A DNA stretch of 60,260 bases, from the NCBI RefSeq assembly GCF_000158915.1, contig NZ_GG657754.1, positions 751,745 through 812,004 of the forward strand. The letters run 5' to 3'. Origin of the DNA: Streptomyces himastatinicus ATCC 53653 (lineage in GTDB: Bacteria; Actinomycetota; Actinomycetes; Streptomycetales; Streptomycetaceae). The notes beneath the pieces were generated by a model. The model was given only the letters and a program-made list of their open reading frames with translations. It had not been told where the DNA came from and searched no databases. Shown piece after piece: positions 1 through 60,260 of the stretch (position 1 is its first letter; the number at the start of each line of letters is the position of its first letter). The position numbers and the translations under genes were made by a program.

Positions 1-873
1 CGCTGGAAAGCGTAGGTAGGCAGCTCGACCCGGCGCGCACCGGTACCCGTGAAGAACGCCCGCCAGTCCACGCCCACGCCGGTCACGTGCAGACGAGCCA
101 GACCGGTCGCCAAAGCCAGTTCTTCGCCACGATCCTTACGAAGAGCAGGAACAACCTCGGCTACGTCCGGTGCCGACTCCCGGACCAGGGCCGACAGCAC
201 ACCATCCGGCCCCAGCTCCAAGAACGTCCCCACCCCGGCCCCGGCCAACGCCCGAACGCCATCGGCGAACCGCACGGTCTCCCGCACATGCCGCACCCAG
301 TACTCCGCCGAACACAACTCCCCCGCCGTAGCGAGGGCACCGGTCAGATTCGACACCACCGGAATCACCGGCTCACCGAACTCCAGCCCCTCCGCAACGG
401 CCTGGAAATCATCCAGCATCGAAGACATGAGCGGCGAGTGGAACGCGTGACTCACCGCGAGCCTGCTCGTACGCCGTCCCTCGGCCTCGAACCACCCCGC
501 AACCTCCAGCACCGCATCCTCGGCACCGGAGATCACCACCGAAGAGGGCCCGTTGACTGCCGCGATCGACACCTGATCGGACAGCAACGGCCAGACCTCG
601 TCCTCGGTCGCCTCGACGGCCACCATCGCCCCACCGGGCGGCAACGCCTGCATCAACCGAGCCCGCGCGGACACCAAAGCACACGCGTCCTCAAGCGACA
701 GGACACCCGCCACATGCGCTGCAGCGACCTCGCCGATCGAATGGCCACCCACGAAGTCCGGAGTCACCCCAAAGGACTCCACGAGCCGGAACAGCGCCAC
801 CTCGACGGCGAACAGGGCGGGCTGAGCCGACCCGGTGCTATTCAGGGCCTCGACGTCCTCGCCCCCACATCAC
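1..873 (-). CDS. Type I polyketide synthase, AT domain segment (partial, third reading frame)
   Basis: This is the continuation of the PKS gene that starts at 12958, cut by the left window edge. In the frame used here the minus strand encodes most of a malonyl-type acyltransferase: the GHSIGE nucleophile elbow, then HAFH (the malonyl-CoA selectivity signature; methylmalonyl ATs carry YASH), then the post-AT linker ending near LPTYAFQR at position 1. It joins the preceding segment only if the extra C in the C5 run at 862-866 is removed, because sibling modules have C4 there. The AT would load malonyl-CoA onto the ACP of this module. The following DH-KR-ACP is outside the window. It is not an independent gene. 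Confidence 0.8.
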
Positions 874-3800
874 CCCGCGCACCGAGTCACCAAGGTGCGC
901 AAGTACGGCATCCAGCGCCTTTGCGAACACCGGGAACCGGCCATACAACTCCCGACCCATACCCAACCGCTGCGCACCCTGCCCCGAGAACACCACAGCC
1001 AACGAACCATGACCAACCACACCCCGAGCAGCCTCAACCACACCCTCCCCAGAGGCCACCAACACCGCCCGATGCTCAAACACCGACCGCCCGACAGCCA
1101 GCGAGAAACCGATGTCCACTGCCCCGGCGCTGCCCGCGAGAGACGTGATCTGATCCACCTGCGCGTCCAGCGCGGCCTCGGTCTTCGCCGACACCACCCA
1201 CGGCACGATCCCGACCCGAGCTACCTCAGTCTCGCCCTCGGCCTCAGTCCGCTCGGGGCCCCCCCCAGGCTCTGAAGGCTGCTCCAGGATCAGATGCGCA
1301 TTGGTGCCGCTGATCCCGAACGACGACACACCCGCCCGACGCGCACGACCCACCTCCGGCCACACAGTGTTGTCCGCCACCAGCTCAACATCCCCGGCCG
1401 TCCAGTCCACATGCGACGACGGCACCTCAGCATGCAGCGTGCGCGGCAACACCCCATACCGCATCGCCATCACCGTCTTGATCACACCCGCGACACCCGC
1501 CGCAGCCTGCGTATGACCAATATTCGACTTCACCGTGCCGAGCAGCAGCGGACGCCCCGAGTCCCGATCCTGCCCATAGGTGGCCAGGAGCGCCTGCGCC
1601 TCGATCGGGTCGCCGAGCGTGGTCCCCGTTCCGTGCGCCTCCACAACATCCACATCCACCGCGGACAGACCGCCACTGGCCAGCGCCTGCCGGATCACCC
1701 GCTGCTGGGACGGACCATTCGGCGCAGTCAACCCATTCGACGCACCATCCTGATTCACCGCACTACCCCGCACCACGGCGAGTACCGAGTGCCCATTCCT
1801 GCGGGCGTCGGACAACCGCTCCAGCACCAGCATGCCGACACCCTCACCCCAGCCCACACCATCAGCCGAGTCCGAGAACGCCTTGCACCGGCCATCAGGA
1901 GACAGCCCACCCTGCCGCGAGAACTCCACAAACGTCGTCGGCGTCGACATCACCGTCACACCACCGGCCAACGCCAGCGAACACTCACCCGCACGCAACG
2001 CCTGCGCCGCCAGATGCATCGCCACCAACGACGACGAACACGCCGTATCAACCGTCACCGTCGGACCCTCAAGCCCGAGCGTGTACGACACCCGGCCCGA
2101 CGCCACACTCGGCGCACTCGCGTTACCCCGGAACCCCTCAAACTCCTGACCACCCAGCAACGAGGCGTAGTCGTTGTACATCACCCCGGCGAACACCCCG
2201 GTCCGGCTGCCCCGCAACGACACCGGATCCACACCGGCACGCTCAACGGCCTCCCATACCGTCTCCAGCAACAACCGCTGCTGCGCATCAGTCGCCAACG
2301 CCTCACGCGGACTCATCCCGAAAAACGCCGCATCGAACGCGCCCGCATCGTGCAGGAACCCACCCGCACGCGCCGACGACGTCCCCAGATGATCCGGATC
2401 CGGATGGTAGAGCCTGCCCAGGTCCCAACCCCGGTCAACAGGGAAGTCACCGACGGCATCCACCCCACCGGACACCAGCCGCCACAGATCATCCGGAGAC
2501 GACACCCCACCCGGATACCGGCAAGCCATCCCCACGATCACCACCGGATCATCCGCCACCGACGGCAACACACCCACCGGCACCGACACACCCGTATCCG
2601 ACCCCAGCAACTCATCAAACAGATGGTCCGCGAGGGCCTGCGCGGTCGGGTAGTCGAAGACCAGCGTCGCCGGAAGCCGCAACCCCGTCGCCGCACCCAA
2701 CCCATTACGCAGCTCCACCGCCATCAACGAATCAAAGCCCAAATCACGGAACGACCGTCCAGGATCGATCGCCGCAACACCCTGATGCCCCAGCACCATG
2801 GCCACCTGACTGCGCACCAGATCCAGCAGCACCTCCCCCTGCTCGACCTCACCCAGCCCGCTGAGCCGCTGCGCCAGCCCGGTAACGGCGGCACGGCGGA
2901 AGGGCGTACGGATCAGACCGCGCAACAGCGGCGACACCTCACCACGAGCCCGCAGCACCGAAAGATCCACCCGCACCGGCAACACCACCGGCTCCCCAGC
3001 ACCCACCGCAGCATCGAACAGCGCCACACCCTGCTCGACAGACAACGGCGGGAATCCCGAGCGGTGCATCCGCTCCCGATCGGCAGCGCTCAGCTCACCG
3101 ACCATGCCGTCAGACTGATCCCACGCGCCCCAGGCCAACGACACACCCGGCAACCCCCGATCACGCCGGTACCGCACCAACGCGTCCAAGAACGCATTCC
3201 CCGCCGCGTAACTCCCCTGACCCGCACTGCCGAACGTCCCCGCCGCGGAAGAGAACACCACGAACGCAGACAAGTCCAAGTCCCGCGTCAGCTCATGCAG
3301 ATGCCACGCCGCATCCGCCTTCGGACGCAACACCGCGTCAACGCGCTCCGGAGTCAAGGCACCAATGACGCCGTCGTCCAGCATCCCGGCGCTGTGCACC
3401 ACCGCGGATACCTCATGTCCGCCCAGCACCTTCGCCAGCGCCTCACGATCAGCCACATCACACGCCACCACCTCGGCGCGGGCACCCAGTCCGGCGAGTT
3501 CGGCGACCAGGGCCTCAGCACCCGGCGAAGCCATCCCACGCCGGGACAGCAGGAGCAGGTCCCGTACGCCGTGCTCGGCCGCCAGGTGCCGGGCCACCAC
3601 CGCACCCAGCCCCCCGGTACCACCCGTGATCAACACCGTGCCGCGCGGCTCCCATGACGCCGCACGCAACTCTGGAACGGGCATCCGCGTCAGCCGGGGG
3701 ACCAGGACTCGCCCCTGCCGCACCGTCAACTCCGGCTCGGGTTGCGCCAACGCCCGCGACAACACCGCCCCCGACACAGACCCGTCATCAAGGTCCAGCA

Positions 3801-5967
3801 GTGTGATCCGATCCGGATGCTCCGACTGCGCCGACCGCACCAAACCCCACACCGACGCCACCGCCAGGTCGTCGGCGTTACGCGCGGTGACCGCACCCTG
3901 GGTCACCATCACCAACCGGGACCGGGTGAGGCGCTCCTCCACCAGCCAGTCCTGCACCAGCTCCAGGGCGGAAGCAGCACTCGCGTGGACAGTGTCCACC
4001 ACCTCGTTCCGGGACCGCGCACCGGGCAGCGCAGCCAGCACAACGTCCGGCACCGACCCATCCGCTGCGGACAGAGCCGCCAGATCCGCATACACCCGGA
4101 CCTCGGTACCCGCGTCCCGAAGCGCGGGGGCCAAGGCCTCTTCCGCGCCAACCACCGCAACCGCAGCGACTCCGGTCTCAACTGACCCGGACGGCAGGGG
4201 AGCCCAGTCGATACGGAACAGCGAGTCACTACCCGCCCCGGAAGCTGGGTCGCCCAGCTGTCCTGGGGCTATCGGGCGAGTAGCGAGGGAATCGATGGAA
4301 GCGAGGAGCACACCGTCGGTGTCCGCGATCGCGACCGAGACCGCCCCCTGGCCGGTGCGCGACAGCCGCGCCCGCACGATCGTGGCACCGGAGGCGTAGA
4401 GCGACACGCCGTCCCAGGAGAAGGGCAGCGCCGTACTCTCCAGGTCCGGATTGTCGTTGCCAGATCCCGCCGACCCCGCCGCCTGGAATACCGCGTCCAG
4501 CAGAGCTGGATGGAGGCCGAACTCGCCGGCTTCAACCTCCTCCGGCAGTCCAACTTCGGCAAACACCACATCACCGCGCCGCCACACCGCCCGAAGACCT
4601 CGGAACACCGGCCCGTAGTCGAAACCCATCTCCGCAAGCCGCTCGTAGCGGTCGCTGACATCAACCGGTTCGGCGCCGTGCGGCGGCCATACAGCCGCGT
4701 CGAAGCCGATGTCCACCCGGTCGATTCCACTCGCGGCCAGCACACCCGACGCGTGCTGGGTCCAGGGCGCGTCCACCGCATGCTCGGGCCGCCCGTGAAC
4801 GGTGAGAGCGCGTTGCCCGTCATCATCGGCGGCCCCCACCCGCACCTGGATCTGCGTAGCGCCGCGCTCCGGCAGAACCAATGGCGCGGACAGGGTCAGC
4901 TCCTCGACGCGGTCACACCCGACCTCGTCACCGGCCCGGATCGCCAACTCCACGAACGCCGTACCCGGCACCAGAACGCGACCCATCACCACGTGATCGG
5001 CCAGCCACGGATGCGAGCCCGCCGACAGGCGACCGGAGAACACCACACCATCCGAATCGGCCAACGACACCGCCGCACCCAGCAACGGATGCTCAGCCGA
5101 GACCAGACCGGCAGCCCGCACATCGCCCGGAACAGCCACAGCCGCAGGCCAATACCGCTGCCGCTGGAAAGCGTAGGTAGGCAGCTCGACCCGGCGCGCA
5201 CCGGTACCCGTGAAGAACGCCCGCCAGTCCACGCCCACGCCGGTCACGTGCAGACGAGCCAGACCGGTCGCCAAAGCCAGTTCTTCGCCACGATCCTTAC
5301 GAAGAGCAGGAACAACCTCGGCTACGTCCGGTGCCGACTCCCGGACCAGGGCCGAGAGCACACCATCCGGGCCCAGCTCCACGAACGTACCCACCCCGGC
5401 CCCGGCCAACGCCCGAACACCATCGGCAAACCGCACGGTCTCCCGCACATGCCGCACCCAGTACTCCGCCGAACACAACTCCCCCGCCGCAGCGAGGGCA
5501 CCGGTCAGATTCGACACCACCGGAATCACCGGCTCACCGAACTCCAGCCCCTCCACAACGGCCCGGAAATCATCCAGCATCGCATGCATCAGCGGCGAGT
5601 GGAACGCGTGACTCACCGCGAGCCTGCTCGTACGCCGTCCCTCGGCCTCGAACCGTGCCGCAACCTCCAGCACCGCGCCCTCATCGCCGGAGATCACCAC
5701 CGACGACGGCCCGTTCACCGCCGCGATCGACACCCGCTCGGACAGCAACGGCCGGACCTCGTCCTCGGTCGCCTCGACGGCCACCATCGCCCCACCGGGC
5801 GGCAGCGCCTGCATCAACCGAGCCCGCGCCGACACCAGCCGACACGCGTCCTCCAACGACAGCACACCCGCCACATGCGCGGCCGCGACCTCGCCGATCG
5901 AATGCCCACCCACGAAGTCCGGCCGCACCCCAAAGGACTCCACCAGCCCGGAACAACGCCACCTCAA
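838..5967 (-). CDS. Type I polyketide synthase segment: AT-DH-KR-ACP of module 2, then KS of module 3
   Basis: This open frame is the middle of the PKS, not a separate gene. It opens just before an AT (GHSIGE, then HAFH, malonyl type) and continues with DH ([10 protein letters not shown] fits HxxxGxxxx[10 protein letters not shown] carries the catalytic Asp). KR follows, with TGGTGGLG for NADPH, LDD marking B-type stereochemistry, and GSYAAGN with the Tyr. Then come ACP (GFDSL with the phosphopantetheine Ser), KS ([23 protein letters not shown]) and the start of the next AT ([10 protein letters not shown]). It is out of frame with the upstream segment because of one extra C at 5947-5949, and with the downstream one because of an extra C at 862-866. 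With those corrected the protein is continuous. No ER is present, so each module leaves a trans double bond. Confidence 0.88.
862..866 (-). other. Frameshift site in PKS (C5 run versus C4 in sibling module)
   Basis: The plus strand has five C here, whereas the equivalent site of the previous module (6024-6027) has four. The extra base turns [10 protein letters not shown] into an out-of-frame tail that stops at 838. Removing one C restores an open AT to the window edge. Confidence 0.8.
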
Positions 5968-8540
5968 CCGCGAACAGGGCAGGCTGGGCCGAGCCGGTAC
6001 GGTTCAGGGCCTCGACGTCCTCGCCCCACATCACCCCGCGCACCGAGTCACCAAGGTGCGCAAGTACGGCATCCAGCGCCTTTGCGAACACCGGGAACCG
6101 GCCATACAACTCCCGACCCATACCCAACCGCTGCGCACCCTGCCCCGAGAACACCACAGCCAACGAACCATGACCAACCACACCCCGAGCAGCCTCAACC
6201 ACACCCTCCCCAGAGGCCACCAACACCGCCCGATGCTCAAACACCGACCGCCCGACAGCCAGCGAGAAACCGATGTCCACTGCCCCGGCGCTGCCTGCGA
6301 AAGACGCGATCTGATCCACCTGCGCGTCCAGCGCGGCCTCGGTCTTCGCCGACACCACCCACGGCACCACACCCGGCACCACCACCGGCTCCGACTCCCC
6401 GACCGGCAGCTCGACCACAGGCGCAGCCTCAAGAATCACATGCGCATTCGTGCCGCTGATCCCGAACGACGACACACCCGCCCGACGCGCACGACCCACC
6501 TCCGGCCACACAGTATTGTCCGCCACCAGCTCGACAGCACCAACCGTCCAGTCCACATGCGACGACGGCACCTCAGCATGCAGCGTGCGCGGCAGCACCC
6601 CATACCGCATCGCCATCACCGTCTTGATCACACCCGCGACACCCGCCGCAGCCTGCGTATGACCAATATTCGACTTCACCGACCCCAACAACAACGGACG
6701 GTCCCGGTCCTGCCCATACGTGGCCAGCAACGCCTGCGCCTCGATCGGGTCACCGAGCGTCGTCCCCGTTCCGTGCGCCTCCACCGCATCGACATCCACC
6801 GGGGACAGCCCGCCACTGGCCAGCGCCTGCCGGATCACCCGCTGCTGGGACGGACCATTCGGCGCAGTCAACCCATTCGACGCACCATCCTGATTCACCG
6901 CACTACCCCGCAGCACCGCCAGCACGGAGTGCCCGTTGCGCTGGGCGTCGGACAGCCGCTCCAGCACCAGCATGCCGACACCCTCACCCCAGCCCACACC
7001 ATCAGCCGAGTCCGAGAACGCCTTGCACCGCCCGTCAGGAGACAGCCCACCCTGCCGCGAGAACTCCACAAACGTCGTCGGCGTCGACATCACCGTCACA
7101 CCACCGGCCAACGCCAACGAACACTCACCCGCACGCAACGCCTGCGCCGCCAGATGCAACGCCACCAACGACGACGAACACGCCGTATCAACCGTCACCG
7201 TCGGACCCTCAAACCCAAGCGTGTACGACACCCGACCCGACGCCACACTCGGCGCACTACCACTCCCCCGCAACCCATCGAACTCCCGCCCCGACAACAA
7301 CGTCCCGTAATCGCCATACATCACCCCGGCGAACACACCAGTCCGGCTCCCCCGCAACGACACCGGATCCACACCGGCACGCTCAACGGCCTCCCACACC
7401 GTCTCCAACAACAACCGCTGCTGCGCATCAGTCGCCAACGCCTCACGCGGACTCATCCCGAAAAACGCCGCATCGAACGCACCCGCATCGTGCAAGAACC
7501 CACCCGCACGCGCCGACAGCTCCAGATCCCACCCCCGATCCACAGGAACCTCACCAACCGCATCCACCCCACCGGACACCAGCCGCCACAGATCATCCGG
7601 AGACGACACCCCACCCGGATACCGGCAGGCCATCCCCACGATCACCACCGGATCATCCGCCACCGACGGCAACACACCCACCGGCGCCGACACACCCGTA
7701 TCCGACCCCAACAACTCATCAAACAGATGCTCCACGAGTGCCTGCGCGGTCGGATAGTCGAACACCAGCGTCGCCGGAAGCCGCAACCCCGTCGCCGCAC
7801 CCAACCCATTACGCAGCTCCACCGCCATCAACGAATCAAAGCCCAAATCACGGAACGACCGTCCAGGATCGATCGCCGCAACACCCTGATGCCCCAGCAC
7901 CATGGCCACCTGACTGCGCACCAGATCCAGCAGCACCTCCCCCTGCTCGACCTCACCCAGCCCGCTGAGCCGCTGCGCCAGCCCGGTAACGGCGGCGCGG
8001 CGGAAGGGCGTACGGATCAGTCCGCGCAACAGCGGCGACACCTCACCACGAGCCCGCAGCGCCGACAGATCCAGCCGCACCGGCAACACCACCGGCTCCC
8101 CAGCACCCACCGCAGCATCGAACAGCGCCACACCCTGCTCGACAGACAACGGCGGGAACCCCGAGCGGTGCATCCGCTCCCGATCGGCAGCGCTCAGCTC
8201 ACCGACCATGCCGTCAGACTGATCCCACGGCCCCCACGCCAACGACACACCCGGCAACCCAAGACCACGCCGATACTCCACCAACGCATCCAGGAACGCA
8301 TTCCCCGCCGCGTAACTCCCCTGCCCCGCACTGCCGAACGTCCCCGCCGCGGAAGAGAACACCACGAACGCAGACAGGTCCAAGTCCCGCGTCAGCTCAT
8401 GCAGATGCCACGCCGCATCCACCTTCGGACGCAACACCGCATCAACACGCCCCGGAGTCAACGCACCCATCAAACCGTCATCGAGCACACCGGCCGCATG
8501 CACCACAGCCGAAACCTCCCGCCCGGCCAGCACCCCCGCC
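5162..8540. repeat. Long near-identical module repeat, copy 2
   Basis: This is the counterpart of 1-3380. The match includes the post-AT linker, ACP ([14 protein letters not shown]) and KR/DH stretches. A third, more diverged copy follows from about 10.3 kb upward: KS1 and AT1 of module 1 use visibly different synonymous codons, so the homogenised region stops near the end of AT1. Confidence 0.8.
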
Positions 8541-11500
8541 AGAGCATCCCGATCAGCCACATCACACGCCACCACCTCAACCCGCGCGCCCGACTCCACC
8601 AACTCCGCGACCAGATCCTCAGCACCCGGCGACGCCATCCCACGCCGGGACACCAGCAGCAGATCCCGCACACCACGCTCGGCCACCAAATGCCGCGCCA
8701 CCACCGCACCCAAACCACCCGTACCACCCGTGACCAACACGCTGCCCGGCCCATCCCACACCCGCGCCACAGCGTCGGGCACACCCACACGCGCCAACCG
8801 CGGCACCGCCAACCGCCCCTCCCGAACCGCCAACTCCGGCTCGGACTGCGCCAACGCCCGCGACAACACCGCCCCCGACACAGCACCGTCACCGAGATCC
8901 AGCAGCGTGATCCGGTCCGGATGCTCCGACTGCGCCGACCGCAGCAAACCCCGCACCGACGCCACCGCCAGATCACCGACAGCACCACGCGTCACCACGA
9001 CCAGACGAGACCCCGCGAACCGCTCCCCCTCCAGCCACCTCTGGACAAGGCCCAGGGTCTGCGCCACCGTGGCGTGGGCGGAATCCACCACCCCGTCACC
9101 GGGCCGCTCCGTAGCGACCTCGGCCAACACCACATCCGGCATCGGGGCCTCAGCCACAGCCAACGCGGCCAGATCCGCGCACCCCACTACCGAGATCCCC
9201 GCATCCCGCAGCCCGCCACTCAGACCGCCGTCCGGGCCGACCACCGCAACCACCGACGGCCCGGCGTCCGTCCCCTCAGCCACCGGAGCCCACTCCACCC
9301 GGAACAACGAATCCCGGCCGACCGTCCGGCCACCACCGACCGCCAGCTCATCAGCAGCAAGAGGACGCGTGACCAACGACGCGACGGACGCCACAGGACG
9401 ACCCACCACATCCGCGACCGCGATGGACACCGCCCCCCGCTCGCCACACGACAGCCGCGCCCGCACCGTCGTCGCCCCGGAGGCGAACAACGACACACCC
9501 TCCCAAGCAAACGGCACACCACCATCCGCTTCTCCATCGGTCAACACCGCGGCGTGCAGCACAGCGTCCAGCAGCGCGGGATGCACCCCGAACCCACTGA
9601 CCGTGGCGCCCTCGTCCAAAGCCACCTCGACGAAGAGCTCCGCGCCCAGCCGCCACACCGCCCGCAAACCCTGGAACACCGGGCCGTACTCGAAGCCGGA
9701 CTCGGCCCGGTTCTCATAAAAGCCGTCCAGCTCGACCGGCTCGGCGCCCACCGGCGGCCACACCGCGGCATCGAACCCAACGCCGGGCAGCTCGTCCGCC
9801 GCAGCAAGGACGCCCACCGCATGCTGGGCCCACGGCAGCTCGTCCGAGCCATCCTCCCGTGAGAAGACCTTCACCGACCGGCGACCGGTGTCGTCAGGGG
9901 CACCGACGAACACCTGGATCTGCACCCCGCCCCGCTCCGGCAACACCAAAGGTGCGGCAAGCGTCAGCTCCTCGACGCGGCCACACCCGACCTCGTCACC
10001 GGCCCGGATCGCCAACTCCACGAACGCCGTACCCGGCACCAGAACGCGACCCATCACCACGTGATCAGCCAGCCACGGATGCGAGGCCAACGACAGGCGA
10101 CCGGCGAACACCACACCGTCCGAGTCGGCCAACGACACCGCCGCACCCAGCAACGGATGCTCAGCCGAGACCAGGCCGGCAGCCCGCACATCGCCCGGAA
10201 CAGCCACAGCCGCAGGCCAGAACCGCTGCCGCTGAAACGCGTACGTAGGCAGCGCGACTCGCTGGGCGCCCGTGCCCGCGAAGAACGCCCGCCAGTCCAC
10301 GCCCACACCGGTCACGTGGAGCCGCACCAGCGCCGCGACTGCAGCCGCCTCCTCCGGACGGTCCTTACGCAGCACCGGCACCACCACGGCCTCCTCGGGC
10401 ACCGACTCCCGTGCCAGCGCCGACAGCACGCCGTCCGGGCCCAGCTCCACGAAGGTCCGTACGCCCTCGGCGCACAGCGCCCGGACGCCATCGGCGAACC
10501 GTACGGTCTCCCGCACATGCCGCACCCAGTACTCCGGCGAACACAGTTCGCCGGCCGCGGCCACCGCACCCGTGAGATTCGATACCACGGGAACAGTCGG
10601 GTCGTGGAACTCCAGACCGGCCACCACAGCACGGAAGTCCTCCACCATCGGCTCCATCAGCGCCGAATGGAACGCGTGCGAGACCCGCAGCCGGTTCGAC
10701 TTCCGCCCCTGCTCCGCCAGCCTTGCGGCCGTCTCGGCGACGGCGTCTTCGGCCCCGGCGAGCACCACCGACGACGGCCCGTTCACCGCCGCGACCGATA
10801 CCCGGTCGGCCAGCAGTGGCACGACCTCATCCTCGGTGGCCTGCACCGCCACCATCGCCCCGCCGGAGGGCAGCTCCTGCATCAGCCGAGCCCGCGCCGC
10901 CACCAATCGGCACGCGTCCTCGAGCGACAGCACGCCCGCGACGTGGGCGGCCGCCACCTCGCCGATCGAGTGCCCGCCCACGTAGTCCGGTGTCACGCCC
11001 CACGACTCGACGAGCCGGAACAGCGCCACCTCGACCGCGAACAGCGCGGGCTGCGCAGCCCCGGTCCGGTCGAGCGCCTCGGCGTCGTCGCCCCACATCG
11101 TCTCTCGTACGGGGCGATCGAGGTGGGTGTCCAGTTCCGCGAGTGCCGCGTCCAGAGTCTCGGCGAACACCGGGAAGCGGGCGTACAGCTCCCGTCCCAT
11201 CCCGATACGCTGCGCCCCCTGGCCACTGAACAGGAACGCCGACTTGCCGGCGCCCCGCTCCGCTCCCCACTCGGCGCCGCGGACGAGCCCGGGCGTCGAC
11301 TGGTCCGTGGCCAGAGCGGTCAGCCCGGCGATGATCTCGTCGCGGTCGGATGCGACGAATGCCGCTCGGTGCGCGAAAGCCGACCGGGATGTGGCCAGGG
11401 AGAAGGCGGTGTCGAGGACGCCGTGTCCGGCGTCGGCCCAGGTTGCGACATCGCCATCCGTGGCGGCGTCGGCGCCCAAGGAGGCCAGCAGCCGTGCGGC

Positions 11501-12958
11501 CTGTGCCCGCAGGGCGTCGCGCGTACGTCCGGACAGCACCACTGGCACCGCGTTCGGAAGGACGGTCGGCGCCACCGCCCGTGCCGCCTCCGATTCCGAC
11601 TGCGAGTCCGGTGCCTGTTCGATGATCACGTGCGCGTTGGTGCCGCTGATCCCGAATGACGAGACGGCCGCCCGACGCGGTTCTCCCGTCCCCGGCCATG
11701 CGATGTTCTCGGTGGCCAGGCGCACCGCGCCCTGGGACCAGTCCACGTGGGAGGACGGAGTGTCCACGTGCAGGGTGCGCGGTACGGTGCCGTGCCGCAT
11801 CGCCATGACCATCTTGATCACACCGGCGACACCTGCGGCCGCCTGGGTGTGGCTGAGGTTCGACTTGATGGAGCCCAGCAGCAGCGGACGGTTCTCGTCA
11901 CGGTTTCGGCCGTACGTCGCCAGCAGTGCCTGCGCCTCGACCGGATCGCCCAGGGTCGTGGCCGTACCGTGTGCCTCGACGGCGTCGATCTGGTGGGCCG
12001 ACAAGCGGGCGTTGATCAATGCCTGCTGGATCACCCGCTGCTGGGACGGGCCGTTGGGTGCGGTCAGGCCGTTGGAAGCGCCATCCTGGTTGACCGCGCT
12101 GCCGCGAACCAACGCCAGGACGGGGTGTCCGTTGCGCTCGGCGTCGGACAGTCGTTCCAGCACCAGTACGCCGATGCCCTCGGCCCAACCGGTGCCGTCG
12201 GCGGATTCGGCGAACGACCGGCACAGCCCGTCGGGGGACAGTCCACCCTGGCGGCTGAATTCGACGAAGGTCGACGGGCTGGACATGACGGTCACACCAC
12301 CGGCCAGGGCCAGCGAGCACTCTCCCGCCCGCAGTGCCTGGTCGGCCAGGTGCAAGGCGACGAGGGACGACGAACAGGCGGTGTCCACGGTCAGCGCCGG
12401 GCCGGTCAGGCCGAAGGTGTAGGCGATCCGGCCGGACAACACGCTGCCCGTGTTTCCGGTGAGCTGGAAGCCGTGTGCGCCTTCGTCCGCGCCGAGGTGG
12501 TAGTCCTGGGTCATGGCGCCCATGAACACGCCGGTCTCGCTGCCCCGGAGGGCTGTCGGGTCCACGCCGGCCTGCTCGATGGCCTCCCAGGCCGACTCCA
12601 GCAGCACGCGCTGCTGCGGGTCCATGGCGACCGCCTCGCGGGGCGAGATGCCGAAGAAGTCCGCGTCGAAATCGGTCGCATCGTAGAGGAAGCCGCCGGA
12701 TGTGGTGGACGAGGAGGCGAGCGCTTCGGTGTCCCAGCCACGGTCGGTGGGAAAGGCCCCGATGCCGTGTTTGCCGTCGGCGACCAAGCGCCACAGGTCC
12801 TCCGGATTCGACACCCCGCCCGGGTAACGACAGGACATGCCGATGATCGCGATCGGCTCCTGGGCCGACGCCTCCAACTCGTGCACCCGCTGCCGGGTCT
12901 GCCGCAGGTCGGCGGTGGCCCGCTTGAGGTAGTCCCTGAGCCTCTGTTCGTTGTCCAT
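5681..12958 (-). CDS. Type I modular polyketide synthase, N-terminal part (module 1 and start of module 2)
   Basis: The start at 12958 ([10 protein letters not shown]) is followed by a short coiled-coil docking helix, so this subunit accepts a chain from another PKS protein and has no loading module. Module 1 has KS (Cys195, His330, His370), AT (Ser664; HAFH 761-764, malonyl), DH (His966, Asp1131), KR (TGGTGGLG from about 1410, LDD 1492-1494, Tyr1549) and ACP (Ser1709). Module 2 begins with KS (Cys1927) and the first part of AT. The true frame leaves this ORF near residue 2334 (about 5950), where an extra C shifts it; the last 90 or so residues of the raw ORF are out-of-frame. KS1 reads KSNLSHTQ instead of the usual KSNIGHTQ. 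Malonyl AT plus DH and B-type KR without ER predicts conjugated polyene segments. The nearby regulators support a polyene product. Confidence 0.92.
5947..5949 (-). other. Frameshift site in PKS (C3 run versus C2 in sibling modules)
   Basis: The plus strand reads agcccggaac where sibling modules read agccggaac (near 785 and 11015). The extra C breaks the frame between [11 protein letters not shown] and LVESFG, just ahead of the AT GHSIGE motif. Confidence 0.8.
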
Positions 12959-13271
12959 CTCAACTCATCTCGACAGCGGCTGGCCGCAGCCGGAATCAAC
13001 GACGGCAGCGGACAAGAGGTGGTCGGTGTGCGGATCCTTCCGCTCGGCGGAGCCCTCAGGGCTTCCGCACGGCGGCAGGTCGGGCGGTAGGACGACCGGG
13101 GCGCGGACGTCCGTACGGGGGCTCCCGAAGGTTCACCGGCGGGCCCGGTCCCGGCTGGGCCGAGTCGCGGAACCCGGCCGCCACGACGCGGGCGGCTTGT
13201 CCAACCCTCTTGCTCCAGCTGACATGCGAGGAGTCTCGTGCGGGGGCGACGGGAAAAACCTTAGTAACGCC
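12959..13271. promoter_or_regulatory. Non-coding gap between PKS start and LAL regulator stop
   Basis: This gap of 313 bases holds no gene I can support. As the leader of the PKS gene it should contain its promoter. I found no convincing PAS-LuxR box: the best match near 13117 (GGGGGCTCCC) fits the published palindromic consensus poorly. Confidence 0.4.
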
Positions 13272-16025
13272 TCAGACGGCCATGCCGTCCTCGTTCTCCC
13301 GGCCGATGGGAGGAACTATCTCCATGAGCTGAGTGCGGCCCGCGACACCGAGCTTGCGGTACACCTTCGTCAGGTGTTTCTCCACCGCGCGCAGGCTGAT
13401 CCGAAGCTCGGTGGCGATGTTCTGGTTGCTCTTCCCGGCCGCCACCAGCAAGGCGACCCGGCGCTCGCTCGGAGTGAGCGCCGCGTCGACCGCAGCCGTC
13501 CGCCGGCTGTCCGGCCGATCGCCTGCGCGGTCGGTCTCGGTGGACTGTGGCAGCTGCTCGTTCCGGGGGAGGTGCTCGGCGGTGGTGGCATGGCTGGGGG
13601 CGAACAACTGGACTCCGAGCAGCAGGTGTGCCTTGACCATTGCCATCCGGTCGGTGGAGACATCGAGGCCGTCCACCGCGCGCAGCGCCAGCTCGATGCC
13701 CTTCTCGCCTTTGGTGACGTCGGCCCAGACACGCAACGTACGGCCGACCACGCTGGGGGCGCCCCACACCACCGCCTGTTCGTACTCGCGGGCGATGAGG
13801 TCGTGCGCGAGGTCCTGGCGGCCGAGCCGGTACTGCATCTGCGCGGCCCACGAGCGCCAGGGCAGCACGGCGGGATTCGTCCAGCCCATGAGTTCGTGTT
13901 CGCGCCCGGCTTCCAGTATGTGGTCCAGCGCGACGGCGGTGTCACCGGCAAGCAACGCGAGCATCCCGTCGACCACGTGGCCGAGCCAGGGGGCGAGCAG
14001 TGCGTTGTCCTGTGCGCGATACCGGGCGAGTGCGTCGCCCGCCGCGGCGGGCGGGTCCCCGCCCGCGATGACCAGCGCCAGTGCCTCGCAGCAGCGTCCC
14101 GTCACCGGGGCGAATTCGGCGTCGGCGCGTTCCAGCGTACGTGCGGCCATGAGCGCCGCGTCCGTATGCCGACCACGTCGCGCCAGGGCGAATGCCCGTT
14201 CCGCGTCCGCGAACAGCGTGTCCGGCTTCCCCCCGCCATTGGCCCGGAGGGTCGCCATGGCCATCGAGGCGAGCCAGATGTCGACTTGGTCGAACAGGTC
14301 GGCTGCGAGCATGGCCCGTACCGCCAACGGCACAGCCGTGCGCAGATCCTCCGCGGCCGGCGGCTCGGCGAGCACCACGTGGCGGGCCAGCGCGGCCACC
14401 GCGCCGGAGTCCTTCCCGGCGAGCATACCGGCGTAGGAGAGCACGGCGGCCCGGTCCCGGGCGGGGGCGCTGCGTACGTCCCGGGGGATACCTTCGAGCC
14501 GGAAGGCGCGGACCGTCTCCGTGAACCACCGGACGTGTCTGAGGTGCGTGACGCGCAGGCGCGCGTCGAGTGCGAGCGCGGTCTCGCGAGCCGAGCCCTC
14601 CAGCAGCGCGGGGTCACCCAGCTCGGCGGCCGCATCGGCCAGTTGGGTGGTGAGCCCGGAGGGCGGCAGCTCGCAGGCCAGTACGGGGATCCTGACGAGC
14701 TCGCGGGCTCGCCGTGCCGGTGTCGCCAGCCCCGGCAGCGCCTGCATCAGGCGCCGCAACGAACTGACGGGGTCAGAGGCCAGCTCTGCTCCGGCCAGGT
14801 CCACGAGCAGTTCGGCGCGGCCGCCGCTGTGCTGGGGGGAGCCGAGCAGCGCCCGCAGCAGGTACTTCCACGCGAGGTCGGGGTTTTTGTTCGCCAATGC
14901 CGTGCGCGCGGCCTCCCGCAGCACCTCGATCTGCCAGCCGCCGGGCGGGTCACCCGCGGCCAGCACATGCCCGGCCACCTCTTCGGGCGGCCTGCCCGCC
15001 GCGTGCAGGGTCTGCGCGGCCCTGGCATGCCAGGGCATGGCGGCCGTGTCAAGGGAGTGTGCGACGGCCTCGCCGATGGCGTCGTGAGCGAAGCGGGGCA
15101 CCGGGTCGGAGTCGAGCAGTCCCACCGACTTCAGCGCGCCGAGGGCGGCCGTGCCGTCCTCGGCGGTGAGTTCCGCCATGGTGAACAGCAGCCCGCTGTC
15201 GGTCCGCGGACCGACGACCGCGAGCGCTGTGGCAATCTCGCGTTCCGCACGAGGCAGTTCGGCCAGGGCGCGCACGGCCTGTGTGCCGATCGCGGCGGGG
15301 CGCAGCGCCCGTACATCGTCCGGCCGGGGAGGCCACCGGGTGCGGCGGAGCTCCTGCAGCAGGGCGGCGAGGAACAGCGGCCTGCCGCCGGACACCTCGG
15401 CGCAGGCCCGAATGAGCGCGCTCTCCGGCTCACCGAGGAATTCTCCGGCCATGGCGGACATTCCGTCCGGTGACAGTGGCCGGAGAGCCACGCGTTCCGT
15501 GGCGGCGGCGAGGAATTCCTTCAGCAGCGGCGAATGCGCCGCCGAATCGGCCGAATGCGGCGCCACGGCCACGATCACGACCGGCGCGTCGGCGAGTTTC
15601 TCACCGATCAGCGACAGCCAGCGCAGGGAGTCGGCGTCGACCCAGCGCAGGTCGTCGATGAGTAACAGCACCGGCATGGCGTCGGCCAGGCCGAGCAGTA
15701 CGTCGCGCAGGCGGAGCGCCTCGCTCTCCTCCGTGGCGCCGGCCGGCGGTGCGGCATCCGGATGCAAGCCGTGGAGCGCACGCCGGGCGACTCCGAACGG
15801 GACGTCGCTTTCGGAGCGGGCGCCCTCGGCTCGCAGGACGAGCGCCTCGGATGGAGAGGTCCGCCTGGCGAGTTCGCCCAGCAGCGCCGAGCGTCCGGAG
15901 CCGAACGGGCCCGATACGGTAACGAGTTCACCCCGCCCGTCGCGGGCGCCATCGAGGCACCGCCGGATGACGGCGAGTTCCCGCGTACGTTCAAACAACA
16001 CAGTCCCGTCCTGTTCGGTCAACAC
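13272..16025 (-). CDS. LAL-family LuxR transcriptional regulator (LAL-1)
   Basis: This is a large ATP-binding LuxR regulator of about 917 aa, the type that activates polyene and macrolide clusters. The N-terminal P-loop region reads GPFGSGRS, so the Walker A lysine is replaced by arginine. Walker B is LLLIDDLRWVD. The C-terminal LuxR helix-turn-helix lies in the last 65 residues (LTPSERRVALLVAAGKSNQ; ISLRAVEKHLTKVYRKLG). The open frame extends to 16115 and would overlap the PAS-LuxR gene. I prefer the GTG at 16025 (VLTEQDG), which has a weak AGGACGG site upstream. A second GTG at 16001 sits in a duplicated copy of the same leader. It is the last regulator before the PKS gene, on the same strand, and is likely a pathway activator of that gene. 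Confidence 0.88.
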   Translation of the reverse strand: MLTEQDGTVLFERTRELAVIRRCLDGARDGRGELVTVSGPFGSGRSALLGELARRTSPSEALVLRAEGARSESDVPFGVARRALHGLHPDAAPPAGATEESEALRLRDVLLGLADAMPVLLLIDDLRWVDADSLRWLSLIGEKLADAPVVIVAVAPHSADSAAHSPLLKEFLAAATERVALRPLSPDGMSAMAGEFLGEPESALIRACAEVSGGRPLFLAALLQELRRTRWPPRPDDVRALRPAAIGTQAVRALAELPRAEREIATALAVVGPRTDSGLLFTMAELTAEDGTAALGALKSVGLLDSDPVPRFAHDAIGEAVAHSLDTAAMPWHARAAQTLHAAGRPPEEVAGHVLAAGDPPGGWQIEVLREAARTALANKNPDLAWKYLLRALLGSPQHSGGRAELLVDLAGAELASDPVSSLRRLMQALPGLATPARRARELVRIPVLACELPPSGLTTQLADAAAELGDPALLEGSARETALALDARLRVTHLRHVRWFTETVRAFRLEGIPRDVRSAPARDRAAVLSYAGMLAGKDSGAVAALARHVVLAEPPAAEDLRTAVPLAVRAMLAADLFDQVDIWLASMAMATLRANGGGKPDTLFADAERAFALARRGRHTDAALMAARTLERADAEFAPVTGRCCEALALVIAGGDPPAAAGDALARYRAQDNALLAPWLGHVVDGMLALLAGDTAVALDHILEAGREHELMGWTNPAVLPWRSWAAQMQYRLGRQDLAHDLIAREYEQAVVWGAPSVVGRTLRVWADVTKGEKGIELALRAVDGLDVSTDRMAMVKAHLLLGVQLFAPSHATTAEHLPRNEQLPQSTETDRAGDRPDSRRTAAVDAALTPSERRVALLVAAGKSNQNIATELRISLRAVEKHLTKVYRKLGVAGRTQLMEIVPPIGRENEDGMAV

Positions 16026-16042
16026 AGTCCGTCCTGTTCGGT
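15997..16042 (-). repeat. Tandem 22-23 bp repeat carrying two alternative start sites
   Basis: AACACAGTCC(C)GTCCTGTTCGGT occurs twice, at 15997-16019 and 16021-16042, with a 24-bp period. On the minus strand each copy supplies an AGGACGG sequence and a GTG in the same frame, so LAL-1 has two tandem candidate initiation sites eight codons apart. Confidence 0.7.
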
Positions 16043-16075
16043 TATCCGGTGCCCCCGGCACCGCAGGCGGAGGAA

Positions 16076-16768
16076 TCAGGAGGAGACGTATTCCGGGCGC
16101 ACGCGCGGCGGCCACTGCCCCACGGCGAAGACGCCCATGGAGTAGCCCTTCGAGATCAGCGCGGGCCGGTTGGTGACCTTGAGCTTCCGCAACAGGGAGG
16201 CGACGTGGTATTCGACGCCGCCACGGCTGAGGAACAGCTTCGCCGCCAGTTGCACCGTCGACTCGCCCGCGGCCACGCCCTCGAGGATCCGGGCGTGCAC
16301 CGGGCTGAACAGCTTCCGGCGGCCGGTGACCATCTGCGGGCCGGTCTCGGATTCCTGCGGTTTCACCAACACCATGATCGTGCCGACCCTGCCCGCGGTC
16401 CCGCGCACCGCGATACCGGTCATCTCGCCCAGGAAGAGCGACTCCTCGGCACCCATCGCGACGATCTGATCGGCGAAGCGCGGATTCTGACCATCAGCCA
16501 GGCGAATAAATTCGTTCTTCATTTTGCCCTGCACACTGGGGTGCAAGAAGTCGCAAATGTTGCGCCCACGCACATGCCCAGAACCGCACCCGAACTGCTG
16601 GGCGAACAAGCGATTTGCCTCCAGGACGCGAAATTCTAGGTCGAGATTCGCTATACACATCCCGGACTGCTCGAACAGGGACAAGTAAATTTCGCGATAC
16701 TGCTCCGAGCACCGATCCTGCGTTTCAGCGGAGATAATCTCTTTGGACACGAGGCCAGAGTCACTCAC
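16076..16768 (-). CDS. PAS-LuxR transcriptional regulator (PimM/NysRIV type)
   Basis: This 230-aa protein has an N-terminal PAS sensor domain (about 25-145; MCIANLDLEFRVLEANRLF, then GRNICDFLHP) and a C-terminal LuxR helix-turn-helix (about 165-220; VAAGESTVQLAAKLFLSRGG and VEYHVASLLRKLKVTNRPAL). This short two-domain form is the hallmark positive regulator of polyene macrolide clusters (PimM, NysRIV, AmphRIV, PteF). There it binds a palindromic box ahead of PKS and tailoring genes. The start is a GTG with only a weak ribosome site. A long upstream region with repeats precedes it. It probably works with the LAL proteins to switch on the PKS; that role is inferred from family and context. Confidence 0.9.
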   Translation of the reverse strand: MSDSGLVSKEIISAETQDRCSEQYREIYLSLFEQSGMCIANLDLEFRVLEANRLFAQQFGCGSGHVRGRNICDFLHPSVQGKMKNEFIRLADGQNPRFADQIVAMGAEESLFLGEMTGIAVRGTAGRVGTIMVLVKPQESETGPQMVTGRRKLFSPVHARILEGVAAGESTVQLAAKLFLSRGGVEYHVASLLRKLKVTNRPALISKGYSMGVFAVGQWPPRVRPEYVSS

Positions 16769-17296
16769 GAGATTTCGGCCATTTCTCTCAGCATGGGTCG
16801 ATTATCCGGAAGCGACTTAATCCCCGTGTTCGACCCCCGTCGAGCGCTTCCCGGATAAGTAATCGTCCATACGTAAAAGAAAAAAGTCAAGCGCTTTGAG
16901 TTGATTGGAAGTTGATTTGCTTAAGACTGTGGACCCCGCACCACACGGTTCGGTACGGCACGGTTCGGTGCGACGACATCACTCCTGAGCTGCGAAGATA
17001 TGACCTTGATCACCCAGGGCGCGCGAAGGTTCACGCTTCAACAACAAGGTGAACCCGAGGCGGCCACCCACATGATCGGGCATGATCCAACATGCAATCG
17101 GGCATCCGCTGGGTCATCGCGTCACCAGCATCCGATATTCCCCTGCACGCACACCCAGAAACAACCGGAGGATTATGCGAGAAGTCACCTCGCACAGAAA
17201 ATAACACGTGTAAACGGACAAAACGAGGGTTGCCCTCAAGCGAGCAGGTCCGGATTCAAAGCCGCATGCCGGAGTAATGCTTCCGCCACACAGCAC
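16769..17296. promoter_or_regulatory. Regulatory gap upstream of the PAS-LuxR gene, with inverted and direct repeats
   Basis: This 528-base gap has lower GC than its neighbours and no supportable gene. An imperfect inverted repeat pairs TATCCGGAAGCG (16803-16814) with CGCTTCCCGGATA (16845-16857). A direct repeat CACGGTTCGGT[A/G]CG occurs at 16944-16957 and 16959-16972. On the minus strand TTGACT (16890-16885) is a possible -35 for the PAS-LuxR gene, though I see no clean -10. The inverted repeat lies between that hexamer and the start codon, where an operator or an mRNA hairpin could act. Confidence 0.5.
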
Positions 17297-20098
17297 TCAT
17301 TCGCCGTGGCCATGAACTCCGAGTGCCGAGACGAGCGCGGAGCGTCCCTCGATACCCAGCTTGCGGTAGGAGTTGGTGAGATGCTTCTCCACCGCGCGTC
17401 TGCTGATCTCCAGTTCGGCAGCGATCTCCTGGTTGCTGCGACCACGCGCGGCGAGTTCGGCCACCGTGGCCTCACCACGGGTCAGTACGGACCTGGCGAC
17501 CGGAGCCGAGGCGGGCGTGACGCCTCTGACCAACCCGCCGGCATGCTCCCCCACGCTGAATGTCTGCGACTGCTCGGCCAGCCGGCGCCCCCGGACGAGC
17601 AACTGATCGCCCTCCGCCGGCGCGGCACTCTGCAAACGCTTCCCGAGGGTGACCAGGGTCCGAGAGAGTTCGAGTGGGCTTCCCGCATCGTGCAGCACGT
17701 CCACCGCCTGCCGCAGCAGCTCGATCCCCTTCGGGCCATCGATCACGGCGCCCCGTGTGTGCAGCGCGCGGCCGATTGCGGTCGGCGCGCCCCACGCCAG
17801 CGCGCGCCGGTGGTTCTCCTCGGCCAGTTCGATCGCCTCTTGGCGCCGCCCCAGCCGGTGGTGCAGCAGCGCGGCCGAGACCTGCCACATCGACACCGCC
17901 GACCCGACCCACCCGGCCCGGTCGAGCACACGGCCACAGTCGATGAACTGCGCCAGCGCCGCGGGCAGGTCCCCACGGGCCGCCGCCAGCCTGCCCCTCA
18001 GACACCGCCGCATCATGAACATCCGCAGGTCCGTGTCCGATCCGGCGATCTCCAGTACCCGCTCGGCCAGCGTGTCGTCTTGCAGCTCGAGCGCGAGCGT
18101 GCCGACCGCGATGGCCGGCACCAGCATCGTTTCCGGCTTGTCCCGGTCCGCCAGCTCCAGCCCGCGCAGCGCACATTCCCGAGCCACGACGATGTCCCCG
18201 CGGCCGAGCAGGACGAGGCCGCGCTGCGCCTCGATCAGGGCGGCGAGCGCCGGCTTGGTCTGCCGCTGGGCGTGGGCCAGCGCGGCATCGAGCCATGACG
18301 AGGCGACATCCCCGGCATCGGCGACAAGCAGCATCCACGGCAGGATCTGCAGGGCCGCGCTCATCGGCGCGGAGTGGGTCGGTTCGTGGTCGAGGACCTG
18401 CCGGGCCATCCGTACGATGGGCCGGGCGCCGACCTGCCCGTTCAGCGTCGCGGCCCGCATCAGTACCACGCACAGTTCACGTTCGGCGCCGCTGCCCAGT
18501 GCGGCGTCACCACCGAGTTCCACCAGCCGGTCGCCGGCCGACGCCAGCGCTTCGGGATCCTGGATGGCCGCATAGCGCGAGCGCGCCTCCAGTCGAAGGG
18601 CCAGCTCCCTGTCGTAACCGCTCAGCGCGCCGGGATCACCGAACCGGGCAGAGACCTCACGGACGAGGTCGGCGAGCCGCCGGTCGCAGCCCACCATGTG
18701 CAGCGGGGTCCGGGACACCACCTCGGCGCGCCTGCGGTGATCCGGCATCAGGCGCGCGGCCTGTTCGATGTGCCGGACCGCCGAGGCCGGGTCGGTGTCC
18801 CATTCGACGGCGGCCAGCTCGACCAGCAGATCGGCCCGCTCGCGACCGGCCATGGGCAGATCCAGCAGCGCCCGGCGCAGGTAGCGGGCGGCCGCGTCCG
18901 GCGCGCCCCGCCTGCGCGCGGCCACCGCCGCGGCTCTGAGCTGGTCGACCTCCCAAGCGTCGCGCACCGTGTCAACGTGCAGCAGCTGCACGGCGATCTC
19001 CTCCGGCCCGGCTCCGTACTCGTCCAGCAAAGCCGCCGCGGCCCGGTGCAGGCGCGAGCTCTCCTCCGCTCCCAGAGATTCCATGACAACCCGGGTCAGC
19101 ACGGGGTCGTGCACCGCGAGCCGGCCGGATCCGCTGAGCAGCCGGGCCTTCCACAGCACCGACCGTGCGGCGGCGCACTCGTCCCGGCTCAGCCCGCTCA
19201 GCCGTACGACCAGGTCTTCGGTGGCCTGGTCCGCCAGCACCACCAGCGCCTTCGCGAAGGTGTGGACGACACGGTCGCGCCGCAGCAGGCGCAGCAGCCT
19301 CTCCCGCCGGAACGACCTGCCGAGTTCGCGTACGCGCTCCACTTCCACCGCCCTGCCGCGCAGCCGCTGCGCCTGGGCGCGGTCGAGCAGCACACGGAGC
19401 TCCTTCGGGCTGCCGCTGGTGAGGTCGTGGCAAGCGGCGGCGAACTCGCTGTCGTATCCGGCGCCGAACCGGTCCGCCATCAGCCGAGCCGCAGCCTGCT
19501 CGGAAAGCGCTTCCGCGCGCAGTCGGTAGGTCGCCGCGTCCGCGATCTCCCGGACGAGCGGGTCACGCGAGCTCCCTCCGTCCTGCAGCACCACGCCGAT
19601 GAGCACCCGCGTGCCGTCCAGTCGCGCGGCCAGGAAGGCCAGCGCGCGCAGCGATGCCTCGTCCACCCAGTGCAGGTCGTCGACCGCGACAACCACCGTG
19701 CGGCCGGCGCTGAGACCGGTGAGTGCCGTGTGCAGGCCGTGCAGCACGGAGGCGAGCGTATCGGTGCCGAGCTCGTCGCCCGGGTTCCTGCCGACCGCAC
19801 CGGACACCACGCCGAGCATCGCCCGGGACGCGTCGGGGACCAGGTGGTCCCGCGCCGCGAGCAGGGGCAGCACCAGTTGACGTACGACTCCGAGCGGGAA
19901 TTGACGCTCGCTTTGCGCACCGCCGCAGCGCAGCACGTGCGCGCCGGCGTCCTCGCCGAGTCGCACCAGCTCGCGCAGGAGCGCCGTCGTGCCGGCTCCG
20001 GCCTCACCGTCGATCAGCAGCAGTGCGCCCCCACCGGACTCCACCTCGAGTACGGCCTTGCGCAGGACCGTCAGTTCGGGTTCGCGCTCCAGCAGCAT
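17297..20098 (-). CDS. LAL-family LuxR transcriptional regulator (LAL-2)
   Basis: This 933-aa LAL regulator has its P-loop near residues 29-37 reading GEAGAGTT, so the Walker A lysine is replaced by threonine. Walker B is VVVAVDDLHWVDEASLRAL. The middle is a long helical region with TPR-like character. The C-terminal LuxR helix-turn-helix (about 865-920) reads ARGRSNQEIAAELEISRRAV then EKHLTNSYRKLGIEGR. The start MLLEREPELTVL lies 3 bases after the stop codon of LAL-3, so the two are translationally coupled. It belongs to the same family as nystatin or amphotericin RI-RIII. Which of those it matches cannot be said without alignment. The loss of the P-loop lysine makes ATP hydrolysis doubtful. 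Confidence 0.9.
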   Translation of the reverse strand: MLLEREPELTVLRKAVLEVESGGGALLLIDGEAGAGTTALLRELVRLGEDAGAHVLRCGGAQSERQFPLGVVRQLVLPLLAARDHLVPDASRAMLGVVSGAVGRNPGDELGTDTLASVLHGLHTALTGLSAGRTVVVAVDDLHWVDEASLRALAFLAARLDGTRVLIGVVLQDGGSSRDPLVREIADAATYRLRAEALSEQAAARLMADRFGAGYDSEFAAACHDLTSGSPKELRVLLDRAQAQRLRGRAVEVERVRELGRSFRRERLLRLLRRDRVVHTFAKALVVLADQATEDLVVRLSGLSRDECAAARSVLWKARLLSGSGRLAVHDPVLTRVVMESLGAEESSRLHRAAAALLDEYGAGPEEIAVQLLHVDTVRDAWEVDQLRAAAVAARRRGAPDAAARYLRRALLDLPMAGRERADLLVELAAVEWDTDPASAVRHIEQAARLMPDHRRRAEVVSRTPLHMVGCDRRLADLVREVSARFGDPGALSGYDRELALRLEARSRYAAIQDPEALASAGDRLVELGGDAALGSGAERELCVVLMRAATLNGQVGARPIVRMARQVLDHEPTHSAPMSAALQILPWMLLVADAGDVASSWLDAALAHAQRQTKPALAALIEAQRGLVLLGRGDIVVARECALRGLELADRDKPETMLVPAIAVGTLALELQDDTLAERVLEIAGSDTDLRMFMMRRCLRGRLAAARGDLPAALAQFIDCGRVLDRAGWVGSAVSMWQVSAALLHHRLGRRQEAIELAEENHRRALAWGAPTAIGRALHTRGAVIDGPKGIELLRQAVDVLHDAGSPLELSRTLVTLGKRLQSAAPAEGDQLLVRGRRLAEQSQTFSVGEHAGGLVRGVTPASAPVARSVLTRGEATVAELAARGRSNQEIAAELEISRRAVEKHLTNSYRKLGIEGRSALVSALGVHGHGE

Positions 20099-20101
20099 GA
20101 C

Positions 20102-22687
20102 TCAGCCGCTCCGGCCCGTGGGGGCCAGGTGGGCCACCAGTTCGGCTCTGCCCTTGGCCCCGAGCTTGCGATAGATCTTGGTCAGCCGCAGCTCCACGGT
20201 CCGCGTGGCGACCTGGAGTTCGTCGGCGATCTCGCGGTTGGCAAGCCCCCCGACGACGAGCCGCGCGACATCACGCTCGGGCTGGGACAGCCCGGCGAGT
20301 GAGGATGCCGGTACGTTCACCTGTTCCGGGACCGGGGGGCGTGGGAGTTCGACGCCGAGCTCGGCCAGCATCTCCACTGTCTGGCCGCACATCCGGCCGA
20401 CGGCGTCGCCGGTGCCCCAGCGGTCCAGTACGGCATGCTCCTCCGCGCGCAGCCGGGCCGCGGTCTGCGGAGCGTCGAGCATCTGGTGGGCCACCGCGGC
20501 CGTGCAGCGCCAGGGCAGAACCATGGGATTCTTCCAACGCCGCGCGCACAACAGCCGGCCGCACTCTTCCAAGAGCACCAGAGCGCCTTCGGGTTCGCCG
20601 GTGACCAGGCCGAGCTCCGCCTTGGCATAGAGCAGGAAAGCCCAGCCGATGCCCTGGTCGGCGGTGTGAGGGAGCGGGCGGGCCGCCAGTCGCCGCGCCC
20701 GGTCCAGCCTCCCGCAGCGGATCTGGGCCATGATCTCGCTCGCCACATGCCTCGCTGCCAGCGCCGGATGCCAGGATTCCAGCGGTAGTTCCCGCGTCGC
20801 GGTGGCCAGGTCCCGAAGTCCCTCGTCGGGGCGGTGGAGGCGCAGCGCAGCGCCCGCCCGGTGGAGCAGCGCCCGCGCGGCGGTCGCCCGGGCGCCCCGT
20901 CTGCGTGCGTCGGCCACCACGGCGTCCAGACCGTCCATGCCCATGGCGACGTCGTCGGCGCACAGCAGCGCGCAGGAGGCCGCGATCCGGCACATCGACG
21001 GCACTTCGCTCGACGCGCCGAGCGCGGCCAGGCCCAGCTTCCGCGCCCGGTCGCGTTCCTCTGCCAACCTGGCCAGCTGCCAGGCGAGCGCCCCGGCCTG
21101 GGCCGGGTCGGCCGGGCGACGGGCCGGAGCGGGCAGCGGGGCGACCGGGATCTCCGGGTCCGTGCCGGCTTCCTCCCCCGCGAGCCAGCCCAGCGCGCTC
21201 AGCGGGGACAGTTCGTCCTGGGACACCGAACCGGCCGACGTTTCGTGCAGTTCGGAGATCACCCGCCGTGCCGTCTCGACGTCACCGCGGCTGAGCAGCA
21301 AGTCGGCTGCCCGGACCACGGAGGGCCACGCGTCGCTGTTCGCGTAGCGTACGAGAACGTGCCGGAGCCGTCCGTCACTGGCCTGTGGCGAGTGCACGAC
21401 CTCGATCGAGGCGAGCCGCGTGAGCAGGTGCGCCCGGTCGGCGTCGTTCATCGGCTCCCGCAGTGCGCGGCGCAGCGCCGCAGCCGCAGCGTCCGTTCTG
21501 CCCCGCCGCATGCGGTACACGGACGCTTCGGCCAGGGTCTTCCCGGCCCAGGGCAGGCCGGAAGTCGGCGCGTTGCCCAGGAGATCGGCGACCGTGTCGG
21601 CCCCGGCCCCGACTTTCCGGGCCAACTCCGCCGCTCGCAGGTAGAGGTTTTCGCGCTCGGGGGCGGTCATTGCCGCACGTATCTCGGCGGCGAGACGAGC
21701 ACAGGGCACCCGGGGTGCGTCGGGGTCGATCACCAGCCCCGCGCCGAGGAGGGTGTCGAGCGCGCCGTCCAGTCTGGCGGCACGCAGTCCGGCCAGAGAT
21801 CCGGCGATCTCGAATTCGAAGTTGCTGCCGACGGCGGCCAGTACCCGCAGCAGGGCGAGCGCGTCGGCGGGCATGCTCACCATGGCGCGGTTGGCCCGTA
21901 CGGACCACGCGGTCCAGGATGCCTCGATCAGCTGCGGAATCCGCTCGGCGTCCAGCGGCAGGTTCCGGGCGGTGAAGTAGTCCGCGACGCCGCGCAGCAT
22001 GGCCGGGCGGCCGCTCGTCATATCGGCCGCGACGGCGGCCACTTTCGCGCCGATCTCACGCCCCGTCAGTGTCTCCAGCATCTGCCGGGAGTTGGCCGCG
22101 GACAAGGAGGCCAGCGGGATCTCCCGCATCGCGGCGAGACCCGCGTCGGCCAGGCGGTAGTCCTCGCCGAGAAGACGGGAGAGCGGACCGTAGGTGGAGC
22201 CGATCAGCAGGACCGGGGCGTGGTGTGCGCGGCGGGCCATCGCCGCGAACCAGCGCAGCGACCATGTGTCGGCCCATTGCACGTCGTCCACGGCGAGCAG
22301 CAGCGGACGGTCGGCGGCGAGCGCCAGGAACTCGTCGCACAGCAGCGGCACCGAGGCGGCGAAGTGGCCGTTACCCATACAGACGGTGGCCAGTTCGACC
22401 ATCCGTGACGGTGGGCGGAGCCCGGCGAACAGCTGGGTCACCGCGGCGTAGGGGACCCGCGACTCGACCGGCGAGCAGCGCGCGAAGCCGACGGCAGACC
22501 CGAGAGCGCGTGCCCGGTCCACCGCCCGGTGCAGCACCGCGCTGCGTCCCACCCCGAGCGGACCGGTCACGCACGCCATGCCCGACCCGCCGGCCTCGAG
22601 CGTCCCGATCAGCTCCTCCAGCACGGTCAGGGCACTTTGGCGGCCTACGAATTCGTCCCCGGCGAGAGAAGGCGCGGGCCTCATCAT
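20102..22687 (-). CDS. LAL-family LuxR transcriptional regulator (LAL-3)
   Basis: This LAL regulator is about 861 aa from the chosen ATG (MMRPAPSLAGDEFVGRQSAL). The frame stays open to a TTG at 22816, but that TTG forms a TTGACT hexamer more likely to be promoter sequence. The P-loop is GPLGVGRS (Lys to Arg), and Walker B is LLLAVDDVQWADTWSLRWF. The C-terminal LuxR domain reads GGLANREIADELQVATRTVE then LRLTKIYRKLGAKGR. It is immediately upstream of LAL-2 with a 3-base gap. The start is uncertain because no good ribosome site precedes either candidate. Confidence 0.85.
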   Translation of the reverse strand: MMRPAPSLAGDEFVGRQSALTVLEELIGTLEAGGSGMACVTGPLGVGRSAVLHRAVDRARALGSAVGFARCSPVESRVPYAAVTQLFAGLRPPSRMVELATVCMGNGHFAASVPLLCDEFLALAADRPLLLAVDDVQWADTWSLRWFAAMARRAHHAPVLLIGSTYGPLSRLLGEDYRLADAGLAAMREIPLASLSAANSRQMLETLTGREIGAKVAAVAADMTSGRPAMLRGVADYFTARNLPLDAERIPQLIEASWTAWSVRANRAMVSMPADALALLRVLAAVGSNFEFEIAGSLAGLRAARLDGALDTLLGAGLVIDPDAPRVPCARLAAEIRAAMTAPERENLYLRAAELARKVGAGADTVADLLGNAPTSGLPWAGKTLAEASVYRMRRGRTDAAAAALRRALREPMNDADRAHLLTRLASIEVVHSPQASDGRLRHVLVRYANSDAWPSVVRAADLLLSRGDVETARRVISELHETSAGSVSQDELSPLSALGWLAGEEAGTDPEIPVAPLPAPARRPADPAQAGALAWQLARLAEERDRARKLGLAALGASSEVPSMCRIAASCALLCADDVAMGMDGLDAVVADARRRGARATAARALLHRAGAALRLHRPDEGLRDLATATRELPLESWHPALAARHVASEIMAQIRCGRLDRARRLAARPLPHTADQGIGWAFLLYAKAELGLVTGEPEGALVLLEECGRLLCARRWKNPMVLPWRCTAAVAHQMLDAPQTAARLRAEEHAVLDRWGTGDAVGRMCGQTVEMLAELGVELPRPPVPEQVNVPASSLAGLSQPERDVARLVVGGLANREIADELQVATRTVELRLTKIYRKLGAKGRAELVAHLAPTGRSG

Positions 22688-22982
22688 GACTCGTGCCCGG
22701 GTTGTGTCACCGCGGCATGGCCAGGAGCGGAGAGTGCTGCGACGTTGAACCGTGCGTGATAATTCCGCATGTACGCCTCTCGCATCACTCGCACCATCGA
22801 TCCTTAATGAAGTCAATACACCGGAGATTACAACTGCGTTGGTGACGGTGCAGCATCGTGCGAGTAACGCTGAGCTTTCCTTGAGGTTATGACAATCTCT
22901 ACGCGCATGGATGGAGGCTCATTCCACACAAGGACACCGAAATGAGGGCGCCTCATATTGCAAACCGTTATCAGAATGGCCC
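22688..22982. promoter_or_regulatory. Gap between LAL-4 stop and LAL-3 start
   Basis: The gap is about 295 bases and relatively AT-rich. It contains TTGACT on the minus strand (22816-22811), a candidate -35 for the LAL-3/LAL-2 pair. I see no well-matched -10 and no gene. Confidence 0.35.
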
Positions 22983-25817
22983 TTATGTCTTCCGCAGAAC
23001 GCGGGCGAGGTCCTGCCTGCCCCGGATGCCGAGCTTGCGGTACACACTCGTGAGGTGGAACTCAACGGTCCGTTGAGTGAGGAACAGCGACTCGGCGATC
23101 TCCCGGTTGGTCGCCCCCGCGATGGCCTGCTGGGCGACTCGGCGCTCGCTGCCGCTCAGTGTGTCGGCGGGCGAGGCGGTGCTGCGGCGCAACCTGCCGC
23201 CCGCCTCGCTCAGCGCGGGCAGCGACTGGTTGAGCTGTAGCTGGTCCCCGCACAGCACGGCCAGGTCGATCGACCGGCGCAGCCGCTCGCGCGCGCCCTC
23301 GCCGTCACCCCTGCGGTACAGCCTGCGGCCCAGCAGATACTCGGCCCTGGCCTGCTCCCACCTGCCGGGCGAATCCGCGAGCGTGTGGACCGCGTCGGTG
23401 AGCAGGTCGATGCCGGCGTCGCCCGCGGTCAGCACCCCACGGGCCATCCTCAACATGCCCAGGGCCCGCGTGGTGCCCCAGCGGTGCACCGATTCCTCCA
23501 CCCGTTCGATGAGATCCAGTCCTTCGTGGGGGCGGCCGAGTTCGGCGAGCACGTCCGCCGCGTCGAACCACCACGGCGCCAGCACGGGGTTGCTGATGTC
23601 CCCCTCGGCCAGGCTGTCGGCGCACCGGTAAAAGTAGGTGAGGGCGCCTTCCAGGTCACCCAGTGCCGCCCGGCCCCGCGCCCGCGCCATCACGTACCAG
23701 TGGTATTCCAGAGTGAATCGGTCAAGCCGCGGCCGAGTGATGAGGTCGAGCACCTCCAGCGCCCGCGCGGGCTCCCCCCGGCGGATCAGCGCCGAGGCGA
23801 GCGCGGTCTGTGGCATCACCACGTTCGGGGCCCAGGACTCCTGGAGCACGACGTCGAAAGACAGTTGCGCGTCGGAAAGCGCCTCACTCACGTTGCCCGC
23901 CCAGTGGTAGACCTCGGCACGGGTACTCCTGCCGAGCGTGTGCGTCCACGCCTCACCGGTGCGCTGCGCGTGCTCGATCAGGGCGGTGAGCGCGTCCAGC
24001 GCGGGATCGATCTGGTCGGCGAGGTAGAGCGAGAGGCTGGCGCCCAGCACCGCCCATCCGCCCGGTGCGACATCGCCGATGCGCAGGACTTTCTCCGCTT
24101 GGGCCGCGACCTCGGTGGCGGGCCTGCCCTGGAAGGTGCCGAGCGAGGACAGCATGCCCAGCAGCTGTCGCTCCTCTGCGGTGTCCCCCTGCGGTGGTAC
24201 GTAGTCGCGAAATCGCCGCCCCACTCTGCGCACGGTGGATTTCTCGTCGAGGCCGGAAATCAGATACGCGAACTCGACGAGCGTGCGCAGCGCGCGGTCC
24301 GCCGGGGTGTTTTCCGCACCGTCCTCGGCGTCGATCGCGTCGATCACCTCGTCCACCAACTCGAAGGCCCGCAGGGAGTTCTGCACTTCCAACGAGGTCA
24401 GGGCGTACTGCACCACGAGCGGTGCTCGGGTGCGCGGATCGTGTACCAGGCCCAGCGCGTGCTCCAGATACTCCAGCGCCCTTGTGGGCTCGGTCTGCCC
24501 GAGCACCCTGGCCAACGCGGCCAGCAAGGTCACGTCGTCCGGGTCGTGCTTCAGCGCCTGCGAGAGGTAATGCGCGGCCGCGGCGGGCGCTCCCCGGTGC
24601 TCCGCGCTCTCCGCGGCCGTCAGCAGCACTCCGACCATCCAGGGCGCCGGGTCGCCAGGCAGCAGCATCAGCTGGACCGCGACCTCCTCGGCCGGGCGGC
24701 CGGAGTCGTTGAGCAGCCTGGCGGCCCGCTCGCGCAGTGCCACCCGCTCGTCCGCCGACGTGGTGTCGAGCACCGCGCTCCGGATCAGATCGTGCGCGTA
24801 GTCGAGGCCGTCGCCGAGCAGCAGATCGTTGGCGCGCAGGATCTCCACCGCCGCGCCCGCCGGGCCCGGCTGTGTCCCGGCCAATGCCGCGATCGTCTCG
24901 ATGGTCTCACCGCCCAGCACCGCGATGGCCGTGGCGACCGCGTACGCGTCCCTGGGGAGCCGGTCCAGCAGAGAGCGCGCGACGACATCCCATCCGAGCT
25001 CGTCGAGCAGAGCCGTCTGCTCGGCACCGGGCGAGAGCTCGTCACCGCGCAGGCGGCTGACCACCCGCTGTACCAGGAACGGATTACCACCGGTGATCTC
25101 AGCGCATTTGGCGGAGAACGCCGCGTCGAGTTCACGGTCGAAGGCCCGGTGCAGCATTTCGCCGACGGCCTCGGTGGTCAGCGGCGGCAGGTCGACGACC
25201 AGGCAGCTGAGGGGGTCGCTGATCTCGTCGAGCACCTCGGGCCGGGACCGCTCGTGGCCGGTGCGCTGGGTCATCAGCACCAAGAGCGGCAGATCCTCCG
25301 CGCGGCGCAGCAGGAAACCCAGCCAACGCAGGGACGCCTCGTCGCACCACTGGACGTCGTCGATCGCCAGCACCACCAAGCCGTCGGCGCTGAGCCCGGC
25401 GGTGAGCCAGTGCAGGCCGTGCATGACCGAGTACGTGTCGGTGGGACCGGTCTCGTCCGTGCGGTCGGGAAGCAGGGCGGGCAGAGCGAGCCGGGCGCTC
25501 CCGCTGAGCAGTGGCGAGCTTTCGGCTCCGTCCTCGGTGAGGCGCAACGGCTCAAACAGGCCACGCACCGTTTCGTAGGCGGCCGAACCACTCTCCGGGC
25601 ATTTGACGGTCAACACCGTCCGGGCGACGGGAGTGAGCTCGTCGAGCGCGACGGAGAGGAGCTTGGTCTTGCCGATGCCCGCCGGGCCGCGCAACAGGAC
25701 TGCCTGTCCCGCGCCGAGCGACGCACCGCGTGCACGCTCGACCAGGAGAGACCGTTCCCAGTCGCGGCCGGCCAGTTCCGTGGCCGGTTCGGACTGCGGA
25801 CCACTGCGCGCGACCAC
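22983..25817 (-). CDS. LAL-family LuxR transcriptional regulator (LAL-4)
   Basis: This 944-aa LAL regulator is the only one of the four here with a canonical Walker A (RGPAGIGKTKLL, about residues 43-54). Walker B is VVLAIDDVQWCDEASLRWL. The C-terminal LuxR helix-turn-helix reads AGATNREIAESLFLTQRTVE then FHLTSVYRKLGIRGR. The start is GTG at 25817 with GAGGAG about seven bases upstream. It is first in the run of same-strand regulators and is separated from LAL-3 by a promoter-sized gap, so it may head its own transcript. It likely acts as a cluster regulator. It diverges from the other three in P-loop and linker, so it may belong to a different LAL subgroup. Confidence 0.9.
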   Translation of the reverse strand: MVARSGPQSEPATELAGRDWERSLLVERARGASLGAGQAVLLRGPAGIGKTKLLSVALDELTPVARTVLTVKCPESGSAAYETVRGLFEPLRLTEDGAESSPLLSGSARLALPALLPDRTDETGPTDTYSVMHGLHWLTAGLSADGLVVLAIDDVQWCDEASLRWLGFLLRRAEDLPLLVLMTQRTGHERSRPEVLDEISDPLSCLVVDLPPLTTEAVGEMLHRAFDRELDAAFSAKCAEITGGNPFLVQRVVSRLRGDELSPGAEQTALLDELGWDVVARSLLDRLPRDAYAVATAIAVLGGETIETIAALAGTQPGPAGAAVEILRANDLLLGDGLDYAHDLIRSAVLDTTSADERVALRERAARLLNDSGRPAEEVAVQLMLLPGDPAPWMVGVLLTAAESAEHRGAPAAAAHYLSQALKHDPDDVTLLAALARVLGQTEPTRALEYLEHALGLVHDPRTRAPLVVQYALTSLEVQNSLRAFELVDEVIDAIDAEDGAENTPADRALRTLVEFAYLISGLDEKSTVRRVGRRFRDYVPPQGDTAEERQLLGMLSSLGTFQGRPATEVAAQAEKVLRIGDVAPGGWAVLGASLSLYLADQIDPALDALTALIEHAQRTGEAWTHTLGRSTRAEVYHWAGNVSEALSDAQLSFDVVLQESWAPNVVMPQTALASALIRRGEPARALEVLDLITRPRLDRFTLEYHWYVMARARGRAALGDLEGALTYFYRCADSLAEGDISNPVLAPWWFDAADVLAELGRPHEGLDLIERVEESVHRWGTTRALGMLRMARGVLTAGDAGIDLLTDAVHTLADSPGRWEQARAEYLLGRRLYRRGDGEGARERLRRSIDLAVLCGDQLQLNQSLPALSEAGGRLRRSTASPADTLSGSERRVAQQAIAGATNREIAESLFLTQRTVEFHLTSVYRKLGIRGRQDLARVLRKT

Positions 25818-25989
25818 CGTAACTCCTCTTGCTCCGGCGACGGCGGTTGGGCGTCCTCAAGCGGCCGAAAACACTTTGGCCGCCGCATGGATGATCAGTA
25901 GGCCGCGATCGTACCGCTTCGTGCAGGGCGCGTGGACCCGCCCACTCGATATCCCTCGTCACACGGGAGGGAGGCCTGAAGGGTGTCAA

Positions 25990-26600
25990 TATTCCGATCA
26001 GGCTGCTGAGCTGGGCGTCTCCTGTGGATGCTGAGGCATCCGGGGTGGCAGGTTGTGGTACTCGTTGAGCTGTCCGCCAAGTACCTGGTGGCGCCTGACC
26101 GGGGCAGCAGACAGAGGGATGACCTTCGGGTCGTCGTCCGGTGCTCGTAGGCCGAGGCTGCGGTGGGTCCGTCCCACATCGTTCGGCGAACGCGTTTGAC
26201 CGGGGGCTTTGCGGTGGGGTCGGGATGACGGCTGCGCCATTGCCGGCGAAGACGGCGTCGAACACGTCGGTGAACTTGCTGTCCCGGTCGCGGATGAGGA
26301 TGTGGAAGCACCCGGCCCTGTTGCCGAGGTCCGTGATCAGGTTGCGGGCGAGTTGGGTGACCCCCATGCGCCGGTGGGACGGGCGGTGACGCCCAGGACG
26401 TGGACACGCCGGGTGGCGATCTCCATGAGGAAAGCGTAGAGGCGCTTGAAGGAGACGGTGGGGCGGCAGACGTACCGGGGCCGAACTGGCGAGAAGAAGG
26501 GCTTCCGGGTGCGCGAGCACCCCGCTCGTGAGGAACCGCCTATGCGGCGCCCAACGCCGCCCCGAAGTGCTCGACGGCTTCATCGCCGGGACCGGACTGG
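25990..26600 (-). pseudogene. Degraded integrase-core (rve) transposase remnant
   Basis: Pieces of one transposase appear in different minus-strand frames: [20 protein letters not shown] (about 26390-26450), then [20 protein letters not shown] and RDRDSKFTDVFDAVFAGNG with the DDE-type Asp region, then RTHRSLGLRAPDDDPKVIPL and RRHQVLGGQLNEYHN at the C-terminus (about 26030-26170). At least two frameshifts separate them and the N-terminal half is missing. It is a dead insertion-sequence relic marking the outer edge of the polyketide regulator block. I could not identify its terminal inverted repeats. Confidence 0.75.
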
Positions 26601-26946
26601 GACTGGAGTCCCGTCGAAATACCTGGACGTCTACGGCGCAGATATCGTCATCCGAGTTGCGCGTGGGTGACTGTGCGGGCGGAAGGCCAAGAGCCGAGCG
26701 TGCCCCGGACGCGGGGTGCACCACACTCGGCGGCGCCGTCCGAGCCGATCCGGGTGTCGAGGCTGACCATCGAGGTACGACGCATGCCGGCGCGGCGCGG
26801 GTCGCCGCAAACACCGGCGCCCACGGGACGCCCCCTGATCAGCCCATCGCCTTCGTGGTCCCCCCCGACCACCGAACCCGCGGTCCACGCCCCCCGTCAG
26901 ATCACGGCGGCGGCCTCGGCGTCGCCAGTGGCGTGTCGGCGTCGGG
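26601..26946. other. Non-coding stretch between transposase remnant and TetR gene
   Basis: I see no supportable gene, hairpin terminator or repeat here. A 74-codon minus-strand frame exists (26648-26872), but it resembles no family I know. Confidence 0.3.
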
Positions 26947-27564
26947 TCACGGCACCGACACCAGGTCCAGCCGGCCACTCGCCATGGCCACGACCGTCGA
27001 GACCAGGGCTTGCAATCCGGCCTGTTCGGCCTCCTGGTCGGGCAGCGAGAGGTGCTGCAAGGTGAGTCCGTCGAACCCGGCGAGGAAGAACCGGGCGATG
27101 GTCTCGGCCGGCTGGACGAGCTCATGGTCGGCGCGTTCAGCGGCCTCGGTGATCAGCTTGGTCGTCACGGCCGTCACCTCGCGGTAGTGGCTCTGGAGAG
27201 CCGCCTGAAGGCTGGGCGCGCGGAGCGCGAACATGGACAGCTCGGTGAGCAGCTGATAGCTGGTCGGCCGCTCACGCACGGTGCGCCACAGTGCGGCGGC
27301 CAGGGCGACGACCGTCTCCTCGAAACCGGCGTCCGTGGGCGCCCCGTGCTCGACCTGGGCGAGCAGCTCCTGGGTGAGCTGTTCCATGACGGCCCGGTAC
27401 AGGTCTTCTTTGGTGCCGAAGGTGTAGTGCACCGTCGCCTGTGCCACGCCGAGCTCGGCGGCGATGGCACGGGTGCTTCCGGCGGCGACGCCCTCCCTGG
27501 TCATGAGGTCGATGGCCGCTTTGATCAGCTGGGGGCGGCGCTCCGCCGCGGACACGTGAGCCAT
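26947..27564 (-). CDS. TetR-family transcriptional regulator (copy 1)
   Basis: This is a 205-aa TetR repressor. Residues about 10-55 form the DNA-binding domain (AAIDLMTREGVAAGSTRAIA, then AELGVAQATVHYTFGTKEDL). The rest is an all-helical ligand-binding domain. The frame is open upstream to 27597, but I chose ATG 27564 because the paralogue at 32840 starts with the same MAHVSAAERR at the same distance from a shared upstream motif. It is divergent from the FMO-SDR-ALDH operon and probably controls itself and that operon. The two TetR proteins are nearly identical in the DNA-binding domain and differ mostly in the C-terminal half, which suggests shared operators but possibly different ligands. 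Confidence 0.9.
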   Translation of the reverse strand: MAHVSAAERRPQLIKAAIDLMTREGVAAGSTRAIAAELGVAQATVHYTFGTKEDLYRAVMEQLTQELLAQVEHGAPTDAGFEETVVALAAALWRTVRERPTSYQLLTELSMFALRAPSLQAALQSHYREVTAVTTKLITEAAERADHELVQPAETIARFFLAGFDGLTLQHLSLPDQEAEQAGLQALVSTVVAMASGRLDLVSVP

Positions 27565-27578
27565 AGGCACATCATAGC

Positions 27579-27616
27579 GACCCAGTCTTTTGAGCAAGTC
27601 GGTCGATCAAGTCGAT
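27579..27616 (-). promoter_or_regulatory. Putative TetR operator region, copy 1
   Basis: The minus strand carries ATCGACTTGATCGACCGACT (27616-27597), a CGACTT-N7-CGACTT direct repeat, followed by GACTGGGTC (27587-27579). The same arrangement at the same distance from the start codon precedes the second TetR gene (32788-32825). It lies ahead of TetR copy 1 and within reach of the divergent FMO promoter. Confidence 0.6.
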
Positions 27617-27753
27617 CCGCTGGACCGGGACGGCCGCCCGTTGGCCGCTGGGGTCCCCTCCGTGGCCGCACAGGTCAGTTCCCGCCGAGCGCCTGGTGCA
27701 TAGGTTTCCGGCAACACCTGCGAGACGTCAGGTAAAGGAAAGGAGGCGGGCTG

Positions 27754-29109
27754 GTGAGCGAGAACCGGTACGACGCATACGACACCTGTGTCATCGGAGC
27801 AGGCCCCGCCGGTCTGGCCGTCGCGAGGGCGCTGACGGAGCGGGACCTGCCGTACACGCACATCGAGCGGCACACCGGGCCGGGCGGGCTGTGGGACATC
27901 GACAATCCCGGCAGCCCGATGTACGAGTCTGCCCACTTCATCTCCAGCAAGACCCTCTCCGGCTTCGGCGGCTACCCCATGCCGGACCACTTCGCGGACT
28001 ATCCGCCGCACCGGCAGATCCTGTCCTACCTGACGTCGTTCGCCGAGGCGTACGGGCTGAGGGAGCGGATCGAGTTCGGCACCGAGGTCCGCGACGTCGA
28101 GAAGAACGCGGACGGCACCTGGACGGTGACCCGGGCCGACGGGCGGGAGAGCGTGCATCAGCAGGTCGTGGTGTGCACTGGCTCGCAGTGGAACCCCAAC
28201 GTCCCGGATCTGCCAGGTGAGTTCACCGGCGAGGTGCGCCACACCGTCAGCTACCGAAGCAGTGACGAACTGCGCGGCAAGCGGGTGCTCGTGGTCGGTG
28301 CCGGGAACTCCGGTCTCGACATTGCCTGCGACGCGGCCCGTGCCGCCGACCGCGCGGTGATCAGCATGCGGCGCGGCTACTGGTTCATCCCCAAGCACCT
28401 GTTCGGACGCCCGGTGGATACCATCGCGGCGGGCGGACCGCACCTGCCGATGTGGCTCCAGCAGAAGCTCTTCGGCACCCTGCTGCGCATCATCAACGGT
28501 GACCCGCGCAGGCTCGGCCTCCAGAAGCCCGACCACAAGCTGTTCGAGACCCACCCCGCGATCAACTCGATGCTGCTGCACCACCTCCAGCACGGCGACA
28601 TCACGGCGAGGCCCGGCATCTCCCGTACCGAGGGCAGGACGGTTCACTTCACCGACGGCAGCAACGACGACTTCGACCTGGTCCTCCTGGCAACCGGATA
28701 CGTGCACAAGGTGCCCGCTGCCCAGAAGTACTTCGGCAACGAACAGCACCCCGACCTCTACCTGTCGTCGTTCTCCCGCGAACACGAGGGCCTGTTCGGC
28801 GTAGGTTTCGTGGAGACGAACTCCGGGGCCTACAAACTCTTCGACAGCCAAGCCCAGTTGATTGCCTCCTTCGTCCAGGACACCCGGGGCGGGCTCCCGA
28901 CGGCCGAGCGGTTCGCCCGCATGATCCGCAGCGACCGGCCCGACCTGACCGGCGGGCTGAGGTTCGTCGACTCGCCGCGCCACACCGGATACGTCCACAG
29001 CGAGGCCATCGTGAAGTACCTCGCCAAGGTCGCCGCCGAAATGGGCTGGCGTGCGGAGGGCCGTCCGCCGCGGGTGACGTCCGTGCGGCGCGAGGCGGTG
29101 GCGTCGTGA
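27754..29109 (+). CDS. Flavin-binding monooxygenase (class B FMO/BVMO type)
   Basis: This 451-aa protein has a first FAD Rossmann motif GAGPAG (15-20), the FMO fingerprint FTGEVRHTVSYR (157-168), a second NADPH Rossmann motif GAGNSG (182-187) and a late ATGY motif near residue 313. It would use NADPH and O2 to oxygenate a carbonyl or heteroatom substrate. The start is GTG, with a strong AGGAGG (27741-27746) seven bases upstream. Its stop overlaps the SDR start (GTGA). Together with SDR and ALDH it forms a short oxidative chain, plausibly for a ketone or alcohol-derived hydrophobic compound. The substrate is not known. The divergent TetR and the AraC regulator at the end of the operon suggest induction by that substrate. 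Confidence 0.9.
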   Translation: MSENRYDAYDTCVIGAGPAGLAVARALTERDLPYTHIERHTGPGGLWDIDNPGSPMYESAHFISSKTLSGFGGYPMPDHFADYPPHRQILSYLTSFAEAYGLRERIEFGTEVRDVEKNADGTWTVTRADGRESVHQQVVVCTGSQWNPNVPDLPGEFTGEVRHTVSYRSSDELRGKRVLVVGAGNSGLDIACDAARAADRAVISMRRGYWFIPKHLFGRPVDTIAAGGPHLPMWLQQKLFGTLLRIINGDPRRLGLQKPDHKLFETHPAINSMLLHHLQHGDITARPGISRTEGRTVHFTDGSNDDFDLVLLATGYVHKVPAAQKYFGNEQHPDLYLSSFSREHEGLFGVGFVETNSGAYKLFDSQAQLIASFVQDTRGGLPTAERFARMIRSDRPDLTGGLRFVDSPRHTGYVHSEAIVKYLAKVAAEMGWRAEGRPPRVTSVRREAVAS

Positions 29110-29981
29110 CGTACGACTTCCGCGACAAGGTCATCGTGGTGACCGGCGGCGCGGGCGGCATCGGCGGCGCGATGTGCCGCAGGTTCGCCGGCGGCGGTGC
29201 CCGGCTCGTCGTGGTCGACATCGACGAGGTGCGCGCCGAGCGCACCGCCTCCGAACTCCCCGGAACCGGTCATATCTACCTGAGCTGCGACCTGCTGGAC
29301 CGCGCCGCAGTGGAACGGGGGCTGGATTCCATCGCCGCGACCCACGGCCGTATCGACGTCCTGGTCAACAACGTCGGAATGACCAGCGCCGAACGCTTCG
29401 ACGTCCGCAGCGTCGAGAGCATCGAGCGGGAGATCGACCTCAACCTGCTCTCCCCGCTGGTCGCCACCCGCCTCGCCATTCCACTGCTGCGAGCCTCCGG
29501 AGATCCGCGCGTGATCACCGCGGTGTCCCTCGGCGGGATCTTCCCGCTGGGCGAGACCCCCATCTACACCGCGTCGAAGTTCGGGCTGCGCGGTGCCATG
29601 CTCGCCATCGGGCTGGATCTCAGGGGCAAGGGGATCAAGGCCGGTTCGGTGCTGCCGTCGGCGACCGACACCCGGATGCTCCAACAGGAGGCCGTGGACG
29701 GCGGGAACTCCATGCAGTTCCAGGACCAGCCGCAGCAGCCGGCCGACGTCGTCCGCGCCGTCGTCAGCCTGCTGGACAGGCCCCGGCTGGAGGCGTATGT
29801 CCGGCCGAGCCAGTCGCGACTGGTCCGGTTCGCGATGCTGGCGCCGAACCTGCTGCCCAGGCTCTTCCCACTGTTCCGGAAGCGTGGTGAGCGGGGCATG
29901 GCCCGCTATCTGGAGGACCTGCGGCGCAGGGGACTGGCCCATCAGGTCGGCGGCCAGTGGGAACTGGTGGAGGAATCATGA
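29106..29981 (+). CDS. Short-chain dehydrogenase/reductase
   Basis: This 291-aa SDR has the NAD(P)-binding TGGAGGIG (13-20), NNVG (88-91), catalytic Ser141, Tyr154 and Lys158 (YTASK). Asp38 after the second strand (VVVDID) suggests NAD(H) preference. The C-terminal extension of about 40 residues (after LEAYVRPSQSRL) is rich in Leu and Arg, as in membrane-associated SDRs of lipid metabolism. Its GTG start overlaps the FMO stop, and its stop overlaps the ATG of the ALDH gene (29978-29981), so the three are translationally coupled. It probably interconverts an alcohol and a carbonyl in the same pathway. Confidence 0.9.
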   Translation: MTYDFRDKVIVVTGGAGGIGGAMCRRFAGGGARLVVVDIDEVRAERTASELPGTGHIYLSCDLLDRAAVERGLDSIAATHGRIDVLVNNVGMTSAERFDVRSVESIEREIDLNLLSPLVATRLAIPLLRASGDPRVITAVSLGGIFPLGETPIYTASKFGLRGAMLAIGLDLRGKGIKAGSVLPSATDTRMLQQEAVDGGNSMQFQDQPQQPADVVRAVVSLLDRPRLEAYVRPSQSRLVRFAMLAPNLLPRLFPLFRKRGERGMARYLEDLRRRGLAHQVGGQWELVEES

Positions 29982-31399
29982 CGGGGACGGACCCGAAGGA
30001 CGAGCTCGACCTCGTCAACCCCGCATCAGGCGAGCTGATCACGACGGTCACCGCCGTCGGCGCGCACGAGGTCGCAAAGGCGGCCGAGCGGGCACACGTC
30101 GTCTTCGAGAGCGGCGTCTGGTCCGGGCGGCCCCCGCGCGAGCGCGCGACGGTACTGCTCCGCCTCGCTGACCTCATGGAGCGCGACGCCGAACTCCTGG
30201 CCCGGCTGGACAGCGAGGACGCGGGCAAGCCGATCACCGAGTGCCGTACCGGCGACGTACCCGGGGCGATCGAGTCGATCCGCTGGTTCGCGGAGGCGGC
30301 CGACAAGGTCTTCGGGCGCCTCGCCTCCACCGGACACGACAGCCTGGGGCTGATCAGCCGCGAACCCGTCGGCGTTGCCGCGGCGATCCTGCCCTGGAAC
30401 TACCCCCTGGCCATGGCCGCCTGGAAGGTCGGCCCGGCGCTCGCCGTGGGCAACAGCCTGCTGCTCAAGCCGGCCGAGGCGACCCCGCGCTCCACCCTTC
30501 ACCTCGCTGGCCTGGCGGCGGAGGCGGGCCTCCCGGACCACGTGCTGACGGTGCTGCCCGGCCACGGTTCCGTCACCGGAGCGGCCCTCGCCCGCGACGC
30601 CTTTGTCCGCGCGCTGTCGTTCACCGGATCAGCCACCACCGGACGCGGCATCCTCGCCGATGCGGCGGAGACCAACTTCAAGCGGGTTTCCCTGGAGATG
30701 GGGGGCAAGAGTCCCCAGGTGCTGATGCCGGACGCGCTCTCGTACGGCGACGAACTGATCGAGAACATGATCGAGGCCGCGTTCCTGACCATGGGCCAGA
30801 ACTGCACGGCCGGCTCCCGGATCCTGGTCCACCAGGACATCGCCGACGAGGTCCTCGCCCGGTTCACGGCGGCGGCCAAGGCGCTGGTCATCGGGGACCC
30901 GGCCAAGCCGGAGACGCAGATCGGCCCGCTGATCAGCCGCGTGGCCAGGGACCGGGTCGCGGCGGCGGTGGAGGAGGCCCGAGCCGCCGGTGCCGGGATC
31001 CACACGGGCGGGCTGCCCAGGGGCCTGCATCCGCAGGGCGCCTACTGCCCGCCGACCGTCGTCACCGGAGCCCCCGAGAACGGCAAGGTCCTGACGCAGG
31101 AGCTGTTCGGCCCGGTCGTCACCATCCAGACCTTCACCTCCGAGGACGAGGCCGTGGGGCTGGCGAACGCCTCCGAGTACGGTCTCGCCGCCTCGGTCTG
31201 GACCCGTGACCTCGACGCGGCCTTCCACCTGGCCCGCCGCATCCAGGCGGGCGTGGTCTCGGTCAACGCCTACAGCGAGGGCGACATCACCACCCCCTTC
31301 GGCGGCTGGAAGCAGTCCGGCTTCGGCGGCGCGGAGAAGTCGACGAACGCCTTCGAGCAGTGGACCAGGGAGAAGACAGTCTGGATCCGCACACGCTGA
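29978..31399 (+). CDS. Aldehyde dehydrogenase family protein
   Basis: This 473-aa ALDH has Asn141 (PWNYP), Glu240 (LEMGGKSP) and nucleophile Cys276 (GQNCTAGS), plus SFTGSATTG for the cofactor. It would oxidise an aldehyde to an acid with NAD(P)+. The frame is open to 29957, but ATG 29978 overlaps the SDR stop in the usual ATGA arrangement and gives a normal N-terminus (MTGTDPKDELDLVNPASGE). It is the last gene of the FMO-SDR-ALDH operon. The convergent AraC gene ends only 6 bases away, so no separate terminator fits between them. Confidence 0.9.
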   Translation: MTGTDPKDELDLVNPASGELITTVTAVGAHEVAKAAERAHVVFESGVWSGRPPRERATVLLRLADLMERDAELLARLDSEDAGKPITECRTGDVPGAIESIRWFAEAADKVFGRLASTGHDSLGLISREPVGVAAAILPWNYPLAMAAWKVGPALAVGNSLLLKPAEATPRSTLHLAGLAAEAGLPDHVLTVLPGHGSVTGAALARDAFVRALSFTGSATTGRGILADAAETNFKRVSLEMGGKSPQVLMPDALSYGDELIENMIEAAFLTMGQNCTAGSRILVHQDIADEVLARFTAAAKALVIGDPAKPETQIGPLISRVARDRVAAAVEEARAAGAGIHTGGLPRGLHPQGAYCPPTVVTGAPENGKVLTQELFGPVVTIQTFTSEDEAVGLANASEYGLAASVWTRDLDAAFHLARRIQAGVVSVNAYSEGDITTPFGGWKQSGFGGAEKSTNAFEQWTREKTVWIRTR

Positions 31400-31405
31400 C
31401 GGCGT

Positions 31406-32479
31406 TCAACTGCCGACGCGCCCCTCCCGCGCACGCAGCTGGCGGGGCGCCACGCCGTGCCAGCGACGCACCGCCCGTCGGAGCGCCCGTACGTCGGAGA
31501 AACCCGCCTGCCGGGCGATGTCACGCATCGTCGCCTCGCTTCGGTACAGCAGCTGTTCGACCCGCTCGCGCCTCACTCCGTCGACGACGGCCTCGTACGT
31601 CGTACCGCACTCGGCCAGACGACGGCGCAGCGTGCGCTCGCTGGAGGCGTGACGGCGGGCCTGCTCGACGACCGAGGGCACGTCGGGCAAGCTCTGCGCG
31701 ATCGAGATCTCCAGCACCTCCAGGAGGTCCTGCTGGTCGCGGCGCGACGCCATCGCCTGCTCCAGCACCTCAACAGTGGCGGCGTACGTGACGGGATCCC
31801 GGCCCGGCATCGGGCGCCGGGCCCACACCATCGGGAACACCATGCGGTTCACGTCCGCGGCGAACCTCACCGCGCAGCGGAACAGCTCGGTGAACGGATG
31901 CATGTCGGGCGGCGCGGGGAAGGCGAACTCGACGCTCTGCGGGGCGAATTCGACGCCGGCACTCAGGCGTGTCAGCGTGACGACGCTGGCGAACGCCTCC
32001 TCGGCGAGGAAGACCGCGACCGTCGGATCGAGCGCGGGGTCGGGCAAGTCGGCGCGCAGCACATAGCCGGTCTCCTCCTCGTCGGCCGACCAGACCACCA
32101 TGGCCCCGGACAGGTTCTGGAAGCGCACACCTGTCTCGACAGCGTCCCGCAGGGTCTCGGCGGCCAACTGCGCGAAGCCGAGCAACCCCCAAGCGGTCAG
32201 GTGCTGGGCCGCACCCACCCGCAGGCCCAGGTGCGCGTCACCCGTGAGCTCCACAGCACGGCGGATGACGGCGCTGCCCTGCCGGTAGGAGACGCGCAGC
32301 CCGGCGGAGCGCATCACCGTCTCGTCCAGTCCGACGCGGGTCAGCTCCGAGTGGAGGTCGACGCCGTACCCATCCGCGACGAGCGCGAGGTAGCGGAGGA
32401 TGTTCGGCGGGATGGTGGCCGAGGTACTGCGACTGGTGCCCGGAGTGTTGTCCGGAAAGGGGCGGCGGGGCATGGGCAT
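31406..32479 (-). CDS. AraC-family regulator, OruR/Arabinose-binding type
   Basis: This 357-aa protein has a long N-terminal effector domain (about 20-215; ends with VEFAFPAPPDMHPFTELF) of the kind found in OruR-like AraC proteins. It has a C-terminal double helix-turn-helix (about 260-345; VVEQARRHASSERTLRRRLA and TMRDIARQAGFSDVRALRRA). It is convergent with ALDH and very likely regulates the oxidative operon or responds to its substrate. Family members with this layout often control catabolic or P450/alkane-type genes. That role is inferred here. Confidence 0.88.
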   Translation of the reverse strand: MPMPRRPFPDNTPGTSRSTSATIPPNILRYLALVADGYGVDLHSELTRVGLDETVMRSAGLRVSYRQGSAVIRRAVELTGDAHLGLRVGAAQHLTAWGLLGFAQLAAETLRDAVETGVRFQNLSGAMVVWSADEEETGYVLRADLPDPALDPTVAVFLAEEAFASVVTLTRLSAGVEFAPQSVEFAFPAPPDMHPFTELFRCAVRFAADVNRMVFPMVWARRPMPGRDPVTYAATVEVLEQAMASRRDQQDLLEVLEISIAQSLPDVPSVVEQARRHASSERTLRRRLAECGTTYEAVVDGVRRERVEQLLYRSEATMRDIARQAGFSDVRALRRAVRRWHGVAPRQLRAREGRVGS

Positions 32480-32787
32480 TCCTTGTCACCAGGACATTGC
32501 TCGTCGCACCAACAGTAGACGGGGTCCGCCGTCGGACAGCGAACCCCGAGACGACGCGGCAGAGTGTGCGGGAGGCCGCGGCCCCCGTTCGGTTACGCGC
32601 CGTAAGCTGCCGCGAGGACACTGCGCAGCGGCCGCTCCGACGTCGCCCTGGGCCTGCTTCCCGACCGGCCGATCGGGCAGGAGACGGCTCGGCTCATGCA
32701 CGTCCTGGCCGTCGAGTTCGCCGAGCGCGGCCTGGCCAGGGACGGGCAAGCCCTGCGCCGACGGCTCCGTCGCGGACCACCATCTCC
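32480..32787. other. Intergenic region between AraC and TetR copy 2
   Basis: This region should hold the AraC promoter. A short plus-strand frame (about 32606-32790) reads RSDVALGLLPDRPIGQETAR and then LMHVLAVEFAERG. It has coding-like third-position GC but no start codon, so it may be the end of a lost gene. I could not assign a family. Confidence 0.35.
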
Positions 32788-32825
32788 ATCGACTTGATCG
32801 AACGACTTAAACAGTGGACTAAGTC
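32788..32825 (+). promoter_or_regulatory. Putative TetR operator region, copy 2
   Basis: ATCGACTTGATCGAACGACT (32788-32807) gives a CGACTT-N7-CGACTT direct repeat, followed by the short palindrome GACTAAGTC (32817-32825). Over the 61 bases up to and including the first codons, spacing is identical to the region upstream of TetR copy 1, with no gaps. Confidence 0.6.
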
Positions 32826-32839
32826 GATATAATGGAGAC

Positions 32840-33463
32840 ATGGCTCACGTCTCCGCGGCCGAACGCCGCCCCCAACTGATCAAAGCGGCCATCGACCTCA
32901 TGACCAGGGAGGGCGTCGCAGCCGGAAGCACGCGCGCCATCGCTGCCGAGCTGGGCGTCGCACAGGCCACCGTGCACTACACGTTCGGCACGAAGGAGGA
33001 GCTCTACCGCGCCGTCATGGAGCAGCTCACCGAGGACCTGGTCGCCCAGGTCGAGCGGGCGGCACCCGAGGACTCCGGTTTCGAGGCGACGGTCGCGGCT
33101 CTTGCCGCCGCCTTGTGGCGCACCGTGGGTGAGCAGCCCACCAGCTACCAGCTGCTCACGGAGCTGTCCATGTTCGCTCTGCGCACCCCCCACCTGAGCG
33201 AGGCCCTGCGCGGCCACTACGGCGGGATCGTGGACGTGACGACGAAGCTGGTGAACGAGGCAGCCGAACGCACCGGCCATCAGCTCGGCCAGCCGGCCGA
33301 GACACTCGCGCGATTCTTCCTCGCGGGTTTCGACGGACTGACCTTGCAGCACCTGTCACTGCCCGACGACGCGGCCGAACACACCGCCCTCCAAGCGCTG
33401 GTCTCCGCCGTCGTGGCCCTGGCGGGTGGCCGACTGGACCTCGTGACCGTACCTACGGCCTGA
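32840..33463 (+). CDS. TetR-family transcriptional regulator (copy 2)
   Basis: This 207-aa paralogue of the TetR at 26947-27564 is almost the same over the first 70 residues (MAHVSAAERRPQLIKAAIDL; VAQATVHYTFGTKEELYRAV) and diverges moderately after that. GGAG lies about 5 bases before the ATG. It sits at the far end of the FMO-SDR-ALDH-AraC block, convergent with the MFS exporter. Two near-identical DNA-binding domains with matching upstream motifs imply that each may bind the other's promoter. It probably represses its own gene. Whether it also controls the MFS or P450 genes cannot be told from sequence. Confidence 0.92.
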   Translation: MAHVSAAERRPQLIKAAIDLMTREGVAAGSTRAIAAELGVAQATVHYTFGTKEELYRAVMEQLTEDLVAQVERAAPEDSGFEATVAALAAALWRTVGEQPTSYQLLTELSMFALRTPHLSEALRGHYGGIVDVTTKLVNEAAERTGHQLGQPAETLARFFLAGFDGLTLQHLSLPDDAAEHTALQALVSAVVALAGGRLDLVTVPTA

Positions 33464-33531
33464 CCAGGCTGGCGGGCCACCACCCGCACCGGGACACCAG
33501 CGCGGGGATCCGGCCACAGCGCCAGATGCTC

Positions 33532-34755
33532 TCAACCAGCGTCGGCAGCGGGCGACGGAGCCGAGTGCCGCTCGGCGGAGGCGCCTTCACCTGCCACCGT
33601 CATACTGAGCAGGGGCAGAGAGGCGAGGAAAGTGCCGAGGGCCAGAAAGATGCTGAGTACGCCGGCTCCCGCTGCGTCCAGGATGGCGCCGACGGCCAGT
33701 GGCCCGACGCCGGTGCCCAGCGCGCCAGCGCCACTGAGGGACGCGACCAGGCGTCCTGTCCGGTCGATGAGCGCGGCGGCAGCCAGCATCTGTACCAGGA
33801 CGGCCAGTTGGCAGGCCTGCCAGACCACGGCTGCGGCGATGAAGAACACGGCCTCGTGGGTGGAGATCAGGACGGCCATCGCGAGGGCCTGTGCTGTGAC
33901 GAACGCAGCCATCGACCGCATGCGCCCGAAGCGGCGTGCGGCTGCGGGGCCGACGACCGCGCCGACGAGTGCCACGACGCTCGAGACCGCGAGGACCGCC
34001 GACACGACCGAGTCCGACATGGCGGTGTGCTGACGTCCCAGCACCGATGCGTACGACCATGCCCCCTGGGTGACTGCCCACAAGAGCGCGGTTCCGGCCA
34101 GCAGGATCACCGAAGGGCGGGCCGCGACGCCTTTGCCCTCCACGCCGTCGGAGGCGCCATCGGAGGCGCCATCGGAGGCGCCGTCGGAGGCTGGAGGGCC
34201 GTCCGGAAGCCGGCGCACGAGAGGCCAGGCAGCCATGCAGCACAACGCCATGAGTACGAACCCGGCGCCCTCCCCCACATCGTGGTTGGCTGCGGGCACC
34301 GCCATGATCAGCAGCGCCGTCACCCCGACTGTCCCCGAGATGGTCACCGCGGACGCCTTGTCCGCGTCGTCGGTGGCGGCGAGCGCCGCTGTGGCCGCGG
34401 CGTAGACCGCACCGAGTCCTGCTCCCAGGACCAGGTTCGCCAGGATCAGAGTCCCCGCATCGGGCGCTGCCGTCGCGGCCAGGAAGCCGACCAGCGCGCA
34501 GGCGAGGCCGAGACGGGTCAGCTGCACACGGCCCGGCCGCGCGGCCCTTTCGGCCAGCAGCAGGGTCACGACGGCGGTCGCCAGCAGCTGGGTCGCGGCG
34601 ACGAGTCCAGCACCGGAGTTCGACATCGCGAAGCGCGAGGCGAAGTCGTCGACGAAGACGGGCATCACATTCGCGCCACCGTTGCCGAGCGTCACTCCGG
34701 CGATGAGCGCCACCGCCACGCCGAAGGTGAGAACGGTACCGCCGCGCGCCTTCAC
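33532..34755 (-). CDS. MFS transporter (probable small-molecule exporter)
   Basis: This 407-aa protein has about 12 hydrophobic segments in two halves, starting at FGVAVALIAGVTLGNGGANV with no signal peptide. The central cytoplasmic loop contains four tandem ASDG units (ASDGASDGASDGASDG), which fits the usual 6+6 MFS layout. The GTG start has GGAG about 7 bases upstream. It follows the P450 gene on the same strand with a 173-base gap, so it may share or have its own promoter. Substrate unknown; efflux of a P450 substrate or product is one possibility. Confidence 0.82.
   Translation of the reverse strand: MKARGGTVLTFGVAVALIAGVTLGNGGANVMPVFVDDFASRFAMSNSGAGLVAATQLLATAVVTLLLAERAARPGRVQLTRLGLACALVGFLAATAAPDAGTLILANLVLGAGLGAVYAAATAALAATDDADKASAVTISGTVGVTALLIMAVPAANHDVGEGAGFVLMALCCMAAWPLVRRLPDGPPASDGASDGASDGASDGVEGKGVAARPSVILLAGTALLWAVTQGAWSYASVLGRQHTAMSDSVVSAVLAVSSVVALVGAVVGPAAARRFGRMRSMAAFVTAQALAMAVLISTHEAVFFIAAAVVWQACQLAVLVQMLAAAALIDRTGRLVASLSGAGALGTGVGPLAVGAILDAAGAGVLSIFLALGTFLASLPLLSMTVAGEGASAERHSAPSPAADAG
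34144..34191. repeat. Four 12-bp tandem repeats in the MFS loop
   Basis: GCC[G/A]TCGGAGGC is repeated four times without gaps (34144, 34156, 34168, 34180). It encodes the (ASDG)4 loop of the transporter. Because the unit is a multiple of three, copy-number changes would keep frame. Confidence 0.85.
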
Positions 34756-34928
34756 CGGTCGCTCCGTTGCAACGAGTACGGGAAGAGCGCGGATCCTCGG
34801 CGTACCGCCGAGCGTGCGACAAGCATGGAAACCTCACGTGTGGGAGAGCAAATGGCATTCGGAACGGGGGCGGTCACGGGGCGCGGGCGCTGCGGACGCC
34901 CGTGCCCCGTGGAGAGGATCCGGTGTGT

Positions 34929-37900
34929 TCAGCCGGCCCAGACGTCCTCGACGTAGGTGCCGGACTCGATCAGGACGGCGAGCCAGGCGGCGGCCTCTTC
35001 GTCGTCCGCGCCCGTGTACTTGCGGTAGATGGCCATGAACGCCTCGCGCACGGCGGGAGCCATGCGGCGGCCGTCGCCGCAGATGTAGACGCGTCCGCCG
35101 GCCTCCAGTGCGGCCCAGACCTCGTCGCTCTCCTTTGCGATGCGGTCCTGGACGAAGCGGGCGCCGTCCTCGGGCGCGCAGGCGAAGGTGGGGCGCATGC
35201 TGACGGCTCCGGCCGCCTCGGCCGGAGCGAATTCCTCGTGGTGGAGGTAGTCGACGTCGGGGTGGTCGCAGCCGAAGTAGCACAGCATCGTCCCGGTCGC
35301 TCCCGCGTGCTTGCGGTCGAGGACGGCCCCACGGAAGGGGGCCAGGCCGGTGCCCGCGCTGACCAGGATGACGGGGACGGACGGGTCCTCCGGCAGACGG
35401 AACGACTCGCTGCACGGAAGCACCCTGGCCTGGACGGTGTCCCCGGCCCGAACGGTCTGGATGTAGTGCGAGGCGATGCCGTTGAAGGTTCCCTCGCCGC
35501 CGCGGTGGGGTGCTGCCAGCAGCGAGACCATCAGGTCCACCTCGCCCGGAGCCGCCTGGGCGGAGGAGGAGATCGAGTAGTGACGCGGCCGCAGCACGGG
35601 GAGCAGTTCGAGGAAGCGCTCGAACGGCAACTCGCAGGCGCGGAACCGTTCCAGCAGGTCCAGGACGCTTCGCCCCGCGACCGTCACCTGCTCACGGAAG
35701 GCTTCGGGTTCCACCGCCGCCAGCTCGGCCAAGGGGCGCTTCTCCGGTGGGCAGGCCGTGTGCTCGGCGAGCACCGCGACCTGCTCCTGGGTCGCTGCGT
35801 CCTGCAGTTCGACGAAGTCGGTCAGCAGCCGGCGCAGGGGCAGCGGGCGGTCGACGGGCAGGATGTTGCGGCTGCGGCGGCGGGCGCACAGCCGGACGGT
35901 GCGGTCCAGGTCGAGGCCGAACCGGTCGGCGACCCGCTGGACGAGGTCGTCCGGGTTGCGCGGGAGTACGGCCAGGTGGTCGCCGGTGCGGTAGGTGACG
36001 CCGTCGGGCAGCCGCAGCCGCACGAAACGCTTGGAGCGGCCGAGCGGGTGGTCCATCACCACCAGTTCGTACGCCTCCAGCACCTCCATCGACTGGACGC
36101 CGTGGCGTGCCGCGAGCTCACCGATGACCGAGTCGGTCGTGTCCTGCAGCTCGTACAGCCCCGCATCGTGGTCGGCCTCCGTCTCCACCGCGGCCGCCTC
36201 CCCTTCGGCTCCGTACCGGTCGAAGAGGACGGTCCACAGGTCACCGGTCCACCGGTCCACGGTGCCGGCGAAGTCGCCGGAGGCGTCGGCTGCACCGCGC
36301 TCCAGAAGGCGTACGGCGCCTGCGGCGGTGAGCCGTTCGTCGATGAGGGTGGGGATGCGCTGGTAGGTGGCGGCCCAGTTGCGGTCTCCGACACCGAGTA
36401 CGGCGTACTGGACACCGTCGAGCGAGCCGGGCTCAAGTCCCTCCAGCCAGGCGACGAACTCCGTGGCGTCATCGGTCGGCCTGCCGTTGTAGGAGGCGGC
36501 CACGATCACCACGGGTCCGGCGCCGGGCGTCAGCTTGCCCACCGCTTCGTTGAGGGGCGTGGCGGTCGCGGTGAATCCGCGTTCGCCGCCGTCCTCGGCC
36601 AGATCTCGGGTGATGCCCGCGCAGGTCCCGAGGTTGGAGCCGTGCAGGAGGGTCAGTGCGGTGCCGGTGTTGCGTCGGGCCGCGGGCCGCTCCAGGGCCG
36701 CGGGTGCGCTGGTCACTGCGGCGGGACGGCGCCACTCCGCGGCCGTCCGCCGGACCAGGTCGAGGGTGAACTCGTCGGGCTTGAGAGTGAGGGACTGTTT
36801 GATCTTCAGCTGGTAGTTGGTGTGGTCGATCAGGCGGTAGCGGTGCACCAGGAGCGCGAGGACCAGGGTCGCCTCGTGAAGCGCGAACTGGCGGCCGATG
36901 CAGGCTCGTTCGCCGTTGCCGAATGGCTTGAACAAGTGGACGGGGCGTGCCTCCTCCCGCTCGGGCCGGAACCGGTCGGGATCGAACAGCTCCACGTTCT
37001 CGCCCCAGGCCGGGTCCCGGTGCAGCTGCGGAATGAGCACCAGCAGCGACTCGCCCTTGCGCACGGCGTACTTTCCGCCAATGACCGTGTCCTCCAGCGG
37101 CTCCACCGCGTAGACGGGCGCCGTGGGCCACAGCCGCAGGCCCTCGTTGAGCACCTGACGGATGTACGTCAGCTTCCCGATGTCTCCGTAGTCCGGTTCG
37201 GGCGCGTCCGTGTCGCCCCACAGTGCGTCGACCTCCGCCTGGGCACGGGCCAGGACCTCAGGGTGCTTGGTCAGGTAGTACAGAGCGAAGGACAGCGCCC
37301 CGCTGGTGGTCTCGTGCCCGGCGATGAGGAACGTGATCGCCTGGTGGCGGATGTTCACGTCGTCAAGCGGTTCGCCCGTCCCCGCGTCGCGGGTGTGCAG
37401 CATCCGCCCGAGCAGGTCGTCGGTGCTCTGATCGCCGGAAGCCCTGCGCTGCCGGATCACGTCGTCGACCAGGTCCTGCATCAGGGTCACGTCGCCGCGG
37501 AACTGTTCGGCCTGCCTCCACTTGAACACTTCCGTACCGGGGATCGACTCCCCCTTGGACTGGGCGAAGCCGAGCGCCCGTGACAGCGAGGTGACGAAGG
37601 GGTGCGTCTCGTCGCGGCCGAACGACTCGAAGTCGTAGCCGAAGCCGCACAGGCCGATCGTGTCGAAGGTGAGCCGTGTCATGTCGGCGGCGACGTCCAC
37701 CGGCTCCGTGCCTGCCGCCCGGTCCCACTTCCCTATCAGCTCCCGGGCGACCTTGAGCATCGTCGCGTGGTACCCGCGCATCGCACCGAGCGAGAACGCC
37801 GGCATGAGGATGTCGTGCGCCTTCCGCCAGTTCGGCTCGTCGTTGAAGGCCGTGAACAGCCCGTCTCCGCCGATCGCCCGGAGGACGACGAGGTCCGGGT

Positions 37901-38138
37901 GGACGTTCTTGCGGAAGCGGGTCTCGTCGGCGAGCTCGGTGACGAGGTCCAGGCCGGAGACGAAGTTGATGTCGTTGCCGAAGATCCGGAGCCTAAAGAG
38001 CGGCCCCAGCTCCTTGGCCTCTTTCATCACATGGAGCAGGCCGTCGGCACCGCTGGGGACACTGAACGCGTGGCCGACCAGCGGGAGGGCCGGACGCTGA
38101 GGGATCGGCTCGATTCCACGCAGGGACGTCTTGGTCAT
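34929..38138 (-). CDS. Self-sufficient cytochrome P450/NADPH-P450 reductase fusion (CYP102/BM3 type)
   Basis: This 1069-aa fusion starts at ATG 38138 (MTKTSLRGIEPIPQRPALP), with GGAAGG upstream. The frame is open to 38261, but that would run through the operator. Residues about 1-480 are the P450: AGHETTSG in the I helix and FGNGERACIG with heme ligand Cys413. About 500-650 is an FMN flavodoxin domain (LLHGSNLGTCAGI; AASYNGRPTDD; VGDRNWAATYQ). About 680-1069 is the FAD/NADPH reductase (RHYSISSS; GTGLAPFRG; YICGDGRRM). By family it hydroxylates fatty acids or similar chains with NADPH and O2, needing no separate redox partner. Length and order match CYP102A1. The promoter has a perfect 22-bp palindrome, as expected for TetR (FatR-like) control, but no intact adjacent regulator. 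Confidence 0.95.
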   Translation of the reverse strand: MTKTSLRGIEPIPQRPALPLVGHAFSVPSGADGLLHVMKEAKELGPLFRLRIFGNDINFVSGLDLVTELADETRFRKNVHPDLVVLRAIGGDGLFTAFNDEPNWRKAHDILMPAFSLGAMRGYHATMLKVARELIGKWDRAAGTEPVDVAADMTRLTFDTIGLCGFGYDFESFGRDETHPFVTSLSRALGFAQSKGESIPGTEVFKWRQAEQFRGDVTLMQDLVDDVIRQRRASGDQSTDDLLGRMLHTRDAGTGEPLDDVNIRHQAITFLIAGHETTSGALSFALYYLTKHPEVLARAQAEVDALWGDTDAPEPDYGDIGKLTYIRQVLNEGLRLWPTAPVYAVEPLEDTVIGGKYAVRKGESLLVLIPQLHRDPAWGENVELFDPDRFRPEREEARPVHLFKPFGNGERACIGRQFALHEATLVLALLVHRYRLIDHTNYQLKIKQSLTLKPDEFTLDLVRRTAAEWRRPAAVTSAPAALERPAARRNTGTALTLLHGSNLGTCAGITRDLAEDGGERGFTATATPLNEAVGKLTPGAGPVVIVAASYNGRPTDDATEFVAWLEGLEPGSLDGVQYAVLGVGDRNWAATYQRIPTLIDERLTAAGAVRLLERGAADASGDFAGTVDRWTGDLWTVLFDRYGAEGEAAAVETEADHDAGLYELQDTTDSVIGELAARHGVQSMEVLEAYELVVMDHPLGRSKRFVRLRLPDGVTYRTGDHLAVLPRNPDDLVQRVADRFGLDLDRTVRLCARRRSRNILPVDRPLPLRRLLTDFVELQDAATQEQVAVLAEHTACPPEKRPLAELAAVEPEAFREQVTVAGRSVLDLLERFRACELPFERFLELLPVLRPRHYSISSSAQAAPGEVDLMVSLLAAPHRGGEGTFNGIASHYIQTVRAGDTVQARVLPCSESFRLPEDPSVPVILVSAGTGLAPFRGAVLDRKHAGATGTMLCYFGCDHPDVDYLHHEEFAPAEAAGAVSMRPTFACAPEDGARFVQDRIAKESDEVWAALEAGGRVYICGDGRRMAPAVREAFMAIYRKYTGADDEEAAAWLAVLIESGTYVEDVWAG

Positions 38139-38189
38139 GAGTTTGCCTTCCATGCCGCACCGGCTGTCGCTTGCAATCAACGTACCCAC

Positions 38190-38211
38190 GACATTGTCAC
38201 CTGACAATGTC
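38190..38211. promoter_or_regulatory. 22-bp perfect palindrome upstream of the P450 gene
   Basis: GACATTGTCA-CC-TGACAATGTC is a perfect inverted repeat with a 2-base centre, lying 52 bases before the P450 start. Size and symmetry fit a TetR-family operator. Confidence 0.75.
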
Positions 38212-38284
38212 AGTCGAATGTGTTGCATGACACGGTCACTCGACGCAACCACGGAGGCCACCCCGTACGTCGAGATGATTGAAC

Positions 38285-38306
38285 GACTTTGTCGAGCGAC
38301 AATGTC
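38285..38306. promoter_or_regulatory. Second, near-perfect 22-bp operator copy
   Basis: GACTTTGTCG-AG-CGACAATGTC has the same half-site, length and 2-base centre as 38190-38211, with one mismatch in the palindrome. It sits 95 bases away, right at the edge of a transposase fragment, so it may be the operator of a lost divergent regulator gene. Confidence 0.6.
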
Positions 38307-38560
38307 ATACGTGAACGCTGAATTGCTCGTGCTCCGGCACGAGAACTCGGTACTGCGCAGGCAACTTGCGAGTCCGGTGCGGTACCAGTGGGCGGACCGG
38401 TTGTGGTCCGCGGCATTGTCCTCGCTGACACCCCGGCGTCGCTGGGCGCAGGTGTTACCTCACGCCAGGGACGTTGCTCCGCTGGCATCGGCGTCGTTAC
38501 ACACAGGTGGGACTACAGCGAGTGCCGGACCAGGCCGGGCCGTGCGACCCAGATTCCGCT
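38296..38560 (+). pseudogene. Transposase fragment (N-terminal half, frameshifted)
   Basis: The plus strand encodes AELLVLRHENSVLRRQLASP, then VRYQWADRLWSAALSSLTPR. After a shift it gives TPGTLLRWHRRR, and after another WDYSECRTRPGRATQIP. These blocks in this order are the N-terminal half of the integrase-core transposases common in Streptomyces. The catalytic domain is absent. The fragment runs directly into an MFS gene fragment. Confidence 0.7.
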
Positions 38561-38987
38561 GCTGCTCGCCTCCCCCGGCCTCGGTTGGGAGATCACGATC
38601 GGCGCCGCGCTGTTCCTCCAACTGGTCTGTGCCGGGGCTGCGGGCACCACACAGCGCTCGATTCGCCAGATCATCACCGTGGAGGGCATGCAGGCCCGGA
38701 TGCAGGCCGTGAGCACCTGGCTGACCTCCGGCGCCCGACCGGTGGCCGCGCTTCTCGCCGGAGGACTCGGCACATGGGCCGGGGTACGGCCCACCCTGAT
38801 TGGTGGCACCTTCCTGCTCGTCGTGCCCGGCGCGGTGCTCGCCTGCTCCCCACTACGCGGACTGCGGCAGATGCCCGACCCGCCACCCGCTCCCGCCGGG
38901 CAGACAGAGCCGGACCTACCCAGCCTCGGACAGGCACGTACCGGGGACTCCTGCCCGGACCCTTCTCTGGACGGAGGTGCCGCGTGA
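38555..38987 (+). pseudogene. C-terminal remnant of an MFS transporter
   Basis: The frame ASPGLGWEITIGAALFLQLV, then RQIITVEGMQARMQAVSTWL, then RPVAALLAGGLGTWAGVRPT, LIGGTFLLVVPGAVLACSPL encodes the last three or so membrane helices of an MFS protein and its soluble tail. The first two thirds are missing, replaced by transposase sequence. Its stop codon overlaps a GTG (38984-38987), the probable start of the NUDIX gene, so it was the first gene of an operon. Confidence 0.7.
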
Positions 38988-39182
38988 CGGCCCACCACCC
39001 CCGGCCGACAGTGCCCCGGACGGCGTCCGGCTGCTGCGTCACGAGGCACCGGAAGGGACCGAGCTGCACATCGTCGGTGTCCACCTCTACCTCCAGGACG
39101 AGCACGGGCGGATCCTCCTTGGTCTGCGTCACCCCGACTCGGCGTACGCGGGCAATACCTGGCACTTTCTGGCCGTTCATTA
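38984..39182 (+). pseudogene. NUDIX hydrolase A, 5' fragment (interrupted by element 1)
   Basis: The frame encodes the front of a NUDIX fold (ELHIVGVHLYLQDEHGRILL, GLRHPDSAYAGNTWHFLA) and stops after two foreign codons (VH, stop). The continuation GHCEREEAISCLVREAKEEA is found 9.1 kb away at 48263, so the gene was split exactly between LA and GH. The likely GTG start at 38984 overlaps the MFS stop, but it is out of frame with the NUDIX part by one base in a C5 run near 39000. Either a sequencing slip or further decay explains that. Confidence 0.82.
39170..39175. repeat. Left junction core TGGCCG of element 1
   Basis: This six-base sequence is shared with the right junction (48260-48265). It belongs to the NUDIX codons CTG-GCC-G, so it is either the crossover core or a target-site duplication. 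Confidence 0.6.
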
Positions 39183-39204
39183 GGCAAGTCGGCTGTCGGA
39201 ACAG
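39176..39204. repeat. Imperfect terminal inverted repeat, left end of element 1
   Basis: TTCATTAGGC...GGCTGTCGGAACAG pairs with the reverse complement of the right end, TTCTCTAGGC...GAGTTGTCGGTTCAG. The match is strongest at TTCNNTAGGC and TGTCGG. It is suggestive rather than strict. Confidence 0.5.
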
Positions 39205-39593
39205 CAGTTGTCGGGAACTCCCAGGCGTGAGTGGATCGTCCTGCCTGGGCATGACCGGCAACATCCGTAGACCTGTGCGACGAAGGGCCGTCTCCTCCCT
39301 GCGGGCTGGAAGGGACGGCCCTTCGACCTCGCCGAGCGATGCTGGCCATGGCGTTCGGATGGCTGACTTGCTTGCAGCACGGAGGTAGGCGAACCCCCGG
39401 TTGTCGAAATTGCGGTCCAGACAACGTCTGCAGTGGGGGGCGGGGGACACAGCGAGATCGCCGAGCGACTACAGGTGGCGAAGCCACGGCCGTGGACTGG
39501 TTGCCGCTGACCGCCGTCGTTTCCTCCCAAACTTGTTGGAACATCGGCGCATCGGTACGTTGCTCATCACTGAGTCCGGGGGAGGAGCCCGTC
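39205..39593. other. Leader region of element 1 cargo
   Basis: About 390 bases without a supportable gene; an open frame from 39339 looks non-coding until the TTG at 39594. It should contain the promoter for the pentapeptide-repeat gene. No clear -35/-10 pair or hairpin stood out. Confidence 0.35.
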
Positions 39594-40769
39594 TTGACAC
39601 GCGGCAGGTGGTCGACACAACTACGGGCAGCGGTCACGTTGATCGTGGTGCTCGTTGTCGCCGTAGGTATCTCATTCCTCCTCCTTCAATGGGTTCCGCA
39701 TCGGCTCGCCGATGCGGAAGCGAAGCAGTTGAAGCCGTCTGAGCGCCTCACTCACCTGAACAACGTGCGCGGCATGGTCCTACAGACGGCAGCCGGACTG
39801 GCCGTCCTCGGAGGGCTCATCTACACAGCCCGTGGATACGTACTCTCTCGGCAGAGCCAGATCACGGACCGCTATGCCAGCGCCGTCAGTCAATTGAGCA
39901 GCGAATATCTCGACGCTCGTCTAGGCGGAGTGTTTGCTCTTCAAAGGCTGGCCGGCGATTCCCGGCACGACGTGGCCTCGATCACGCAGGTGCTCTCCTC
40001 GTTCATTGTGCGTCGCCGTCCAGTTACGGGGTCGACTCAGAGTTGGCGCATGACCTCGCCCGAGAGAACAGGCCAGCTAACACAAGGTCCCAGGCCAGAG
40101 GCCGACGTGCAAGCGGCACTTGATGTACTCGGCTCGATGAGACGGACAACTCGCGCCGAATTGGCTGAGTCCGATCTGAGAGGCGCCGAGTTACAAGGTC
40201 TGTCGTTCGAACGAGGGGACATGCGTCGCTGCCTTCTGCGGGGAAGCAACCTGCGTCAAGCCATCTTGCGTGAGGCGGAACTCGACGGCACAGACCTCAG
40301 AGGCGCTCGCCTCGACGGCGCCGACCTTACGGGTGGCCGCCTCTCACGGACCGATTTGCGTGGGGCAGAGATCAAGGAGGCCACGTTCACGGACTGCTCA
40401 CTGTCTTCAGCCCGTCTGGACGATGCTTGGGCGTCGTCGGTCTCCCTGCGACGGGCGGATCTTTTCTCCGCGAGACTTGACGGTGCGCGGTTGGATGGTG
40501 CCGATCTACGTGACGCAACGTTGATCAACGTAAGCCTTGTACGGGTCGATCTGACGGGAGCCGACCTGTCGGGGGCTGACGTGTACGGTGCCGACTTCAC
40601 AGGCGCTGTGCTTGTCGCCGCTGACCTCAGGTCCGTCCAATCACTCACCCCCGAACAGTTGAATTCAGCCGTGTTGGGCCAGCTGACGCGCCTGCCCGCC
40701 GAATTTACACACCTCTTGGACGACCGAGCCATGCCTGACGATCCTGGCACCGGCATCGTGATCATTTGA
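39594..40769 (+). CDS. Membrane-anchored pentapeptide-repeat protein
   Basis: I chose TTG 39594 because GGAGGAG lies six bases upstream and the protein then starts MTRGRWSTQLRAAVTLIVVL (391 aa). Two membrane segments (about 9-31 and 62-80) are followed by a helical linker (RYASAVSQLSSEYLDARLGG). From about residue 190 there is a long series of A(D/N)LxG-type pentapeptides (for example ADLTGGRLSRTDLRGAEI, ADLSGADVYGADFTGAVL). These fold as a right-handed beta helix. Family members are common in Streptomyces and mostly of unknown function; some pentapeptide proteins mimic DNA. It is cargo of element 1, 11 bases upstream of the EccC-like gene, and its base composition is less GC-rich than the surrounding chromosome. 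A defence or immunity role is possible but unproven. Confidence 0.82.
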   Translation: MTRGRWSTQLRAAVTLIVVLVVAVGISFLLLQWVPHRLADAEAKQLKPSERLTHLNNVRGMVLQTAAGLAVLGGLIYTARGYVLSRQSQITDRYASAVSQLSSEYLDARLGGVFALQRLAGDSRHDVASITQVLSSFIVRRRPVTGSTQSWRMTSPERTGQLTQGPRPEADVQAALDVLGSMRRTTRAELAESDLRGAELQGLSFERGDMRRCLLRGSNLRQAILREAELDGTDLRGARLDGADLTGGRLSRTDLRGAEIKEATFTDCSLSSARLDDAWASSVSLRRADLFSARLDGARLDGADLRDATLINVSLVRVDLTGADLSGADVYGADFTGAVLVAADLRSVQSLTPEQLNSAVLGQLTRLPAEFTHLLDDRAMPDDPGTGIVII

Positions 40770-40780
40770 CGGAGATTTAG

Positions 40781-42103
40781 TTGAGCGCCGAGACAACACA
40801 GCCCCCGCCTGGTTCGGATCTATCCCACACCAGTATCACCGGAAGCTCATCGACAGTCCGAACGTTCGTCCGCCAGCCACGGGTCCTTCCGTCACCCGTC
40901 CCTGGAGACTCCGTGGCGCTACGACCGCCTCCCGTTTACGGGGACCGCACTTGGACGCAGAAATGGCGACAACCAGTACTGTTGGCCGCTCCGGGCATTC
41001 TTTCCTCTGCTGCACTAATCCTAACTGCGAATGGCACGGCTACTCGGCTTGCTGGTTTCTTAACCCTCGTGTCCGGTGTCGCCATCGCGCTCGTTGTCGC
41101 ATTGATGCATAGTTCAGATGGCGATGTCGCACATACAACCCAACAGCGACGAGCGTACCTCCGCTACCTAACCGACACGCGTCGGCAGCTGCATCGGACG
41201 GCTTCGCTACAGCGGGAAGCACAGCTGCGGTTGCATCCGGAGCCGTCAGAATTGCGCGCCGTCATAGCTCGCCGGGGACAGCTGTGGGAGAGGACGCACG
41301 AAGACGAAGATTTCGTCCAGGTGCGGGTTGGCACCGGGCCTCAGTCCCTCGCCACGACGCTGGTGGCTCCGGCTATTCCCGCGGGATCCGACCCTGTATG
41401 CGCCGATGGTCTGGCTTCACTGATGCAGGAGTACAGAACCTTGGCGGAGCTCCCTATGGCCGTTAGTCTCCGCGCGTTTCACCATATTCACGTGTGCGGC
41501 ACCAATGAGGAACGCATCCGTAATCTCGTACGAAGCATGGTGGCACAGTTGGTGACCCTTCACGGGCCTGATGAAGTCCGTGTGCTGGTCTACGCTCCCG
41601 TAGCGCGTTCTGATGAGTGGGAATGGATCGATTATCTGCCGCATGTCAGGCCGCTTCCCGATGATGAGCTACCTACACTCATAACTGGCTTGGCCGACGA
41701 CTCGACGAGCTTCACCCAGCTCTTGACCGGAATCCACGGCCGGGCCCCGTTCAGCAGGGAAGATTTTGAAGGGTCACCCCTATGCCCGCATGTTCTTGTC
41801 GTGTGCGACACCCTGCCCATTCCGTCAGAGGCCGAATGGCTTCTGAGTGAGGGGCGAATGGGAGTCACTCTCATCAGGCTTGCCCCGGACACTCAGGGGG
41901 GCACAGCCGTTGGATTGGAATTCACAGTCACTGACGAGGACTTGAGCTTGGAAACCCCCAACGTCAGATACGTGGGACAGCCCGATGCCCTGACGAGCCG
42001 CCAAGCGGTCCGTCTTGCCCGTGACCTATCAGGTTTCCGCCTTGCGGACTGCCGAGACGAAACAGGAAATCAGGCCGGTCACGACGACATTCCGTCGCCT
42101 TGA
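40781..42103 (+). CDS. EccC-like N-terminal domain protein lacking FtsK/SpoIIIE ATPase domains
   Basis: This 440-aa protein starts at a TTG with GGAG about 7 bases upstream. After a proline-rich lead it has two adjacent membrane segments (about 66-107), then QQRRAYLRYLTDTRRQLHRT, RGQLWERTHEDEDFVQVRVG, TGPQSLATTLVAP and LPMAVSLRAFHHIHVCGTNE. Later come VRVLVYAP, EWEWIDYLPHVRPLP and PHVLVVCDTLPIP. That order matches the cytoplasmic N-terminal region of EccC, the motor of type VII secretion. The protein ends (QAVRLARDLSGFRLADCRDE) where EccC would begin its ATPase domains; no Walker motif is present. It may be a truncated gene or a free-standing regulator or decoy of a T7SS. It appears co-transcribed with the pentapeptide-repeat gene. 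Confidence 0.72.
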   Translation: MSAETTQPPPGSDLSHTSITGSSSTVRTFVRQPRVLPSPVPGDSVALRPPPVYGDRTWTQKWRQPVLLAAPGILSSAALILTANGTATRLAGFLTLVSGVAIALVVALMHSSDGDVAHTTQQRRAYLRYLTDTRRQLHRTASLQREAQLRLHPEPSELRAVIARRGQLWERTHEDEDFVQVRVGTGPQSLATTLVAPAIPAGSDPVCADGLASLMQEYRTLAELPMAVSLRAFHHIHVCGTNEERIRNLVRSMVAQLVTLHGPDEVRVLVYAPVARSDEWEWIDYLPHVRPLPDDELPTLITGLADDSTSFTQLLTGIHGRAPFSREDFEGSPLCPHVLVVCDTLPIPSEAEWLLSEGRMGVTLIRLAPDTQGGTAVGLEFTVTDEDLSLETPNVRYVGQPDALTSRQAVRLARDLSGFRLADCRDETGNQAGHDDIPSP

Positions 42104-42146
42104 CCAGCCCCATGGGGCCGATGGACGTTTCGGTTCGTAAGTACGG

Positions 42147-42584
42147 TCACCGACGAGCTGATCGCCGCCGCGGGGCGGGGAGACGGGTGACGTTCCCGGA
42201 TTGCCCTAGCTCCTCACGGGCCCGGTCGAGCTCCAGTTCAAGTTCGGCAATGATCCGGCGCAGTGCGGTGGTGACGGCGTGCTCTCTGGCCAAGGCGTCC
42301 GTCGCGTCCGCCAGCTTCTTCTTCAACTCCGCATTCCGATCGGCCAATTCCTGCACTGCGGCCGGAGTGCACTGCTGTGCCTTAGCGCGGGCCTGGAACT
42401 CTTCAACGAGGTCTCTATGGTCACCGTAGGTGACGTCTCGCCGCAGTCCGGACTCGCGCAGCAACTCGGTGGCGGTGAGTTTGCCGGAGGCGGACCGCAG
42501 GGGTGTGCCGGCCAGGAGGCGGTCGGCGGCGGCCCGCAACGCGGCGCGCTCGGCTTGTTTGTCCCGGCGTCGTCGGCTGGTCAT
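42147..42584 (-). CDS. DUF6262/TnpC-like coiled-coil transposon accessory protein
   Basis: This 145-aa basic protein has an N-terminal Arg/Lys-rich segment (MTSRRRRDKQAERAALRAAA), a small helical DNA-binding-like part (KLTATELLRESGLRRDVTYG) and a coiled coil (AVQELADRNAELKKKLADAT through LELELDRAREEL). This matches the small accessory protein that accompanies multi-recombinase elements, comparable to TnpC of Tn554. Its ATG overlaps the stop of the upstream recombinase by four bases. It likely helps orientation or efficiency of recombination. Confidence 0.75.
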   Translation of the reverse strand: MTSRRRRDKQAERAALRAAADRLLAGTPLRSASGKLTATELLRESGLRRDVTYGDHRDLVEEFQARAKAQQCTPAAVQELADRNAELKKKLADATDALAREHAVTTALRRIIAELELELDRAREELGQSGNVTRLPAPRRRSARR

Positions 42585-44731
42585 GTGGTCCCCTTCCCAG
42601 CGTCAGTGACGCCGTGATGACCTCGGTGGCGGTCAATGATTTGCGAAAGCTGCTCGGCCTGGGCCTCCGCGCGGTCCCGTCGCGGCTTGGGGGCCAGCGG
42701 GTCGGCCGCTTGGGCCCGATGCACCTCAAGCCGGCGCTCCACATCGGCGATGTCGCGGTCGGTGTAGGCGAGGTTGGTGCACGAAGACCGGCACTCCGAT
42801 TCGTCCGGGGCGTCGTCGTCCGGCAGTCCGAGTGCGAGCTTGGCCTTTCGGCAGGCGGCCGCGGCCGCGCGCCATACGCAGGTCATGCCCTGCCCGTGGT
42901 AGATCGCGGGATCAGTCTGCTCCAGGAGGCGTTCCGCATTGCCAGCACTGGTCACCACCCGGCCTGCGAACGACGCGGTGCGCTCCACACGGGCCCGGTA
43001 CTCGTCGGCGGCGGGGCCGCTGACGTGCTCACCGGCAGCGAGGCGCTCGCTGTCCTGTTCAACCTGATCGATGATCAGCTCTAGCTTCTCCACTGCGACG
43101 TCGTACAGCCAGGAGGGATCGGCGTATCCTGCGTAACTCAGAGTTACTTTTGTATGGACATGCCCGTACTGGAGGGCGGCGGCGATTAGTCCTCGTGGCT
43201 TGCGGACGATGAAGCGGGCGAGGGTGCGGCGGTAGCGGGCGGCGTTGATGCGGCCGGCGGGATCGGTCGGGATGGGGGTGCGGCCGTCCGCCCTGAGGTA
43301 GGCGGAGTTGATCCAGGCGATCAGGTCCTGGATGTCGTCATTCATGGCGCGCCCCTTGCGGGCGTTGCTTGCTGCCGGACGCGTCGTGTGAGCGTTGGTC
43401 AGACTCGCTGGGAAGAGCAACGGCAGATCATGCAGTTCTTCCAGGAGCGCGATGGCCGCGTGGACCACATCGACGACGACCCACGGGCGAAGGGGTTCGG
43501 ATACGTCTGGCTTGTCCGGGACCCGGTCGTATCCTTTGCCGCGGAAGCCGTGGACGAGGAGTTCGCCTGTCGTCTCGTCGGTGTCACGGCATCCGCGGCG
43601 CAGATTGAGGACCTCTCCGGGGCGCATGCCGGAGAGGTAGCAGACCGTGGTGAACAGTGCGGCGGATAGCAGGCGAACCAGGGTGGGGAGTTCCTCGACG
43701 GTGATGGGGTGCTCGCGCCAGGGGCGTCCGTGGACCTGTCCGGTGATCTGGCCGACGCCAGTGAAGGGGACGACAGGCAGGCCGCTGCTAGCGATCACAT
43801 GCAGCATGGGCGCCGACATCTCCTGCCGGAGCCCTTTGGGGATGCCGATGAGCCGTTTGATGTGGCCCTGGTTCATGCTGCCGTCCGCGTGGCCCGGCAG
43901 GGCCACGCCCTGGCGCTGGCAGTGCGCGATGTACCGCTGAAGACGTTCGATTCGGGTGCCGGAGTACCGGGCCTGCGAGTGATGGTTCCCGGCTTCCAGC
44001 TGCTGGTACTCGTGCCAGGCGTCGCGGATGTCTGGGCCGATTTCCTCGATCATCACCAAGGCCCAGGCCAGGAGGGCCTCCATCGTGGCATCCGCGATGC
44101 GCGGAATCTTGTTCTCACGTCCCGTGCCTGCCGGGGCTCCGACGACCTCCTTGGCTGTTTGGCCGGGCCAGGGGAAGTCGCAATCGAGGCGGCATGGGGC
44201 GGGCATGTGCTCGTTGAAGAGCCACAGCAGGCGCACGGCACTGATCAGGTCGGACTTCCGGCGGGCGGTGCGGTCCAGGCCCAGCACGTAGGTGCGGAAG
44301 GTCTCCAGGTCGGCGTCGCGTACCTCGGAGAGATTGCGGAACCCCTGCTTTTCCAGCCAGCAGGCGAGAACTCTCATGTCGATGACCCAATAGGGGAAGC
44401 TACCGACGCTGGCCTGCTCAGCGGGACGCTGCCGTCCTCCCGGTTCCACCGGGACGGGATGGTCCAGGGCGGCCAAGAAGAATGTGCGGAAATGCTGACG
44501 GAACGCGGCCGGGAAGGTGGGCCAGGAAATAGCTGGGATCTGAAGGTGCGCGTCGCGGTGGGCCGGCTGGACGTACCACACCTCGTCGCCGAACCTGGAC
44601 ATGCGTGAGGGGGGTGTGCCGATCCGCACCGGTCGGTTGCGCAGGATGAGGATGTCGTCGGTCGGCCACCAGGGCGCCGTGGCGGGGCCCAGGTCGATTC
44701 CCGGTACGGGCGTGGTCGTGGGGGCGGTCAC
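42581..44731 (-). CDS. Tyrosine recombinase, third subunit of element 1
   Basis: The 716-aa protein starts at GTG 44731, overlapping the stop of the previous gene (GTGA); the longer open frame to 45451 is out-of-frame with coding sequence upstream. Catalytic-domain features are LSGMRPGEVLNLRRG (first Arg), RYRRTLARFIVR in place of the usual HxxR block, and YGHVHTKVTLSYAGYA with the His and probable nucleophile Tyr. A C-terminal Cys-rich part (CVWRAAAAAC; CRSSCTNLAY) could bind zinc. It works with the two other recombinase-like proteins and the DUF6262 protein as one machine, judging from the four-nucleotide overlaps. Confidence 0.82.
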   Translation of the reverse strand: MTAPTTTPVPGIDLGPATAPWWPTDDILILRNRPVRIGTPPSRMSRFGDEVWYVQPAHRDAHLQIPAISWPTFPAAFRQHFRTFFLAALDHPVPVEPGGRQRPAEQASVGSFPYWVIDMRVLACWLEKQGFRNLSEVRDADLETFRTYVLGLDRTARRKSDLISAVRLLWLFNEHMPAPCRLDCDFPWPGQTAKEVVGAPAGTGRENKIPRIADATMEALLAWALVMIEEIGPDIRDAWHEYQQLEAGNHHSQARYSGTRIERLQRYIAHCQRQGVALPGHADGSMNQGHIKRLIGIPKGLRQEMSAPMLHVIASSGLPVVPFTGVGQITGQVHGRPWREHPITVEELPTLVRLLSAALFTTVCYLSGMRPGEVLNLRRGCRDTDETTGELLVHGFRGKGYDRVPDKPDVSEPLRPWVVVDVVHAAIALLEELHDLPLLFPASLTNAHTTRPAASNARKGRAMNDDIQDLIAWINSAYLRADGRTPIPTDPAGRINAARYRRTLARFIVRKPRGLIAAALQYGHVHTKVTLSYAGYADPSWLYDVAVEKLELIIDQVEQDSERLAAGEHVSGPAADEYRARVERTASFAGRVVTSAGNAERLLEQTDPAIYHGQGMTCVWRAAAAACRKAKLALGLPDDDAPDESECRSSCTNLAYTDRDIADVERRLEVHRAQAADPLAPKPRRDRAEAQAEQLSQIIDRHRGHHGVTDAGKGTT

Positions 44732-46596
44732 CGCAGGTCCAGCCTTCCGCTCAGTAGATCGTCGATCAGTGCGCTCTGCCTGTCGGTCAACTTGGCGTGG
44801 GCCTGTTCCCGTTCGGCGGGGGTGTAGTGACGCAGGATGTCCTCCAGCCGGTCGACGGCCGTTTGGTACTTCGCCCGCCAGGTAGCGGGATCGGCGTTGG
44901 GGCGCGTGGCAAGGAGCCGGTCGCGGGCGGCGATCTGGACTGGCAGCTGGTGCGGGAGGGCGCGGGCGTTTTCGCACTGGAGGCAAGCGAAGAACGAGGC
45001 CGTGCACGACATGCCAGGCGGCGTCTCGGGGCCGGAAAGGTGATCGACGCAGCCGGCCAGTACCGTGTCCTGTTCTCCGGTCAGCAGCCTCTTCAGGGTC
45101 TCCGCGTCGAGCCCGGCCTCGACTGCTGCTTCTTCCAGGTTCCGGGTCGCCCTGGCGATGAAATCCGGGGTGAAGACCGGGATGTCCATCGCCGCGCGCG
45201 CCTTCGTCACTTGTCCGCGCAGTGCCTTGCCGACGACGGACCGGCTCTGCTCCTGCACAGTACGGCTGCGCTTGAGGTAGTGATCCCGCAGCGTTTCGCG
45301 GCTGTGCGCGGTCGGGCGCCGCTTGAGTTCCAGCGCTGTCTGCCGGATCCGTCGCACTTGTACGGCGGGCCGTCCGCCGGCGATGGCTTTGCGTAGGGAG
45401 GGGAAGCCCCGCGTCTGGCTCCAGTGCTTCACGTGCACCTCGGCGTTCCACATGTCCCTGGCGAACGCACCACGGCGCTTCGGGCTGTAGCTGATGAAGG
45501 CGCTGGTCTCATTGCTGAGACGGCGGGCGGTCTGCGTGAGCTCCAACAGCAGCTGGTACACCCGAAGCGGAGAGTGGAACAGCCGACGCTCGATGTCCTC
45601 GGAGTCGACCAGATTACACAGTGAGGCGGGGAGGTCCTCGAGCGCCGCGATCATGTGCTCGCGGTCGGGCCCGCGGCGCGGTTTGGTCTCCTCGACCAGC
45701 GCTACCGCCTGCGGTGCCACACCGCCGTCGGGTCGGGTATGCACGGCCGGCCATGCCTTGACGGTGCCGAAGTTCTCCGCGGTCAGCGCGCTCAGCAGCA
45801 GCGCGAAGGCAGTGCACTCGTCACGTGTGAGGCTCAACATGCCGGTGATGGCCATGGCACCGCCGAGCCGGGCAACCTCGTCCCGCAAGGCGCCGGAAGC
45901 GTTCCGTGGCAGATCCCCAGTCGCAGCGAACTCCTCCAGCATCCGTCCGAGGGCCTCCTCCTTGCTCCCCGGTGTGAGTTCACCGCCCCGGGAGCGCTCT
46001 AGAAGACGCGCTCCCGCACGGATGCGGTCCCTGCTGGTGCGGACATCGCGGCGCAGCGCCGTCATGATCTGCTGCCACTCGTCGTCGCTGTACGCCACGA
46101 CTCGGGTTTCCGGCACGGCGGTGGGAAGCCGTGTGCGCAGCAGGTCACGCCGGGCTTCTTCCGTCAGCTCTTCGCTCGCACGCATCAGTCGCCGAAGCGA
46201 CATCAAGTACGTCCGCAGGGTCGTCGGGTGGTCCTCGTACTGATCACGGAATATCTGGAAGTGCGCGGGTGCCAACTCGCTTGGCATCGACGGGACACGG
46301 TCGGCTTCTGACAGCACCGTCATGAAGCGGTGCAGCGTCCAGTGGTACCTCTTCGCCGTCGCCAGGCGCTTGCTGCCGCCGCGCGCACCGCACCGGGTCG
46401 CCACGAGCGCGGCCATCCACTGTTGCATCGCGAGCGGCGCCGGGAAGGACGAGAAATTCAGGACGTGGCTCTTCCCGCTCTGCTCCTCGTAGAAGACCAC
46501 CTCGGTTCGACACCCGCCGTCCGGCAGTCGCTCCGGAGGCTGCCAGCCGGGCGGCGGCTGGGAGGCACGCCGGCCGCCTCGCCCCCGCCCGCTCAC
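44728..46596 (-). CDS. Recombinase-like protein, second subunit of element 1 (diverged catalytic motifs)
   Basis: This 622-aa protein lies between two clear tyrosine recombinases and overlaps each by four bases. The N-terminal half resembles a SAM-like core-binding region (AKRYHWTLHRFMTVLSEADR; PTTLRTYLMSLRRLMRASEE). Late motifs RRIRQTALELKRRPTAHSRE and TLRDHYLKRS resemble the RxxR...GH...Y end of tyrosine recombinases, but the HxxR block is altered. A Cys-containing segment (SCTASFFACLQCENARALP) may be a small zinc site. It is probably a structural or partly active subunit; catalytic competence is uncertain. Confidence 0.75.
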   Translation of the reverse strand: MSGRGRGGRRASQPPPGWQPPERLPDGGCRTEVVFYEEQSGKSHVLNFSSFPAPLAMQQWMAALVATRCGARGGSKRLATAKRYHWTLHRFMTVLSEADRVPSMPSELAPAHFQIFRDQYEDHPTTLRTYLMSLRRLMRASEELTEEARRDLLRTRLPTAVPETRVVAYSDDEWQQIMTALRRDVRTSRDRIRAGARLLERSRGGELTPGSKEEALGRMLEEFAATGDLPRNASGALRDEVARLGGAMAITGMLSLTRDECTAFALLLSALTAENFGTVKAWPAVHTRPDGGVAPQAVALVEETKPRRGPDREHMIAALEDLPASLCNLVDSEDIERRLFHSPLRVYQLLLELTQTARRLSNETSAFISYSPKRRGAFARDMWNAEVHVKHWSQTRGFPSLRKAIAGGRPAVQVRRIRQTALELKRRPTAHSRETLRDHYLKRSRTVQEQSRSVVGKALRGQVTKARAAMDIPVFTPDFIARATRNLEEAAVEAGLDAETLKRLLTGEQDTVLAGCVDHLSGPETPPGMSCTASFFACLQCENARALPHQLPVQIAARDRLLATRPNADPATWRAKYQTAVDRLEDILRHYTPAEREQAHAKLTDRQSALIDDLLSGRLDLR

Positions 46597-48227
46597 CGGG
46601 CACCCGCTGGACCGGCCGCCGCGGCGACGGGCATGATCGTGGAACCGCCGTGCCGAGCGAAGATACGCACCAGTGCGTCGACGCCGGCCTGCTCGTCGTC
46701 ATCGAGCAGCGACATCAGGTAGGACAACTGCAGGCCCTTAAAGGGTTCCAGATAATGGTCCCGGGTGGTGGAAGGGTGCTTATGACCGAGCAAGATCGAC
46801 AACTGTAGCCAGATATCACCGAGCTGATCGCGGAAGTCCTCGATCTCCTCCGGGGTAAAGCCCTCCAATCGCCGCTCTTCCAGCAGAGACAGAATGGAGA
46901 ACCACTTCAGGGCGAAAGAATGCCGGCACATGTGGGCGGTCGCCCACAGCGGGCATCCGTGGCGAATCTCTTCGCGCTCCTCCGCGGACAGGCGTCCGTC
47001 TGGGTCGACACGACGCACCCATGCCTCCGCGATGCGCTTGTTCGCATCGTCGAAGGTGTCCTCCCAGCTGTGGGCCTTCTTCGGCATGCCATTCACTGAC
47101 AGCCACAGGGCGAGCGGCTCCAGCCCACTGGGCGTCCGGCGAAATAGCATGCGGCGCTCATCCGGCGACAGCACGTCCAGCGCCAGCGCCGCCGTCCCGC
47201 CGCTCCCCTCGACGATGAGCTCCCGCGTCCTGGGGTTGTGGCCGGTGACGATCCGCACACCGCGCAGCCGGTCGTACCGGCCCTTCCTCTGGGCTCGGCG
47301 GATCACCTCCGCCCGTGATCCCTCCAGCGGATCCGCGTATCCTTCCACCGCCTGCAGCACACGCCTGGGGATCCAGTACTTGCGGCCTTCCTCGCCTCCC
47401 TTGGCGCACTTCGCCGCCAGCCACGCCTCGCCCATCCGCTCTGTGCCCGAAGCGGGAAGTTCGACGTCCAGGACGCTGGCCCACTCCCGAACGCGCAGGC
47501 CCGTACCGTAGAGGCCGTCGACGAAGGCGCAGTCCCGGTCCTCGTTGAACCCGTGCCAGCCCGCCCGGCGCAGACCATCGAAGTCGAACCCGCGCAGACC
47601 GATGTTCCGCCACTGCTCCAACGCGGACCGCAGCAGCCACTTCACCTGGCGACGCCTGGAGCCCGCCGGGCGCAGGGGATCACGGCGCTGGTGCGCGTAT
47701 CCCGCTCCGGGCCTCCACCCTGCGTCAGTCGAGTCATCCGCCTGAACGGTCGGGACTGGGTTGAAGATCCCGTAGCGCGAACTCGCCCAGCGGTAGAAGG
47801 AGTTCAGGGCGGCTCGATCGGTATCGAACGAAGTCGGCCGGATTCGTTCATCGTTGCGCAGATCTGTGATTCGCCAGTCCTTGAACGCTTCGACATCGCG
47901 TACGCTCGCGCAGTCCCACGAGGTGCCGATGACATCCAGGAAGTCCAACCACACGATCAGCGAGTACGCGTACCGGCGCCAGGTGCCCGGCTCGGAGGAC
48001 GCCATGCGTCCCGTTCGGAAGAAAAGGTTGATACGCGGGTCTGACCGGCCCGACGGAGAGACGATGACGGGGGTGCCATGGCGTGCTCCATTGCGGGCTG
48101 CGCGAGCGAGCAGATCACCGAATCTCAGGAGGTCGGGATCATCGGCGCGTGGGGGCGGCGGCACGGTGAAGTCATAGAAGTCCACACTCCAGCGCTCCAG
48201 CACACTCACGAGCCCCTCCCGAGACAC
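46593..48227 (-). CDS. Tyrosine recombinase, first subunit of element 1
   Basis: This 544-aa recombinase is the first gene of the four-gene operon. Its start lies about 32 bases inside the right end of the element. Catalytic signatures are GTGLRVREWASVLDVEL (Arg), HMCRHSFALKWF (HxxR) and LLGHKHPSTTRDHYLEP (His and nucleophile Tyr), so all key positions are present. The N-terminal core-binding domain includes WRRYAYSLIVWLDFLDVIG and SFDTDRAALNSFYRWASSRY. It is the best candidate for the active transposase of element 1. It overlaps the next gene by four bases (ATGA). Confidence 0.87.
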   Translation of the reverse strand: MSREGLVSVLERWSVDFYDFTVPPPPRADDPDLLRFGDLLARAARNGARHGTPVIVSPSGRSDPRINLFFRTGRMASSEPGTWRRYAYSLIVWLDFLDVIGTSWDCASVRDVEAFKDWRITDLRNDERIRPTSFDTDRAALNSFYRWASSRYGIFNPVPTVQADDSTDAGWRPGAGYAHQRRDPLRPAGSRRRQVKWLLRSALEQWRNIGLRGFDFDGLRRAGWHGFNEDRDCAFVDGLYGTGLRVREWASVLDVELPASGTERMGEAWLAAKCAKGGEEGRKYWIPRRVLQAVEGYADPLEGSRAEVIRRAQRKGRYDRLRGVRIVTGHNPRTRELIVEGSGGTAALALDVLSPDERRMLFRRTPSGLEPLALWLSVNGMPKKAHSWEDTFDDANKRIAEAWVRRVDPDGRLSAEEREEIRHGCPLWATAHMCRHSFALKWFSILSLLEERRLEGFTPEEIEDFRDQLGDIWLQLSILLGHKHPSTTRDHYLEPFKGLQLSYLMSLLDDDEQAGVDALVRIFARHGGSTIMPVAAAAGPAGAR

Positions 48228-48229
48228 CC

Positions 48230-48259
48230 TGAACCGACAACTCAGAGGAGCCTAGAGAA
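48230..48259. repeat. Imperfect terminal inverted repeat, right end of element 1
   Basis: Counterpart of 39176-39204. It lies between the start of the first recombinase gene (48227) and the NUDIX 3' half, leaving only about 30 bases for a promoter. Confidence 0.5.
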
Positions 48260-48265
48260 TGGCCG
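48260..48265. repeat. Right junction core TGGCCG of element 1
   Basis: Counterpart of 39170-39175. Downstream codons GGG-CAC-TGC continue the NUDIX reading frame. Confidence 0.6.
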
Positions 48266-48582
48266 GGCACTGCGAGCGGGAAGAGGCGATCAGCTGTCTG
48301 GTGCGGGAGGCCAAGGAAGAGGCCGGGCTGATCATCGAGCCCAGCGCGGCCGAGCTGGTGCACCTCGTTCACCTCGTCGACTCGCCGGGCGCCCGCCCGC
48401 GGATCCAACTCGTCTTCCAGGCTCACTCCTGGTCAGGCGCCCCAGAGATTCGGGAGCCCGAGCGGTGCGTGGAGTGGCGGTGGTGGAGGCCGCAGGATCT
48501 CCCGGCCGAGGTCGTGCCGTACACCCGCCAGGCGATCGACGGCATTCTCGGCGGGCGCCCCTATTCCGCAATGGGGTGGTGA
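48260..48582 (+). pseudogene. NUDIX hydrolase A, 3' fragment
   Basis: The frame opens at ATG 48259 only because the junction created it; the real codons begin at 48260. It contains the NUDIX box GHCEREEAISCLVREAKEEA GL (one residue shorter than canonical before REXXEE), then LVHLVHLVDSPGARPRIQLV and RCVEWRWWRPQDLPAEVVPY. It completes the fold begun at 38984. NUDIX enzymes cleave nucleoside diphosphate-linked compounds; this one is split and cannot work unless element 1 excises. Its stop overlaps the GTG of the HIT gene (48579-48582). Confidence 0.8.
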
Positions 48583-48932
48583 GCGCTGTGGCGCTTCAGC
48601 AACTGCAACCGCAACCGCAACCGGGCAGCGCTTCCTGGCCTGAAGGCTTCCTCGCGTACCGGGCCGGCCGCGGGTGTCCGATGTGCGGCAACGACTGGCG
48701 GTCCGACGACATCGGGTGGGGGGTGTTGCTGCACCGTGGTGAGGTGTCCCAGACCTATCTCTGGCGTTCTGGGCAAGTCCGGGGCGCATCTGGTGCCGCG
48801 CCGCGAGGCGGCCCAGGACCCGGCGCCGGGTGGGCCAGTGCCCTTTGTTCTGCTCGATCACGGCGCCAAGACGAGGTTGTGCTTCAGCGCGATGCCACAG
48901 CCCTGCGACGGATTCTGGAGGGAACGTCATGA
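48579..48932 (+). pseudogene. HIT-family protein remnant (internal deletion and frameshift)
   Basis: The start region WPEGFLAYRAGRGCPMCGND and GWGVLLHRGEVSQTYLWRSG and the end RQDEVVLQRDATALRRILEG are in one frame. The middle (GAHLVPRREAAQDPAPGGPV, PFVLLDHGA) is in another, and roughly 60 residues with the first histidines of HxHxH are gone. The CxxC near the start and the order of blocks fit the HIT proteins that accompany NUDIX and methyltransferase genes in Streptomyces. GTG 48579 overlaps the NUDIX stop, and its own stop overlaps the methyltransferase ATG. Confidence 0.65.
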
Positions 48933-50239
48933 GCGGCACGCGCAGTGCAGCAGCTAGCAGCCCGGGTACGGCTGGTCTCCGCAGTGAAGCGGGCTCGCTT
49001 CCGCCAGGTGAAGCCGGGCATGCCGAGCGCCCGGCGCTGGATCCAGCCGCCGCGCGGGCGGCGATGGTCGCCCAGCTGGAGGAGCAAGGAGTGCTGGGGC
49101 CGGGTCTTGTCCGCGACGCCCTGATGGTGCTGCCCCGCGAGGTGCTGATGCCGCAGGCGTACGTACGGCGCAGCGCCCCCGGAGAGAAGCCGCCGCGGTG
49201 GGACCTGTTGGACTGGGCCGCGCCGCAGGACCGTCCTGAGCTGCTGGAGGTGCTGTACGGCGGGGACAGTGTGCTCGTTCAGCATGACGGGGAGCCGCTC
49301 CTCGGCCGGGCGCGCGGGTCCCGGTCAGGGGCGTCGATCACGTCGATGTCCACCGTGATGAGCGTGACCGCCGCGTTGCTGGAGGAGCTGGATCTGCGTC
49401 CCGGTCAGCGGGTGCTGGACGTGGGCACCGGTGTGGGGGTGACCGCCGCGGTGGCCTGCCAGGTCTGCGGTGACCAGGGAGTGGTCACCCTCGACCGGGA
49501 CCGGCACCTCACCGACGCGGCAGCGGTACGGCTGGCCGACCTCGGCTTCCGGCCGCAGGTGGTGTGCGGGTCGGGCGAAGTGGGGCTTCCGGGGCGGGTG
49601 TTCGACCGGATCTTCGTTTCGTTCACGGCGGAGCGCGTGCCAGTAGCCCTCGTCGAGCAGCTCGCCCCTGGAGGCAAGCTGCTCGTACACGTGACGACCG
49701 CGTCACCATCGTGGCCCGCCCTCGCCGTCGTCGAGCGAACCGCCGACGTGCAGCTCCAAGCGGGGCTGCGGGCCGTGGAATTTGCCCACCGGGCCGGGTA
49801 CGGCATGGAGCGGATCTTCCTCGACGAGAAGTTCCGGCAGCGCATCGCCACCGCGCCGGGCACGCGGACGCACCGGAGCACGCTGGCCCCGCCTGCGGAC
49901 ACCGATCGGGGCCTGTGGCTGGCGGCCGACCATCTCCTCGGCGGCGGCCTGGTACGGGACTTCGGCGCCGAGCATCTGGTGATCGGAGCGCCCGGCTGCG
50001 GGTCGTGGCTGCGCGTGGAGCCGGTGGCCCACCGGGTCTGGACGGTCATCACCCACGGACCGCGCGACATCTGGCAGGAGATCCAGGCTCTCGCCGGGCG
50101 GTGGCGGGCAGCAGGCTCTCCCGACCGTTATCACCTTTCCCTTGATCCGGACGGTGGGCAGCGGGCCGCATCGCAATGCGGCCGCCTGTCCTGGGAGCTT
50201 CCCGTCCTCCGCCCGACCGATGAGGGAGCCGCCTCGTGA
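48929..50239 (+). CDS. SAM-dependent methyltransferase, protein-L-isoaspartate O-methyltransferase-like
   Basis: The 436-aa product starts at ATG 48929 with GGAGGGAAC upstream, overlapping the HIT stop. An N-terminal PCMT-like helix region (RAAMVAQLEEQGVLGPGLVR, DALMVLPREVLMPQAY) and SITSMSTVMSV precede the SAM motif VLDVGTGVGVTAAVA (about residue 160) and the acidic loop LDRDRHLT. A long C-terminal extension (RTHRSTLAPP to LSWELPVL) is typical of the actinobacterial branch that includes modification enzymes for peptides. No FxLD-like or other precursor peptide is seen beside it. It is the only gene of the old MFS-NUDIX-HIT-MT-NUDIX operon that is still intact. Its ancestral promoter was upstream and is now cut off by element 1. 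Confidence 0.83.
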   Translation: MSGTRSAAASSPGTAGLRSEAGSLPPGEAGHAERPALDPAAARAAMVAQLEEQGVLGPGLVRDALMVLPREVLMPQAYVRRSAPGEKPPRWDLLDWAAPQDRPELLEVLYGGDSVLVQHDGEPLLGRARGSRSGASITSMSTVMSVTAALLEELDLRPGQRVLDVGTGVGVTAAVACQVCGDQGVVTLDRDRHLTDAAAVRLADLGFRPQVVCGSGEVGLPGRVFDRIFVSFTAERVPVALVEQLAPGGKLLVHVTTASPSWPALAVVERTADVQLQAGLRAVEFAHRAGYGMERIFLDEKFRQRIATAPGTRTHRSTLAPPADTDRGLWLAADHLLGGGLVRDFGAEHLVIGAPGCGSWLRVEPVAHRVWTVITHGPRDIWQEIQALAGRWRAAGSPDRYHLSLDPDGGQRAASQCGRLSWELPVLRPTDEGAAS

Positions 50240-50508
50240 CCAATCCCGACGTACCCCTTCCGAGCCCCTCTCCGGAGCAGGCGCCCGTGTCCGCGGCCTC
50301 GGCCACCGACGCGGTCGGGCCGCCGGATGCCTTCGGGCGACCGCCGGTCCGCGCGGCCAGCGTGGTGGAGAAGGGGCGTCCGACTCCGCAGGCGGTGTTC
50401 GGCGCGTGTGCGGTCGTCACCGACGCCGCCAACCGCGTGCTGCTCGGGCGTTCCACGCGTGGCGTGTGGGAGCTAACTGGAGTACGGGCGGGTTCCCTGA
50501 AGGGCTGA
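50236..50508 (+). pseudogene. NUDIX hydrolase B, 5' fragment (interrupted by element 2)
   Basis: It starts at GTG 50236 (overlapping the methyltransferase stop) with a proline-rich lead, then AVFGACAVVTDAANRVLLGR and STRGVWEL, after which foreign codons (TGVRAGSLKG, stop) follow. The expected continuation PGGRIETGESAQAAAVRELA is found at 57140. The gene was therefore cut just before the conserved PGG of the NUDIX box. Confidence 0.82.
50487..50500. repeat. Terminal inverted repeat, left end of element 2
   Basis: GGCGGGTTCCCTGA matches the reverse complement of 57119-57132 at 13 of 14 positions. It starts about 11 bases inside the NUDIX junction. Confidence 0.65.
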
Positions 50509-50621
50509 TCGGCGCGTCGTTCCATTTCAGCTGGCAGGAGGCTCGATGGGCTCGATTAGCGGCCTCTCCGGATGTTGGGCCGTTCTCCTGAATTTCAGGA
50601 CTCACTGCAGTAATTTCAACG

Positions 50622-51810
50622 TCTATGGCAGATCCCGGGACGCGCGTGCTCTCCCTCGTACCGCCTCCCAGCGAACCGTCGGCCGCAGAGGTGAGTCGCT
50701 GGGAGGCGAGCCGGGGCTGAGCGATGTGCTGTTGCTGCAGCGCCGGTACGCAGGCGGGGCGGACGAGGAAGACGAGCAGCTGTTCTTCATGGACGCGCTG
50801 GTCGAGTACCAGTGGGCGCGAGATGTGGCGGGCCTGGCGTCTTCCACCCTGGACGGGCTGACGAAGCCAGTGATCGAGGTGTGCGACCACTACGGTGTCG
50901 TACCGTGGCGGCTGACGCCGCGCCACGTCGACGGCTACTTCGCCGGGGTCGGCAAACGCCAGGCCCGACGGTGCGATCGAAGCTGAACCGGATCGACCAC
51001 TTCTTCGCATTCCTGGAGCAGCGCTACGCGCACGAGATCTTCCAGCGGTTCGGGGCGGCGGTCGAGTCGCCGGTCGATCCGTTCAACCGACACGCACACC
51101 GCGGTGACTTCGGCCTGCGAGTGCCACCGTCGGCCCGGGCGGTCAACGAGTTCTTCGCCGGTTGGCGGCGGGAGCTGGCGCACGCCCGCAAGGAGGCGGT
51201 GGCGTGCAGGGACTACGTGATGGCGAAGTTGATCTACATCTCCGGGGTACGGGCTTCGGAGCTGTGCCAGATGCGCATGAAGGACCTCCACTGGGAGGCC
51301 GGCGACTTCGGGCGGTTCCTCGTCCAGGGCAAAGGAGCCCGAGGGTCGGGGCCGCGACAGCGCGAGGCGTTCCTGTTCGCCGAGGGGCGTGAGTTGCTGT
51401 GGTGGTACGTGGAGGAAGTCCGCGGGTTGTTCTCGGACGACCCGGAGCACCCTGAGTCGCCGGTGTGGCCCTCGGAGCGCCTGGCACGAGATCTTGGGGG
51501 CATGCCGAATCCTGTCGGCCCGGCGGTGACGACGTCGACGCTACGGAAGGCGCTGGCGAGAGCCTCGGAGGCTCACCTGGCAGGTCCGGTCGAGCGGATC
51601 TTTCCTCATCTGCTTCGGCATGCTTGTGCCACACACCGTTACGAGGCGGGGATGTCGCTGTGGGAGGTGCAGAAGTTGCTCGGTCATGACTGGACGACGA
51701 CCACGGTTCGGTACATTTTGTCCGCTCAGAGCGATCCAGAGATGGCCAGCCGACGTTCGTCGGCTCGGGCCGCACAGCGACTGCGCGTGGACACGGGGGG
51801 TCTGTCGTGA
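50622..51810 (+). pseudogene. Tyrosine recombinase of element 2 (two frameshifts)
   Basis: Starting at ATG 50622 (MADPGTRVLSLVPPPSEPSA) the frame breaks at a G4 run near 50716, resumes with LSDVLLLQRRYAGGADEEDE and ALVEYQWARDVAGLASSTLD, breaks again near 50965 (C3 run after GKRQ), and resumes PTVRSKLNRIDHFFAFLEQR. The catalytic domain is complete: GVRASELCQMRMKDLHW (Arg), HLLRHACATHRYE (HxxR), LLGHDWTTTTVRYILS (His, Tyr). Each break is fixed by one added base in a homopolymer, so this is either two sequencing slips in an intact integrase or real decay. It overlaps the next gene (GTGA). Confidence 0.8.
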
Positions 51811-52142
51811 AGTGGAACCTGCGGTGGGCGGCGGCCAACCGAGGCATCTGGAGGCCCAGTGATCTGATGCCCGTGTTCAAAGAAGTCGGCTTCAATCCGT
51901 CGGTGTCGAAGGTCTCCGCGCTCTGGTCGGGCACACCGGTAACGGTGCGGTTGGATGACCTGGACCTGATCTGCGCTGCTCTTCAGTGCACGGTCGCCGA
52001 TCTGCTCGTCGCCGAACCTGTAGCCGGGGAAACGCCGGTGGCCCAGGACGAGGGGCTCGCGACGGCTGCGGGTGAGTCGCCCAGGCCGGTTCCGCGCCGG
52101 TCCACCGGGGCGGGGCGGCCCAGGTCGCTCCCACCGAATTGA
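51807..52142 (+). CDS. Small Xre/Cro-like helix-turn-helix protein
   Basis: This 111-aa protein begins MKWNLRWAAANRGIWRPSDL and continues MPVFKEVGFNPSVSKVSALW, VTVRLDDLDLICAALQCTVA and DLLV, a compact Cro-type helix-turn-helix. The last 35 residues are a low-complexity Pro/Arg tail. It starts in the recombinase stop codon and is followed two bases later by the next GTG, so the three genes form one transcript. It is likely the repressor or directionality factor of element 2. Confidence 0.78.
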   Translation: MKWNLRWAAANRGIWRPSDLMPVFKEVGFNPSVSKVSALWSGTPVTVRLDDLDLICAALQCTVADLLVAEPVAGETPVAQDEGLATAAGESPRPVPRRSTGAGRPRSLPPN

Positions 52143-52143
52143 G

Positions 52144-54426
52144 GTGACCCCAAGACGAAAGCGCCTGCCCTCGCTGGGGCAGTGCGCCGGCTGCCTCGGC
52201 TGGGGGCTGCGGGTCCAGTCACCGTTCTGCTCCCCCTGCCACCAGTGGCGCTCCAAACGGAACCACCCGGAGGGCCAGTGCAGACGGTGCAAGCGGCTGT
52301 GGCGCATCAACGACGAAGGCTTCTGCCGGGCGTGTGTCGTAGCTGTCACCGAGTACGACGCGGCCTGGTACTTCGAACCCGCACAGGCCGCAGAGCAGCC
52401 GACATGGACCCAGCTCGCGTTCTGTCTGCCCGCTTCCGTCCGTCGGCCTGCCCTGCCCACCGGTACCTACCGCCTGCAGACTGACGGCCGCTACCACGCA
52501 CCTGGCTGGGCACGCGCCCAGCGCCCCGCCCTCGTCGTGGACGACAAGCGGATCTGTCCGCAGGCAGTGCGTGGACAGGTGGCCCTGTTCCCTGCGCCGT
52601 ACCGGCTGTTGGAGCGTCACGCCATCGCGATCCGCGGCCGACTCCAGGGCGATCTGACTCGACTCAAACCACTGGTTGATGAAGTACAGGCCGAGCACCG
52701 CCTGGGGCGCAGCTGGCGCGTCAGTGCCATGGACGCGATGGCCCTTGCGCTGGCCGCCCGCGACGCAGCAGGCCAGGACCTGGTCGACGCCGTCATCCTT
52801 GACGCCCTGCCTCACCAACCTGCCGGAGTCACCAGGGTCCTGAACAAGGCCGGCCTGCTTGCCTCGGACCTGGACCACGCGGTGGCTGTCCTGCCGCACT
52901 CCCAGCGGCCCCGCTCCCAACCTCAGCCACGAAGCTGCGATCACTGCCTTTCGTGGGGCCGAAACCAGGTATGCGACGCCTGTAGACACTGGCGGCGCAA
53001 ATACGCTGACCAGCGGGGACGTTGCGGACGATGTGGCGCCGGGCCGCTTCCCCTGCAGAACGGACGGTGCCGCGACTGCACTCGACAACGCCTTCAACTG
53101 GGTCCTGACACCGATACCGGTACCTGGCGACAACTACGGTTTGCCGGACCATCCTTGGCAGGTGGCAGCGCGACCCGTCGCGACCTCCTCGCGGATCGCC
53201 CGGGGGTCAGTCCGCCAGTCGTACTTACTGGCCAGGCGACGATCTTCGAGGTCGAGCGGGACTGGCGCCCGCTGGCCGGAGCCCTGCTGCCAGCCCCGCT
53301 ACCTCCGGTGAAGGCCCTGCTGGCGGACTTCGCCCGGTACACCACCGAGAATCGCTGGAACCAGCAGGTCCACGAGCCCATGGCTCGGGTTCTACGAGTG
53401 GCCGCCACCTGGCTGGGTGCCGACACCGTCTTCCGCGAGGATGAGCTCCGGGCGCTGCACCGCGTGTTCGGCGGCAAGGGTCGCATTCGCGGGCTTGTCG
53501 CCTTCCTGGACCAACGCGAACAGCTCGTCCCCTCGCCCCCGCGGCGCAACCGCGACGAGGCATTCGTCCAGCGCACCATCGCCGCCTTCCCTCCACGAAT
53601 CAGCGACGAACTCGGCACGTGGGTCGGGGTTTTGCGCGGTGTCAGCAGGTCCCACCACCGCGTCACCGACTACGCCACCATGCGCCGCTACCTCATCTAC
53701 CTGGCCACACCACTTGCTGACTGGACCACCCGCTACACCACCTTGCGTCAGGTGACGGAGGCTGACATCACGGCCACTGTCACCGCGGTCAAAGGCCCAC
53801 GCGCCCACGAGCGCGCTGTGGCGGTCCGGTCGCTCTTTCGAGCTCTGAAACACGCCACCGTCTTCCTCGACCCCACTCGCGGCCTCCGCATCACCCGTCA
53901 GGAACTGTTGCCCACCACCCTGGCCCCCGGCCGGCCGGCCGGGCTCTTGGAGACCAGCTCCAACCCGGCTACCCGTCTGGTTCTCGCCTTGGTCGCCCTC
54001 CACGCAACAAGCGGCACCGACCTGCGCAACCTCGTCCTCTCCGATGTGCTGCTTACCCGACGGCAACTTTTGATCCGCCGCCCCCACGGCCGTCACGTCG
54101 TCCACCTCGACGACACCACAGCTGACCTGCTGCACGCCTGGCTCCGCTACCGTCACCGGCGTTGGCCACGCACCGTCAACTCACACCTCCTCGTCACTCA
54201 ACAGACCGTCAGCGCGACCGATCCTGTCTGCGCGGACTACGTCTACAGGCGCTTCGATCCCGCCGGTCTGACTCTGCGCGCTGTTCGCGCCGACAGAATC
54301 CTGGACGAGGCCCGCGAGTCCGAAGATCCCGTCCACCTCGTCCGTGTCTTCGGAATCTCCATCACCACTGCCATGAAGTACATCCACGCTGCCCACCCCC
54401 ACCGCGCCGGCCCTGTTCCTCACTGA
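52144..54426 (+). CDS. Zinc-ribbon plus recombinase-like protein of element 2
   Basis: This 760-aa product starts at GTG 52144 (VTPRRKRLPSLGQ), two bases after the previous stop. The N-terminus carries a row of CxxC pairs (QCAGC, FCSPC, QCRRC, FCRAC). A second similar row follows in the middle (SCDHC, VCDAC, RCGRC, RCRDC). The C-terminal third has a tyrosine-recombinase-like fold: YATMRRYLIYLATPLADWTT, ALHATSGTDLRNLVLSDVLL (first Arg), and HLVRVFGISITTAMKYIHAA with a Tyr at the end. The HxxR block is not evident, so catalysis is doubtful. It is probably a DNA-binding partner of the upstream recombinase. Confidence 0.75.
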   Translation: MTPRRKRLPSLGQCAGCLGWGLRVQSPFCSPCHQWRSKRNHPEGQCRRCKRLWRINDEGFCRACVVAVTEYDAAWYFEPAQAAEQPTWTQLAFCLPASVRRPALPTGTYRLQTDGRYHAPGWARAQRPALVVDDKRICPQAVRGQVALFPAPYRLLERHAIAIRGRLQGDLTRLKPLVDEVQAEHRLGRSWRVSAMDAMALALAARDAAGQDLVDAVILDALPHQPAGVTRVLNKAGLLASDLDHAVAVLPHSQRPRSQPQPRSCDHCLSWGRNQVCDACRHWRRKYADQRGRCGRCGAGPLPLQNGRCRDCTRQRLQLGPDTDTGTWRQLRFAGPSLAGGSATRRDLLADRPGVSPPVVLTGQATIFEVERDWRPLAGALLPAPLPPVKALLADFARYTTENRWNQQVHEPMARVLRVAATWLGADTVFREDELRALHRVFGGKGRIRGLVAFLDQREQLVPSPPRRNRDEAFVQRTIAAFPPRISDELGTWVGVLRGVSRSHHRVTDYATMRRYLIYLATPLADWTTRYTTLRQVTEADITATVTAVKGPRAHERAVAVRSLFRALKHATVFLDPTRGLRITRQELLPTTLAPGRPAGLLETSSNPATRLVLALVALHATSGTDLRNLVLSDVLLTRRQLLIRRPHGRHVVHLDDTTADLLHAWLRYRHRRWPRTVNSHLLVTQQTVSATDPVCADYVYRRFDPAGLTLRAVRADRILDEARESEDPVHLVRVFGISITTAMKYIHAAHPHRAGPVPH

Positions 54427-54494
54427 GGCAGACGGCCGCCCCCGGGAAGCACGTGCACCCCCAAACAGCGTCACTCCAGGACCCTGAGCTGCCT

Positions 54495-55289
54495 TCACGA
54501 TGGCGGCAGCTCAGTTTTGAGTCTCTCGGCAGGCACTCGCTCGATGCGGGTCCAGCCCCTCCAGCCCCGCTCCTCCAGAATCGCCAACAGCCGCGCGGCG
54601 TGCGGTGAGGACTCGACCATGGTTGAGTCCAGCAGGTCGACAAACTGATCGTCGATGCCGTCATCGGCATCGACCTCGCCGGCCTCCACAGCGCGAACCA
54701 TCAAGCGCTCCATGATGTCGGCGACCTCGACGATCCGCGGATCGTCGGCCGGCCAGTCGAGTGCCCCGCTGAGAAGGCTGTAGAGCTTCACCATCTCGGG
54801 GTCGTCCAGCTCCTCGTGCTTCTTGGCGATCACGGAGTCGATCGAATGCGGCACCTGGGCGGCGATCATGATCCAGGCGTCCCGCTCCATCTCGATGTAC
54901 CGCTCCTCAACGCCGAGACCGCGCAGCCGGTCGAGGTAGTCCACAACGCTCTGCGGGAGCGCCAGGTGCTCTCCGGCGGCGAGCCTGGCGAGTCGGCTGC
55001 GAGTGTTCTGCAGCCGCCGGATCTCGGCATGCAGGGCCTTGTCGATCTCCTGGACGCCGCCGGCGAACACCTCCGGGCCGGCGTCGAGGAGCTCCTGCAC
55101 CCGGGCCAGCGGGACGCCGGCGTCTGCGAGGGTGCGGATCCGGATCAGTCGCACGACCGCGACGGCGTCGTAGATCCGGTATCCGGACCGGTCGCGCTCG
55201 GGCTCCGGCAGCAACCCGATCCGGTGGTAGTGGCGTACCGCCCGCACCGTCACCCCGGCGTACGCCGCAAGCTGGCTGATGGTGAGCAT
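54495..55289 (-). CDS. MerR-family transcriptional regulator
   Basis: This 264-aa protein has an N-terminal MerR winged helix (MLTISQLAAYAGVTVRAVRH, YHRIGLLPEPERDRSGYRIY), a dimerisation coiled coil (IDKALHAEIRRLQNTRSRLA) and a C-terminal effector domain of about 140 residues. It is third on the minus strand after the ATPase and permease genes, with a 15-base gap, so it is co-transcribed with the exporter it likely controls. A matching operator is present ahead of the ATPase gene. It probably senses a drug-like ligand of the pump. Confidence 0.9.
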   Translation of the reverse strand: MLTISQLAAYAGVTVRAVRHYHRIGLLPEPERDRSGYRIYDAVAVVRLIRIRTLADAGVPLARVQELLDAGPEVFAGGVQEIDKALHAEIRRLQNTRSRLARLAAGEHLALPQSVVDYLDRLRGLGVEERYIEMERDAWIMIAAQVPHSIDSVIAKKHEELDDPEMVKLYSLLSGALDWPADDPRIVEVADIMERLMVRAVEAGEVDADDGIDDQFVDLLDSTMVESSPHAARLLAILEERGWRGWTRIERVPAERLKTELPPS

Positions 55290-55304
55290 GGGTCTCAGAC
55301 TGCC

Positions 55305-56066
55305 TCAGGCGATCTTCCGGCGATAGGCGGCCATCGCGAAGATGTACGCCACGACGAGGATGCCGACGCACCACGCGAGGGCGGTCCAGATGTCGTCACC
55401 GACCGGCTGCTGGGCGAACAGGTTGCGGATCGTGTTGACGATCGACGTCACCGGCTGATGTTCGGCGAACCAGCGCACCGGGCCGGGCATCGTCTTTGTG
55501 GGCACGAAGGCCGAACTGACGAACGGCAGGAAGATGAGAGGGTAGGCGAACGCGCCCGCTCCCTCGACCGACGACGCAGAGAGCCCGGGAATCACGGCGA
55601 GCCAGGTCAACGCCAGGGTGAACAAGAACAGGATGCCGGCGACCGCGAGCCATGCCGACACTCCTGCCCCGGAGCGGAAGCCCATGAGCACAGCGACGCC
55701 CACGACGAGCACGAGAGCGATCAGGTTGGCGACCAGAGAGGTGACGACATGGGCCCACAGCACACCCGACCGAGCGATCGGCATGGACTGGAATCGCTCG
55801 AAGATCCCGCTCTTCACATCGGTGAACAGCCGGTACGCGGTGTAGGAGATGCCTGAGGCGATGGTCATGAGCAGGATGCCGGGCAGCATGTAGTTCACAT
55901 ACGAAACCGACCCGGTATCGATGGCGCCGCCGAACACGTAGACGAACATCAGCATCATGGCGACCGGCGTGATGGCGGTCGTGATGATGGTGTCCATGCT
56001 GCGTGTGACATGGCGCAGGGTCCGCCCCGTGAGCGCGACAGTGTCGTTGAAGAAGTACGCGTTCAT
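55305..56066 (-). CDS. ABC-2 type transporter permease (DrrB-like)
   Basis: This 253-aa membrane protein has six hydrophobic segments (for example MDTIITTAITPVAMMLMFVY, YMLPGILLMTIASGISYTAY, LIALVLVVGVAVLMGF) and the ABC-2 motif FQSMPIARSGVLWAH. Its ATG overlaps the ATPase stop by four bases. It would form the channel of a drug or natural-product exporter together with the ATPase. Confidence 0.9.
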   Translation of the reverse strand: MNAYFFNDTVALTGRTLRHVTRSMDTIITTAITPVAMMLMFVYVFGGAIDTGSVSYVNYMLPGILLMTIASGISYTAYRLFTDVKSGIFERFQSMPIARSGVLWAHVVTSLVANLIALVLVVGVAVLMGFRSGAGVSAWLAVAGILFLFTLALTWLAVIPGLSASSVEGAGAFAYPLIFLPFVSSAFVPTKTMPGPVRWFAEHQPVTSIVNTIRNLFAQQPVGDDIWTALAWCVGILVVAYIFAMAAYRRKIA

Positions 56067-56872
56067 CCTCGTCCCCCAGTTGTCGTGCCAGTGACTTCGC
56101 TCTTGTCGATGCCCCCGATGACTGCGAGGAAGATCTCCTCGAGAGTCGGCTGCTTCTCGACGTACTCGACCTTGGCGGGCGGGAAGAGCTGCTTAAGCTC
56201 GGCGAGGGTGCCGTTCACGATGATCCGCCCCTGGTGGAGGATCGCGATCCGGTCGGCCAATTGCTCGGCCTCTTCCAGGTACTGCGTGGTGAGCAGCACC
56301 GTCGTTCCGTGGCCGGCGAGCTCCTTGACCGCATGCCACACCTCGATGCGCGCCTCGGGGTCGAGTCCGGCCGTCGGCTCGTCCAGGAAGATCACCGGCG
56401 AATTCCCGATGAGGCTCATCGCGATGTCCAGTCGGCGGCGCATCCCACCCGAGTACGTGGACACTCGCCGTGCGCCCGCCTCGCTCAGCGAGAAACGCCT
56501 GAGCAGGTCATCCGCGATCGCGCCCGGGTCCTTGAGGTGGCGCAGCCTGGCGACGAGGGCGAGGTTCTCCCGACCGCTGAGGATCTCGTCGACGGCCGCG
56601 AACTGTCCGGTGAGACTGATGGACTCCCGCACGTCCGCCGGGTGCGTGGCGACGTCGAAGCCATTGACGCTCGCCGTCCCCGCGTCGGCTTTCAGAAGTG
56701 TGGCGAGGATCCTCACGGTCGTGGTCTTGCCCGCCCCGTTGGAACCGAGCAGGGCAAAGATGCTGCCCGGCGCCACGTCGAAGTCCACACCGCGCAGCAC
56801 TTCGAGCTTCCCGTACGACTTCTTGAGACCTTGCACGCGAATCGCCGGACCGGCGATCGATTGGGCTGTCAT
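56063..56872 (-). CDS. ABC transporter ATP-binding protein (DrrA-like)
   Basis: This ATPase of about 269 aa has Walker A GSNGAGKTTTVRIL, the signature YSGGMRRRLDIAMSL, Walker B VIFLDEPTAGLD and the H-loop region TTQYLEEAEQL, followed by the short DrrA-type C-terminal domain. ATG 56872 lies nine bases after AGGAGG; ATG 56878 (two codons earlier) is only three bases from it and less likely. It energises export through the DrrB-like permease and heads the ATPase-permease-MerR operon. Confidence 0.92.
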   Translation of the reverse strand: MTAQSIAGPAIRVQGLKKSYGKLEVLRGVDFDVAPGSIFALLGSNGAGKTTTVRILATLLKADAGTASVNGFDVATHPADVRESISLTGQFAAVDEILSGRENLALVARLRHLKDPGAIADDLLRRFSLSEAGARRVSTYSGGMRRRLDIAMSLIGNSPVIFLDEPTAGLDPEARIEVWHAVKELAGHGTTVLLTTQYLEEAEQLADRIAILHQGRIIVNGTLAELKQLFPPAKVEYVEKQPTLEEIFLAVIGGIDKSEVTGTTTGGRG

Positions 56873-56940
56873 GGTCATCTGCCTCCTTCGTGGAGCTGTT
56901 CCAGGCGACTGCGCGGAAGCTCCTCCGGAAGGATGGAGGG

Positions 56941-56961
56941 TTGACCCAGCGTCAAGGTCAA
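56941..56961 (-). promoter_or_regulatory. MerR-type operator/promoter of the exporter operon
   Basis: The minus strand reads TTGACCTTGACGCTGGGTCA A, a TTGACC-N9-GGTCAA inverted repeat overlapping a -35 hexamer. This is the layout MerR activators use, binding between -35 and -10. It lies about 70 bases ahead of the ATPase start. Confidence 0.65.
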
Positions 56962-57118
56962 GCCCGCTCCGACCACGGCATCCAGATCGCCGGTCAGTCA
57001 GACACATCGCAGCGATGACGAACCGCTTCCCCCGAGCTCATTCGGCCGCGAACCCTCCATACTCATAGACTTCGGTGAACCACTCACGCGTGGGTTCGTG
57101 CGACTCCCCGGCCAGAAA

Positions 57119-57132
57119 TCAGCGAACCCGCC
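57119..57132. repeat. Terminal inverted repeat, right end of element 2
   Basis: TCAGCGAACCCGCC, counterpart of 50487-50500, ends about 7 bases before the resumed NUDIX codons. Confidence 0.65.
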
Positions 57133-57133
57133 T

Positions 57134-57361
57134 GCTTCGCCCGGCGGTCGGATCGAGACCGGCGAGTCGGCCCAGGCCGCGGCCGTACGGGAACTGGCCG
57201 AGGAGACTGGTCTGAAAGCCAGCCTCGACGACGCGCACCTGCTGACGATGCTCCACGACGACCGCGCCGATGACGGAGCGCGTTCGCACCTCCTGAGACT
57301 CGCCCAAGAGTCTCGAGCCCCTGCCGGTCTCCTGGAGAGAGAAAACCGCCGACTGTGTTAA
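57134..57361 (+). pseudogene. NUDIX hydrolase B, 3' fragment (truncated)
   Basis: The frame contains PGGRIETGESAQAAAVRELA and EETGLKASLDDAHLLTMLHD, which complete the NUDIX box left open at 50475 (GX5EX7REXXEEXG is intact across PGGRIE...EETG). After about 57300 the sequence no longer looks like NUDIX (QESRAPAGLLERENRRLC, stop), so the gene has also lost its C-terminal third. Confidence 0.75.
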
Positions 57362-57479
57362 CCGGACGTTAGCTCTCGGTCCGGAGTCTGTACGCCGCCC
57401 CCTGTCCGCACCGACGCTGCGTTGCGCGACGACCGCCTCAACGAGCGGCCGCCGCATACCGCTCGTATCAGGAGGCCCA

Positions 57480-58823
57480 GTGAGCGACACCGGCTCAGCA
57501 CCACACCCCCGTACCCCCTGGCGAGCCGTGCTCGGCGGCTCGATCGGCAATCTCGTCGAATGGTTCGACTGGTTCGTCTACGCCAGCTTCGCCACCTACT
57601 TCGCGGGTGCCTTCTTCCCCAAGGGCAATGACACCGCGCAACTCCTCAACACCGCGGGCATCTTCGCCGTGGGATTCTTCATGCGCCCGATCGGCGGCTG
57701 GCTGCTGGGCCGGTACGCCGACCGGCGGGGCCGCAAGGCCGCGCTCACCCTCACCGTGACGCTGATGTCGGCCAGCGCGCTGCTCATCGCCATCGCGCCG
57801 ACGTATGACCAGGTGGGCTACTTCGGCGCGTTCATCCTGCTGGTAGCCCGGCTGCTCCAGGGGCTTTCGGTCGGCGGCGAGTACGCGGCCAGCGCCACCT
57901 ATCTCACCGAGGCGTCCCAGCCCGGCCGCCGTGGCTTCGTCTCCAGCTTCCAGTACGTCTCCATGACCATGGGCCAGCTCATCGGCCTCGGACTGCTGAT
58001 CGTGCTCCAGCGCACCATGTCCGACGGCGAGTTGCACTCCTACGGCTGGCGCATCCCGTTCATCGTGGGCGCGGTGGCCGCCGCGGTGGTCTTCTGGCTG
58101 CGGCGCAATCTGCTGGAGACCGAGGCGTACACCGAGGAGGAGGGCACCGGCGGGGGGACGGCCGAGCGCGGGACCCTTCGCCAGCTGCTGAATCACCGCA
58201 AGGAAGCGTTGCTGGTCATCGCGCTGACCATGGGCGGCACGGTCGCGTACTACACGTACACCACCTATCTCACCAAATACCTGTCGAACACCGCCGGGCT
58301 GAGCAAGTCCGACGCGTCGCTGGTGAGCTTCTGCGCGCTGTTCCTGTTCATGCTGATCCAGCCGGCGGCCGGATCGCTGTCGGACCGGATCGGCCGGCGG
58401 CCGCTGCTGATCACCTTCGGGTTCGGCTCGATGCTCGGCACCGTGCCCATCATGACCGCGCTCGCGAACACCGACACCTTCCTCGGCGCGCTGGTGCTCT
58501 CGCTCGCGGCGCTGGTCATCATCACCGGCTACACCTCCATCAACGCGGTGGTGAAGGCCGAGCTGTTCCCCACCCATGTCCGGGCGCTCGGGGTGGCCCT
58601 GCCGTACGCGCTGGCCAACGCGCTGTTCGGCGGTACGGCGGAGTATGTGGCGCTGTGGTTCAAGAAGGCCGGCGCGGAATCCGGTTTCTACTGGTATGTC
58701 TCCGGCTGCGCCGCTGTCTCGCTCATCGTCTACCTCACCATGCGCGAGACCCGGGACACCGCCCTCACCAGGGAAGCGGCCGAGAAGGAAGCCGCCGACA
58801 GCCTGCGGAAGACCGCTGTCTGA
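57480..58823 (+). CDS. MHS-family MFS transporter (organic acid/alpha-ketoglutarate permease type)
   Basis: This 447-aa transporter begins at a GTG with AGGAGG four bases upstream. The MHS signatures are ASFATYFAGAFFP near the start, FMRPIGGWLLGRYADRRGRK in the loop 2-3 region and RLLQGLSVGGEYAASATYLT. Twelve membrane segments are expected, and the C-terminal tail is soluble. Family members import alpha-ketoglutarate, citrate, proline/betaine or similar; the substrate here cannot be fixed. It lies outside the mobile elements and has ordinary high-GC codon use. Confidence 0.9.
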   Translation: MSDTGSAPHPRTPWRAVLGGSIGNLVEWFDWFVYASFATYFAGAFFPKGNDTAQLLNTAGIFAVGFFMRPIGGWLLGRYADRRGRKAALTLTVTLMSASALLIAIAPTYDQVGYFGAFILLVARLLQGLSVGGEYAASATYLTEASQPGRRGFVSSFQYVSMTMGQLIGLGLLIVLQRTMSDGELHSYGWRIPFIVGAVAAAVVFWLRRNLLETEAYTEEEGTGGGTAERGTLRQLLNHRKEALLVIALTMGGTVAYYTYTTYLTKYLSNTAGLSKSDASLVSFCALFLFMLIQPAAGSLSDRIGRRPLLITFGFGSMLGTVPIMTALANTDTFLGALVLSLAALVIITGYTSINAVVKAELFPTHVRALGVALPYALANALFGGTAEYVALWFKKAGAESGFYWYVSGCAAVSLIVYLTMRETRDTALTREAAEKEAADSLRKTAV

Positions 58824-58853
58824 GCCCTCGGTGCGCCCCTTACTCTGAAGCCC

Positions 58854-59525
58854 ATGCACGTACTCCTGGTCGAAGACGACGACCGGCTGGCGGCCGCGCT
58901 GACCTCGGCGCTCGACCGGCTGGGGCACCAGGTCGTCCGCGCCGGGCGCGCCGACGACGCGCTCCGGCTCAAGGACGGCGCCGATTTCGTCCTGCTCGAC
59001 CTGGGGCTGCCCGACATGGACGGGCTGGAGGCGCTGCGCAGGCTGCGCCGCGCCTCCGCCGTCCCGGTCATCGTGGTCACCGCCCGGGCCGCCGAGCGGG
59101 ACGTGCTGCGGTCCTTGCGCGGCGGCGCCGACGACTATCTGGTCAAGCCGTTCCGTACGGCCGAGCTGATCGCGCGCATGGAGGCCGTCGTACGGCGCGG
59201 CACCCGGCCGCTCACGGCGGCGGGCCCGGTGGTCGCGGTCGGCGGCGTACGCATCGACCTGGCCACCCGGCAGCTGGAGGTGGACGGCCACCCCGTCGCC
59301 CTCACCCGCCGGGAGTTCGACGTGCTGGCGCTGCTCGCCCGCGAACCCGGTGTCGTCCGCAGCCGGGAGGAGATCCTGGACGCGATCTGGGGCGATCTGC
59401 TGCTGTCGGCGTCCCGCTCCCTGGACGTCCACATCGCCGGAATCCGTTCCAAGACCGGCCGTCCGGAGCTGGTGGAGACGCTGCGCGGCACCGGATACCG
59501 GCTGGGAACCGGCGGATGCACCTGA
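58854..59525 (+). CDS. OmpR/PhoB-family response regulator
   Basis: This 223-aa protein has a receiver domain (1-115) with the acidic pair EDD (7-9), phosphoacceptor Asp49 (VLLDLGLPD), Thr76 (VVTAR) and Lys98 (DDYLVKPF). A C-terminal winged helix follows (about 130-220; LTRREFDVLALLAREPG, LDVHIAGIRSKTGR, LRGTGYRLG). It overlaps the histidine kinase start by ten bases, forming a two-component operon downstream of the MHS transporter (30-base gap), which it may regulate. Confidence 0.93.
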   Translation: MHVLLVEDDDRLAAALTSALDRLGHQVVRAGRADDALRLKDGADFVLLDLGLPDMDGLEALRRLRRASAVPVIVVTARAAERDVLRSLRGGADDYLVKPFRTAELIARMEAVVRRGTRPLTAAGPVVAVGGVRIDLATRQLEVDGHPVALTRREFDVLALLAREPGVVRSREEILDAIWGDLLLSASRSLDVHIAGIRSKTGRPELVETLRGTGYRLGTGGCT

Positions 59526-60260
59526 GGATCCTGACGGTCTACACCGTGCTCATCGCCTGCCTGGTGGCCGCGCTCGCGGTGCCCTTCGCCCGCTCGTACT
59601 CCTCGCACCGGACCGGGCAGCTGCTGCTGGAGCGGCGCGCGGACGCGACCCGCCTGGCCGAACTCGCCGATCAGGCGATCCGTGACGGGTACACCACCGG
59701 GCTCGTCCAGGAGGTCTCCCGCTACCACCGGCTGTACGGCACCGCGGTGGAGATCCGGGGCCGGGACGGCGAGCGGGTGGCGGGCGGCGGGGCCTGGGAG
59801 CGCGAGCCCGCCGAGCGGGCGCTGTCCGGCCGTACCACCGGAAGCCTGCCCCTGGTCACCCCGTTCGGCCCGGGGTCGGTGGTGATCGCCGAACCGGTCG
59901 GCCGGGACGCCCAGGTCTCCGGCGTGGTGCTGATGCGGGTGGCCACGGCCACCGCCCGGCGCGAGGTGGCGTTCGTCTGGGCGGCGGTCGCGGGCGGCTC
60001 GCTGATCGCGGTGGCCTGCGCCCTGATCGCCGCGCGCCGCCTCGCGCGGTGGATCCTGCGGCCGGTGACCGAACTCGACCTCACCACCCGGGCGATCGCC
60101 GAGGGCCGGATGGACGCCCGGGTACGCGACGGCGGCCACGGGCCCGCCGAGCTGCGGCTGCTGGAACGGCGGTTCAACGCCATGGCCGACGCGGTCTCCA
60201 CCGCCCTGGAGCGGCAGCGCGCCTTCGTCGCGGACGCCTCGCACGAACTGCGCACCCCGC
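59516..60260 (+). CDS. Sensor histidine kinase (partial, cut by window end)
   Basis: About 248 codons are visible. The N-terminal membrane segment (LRILTVYTVLIACLVAALAV) is followed by an extracytoplasmic sensor loop of about 110 residues, a second membrane segment (VAFVWAAVAGGSLIAVACAL), a HAMP region (RWILRPVTELDLTTRAIAEG) and the phosphoacceptor box FVADASHELRTP at the very end of the window. The ATPase domain lies beyond. It partners the response regulator at 58854. Confidence 0.9.
   Translation, partial: MHLRILTVYTVLIACLVAALAVPFARSYSSHRTGQLLLERRADATRLAELADQAIRDGYTTGLVQEVSRYHRLYGTAVEIRGRDGERVAGGGAWEREPAERALSGRTTGSLPLVTPFGPGSVVIAEPVGRDAQVSGVVLMRVATATARREVAFVWAAVAGGSLIAVACALIAARRLARWILRPVTELDLTTRAIAEGRMDARVRDGGHGPAELRLLERRFNAMADAVSTALERQRAFVADASHELRTP

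Follow-up and report, generated by a model that had tools for sequence, protein, structure and literature searches.

Integrases are usually thought to use tRNA genes, or one single-copy gene, as their integration sites. Inteins and homing endonucleases use conserved gene motifs as landing sites, since these vary little, and inteins splice out, sparing the gene product. The two integrative elements described in this work, E1 and E2, are like inteins and homing endonucleases in landing at a conserved motif, but unlike inteins they leave the gene broken, and many paralogues serve them as sites.

The nearest described elements in terms of layout carry several recombinases. The extracts of Bardaji et al. 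2017 (PMC5385486) used here describe GInts, or ginABCD islands, as having three recombinase-type proteins and a small protein at one end, with the cargo following the fourth gene, insertion at specific sites and an inferred 6-nt staggered exchange. In the same extracts, GInt targets are at the beginning or end of genes (for an ABC transporter, ssb and ribonucleotide reductase); GInts less than 35% identical to each other have ssb as a common target, at its end or its beginning, and the authors considered complete inactivation of the target unlikely (PMC5385486). This sharing of ssb is the closest precedent found, within those extracts, for convergence on one target. Against this partial description, E1 is like a GInt firstly in its three recombinase-type genes and small fourth gene, laid out as one operon at one end, and secondly in its cargo, as just 43 bp lie between the end of E1D and those of the ORFs at 39339-42103, which are on the opposite strand. 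Thirdly, E1 is unlike a GInt in having a 6-bp perfect core only, whereas GInts have 10-17-nt imperfect direct repeats. Fourthly, both E1 and E2 are unlike GInts in that they break their target gene within a catalytic motif, and in enzyme families that have multiple copies.

Strand-biased circularizing integrative elements (SEs), which the extracts of PMC10214605 report only from Gammaproteobacteria, carry the genes intA-tfp-intB-srap, have imperfect inverted repeats round a 6-bp spacer, and retain the donor core in one junction. The order E1A-E1B-E1C-E1D resembles this gene arrangement, and as in the SEs of those extracts there is a split attB in the E1 junctions, with imperfect inverted repeats and a 6-bp spacer. 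E1 is compared with GInts and SEs by layout, which its organisation resembles, rather than being claimed as a member of either. Parts of PMC3414803 describe an actinobacterial class related to Tn554, in Streptomyces hosts, that pairs a short recombinase with an abnormally long one (611-828 aa), Tn554 itself having a unique target site. The plan of E2 resembles that of this class, as there described, in combining a short recombinase (403 codons in L126 and L127) with a 759-aa protein of predicted recombinase fold, E2C, and is unlike it in the Cro/C1-type protein between the two. E2C has a match of 26.5% over 64% in NC_008539.1 (Arthrobacter sp. FB24), the FB24 entry in that paper being another accession.

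Two elements in the NUDIX genes of one operon

The window, meaning the whole stretch of 60,260 nucleotides of Streptomyces himastatinicus ATCC 53653 that was analysed, contains a small operon in the order NUDIX-A, short ORF, PCMT-like methyltransferase and NUDIX-B, in which E1 interrupts NUDIX-A and E2 interrupts NUDIX-B, in each case where the NUDIX box begins. The consensus of this box is GX5EX7REUXEEXGU, and G2, E7, E16, E19 and E20 were without variation in an alignment of the NUDIX halves. The N-terminal half of NUDIX-A (38983..39175, plus strand; start codon not fixed) has the core TGGCCG as its last 6 bp (39170-39175), and the C-terminal half (48260..48582, plus strand), which matches PF00293 from profile position 35, has TGGCCG as its first 6 bp (48260-48265), such that the core flanks E1 on the left and the right. 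The N-terminal half of NUDIX-B (50236..50474, plus strand) terminates in GVWEL, and the C-terminal half (57139..57361, plus strand), shorter than its homologue in L126, begins with the target core GCCCGG (57139-57144). The short ORF that separates NUDIX-A from the methyltransferase gene can be read in more than one frame.

E1 comprises 9,084 bp (39176..48259) between the imperfect inverted repeat ends TTCATTAGGC and GCCTAGAGAA, and ends like these were present on both sides in seven other loci (L093-L096, L098, L109 and L116). Its recombinase operon is on the minus strand. E1A (46593..48227), a tyrosine recombinase of 544 aa that begins 32 bp in from the right end of the element, matches PF02899, with the HxxRH and Y motifs read by eye. 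E1B (44728..46596; 622 aa) has a predicted tyrosine-recombinase fold, which derives from fold prediction, Foldseek alone giving no significant match. E1C (42581..44731; 716 aa) is a predicted tyrosine recombinase with no Pfam match, in which SGMRPGEVL and a C-terminal GH...Y were identified by eye; the gene at the matching position in L146 is annotated as 'integrase'. E1D (42147..42584; 145 aa), the small fourth protein of the operon, has no Pfam match, and tblastn matched it in 24 loci at 50-74% identity. The cargo, on the plus strand, encodes a pentapeptide-repeat protein (39339..40769; PF00805, E 7.6e-44) and a 440-aa protein (40781..42103) with no Pfam or PADLOC match; PADLOC gave no match among the two cargo proteins, E1B, E1C, E1D and E2C. 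GInts have a far end that is short and AT-rich; over the left part of E1, G+C content is 66% at 39000-39499 and 58-65% in the blocks of 39500-42499, with host blocks at 72-73% (38500-38999 and 49000-50499) and 68% (57500-58499).

E2 is a 6.66 kb element (50481..57138) with the ends AGTACGGGCGGGTTC and GAACCCGCCTGCTT. The sequence to its left is AACTGG (50475..50480, plus strand), identical in the close copies L126, L127 and L128, whereas that to its right is GCCCGG, and the E2 core is probably 6 bp. The tyrosine recombinase E2A (PF00589, E 1.1e-20), the C-terminal part of which is open at 50812..51810 on the plus strand, is apparently frame-broken in the window, and therefore E2 may be immobile there; the homologue is broken too in L128, and is a single frame of 403 codons between stops in L126 and L127. 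On the same strand follow E2B (51807..52142), a Cro/C1-type helix-turn-helix protein (HTH_26), and E2C (52147..54426), with 759 aa and paired cysteines, the predicted tyrosine-recombinase fold of which matched XerA at a Foldseek E of 2.9e-7 (mean pLDDT 64, pTM 0.32). The cargo (54495..57007, minus strand) comprises a MerR regulator, an ABC-2 permease and an ABC ATPase.

The NUDIX halves were formerly single genes, because uninterrupted versions of both were found in relatives. A search with the inter-element stretch covered 392 genomes of the genus, the window's own included; 275 of these matched, and 30 loci were taken. BLAST of the halves found those of NUDIX-A abutting without an insert in eight loci (L003-L007, L009, L023 and L028), with the full 6-bp core being the overlap of the halves in seven of these, and those of NUDIX-B abutting in two (L013 and L017). 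Hence the empty sites that the initial annotation had proposed to seek do exist, and together with the junctions they bear out its view that two elements split two NUDIX genes of one operon, in a region that it placed at 39170-57148, correctly to about 10 bases.

It had also placed both breaks at nearly the same position in the box, and the cores agree: on NUDIX-B, the E2 core is shifted by 2 bp relative to the E1-type core, as found in the homologue L102. The two recombinase sets do look different, albeit by a weak comparison, as profile comparison of E1A with E2A gave a probability of 24% (86 columns, E 8e-4), and all remaining E1-E2 protein pairs were below 18%; as recombinase-type pairs within E1 reach no higher scores, the comparison shows little more than that the sets are 'distant'.

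These junctions suggest how each element may move. E1 would excise as a circle with the joined ends GCCTAGAGAA-(6 bp)-TTCATTAGGC, and its 6-bp core would consist of the last two bases of the codon two positions ahead of the box glycine, all three bases of the following codon, and the opening base of the glycine codon. E2 would recombine 2 bp further upstream, likewise through a 6-bp core, and would retain AACTGG, its own core, on the left, with the target core staying at the right. Strand exchange at these positions, and present activity of the elements, are likewise putative.

Target genes of the close and distant relatives

E1A matched 126 of the 392 genus genomes, from which 30 loci were taken, and a species-representative collection provided 34 loci; the closest named carriers of an E1A-like recombinase were Streptomyces. 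Seventeen distinct copies had a readable end and an E1A identity of 61% or more, and counts were made over these. L034 and L035 were left out because their flanks duplicate those of L096 and L097, and the fragments L124 (75%), L048 (60-62%) and L158 (75-82%) were without a readable end. Fifteen of the 17 copies are broken at the identical NUDIX-box codon and phase (the window's own, L033, L036, L092-L097, L102, L103, L115, L116, L122 and L146), a count that describes near relatives rather than a random sample, as copies were picked by similarity to the window's recombinases. Of the two exceptions, L098 is an E1-type copy inside the CX3CX2C motif of a radical-SAM gene, with GCNFSC on one side of it and RMCYL on the other, and in L157 a fragment of E1A (75% over 114 aa) adjoins a flank that has no gene family assigned.

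Pfam recognised NUDIX in all 15 C-terminal halves of a set that included the more distant Frankia locus L109 and omitted L146; with both included, the 16 target halves fell into eight groups at 50% identity, ten at 60% and 13 at 70%. The cores of the NUDIX copies were TGGCCG, TCGCCG, CCGGCG, CGGGCG, CCGGTG, CGGGTG, CGTCGG and CGTCCG. In seven further E1-type loci, the left and right junctions were set against each other: L093-L096 and L116 have the same core, CCGGCG or CGGGCG, on both sides, L098 is the radical-SAM copy, and the element of L109 is reversed, with its far end adjoining the C-terminal half and its start end adjoining the N-terminal half. Joining the flanks produced an open frame through the NUDIX box for the window's own copy, L093, L094, L096 and L109, and for L095 and L116 the script output a different, longer frame. 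The 'ends' of L041, L042, L108, L114 and L120 that depended solely on a regular expression were discarded as spurious or unsure, L114 having a better end. Among plasmids, 197 records matched E1A, and nine regions were taken among the 40 matches listed: one was in a NUDIX gene (L146) and three in APH-like genes (L148, L150 and L152), with L147 and L149 lacking a gene assignment, L153 RapZ-like by eye, and L151 and L154 without a readable end.

Below approximately 61% E1A identity, the target gene changes clade by clade. The targets are APH-like phosphotransferases in L037, L104, L110-L113 and L123 (Pfam matches above the cut-off for L113 and L123 and below it for L110; L104 has no Pfam match, and its APH-like label comes from its tree position and from inspection by eye); SNases in L099-L101, L105 and L107 (Pfam for L100 and L101); pRiA4b ORF-3-like proteins in L106 and L121 (Pfam for L106); DnaE in L038 and L118 (Pfam for L118); and Competence/ComEC proteins in six loci (PF03772 for L053, the others by eye). 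Single loci were assigned to DprA, RapZ and a helicase by eye. On a 43-row tree of E1A with ten labels, 'unread' counted as one, the target labels need ten changes, with a minimum of nine and a mean of 26.8 when shuffled. The NUDIX label occupies three places in this tree, in a clade of 11, L036/L103 and the Frankia locus L109, and the named hosts are Actinomycetota. The sister clades of E1 appear to have chosen other enzyme motifs in like manner.

E2A matched 200 of the 392 genomes, and 30 loci were taken. All four E2 copies with at least 92% identity (the window's own and L063-L065, with larger regions L126-L128) have both ends inside a NUDIX box, stopping at the codons WEL, WAL or LFL before PGG and restarting at PGG. 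Two of the four, the window's own and L126, sit in homologous NUDIX-B genes; the element of L128, 90% identical to the whole of E2 (approximately 6.65-6.67 kb), is in a different NUDIX gene. The 26 more distant loci (61-68% identity) included no clean NUDIX case. Their targets were Tn3 transposases (L072 and L077, with right sides seen in L134 and L135), at sites that include a Gly-rich region; GGDEF-like genes (L075 and L082, with the motif recognised by eye at either end of L136); Y-family polymerases (L079 and L088); a ligase (L085); and Mom (L071 by Pfam, L074 by eye). Sixteen of the 26 had no gene assignment and one was a hybrid (L091); Pfam gave no match for the GGDEF-like L075 and L082, or the methyltransferase-like L084. 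The hybrid, which is one locus with L129, was rejected as a NUDIX insertion, having a NUDIX gene on the left and a Tn3 transposase on the right. The one plasmid region scanned for E2, L155, had no readable end. The non-NUDIX labels in the E2A tree are less clade-bound than those of E1, with Tn3, Mom and the polymerase needing two changes each. With close copies in NUDIX genes and relatives of 61-68% identity elsewhere, the NUDIX preference of E2 is therefore a trait of a shallow clade.

NUDIX targeting is thus a trait of subclades, not of whole recombinase families. The initial annotation had suggested that the coding sequence of the NUDIX box is an attachment site for unrelated recombinase families: this stands for the close relatives, and falls for the families as a whole. 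Its expectation that many copies would be found in NUDIX-box codons was borne out by the close copies of both elements, albeit just four in the case of E2.

Explanations for the shared site

As close relatives of each element sit at the same NUDIX spot, the docking site is likely to be conserved motif DNA. E1 and E2 lie in NUDIX-box codons, and we consider it highly probable that their recombinases recognise motif-coding DNA as their attachment site. The DNA of a catalytic motif is conserved over a large gene family, hence there are likely many docking places per host, which may be the selective reason for such a choice. The 11.03 Mb genome has 27 Pfam NUDIX matches, including two halves in the window, which by arithmetic amount to approximately 0.1% of its sequence.

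An alternative, which seems unlikely, is that the recombinases read a short G+C-rich word such as CTGCCCGGCGG, with the NUDIX gene being incidental. This would accommodate the sister clades of E1 in other genes, and the distant relatives of E2 in, for instance, the Gly-rich region of Tn3 transposases. It would also accommodate the word search, as TGGGANCTNCCNGGNGG had two matches in the window's genome and its backwards control had three, meaning the number of matches is not raised, and only their location is distinctive. However, both forward matches are within NUDIX genes, the cores in NUDIX genes take eight sequences, and 15 of 17 E1 and four of four E2 close copies lie in this small fraction of the genome. 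Recognition must in any case be of DNA, hence this alternative is partly a matter of wording.

It is very improbable that the insertions constitute a regulated on/off switch of the NUDIX genes, operating by programmed excision. When flanks were rejoined, five of the seven NUDIX copies so treated showed an open NUDIX frame, as might be expected of such a switch, but the C-terminal half of NUDIX-B is shortened, E2A is apparently frame-broken, the ORF after NUDIX-A is readable in more than one frame, the cargo is unrelated, and the relatives are spread over several gene families. Common descent, by which old insertions were inherited with their NUDIX genes and the copies are not independent, is less credible still. 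Some targets are homologous, namely five MutT-like halves (one group at 60%), L036/L103, L122/L146, and the NUDIX genes of the window's own and L126 copies of E2; yet the E1A proteins of L092 and L115 are 81-88% identical to that of the window while the target halves are only 54-59% identical, the halves form eight groups at 50%, relatives have uninterrupted genes, and the same E2 is found in different NUDIX genes. Least probable of all is that two insertions landed by chance in NUDIX genes of one operon, as although the window itself shows two events only, relatives of both elements recur at the same position.

Active-site motifs as possible integration sites

Beyond the recognition of NUDIX-box DNA by these two elements, we lean towards a broader reading, in which the active-site motifs of enzyme superfamilies form a general class of attachment site, used by at least two distant multi-recombinase families, with switches of motif between clades. 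This class would encompass the NUDIX box, the radical-SAM CX3CX2C, the kinase-like HxDxxxxN loop, SNase, GGDEF and other invariant motifs. Among the papers listed in a literature search that covered mainly open-access journals, none was seen to describe NUDIX-box or active-site-codon targeting. The use of an enzyme superfamily's catalytic motif as a site, with the gene being broken and clades switching motif, appears to be new.

Whole enzyme superfamilies seem to act as integration sites, and two barely comparable recombinase sets insert 2 bp apart in one motif, which makes the evolution of recombinase specificity from motif to motif testable. If the broader reading is true, each element would have tens of landing places per genome, across phyla. 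There is also a sequence rule by which such elements, and their cargo, can be found, for instance through split catalytic motifs, and the recombinases themselves might be used to target chosen motif codons across many genomes.

A reversed element in a Frankia NUDIX gene

In Frankia sp. R82 (locus L109), a NUDIX gene holds, at 9973-19183, an element of the type that splits NUDIX-A in the window (E1), here in reverse orientation. The 6-bp cores at its element-target junctions are inverted copies of each other (CCTCCG and CGGAGG), an arrangement that fits expectation if the donor core stays at one junction.

E1 relatives in other genes

On two plasmids (L148 and L152, locus positions 1348-2929), an E1 relative splits an APH-like gene that has genes for a NUDIX and an MFS protein as neighbours, so that the two plasmids show a similar gene neighbourhood. 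In L098, an E1-type element with ends at about 9960 and 17204 interrupts a radical-SAM CX3CX2C motif, its cores differing between the two ends (ACTGCC versus GCTGCA). Distant relatives (33-35%) of the E1 tyrosine recombinase, E1A, are sited in a ComEC/Rec2-like gene in L046, L052-L055 and L059, directly ahead of the expected metallo-beta-lactamase motif. A short E1A remnant with an E1-type end, at about 2390 in L157 and bordered by unassigned DNA, may be either a decayed copy or an insertion in a different target.

Mixed loci and the state of the window

L104 carries, besides an E1 relative, sequences resembling the tyrosine recombinase (E2A, 40% identity) and Cro/C1-type helix-turn-helix protein (E2B, 53% identity) of E2, the element splitting NUDIX-B. 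In L129, an E2-like element lies between the N-terminal half of a NUDIX gene and a Tn3 transposase gene; it is perhaps a recombinant between two copies.

Within the window, E2A (50621-51810) reads across two frames, and is a single open frame in the close E2 copies L126 and L127; the C-terminal half of NUDIX-B is short. Between NUDIX-A and the PCMT-like methyltransferase gene lies a short ORF (48582-48932) in more than one reading frame, and this locus may be undergoing decay.
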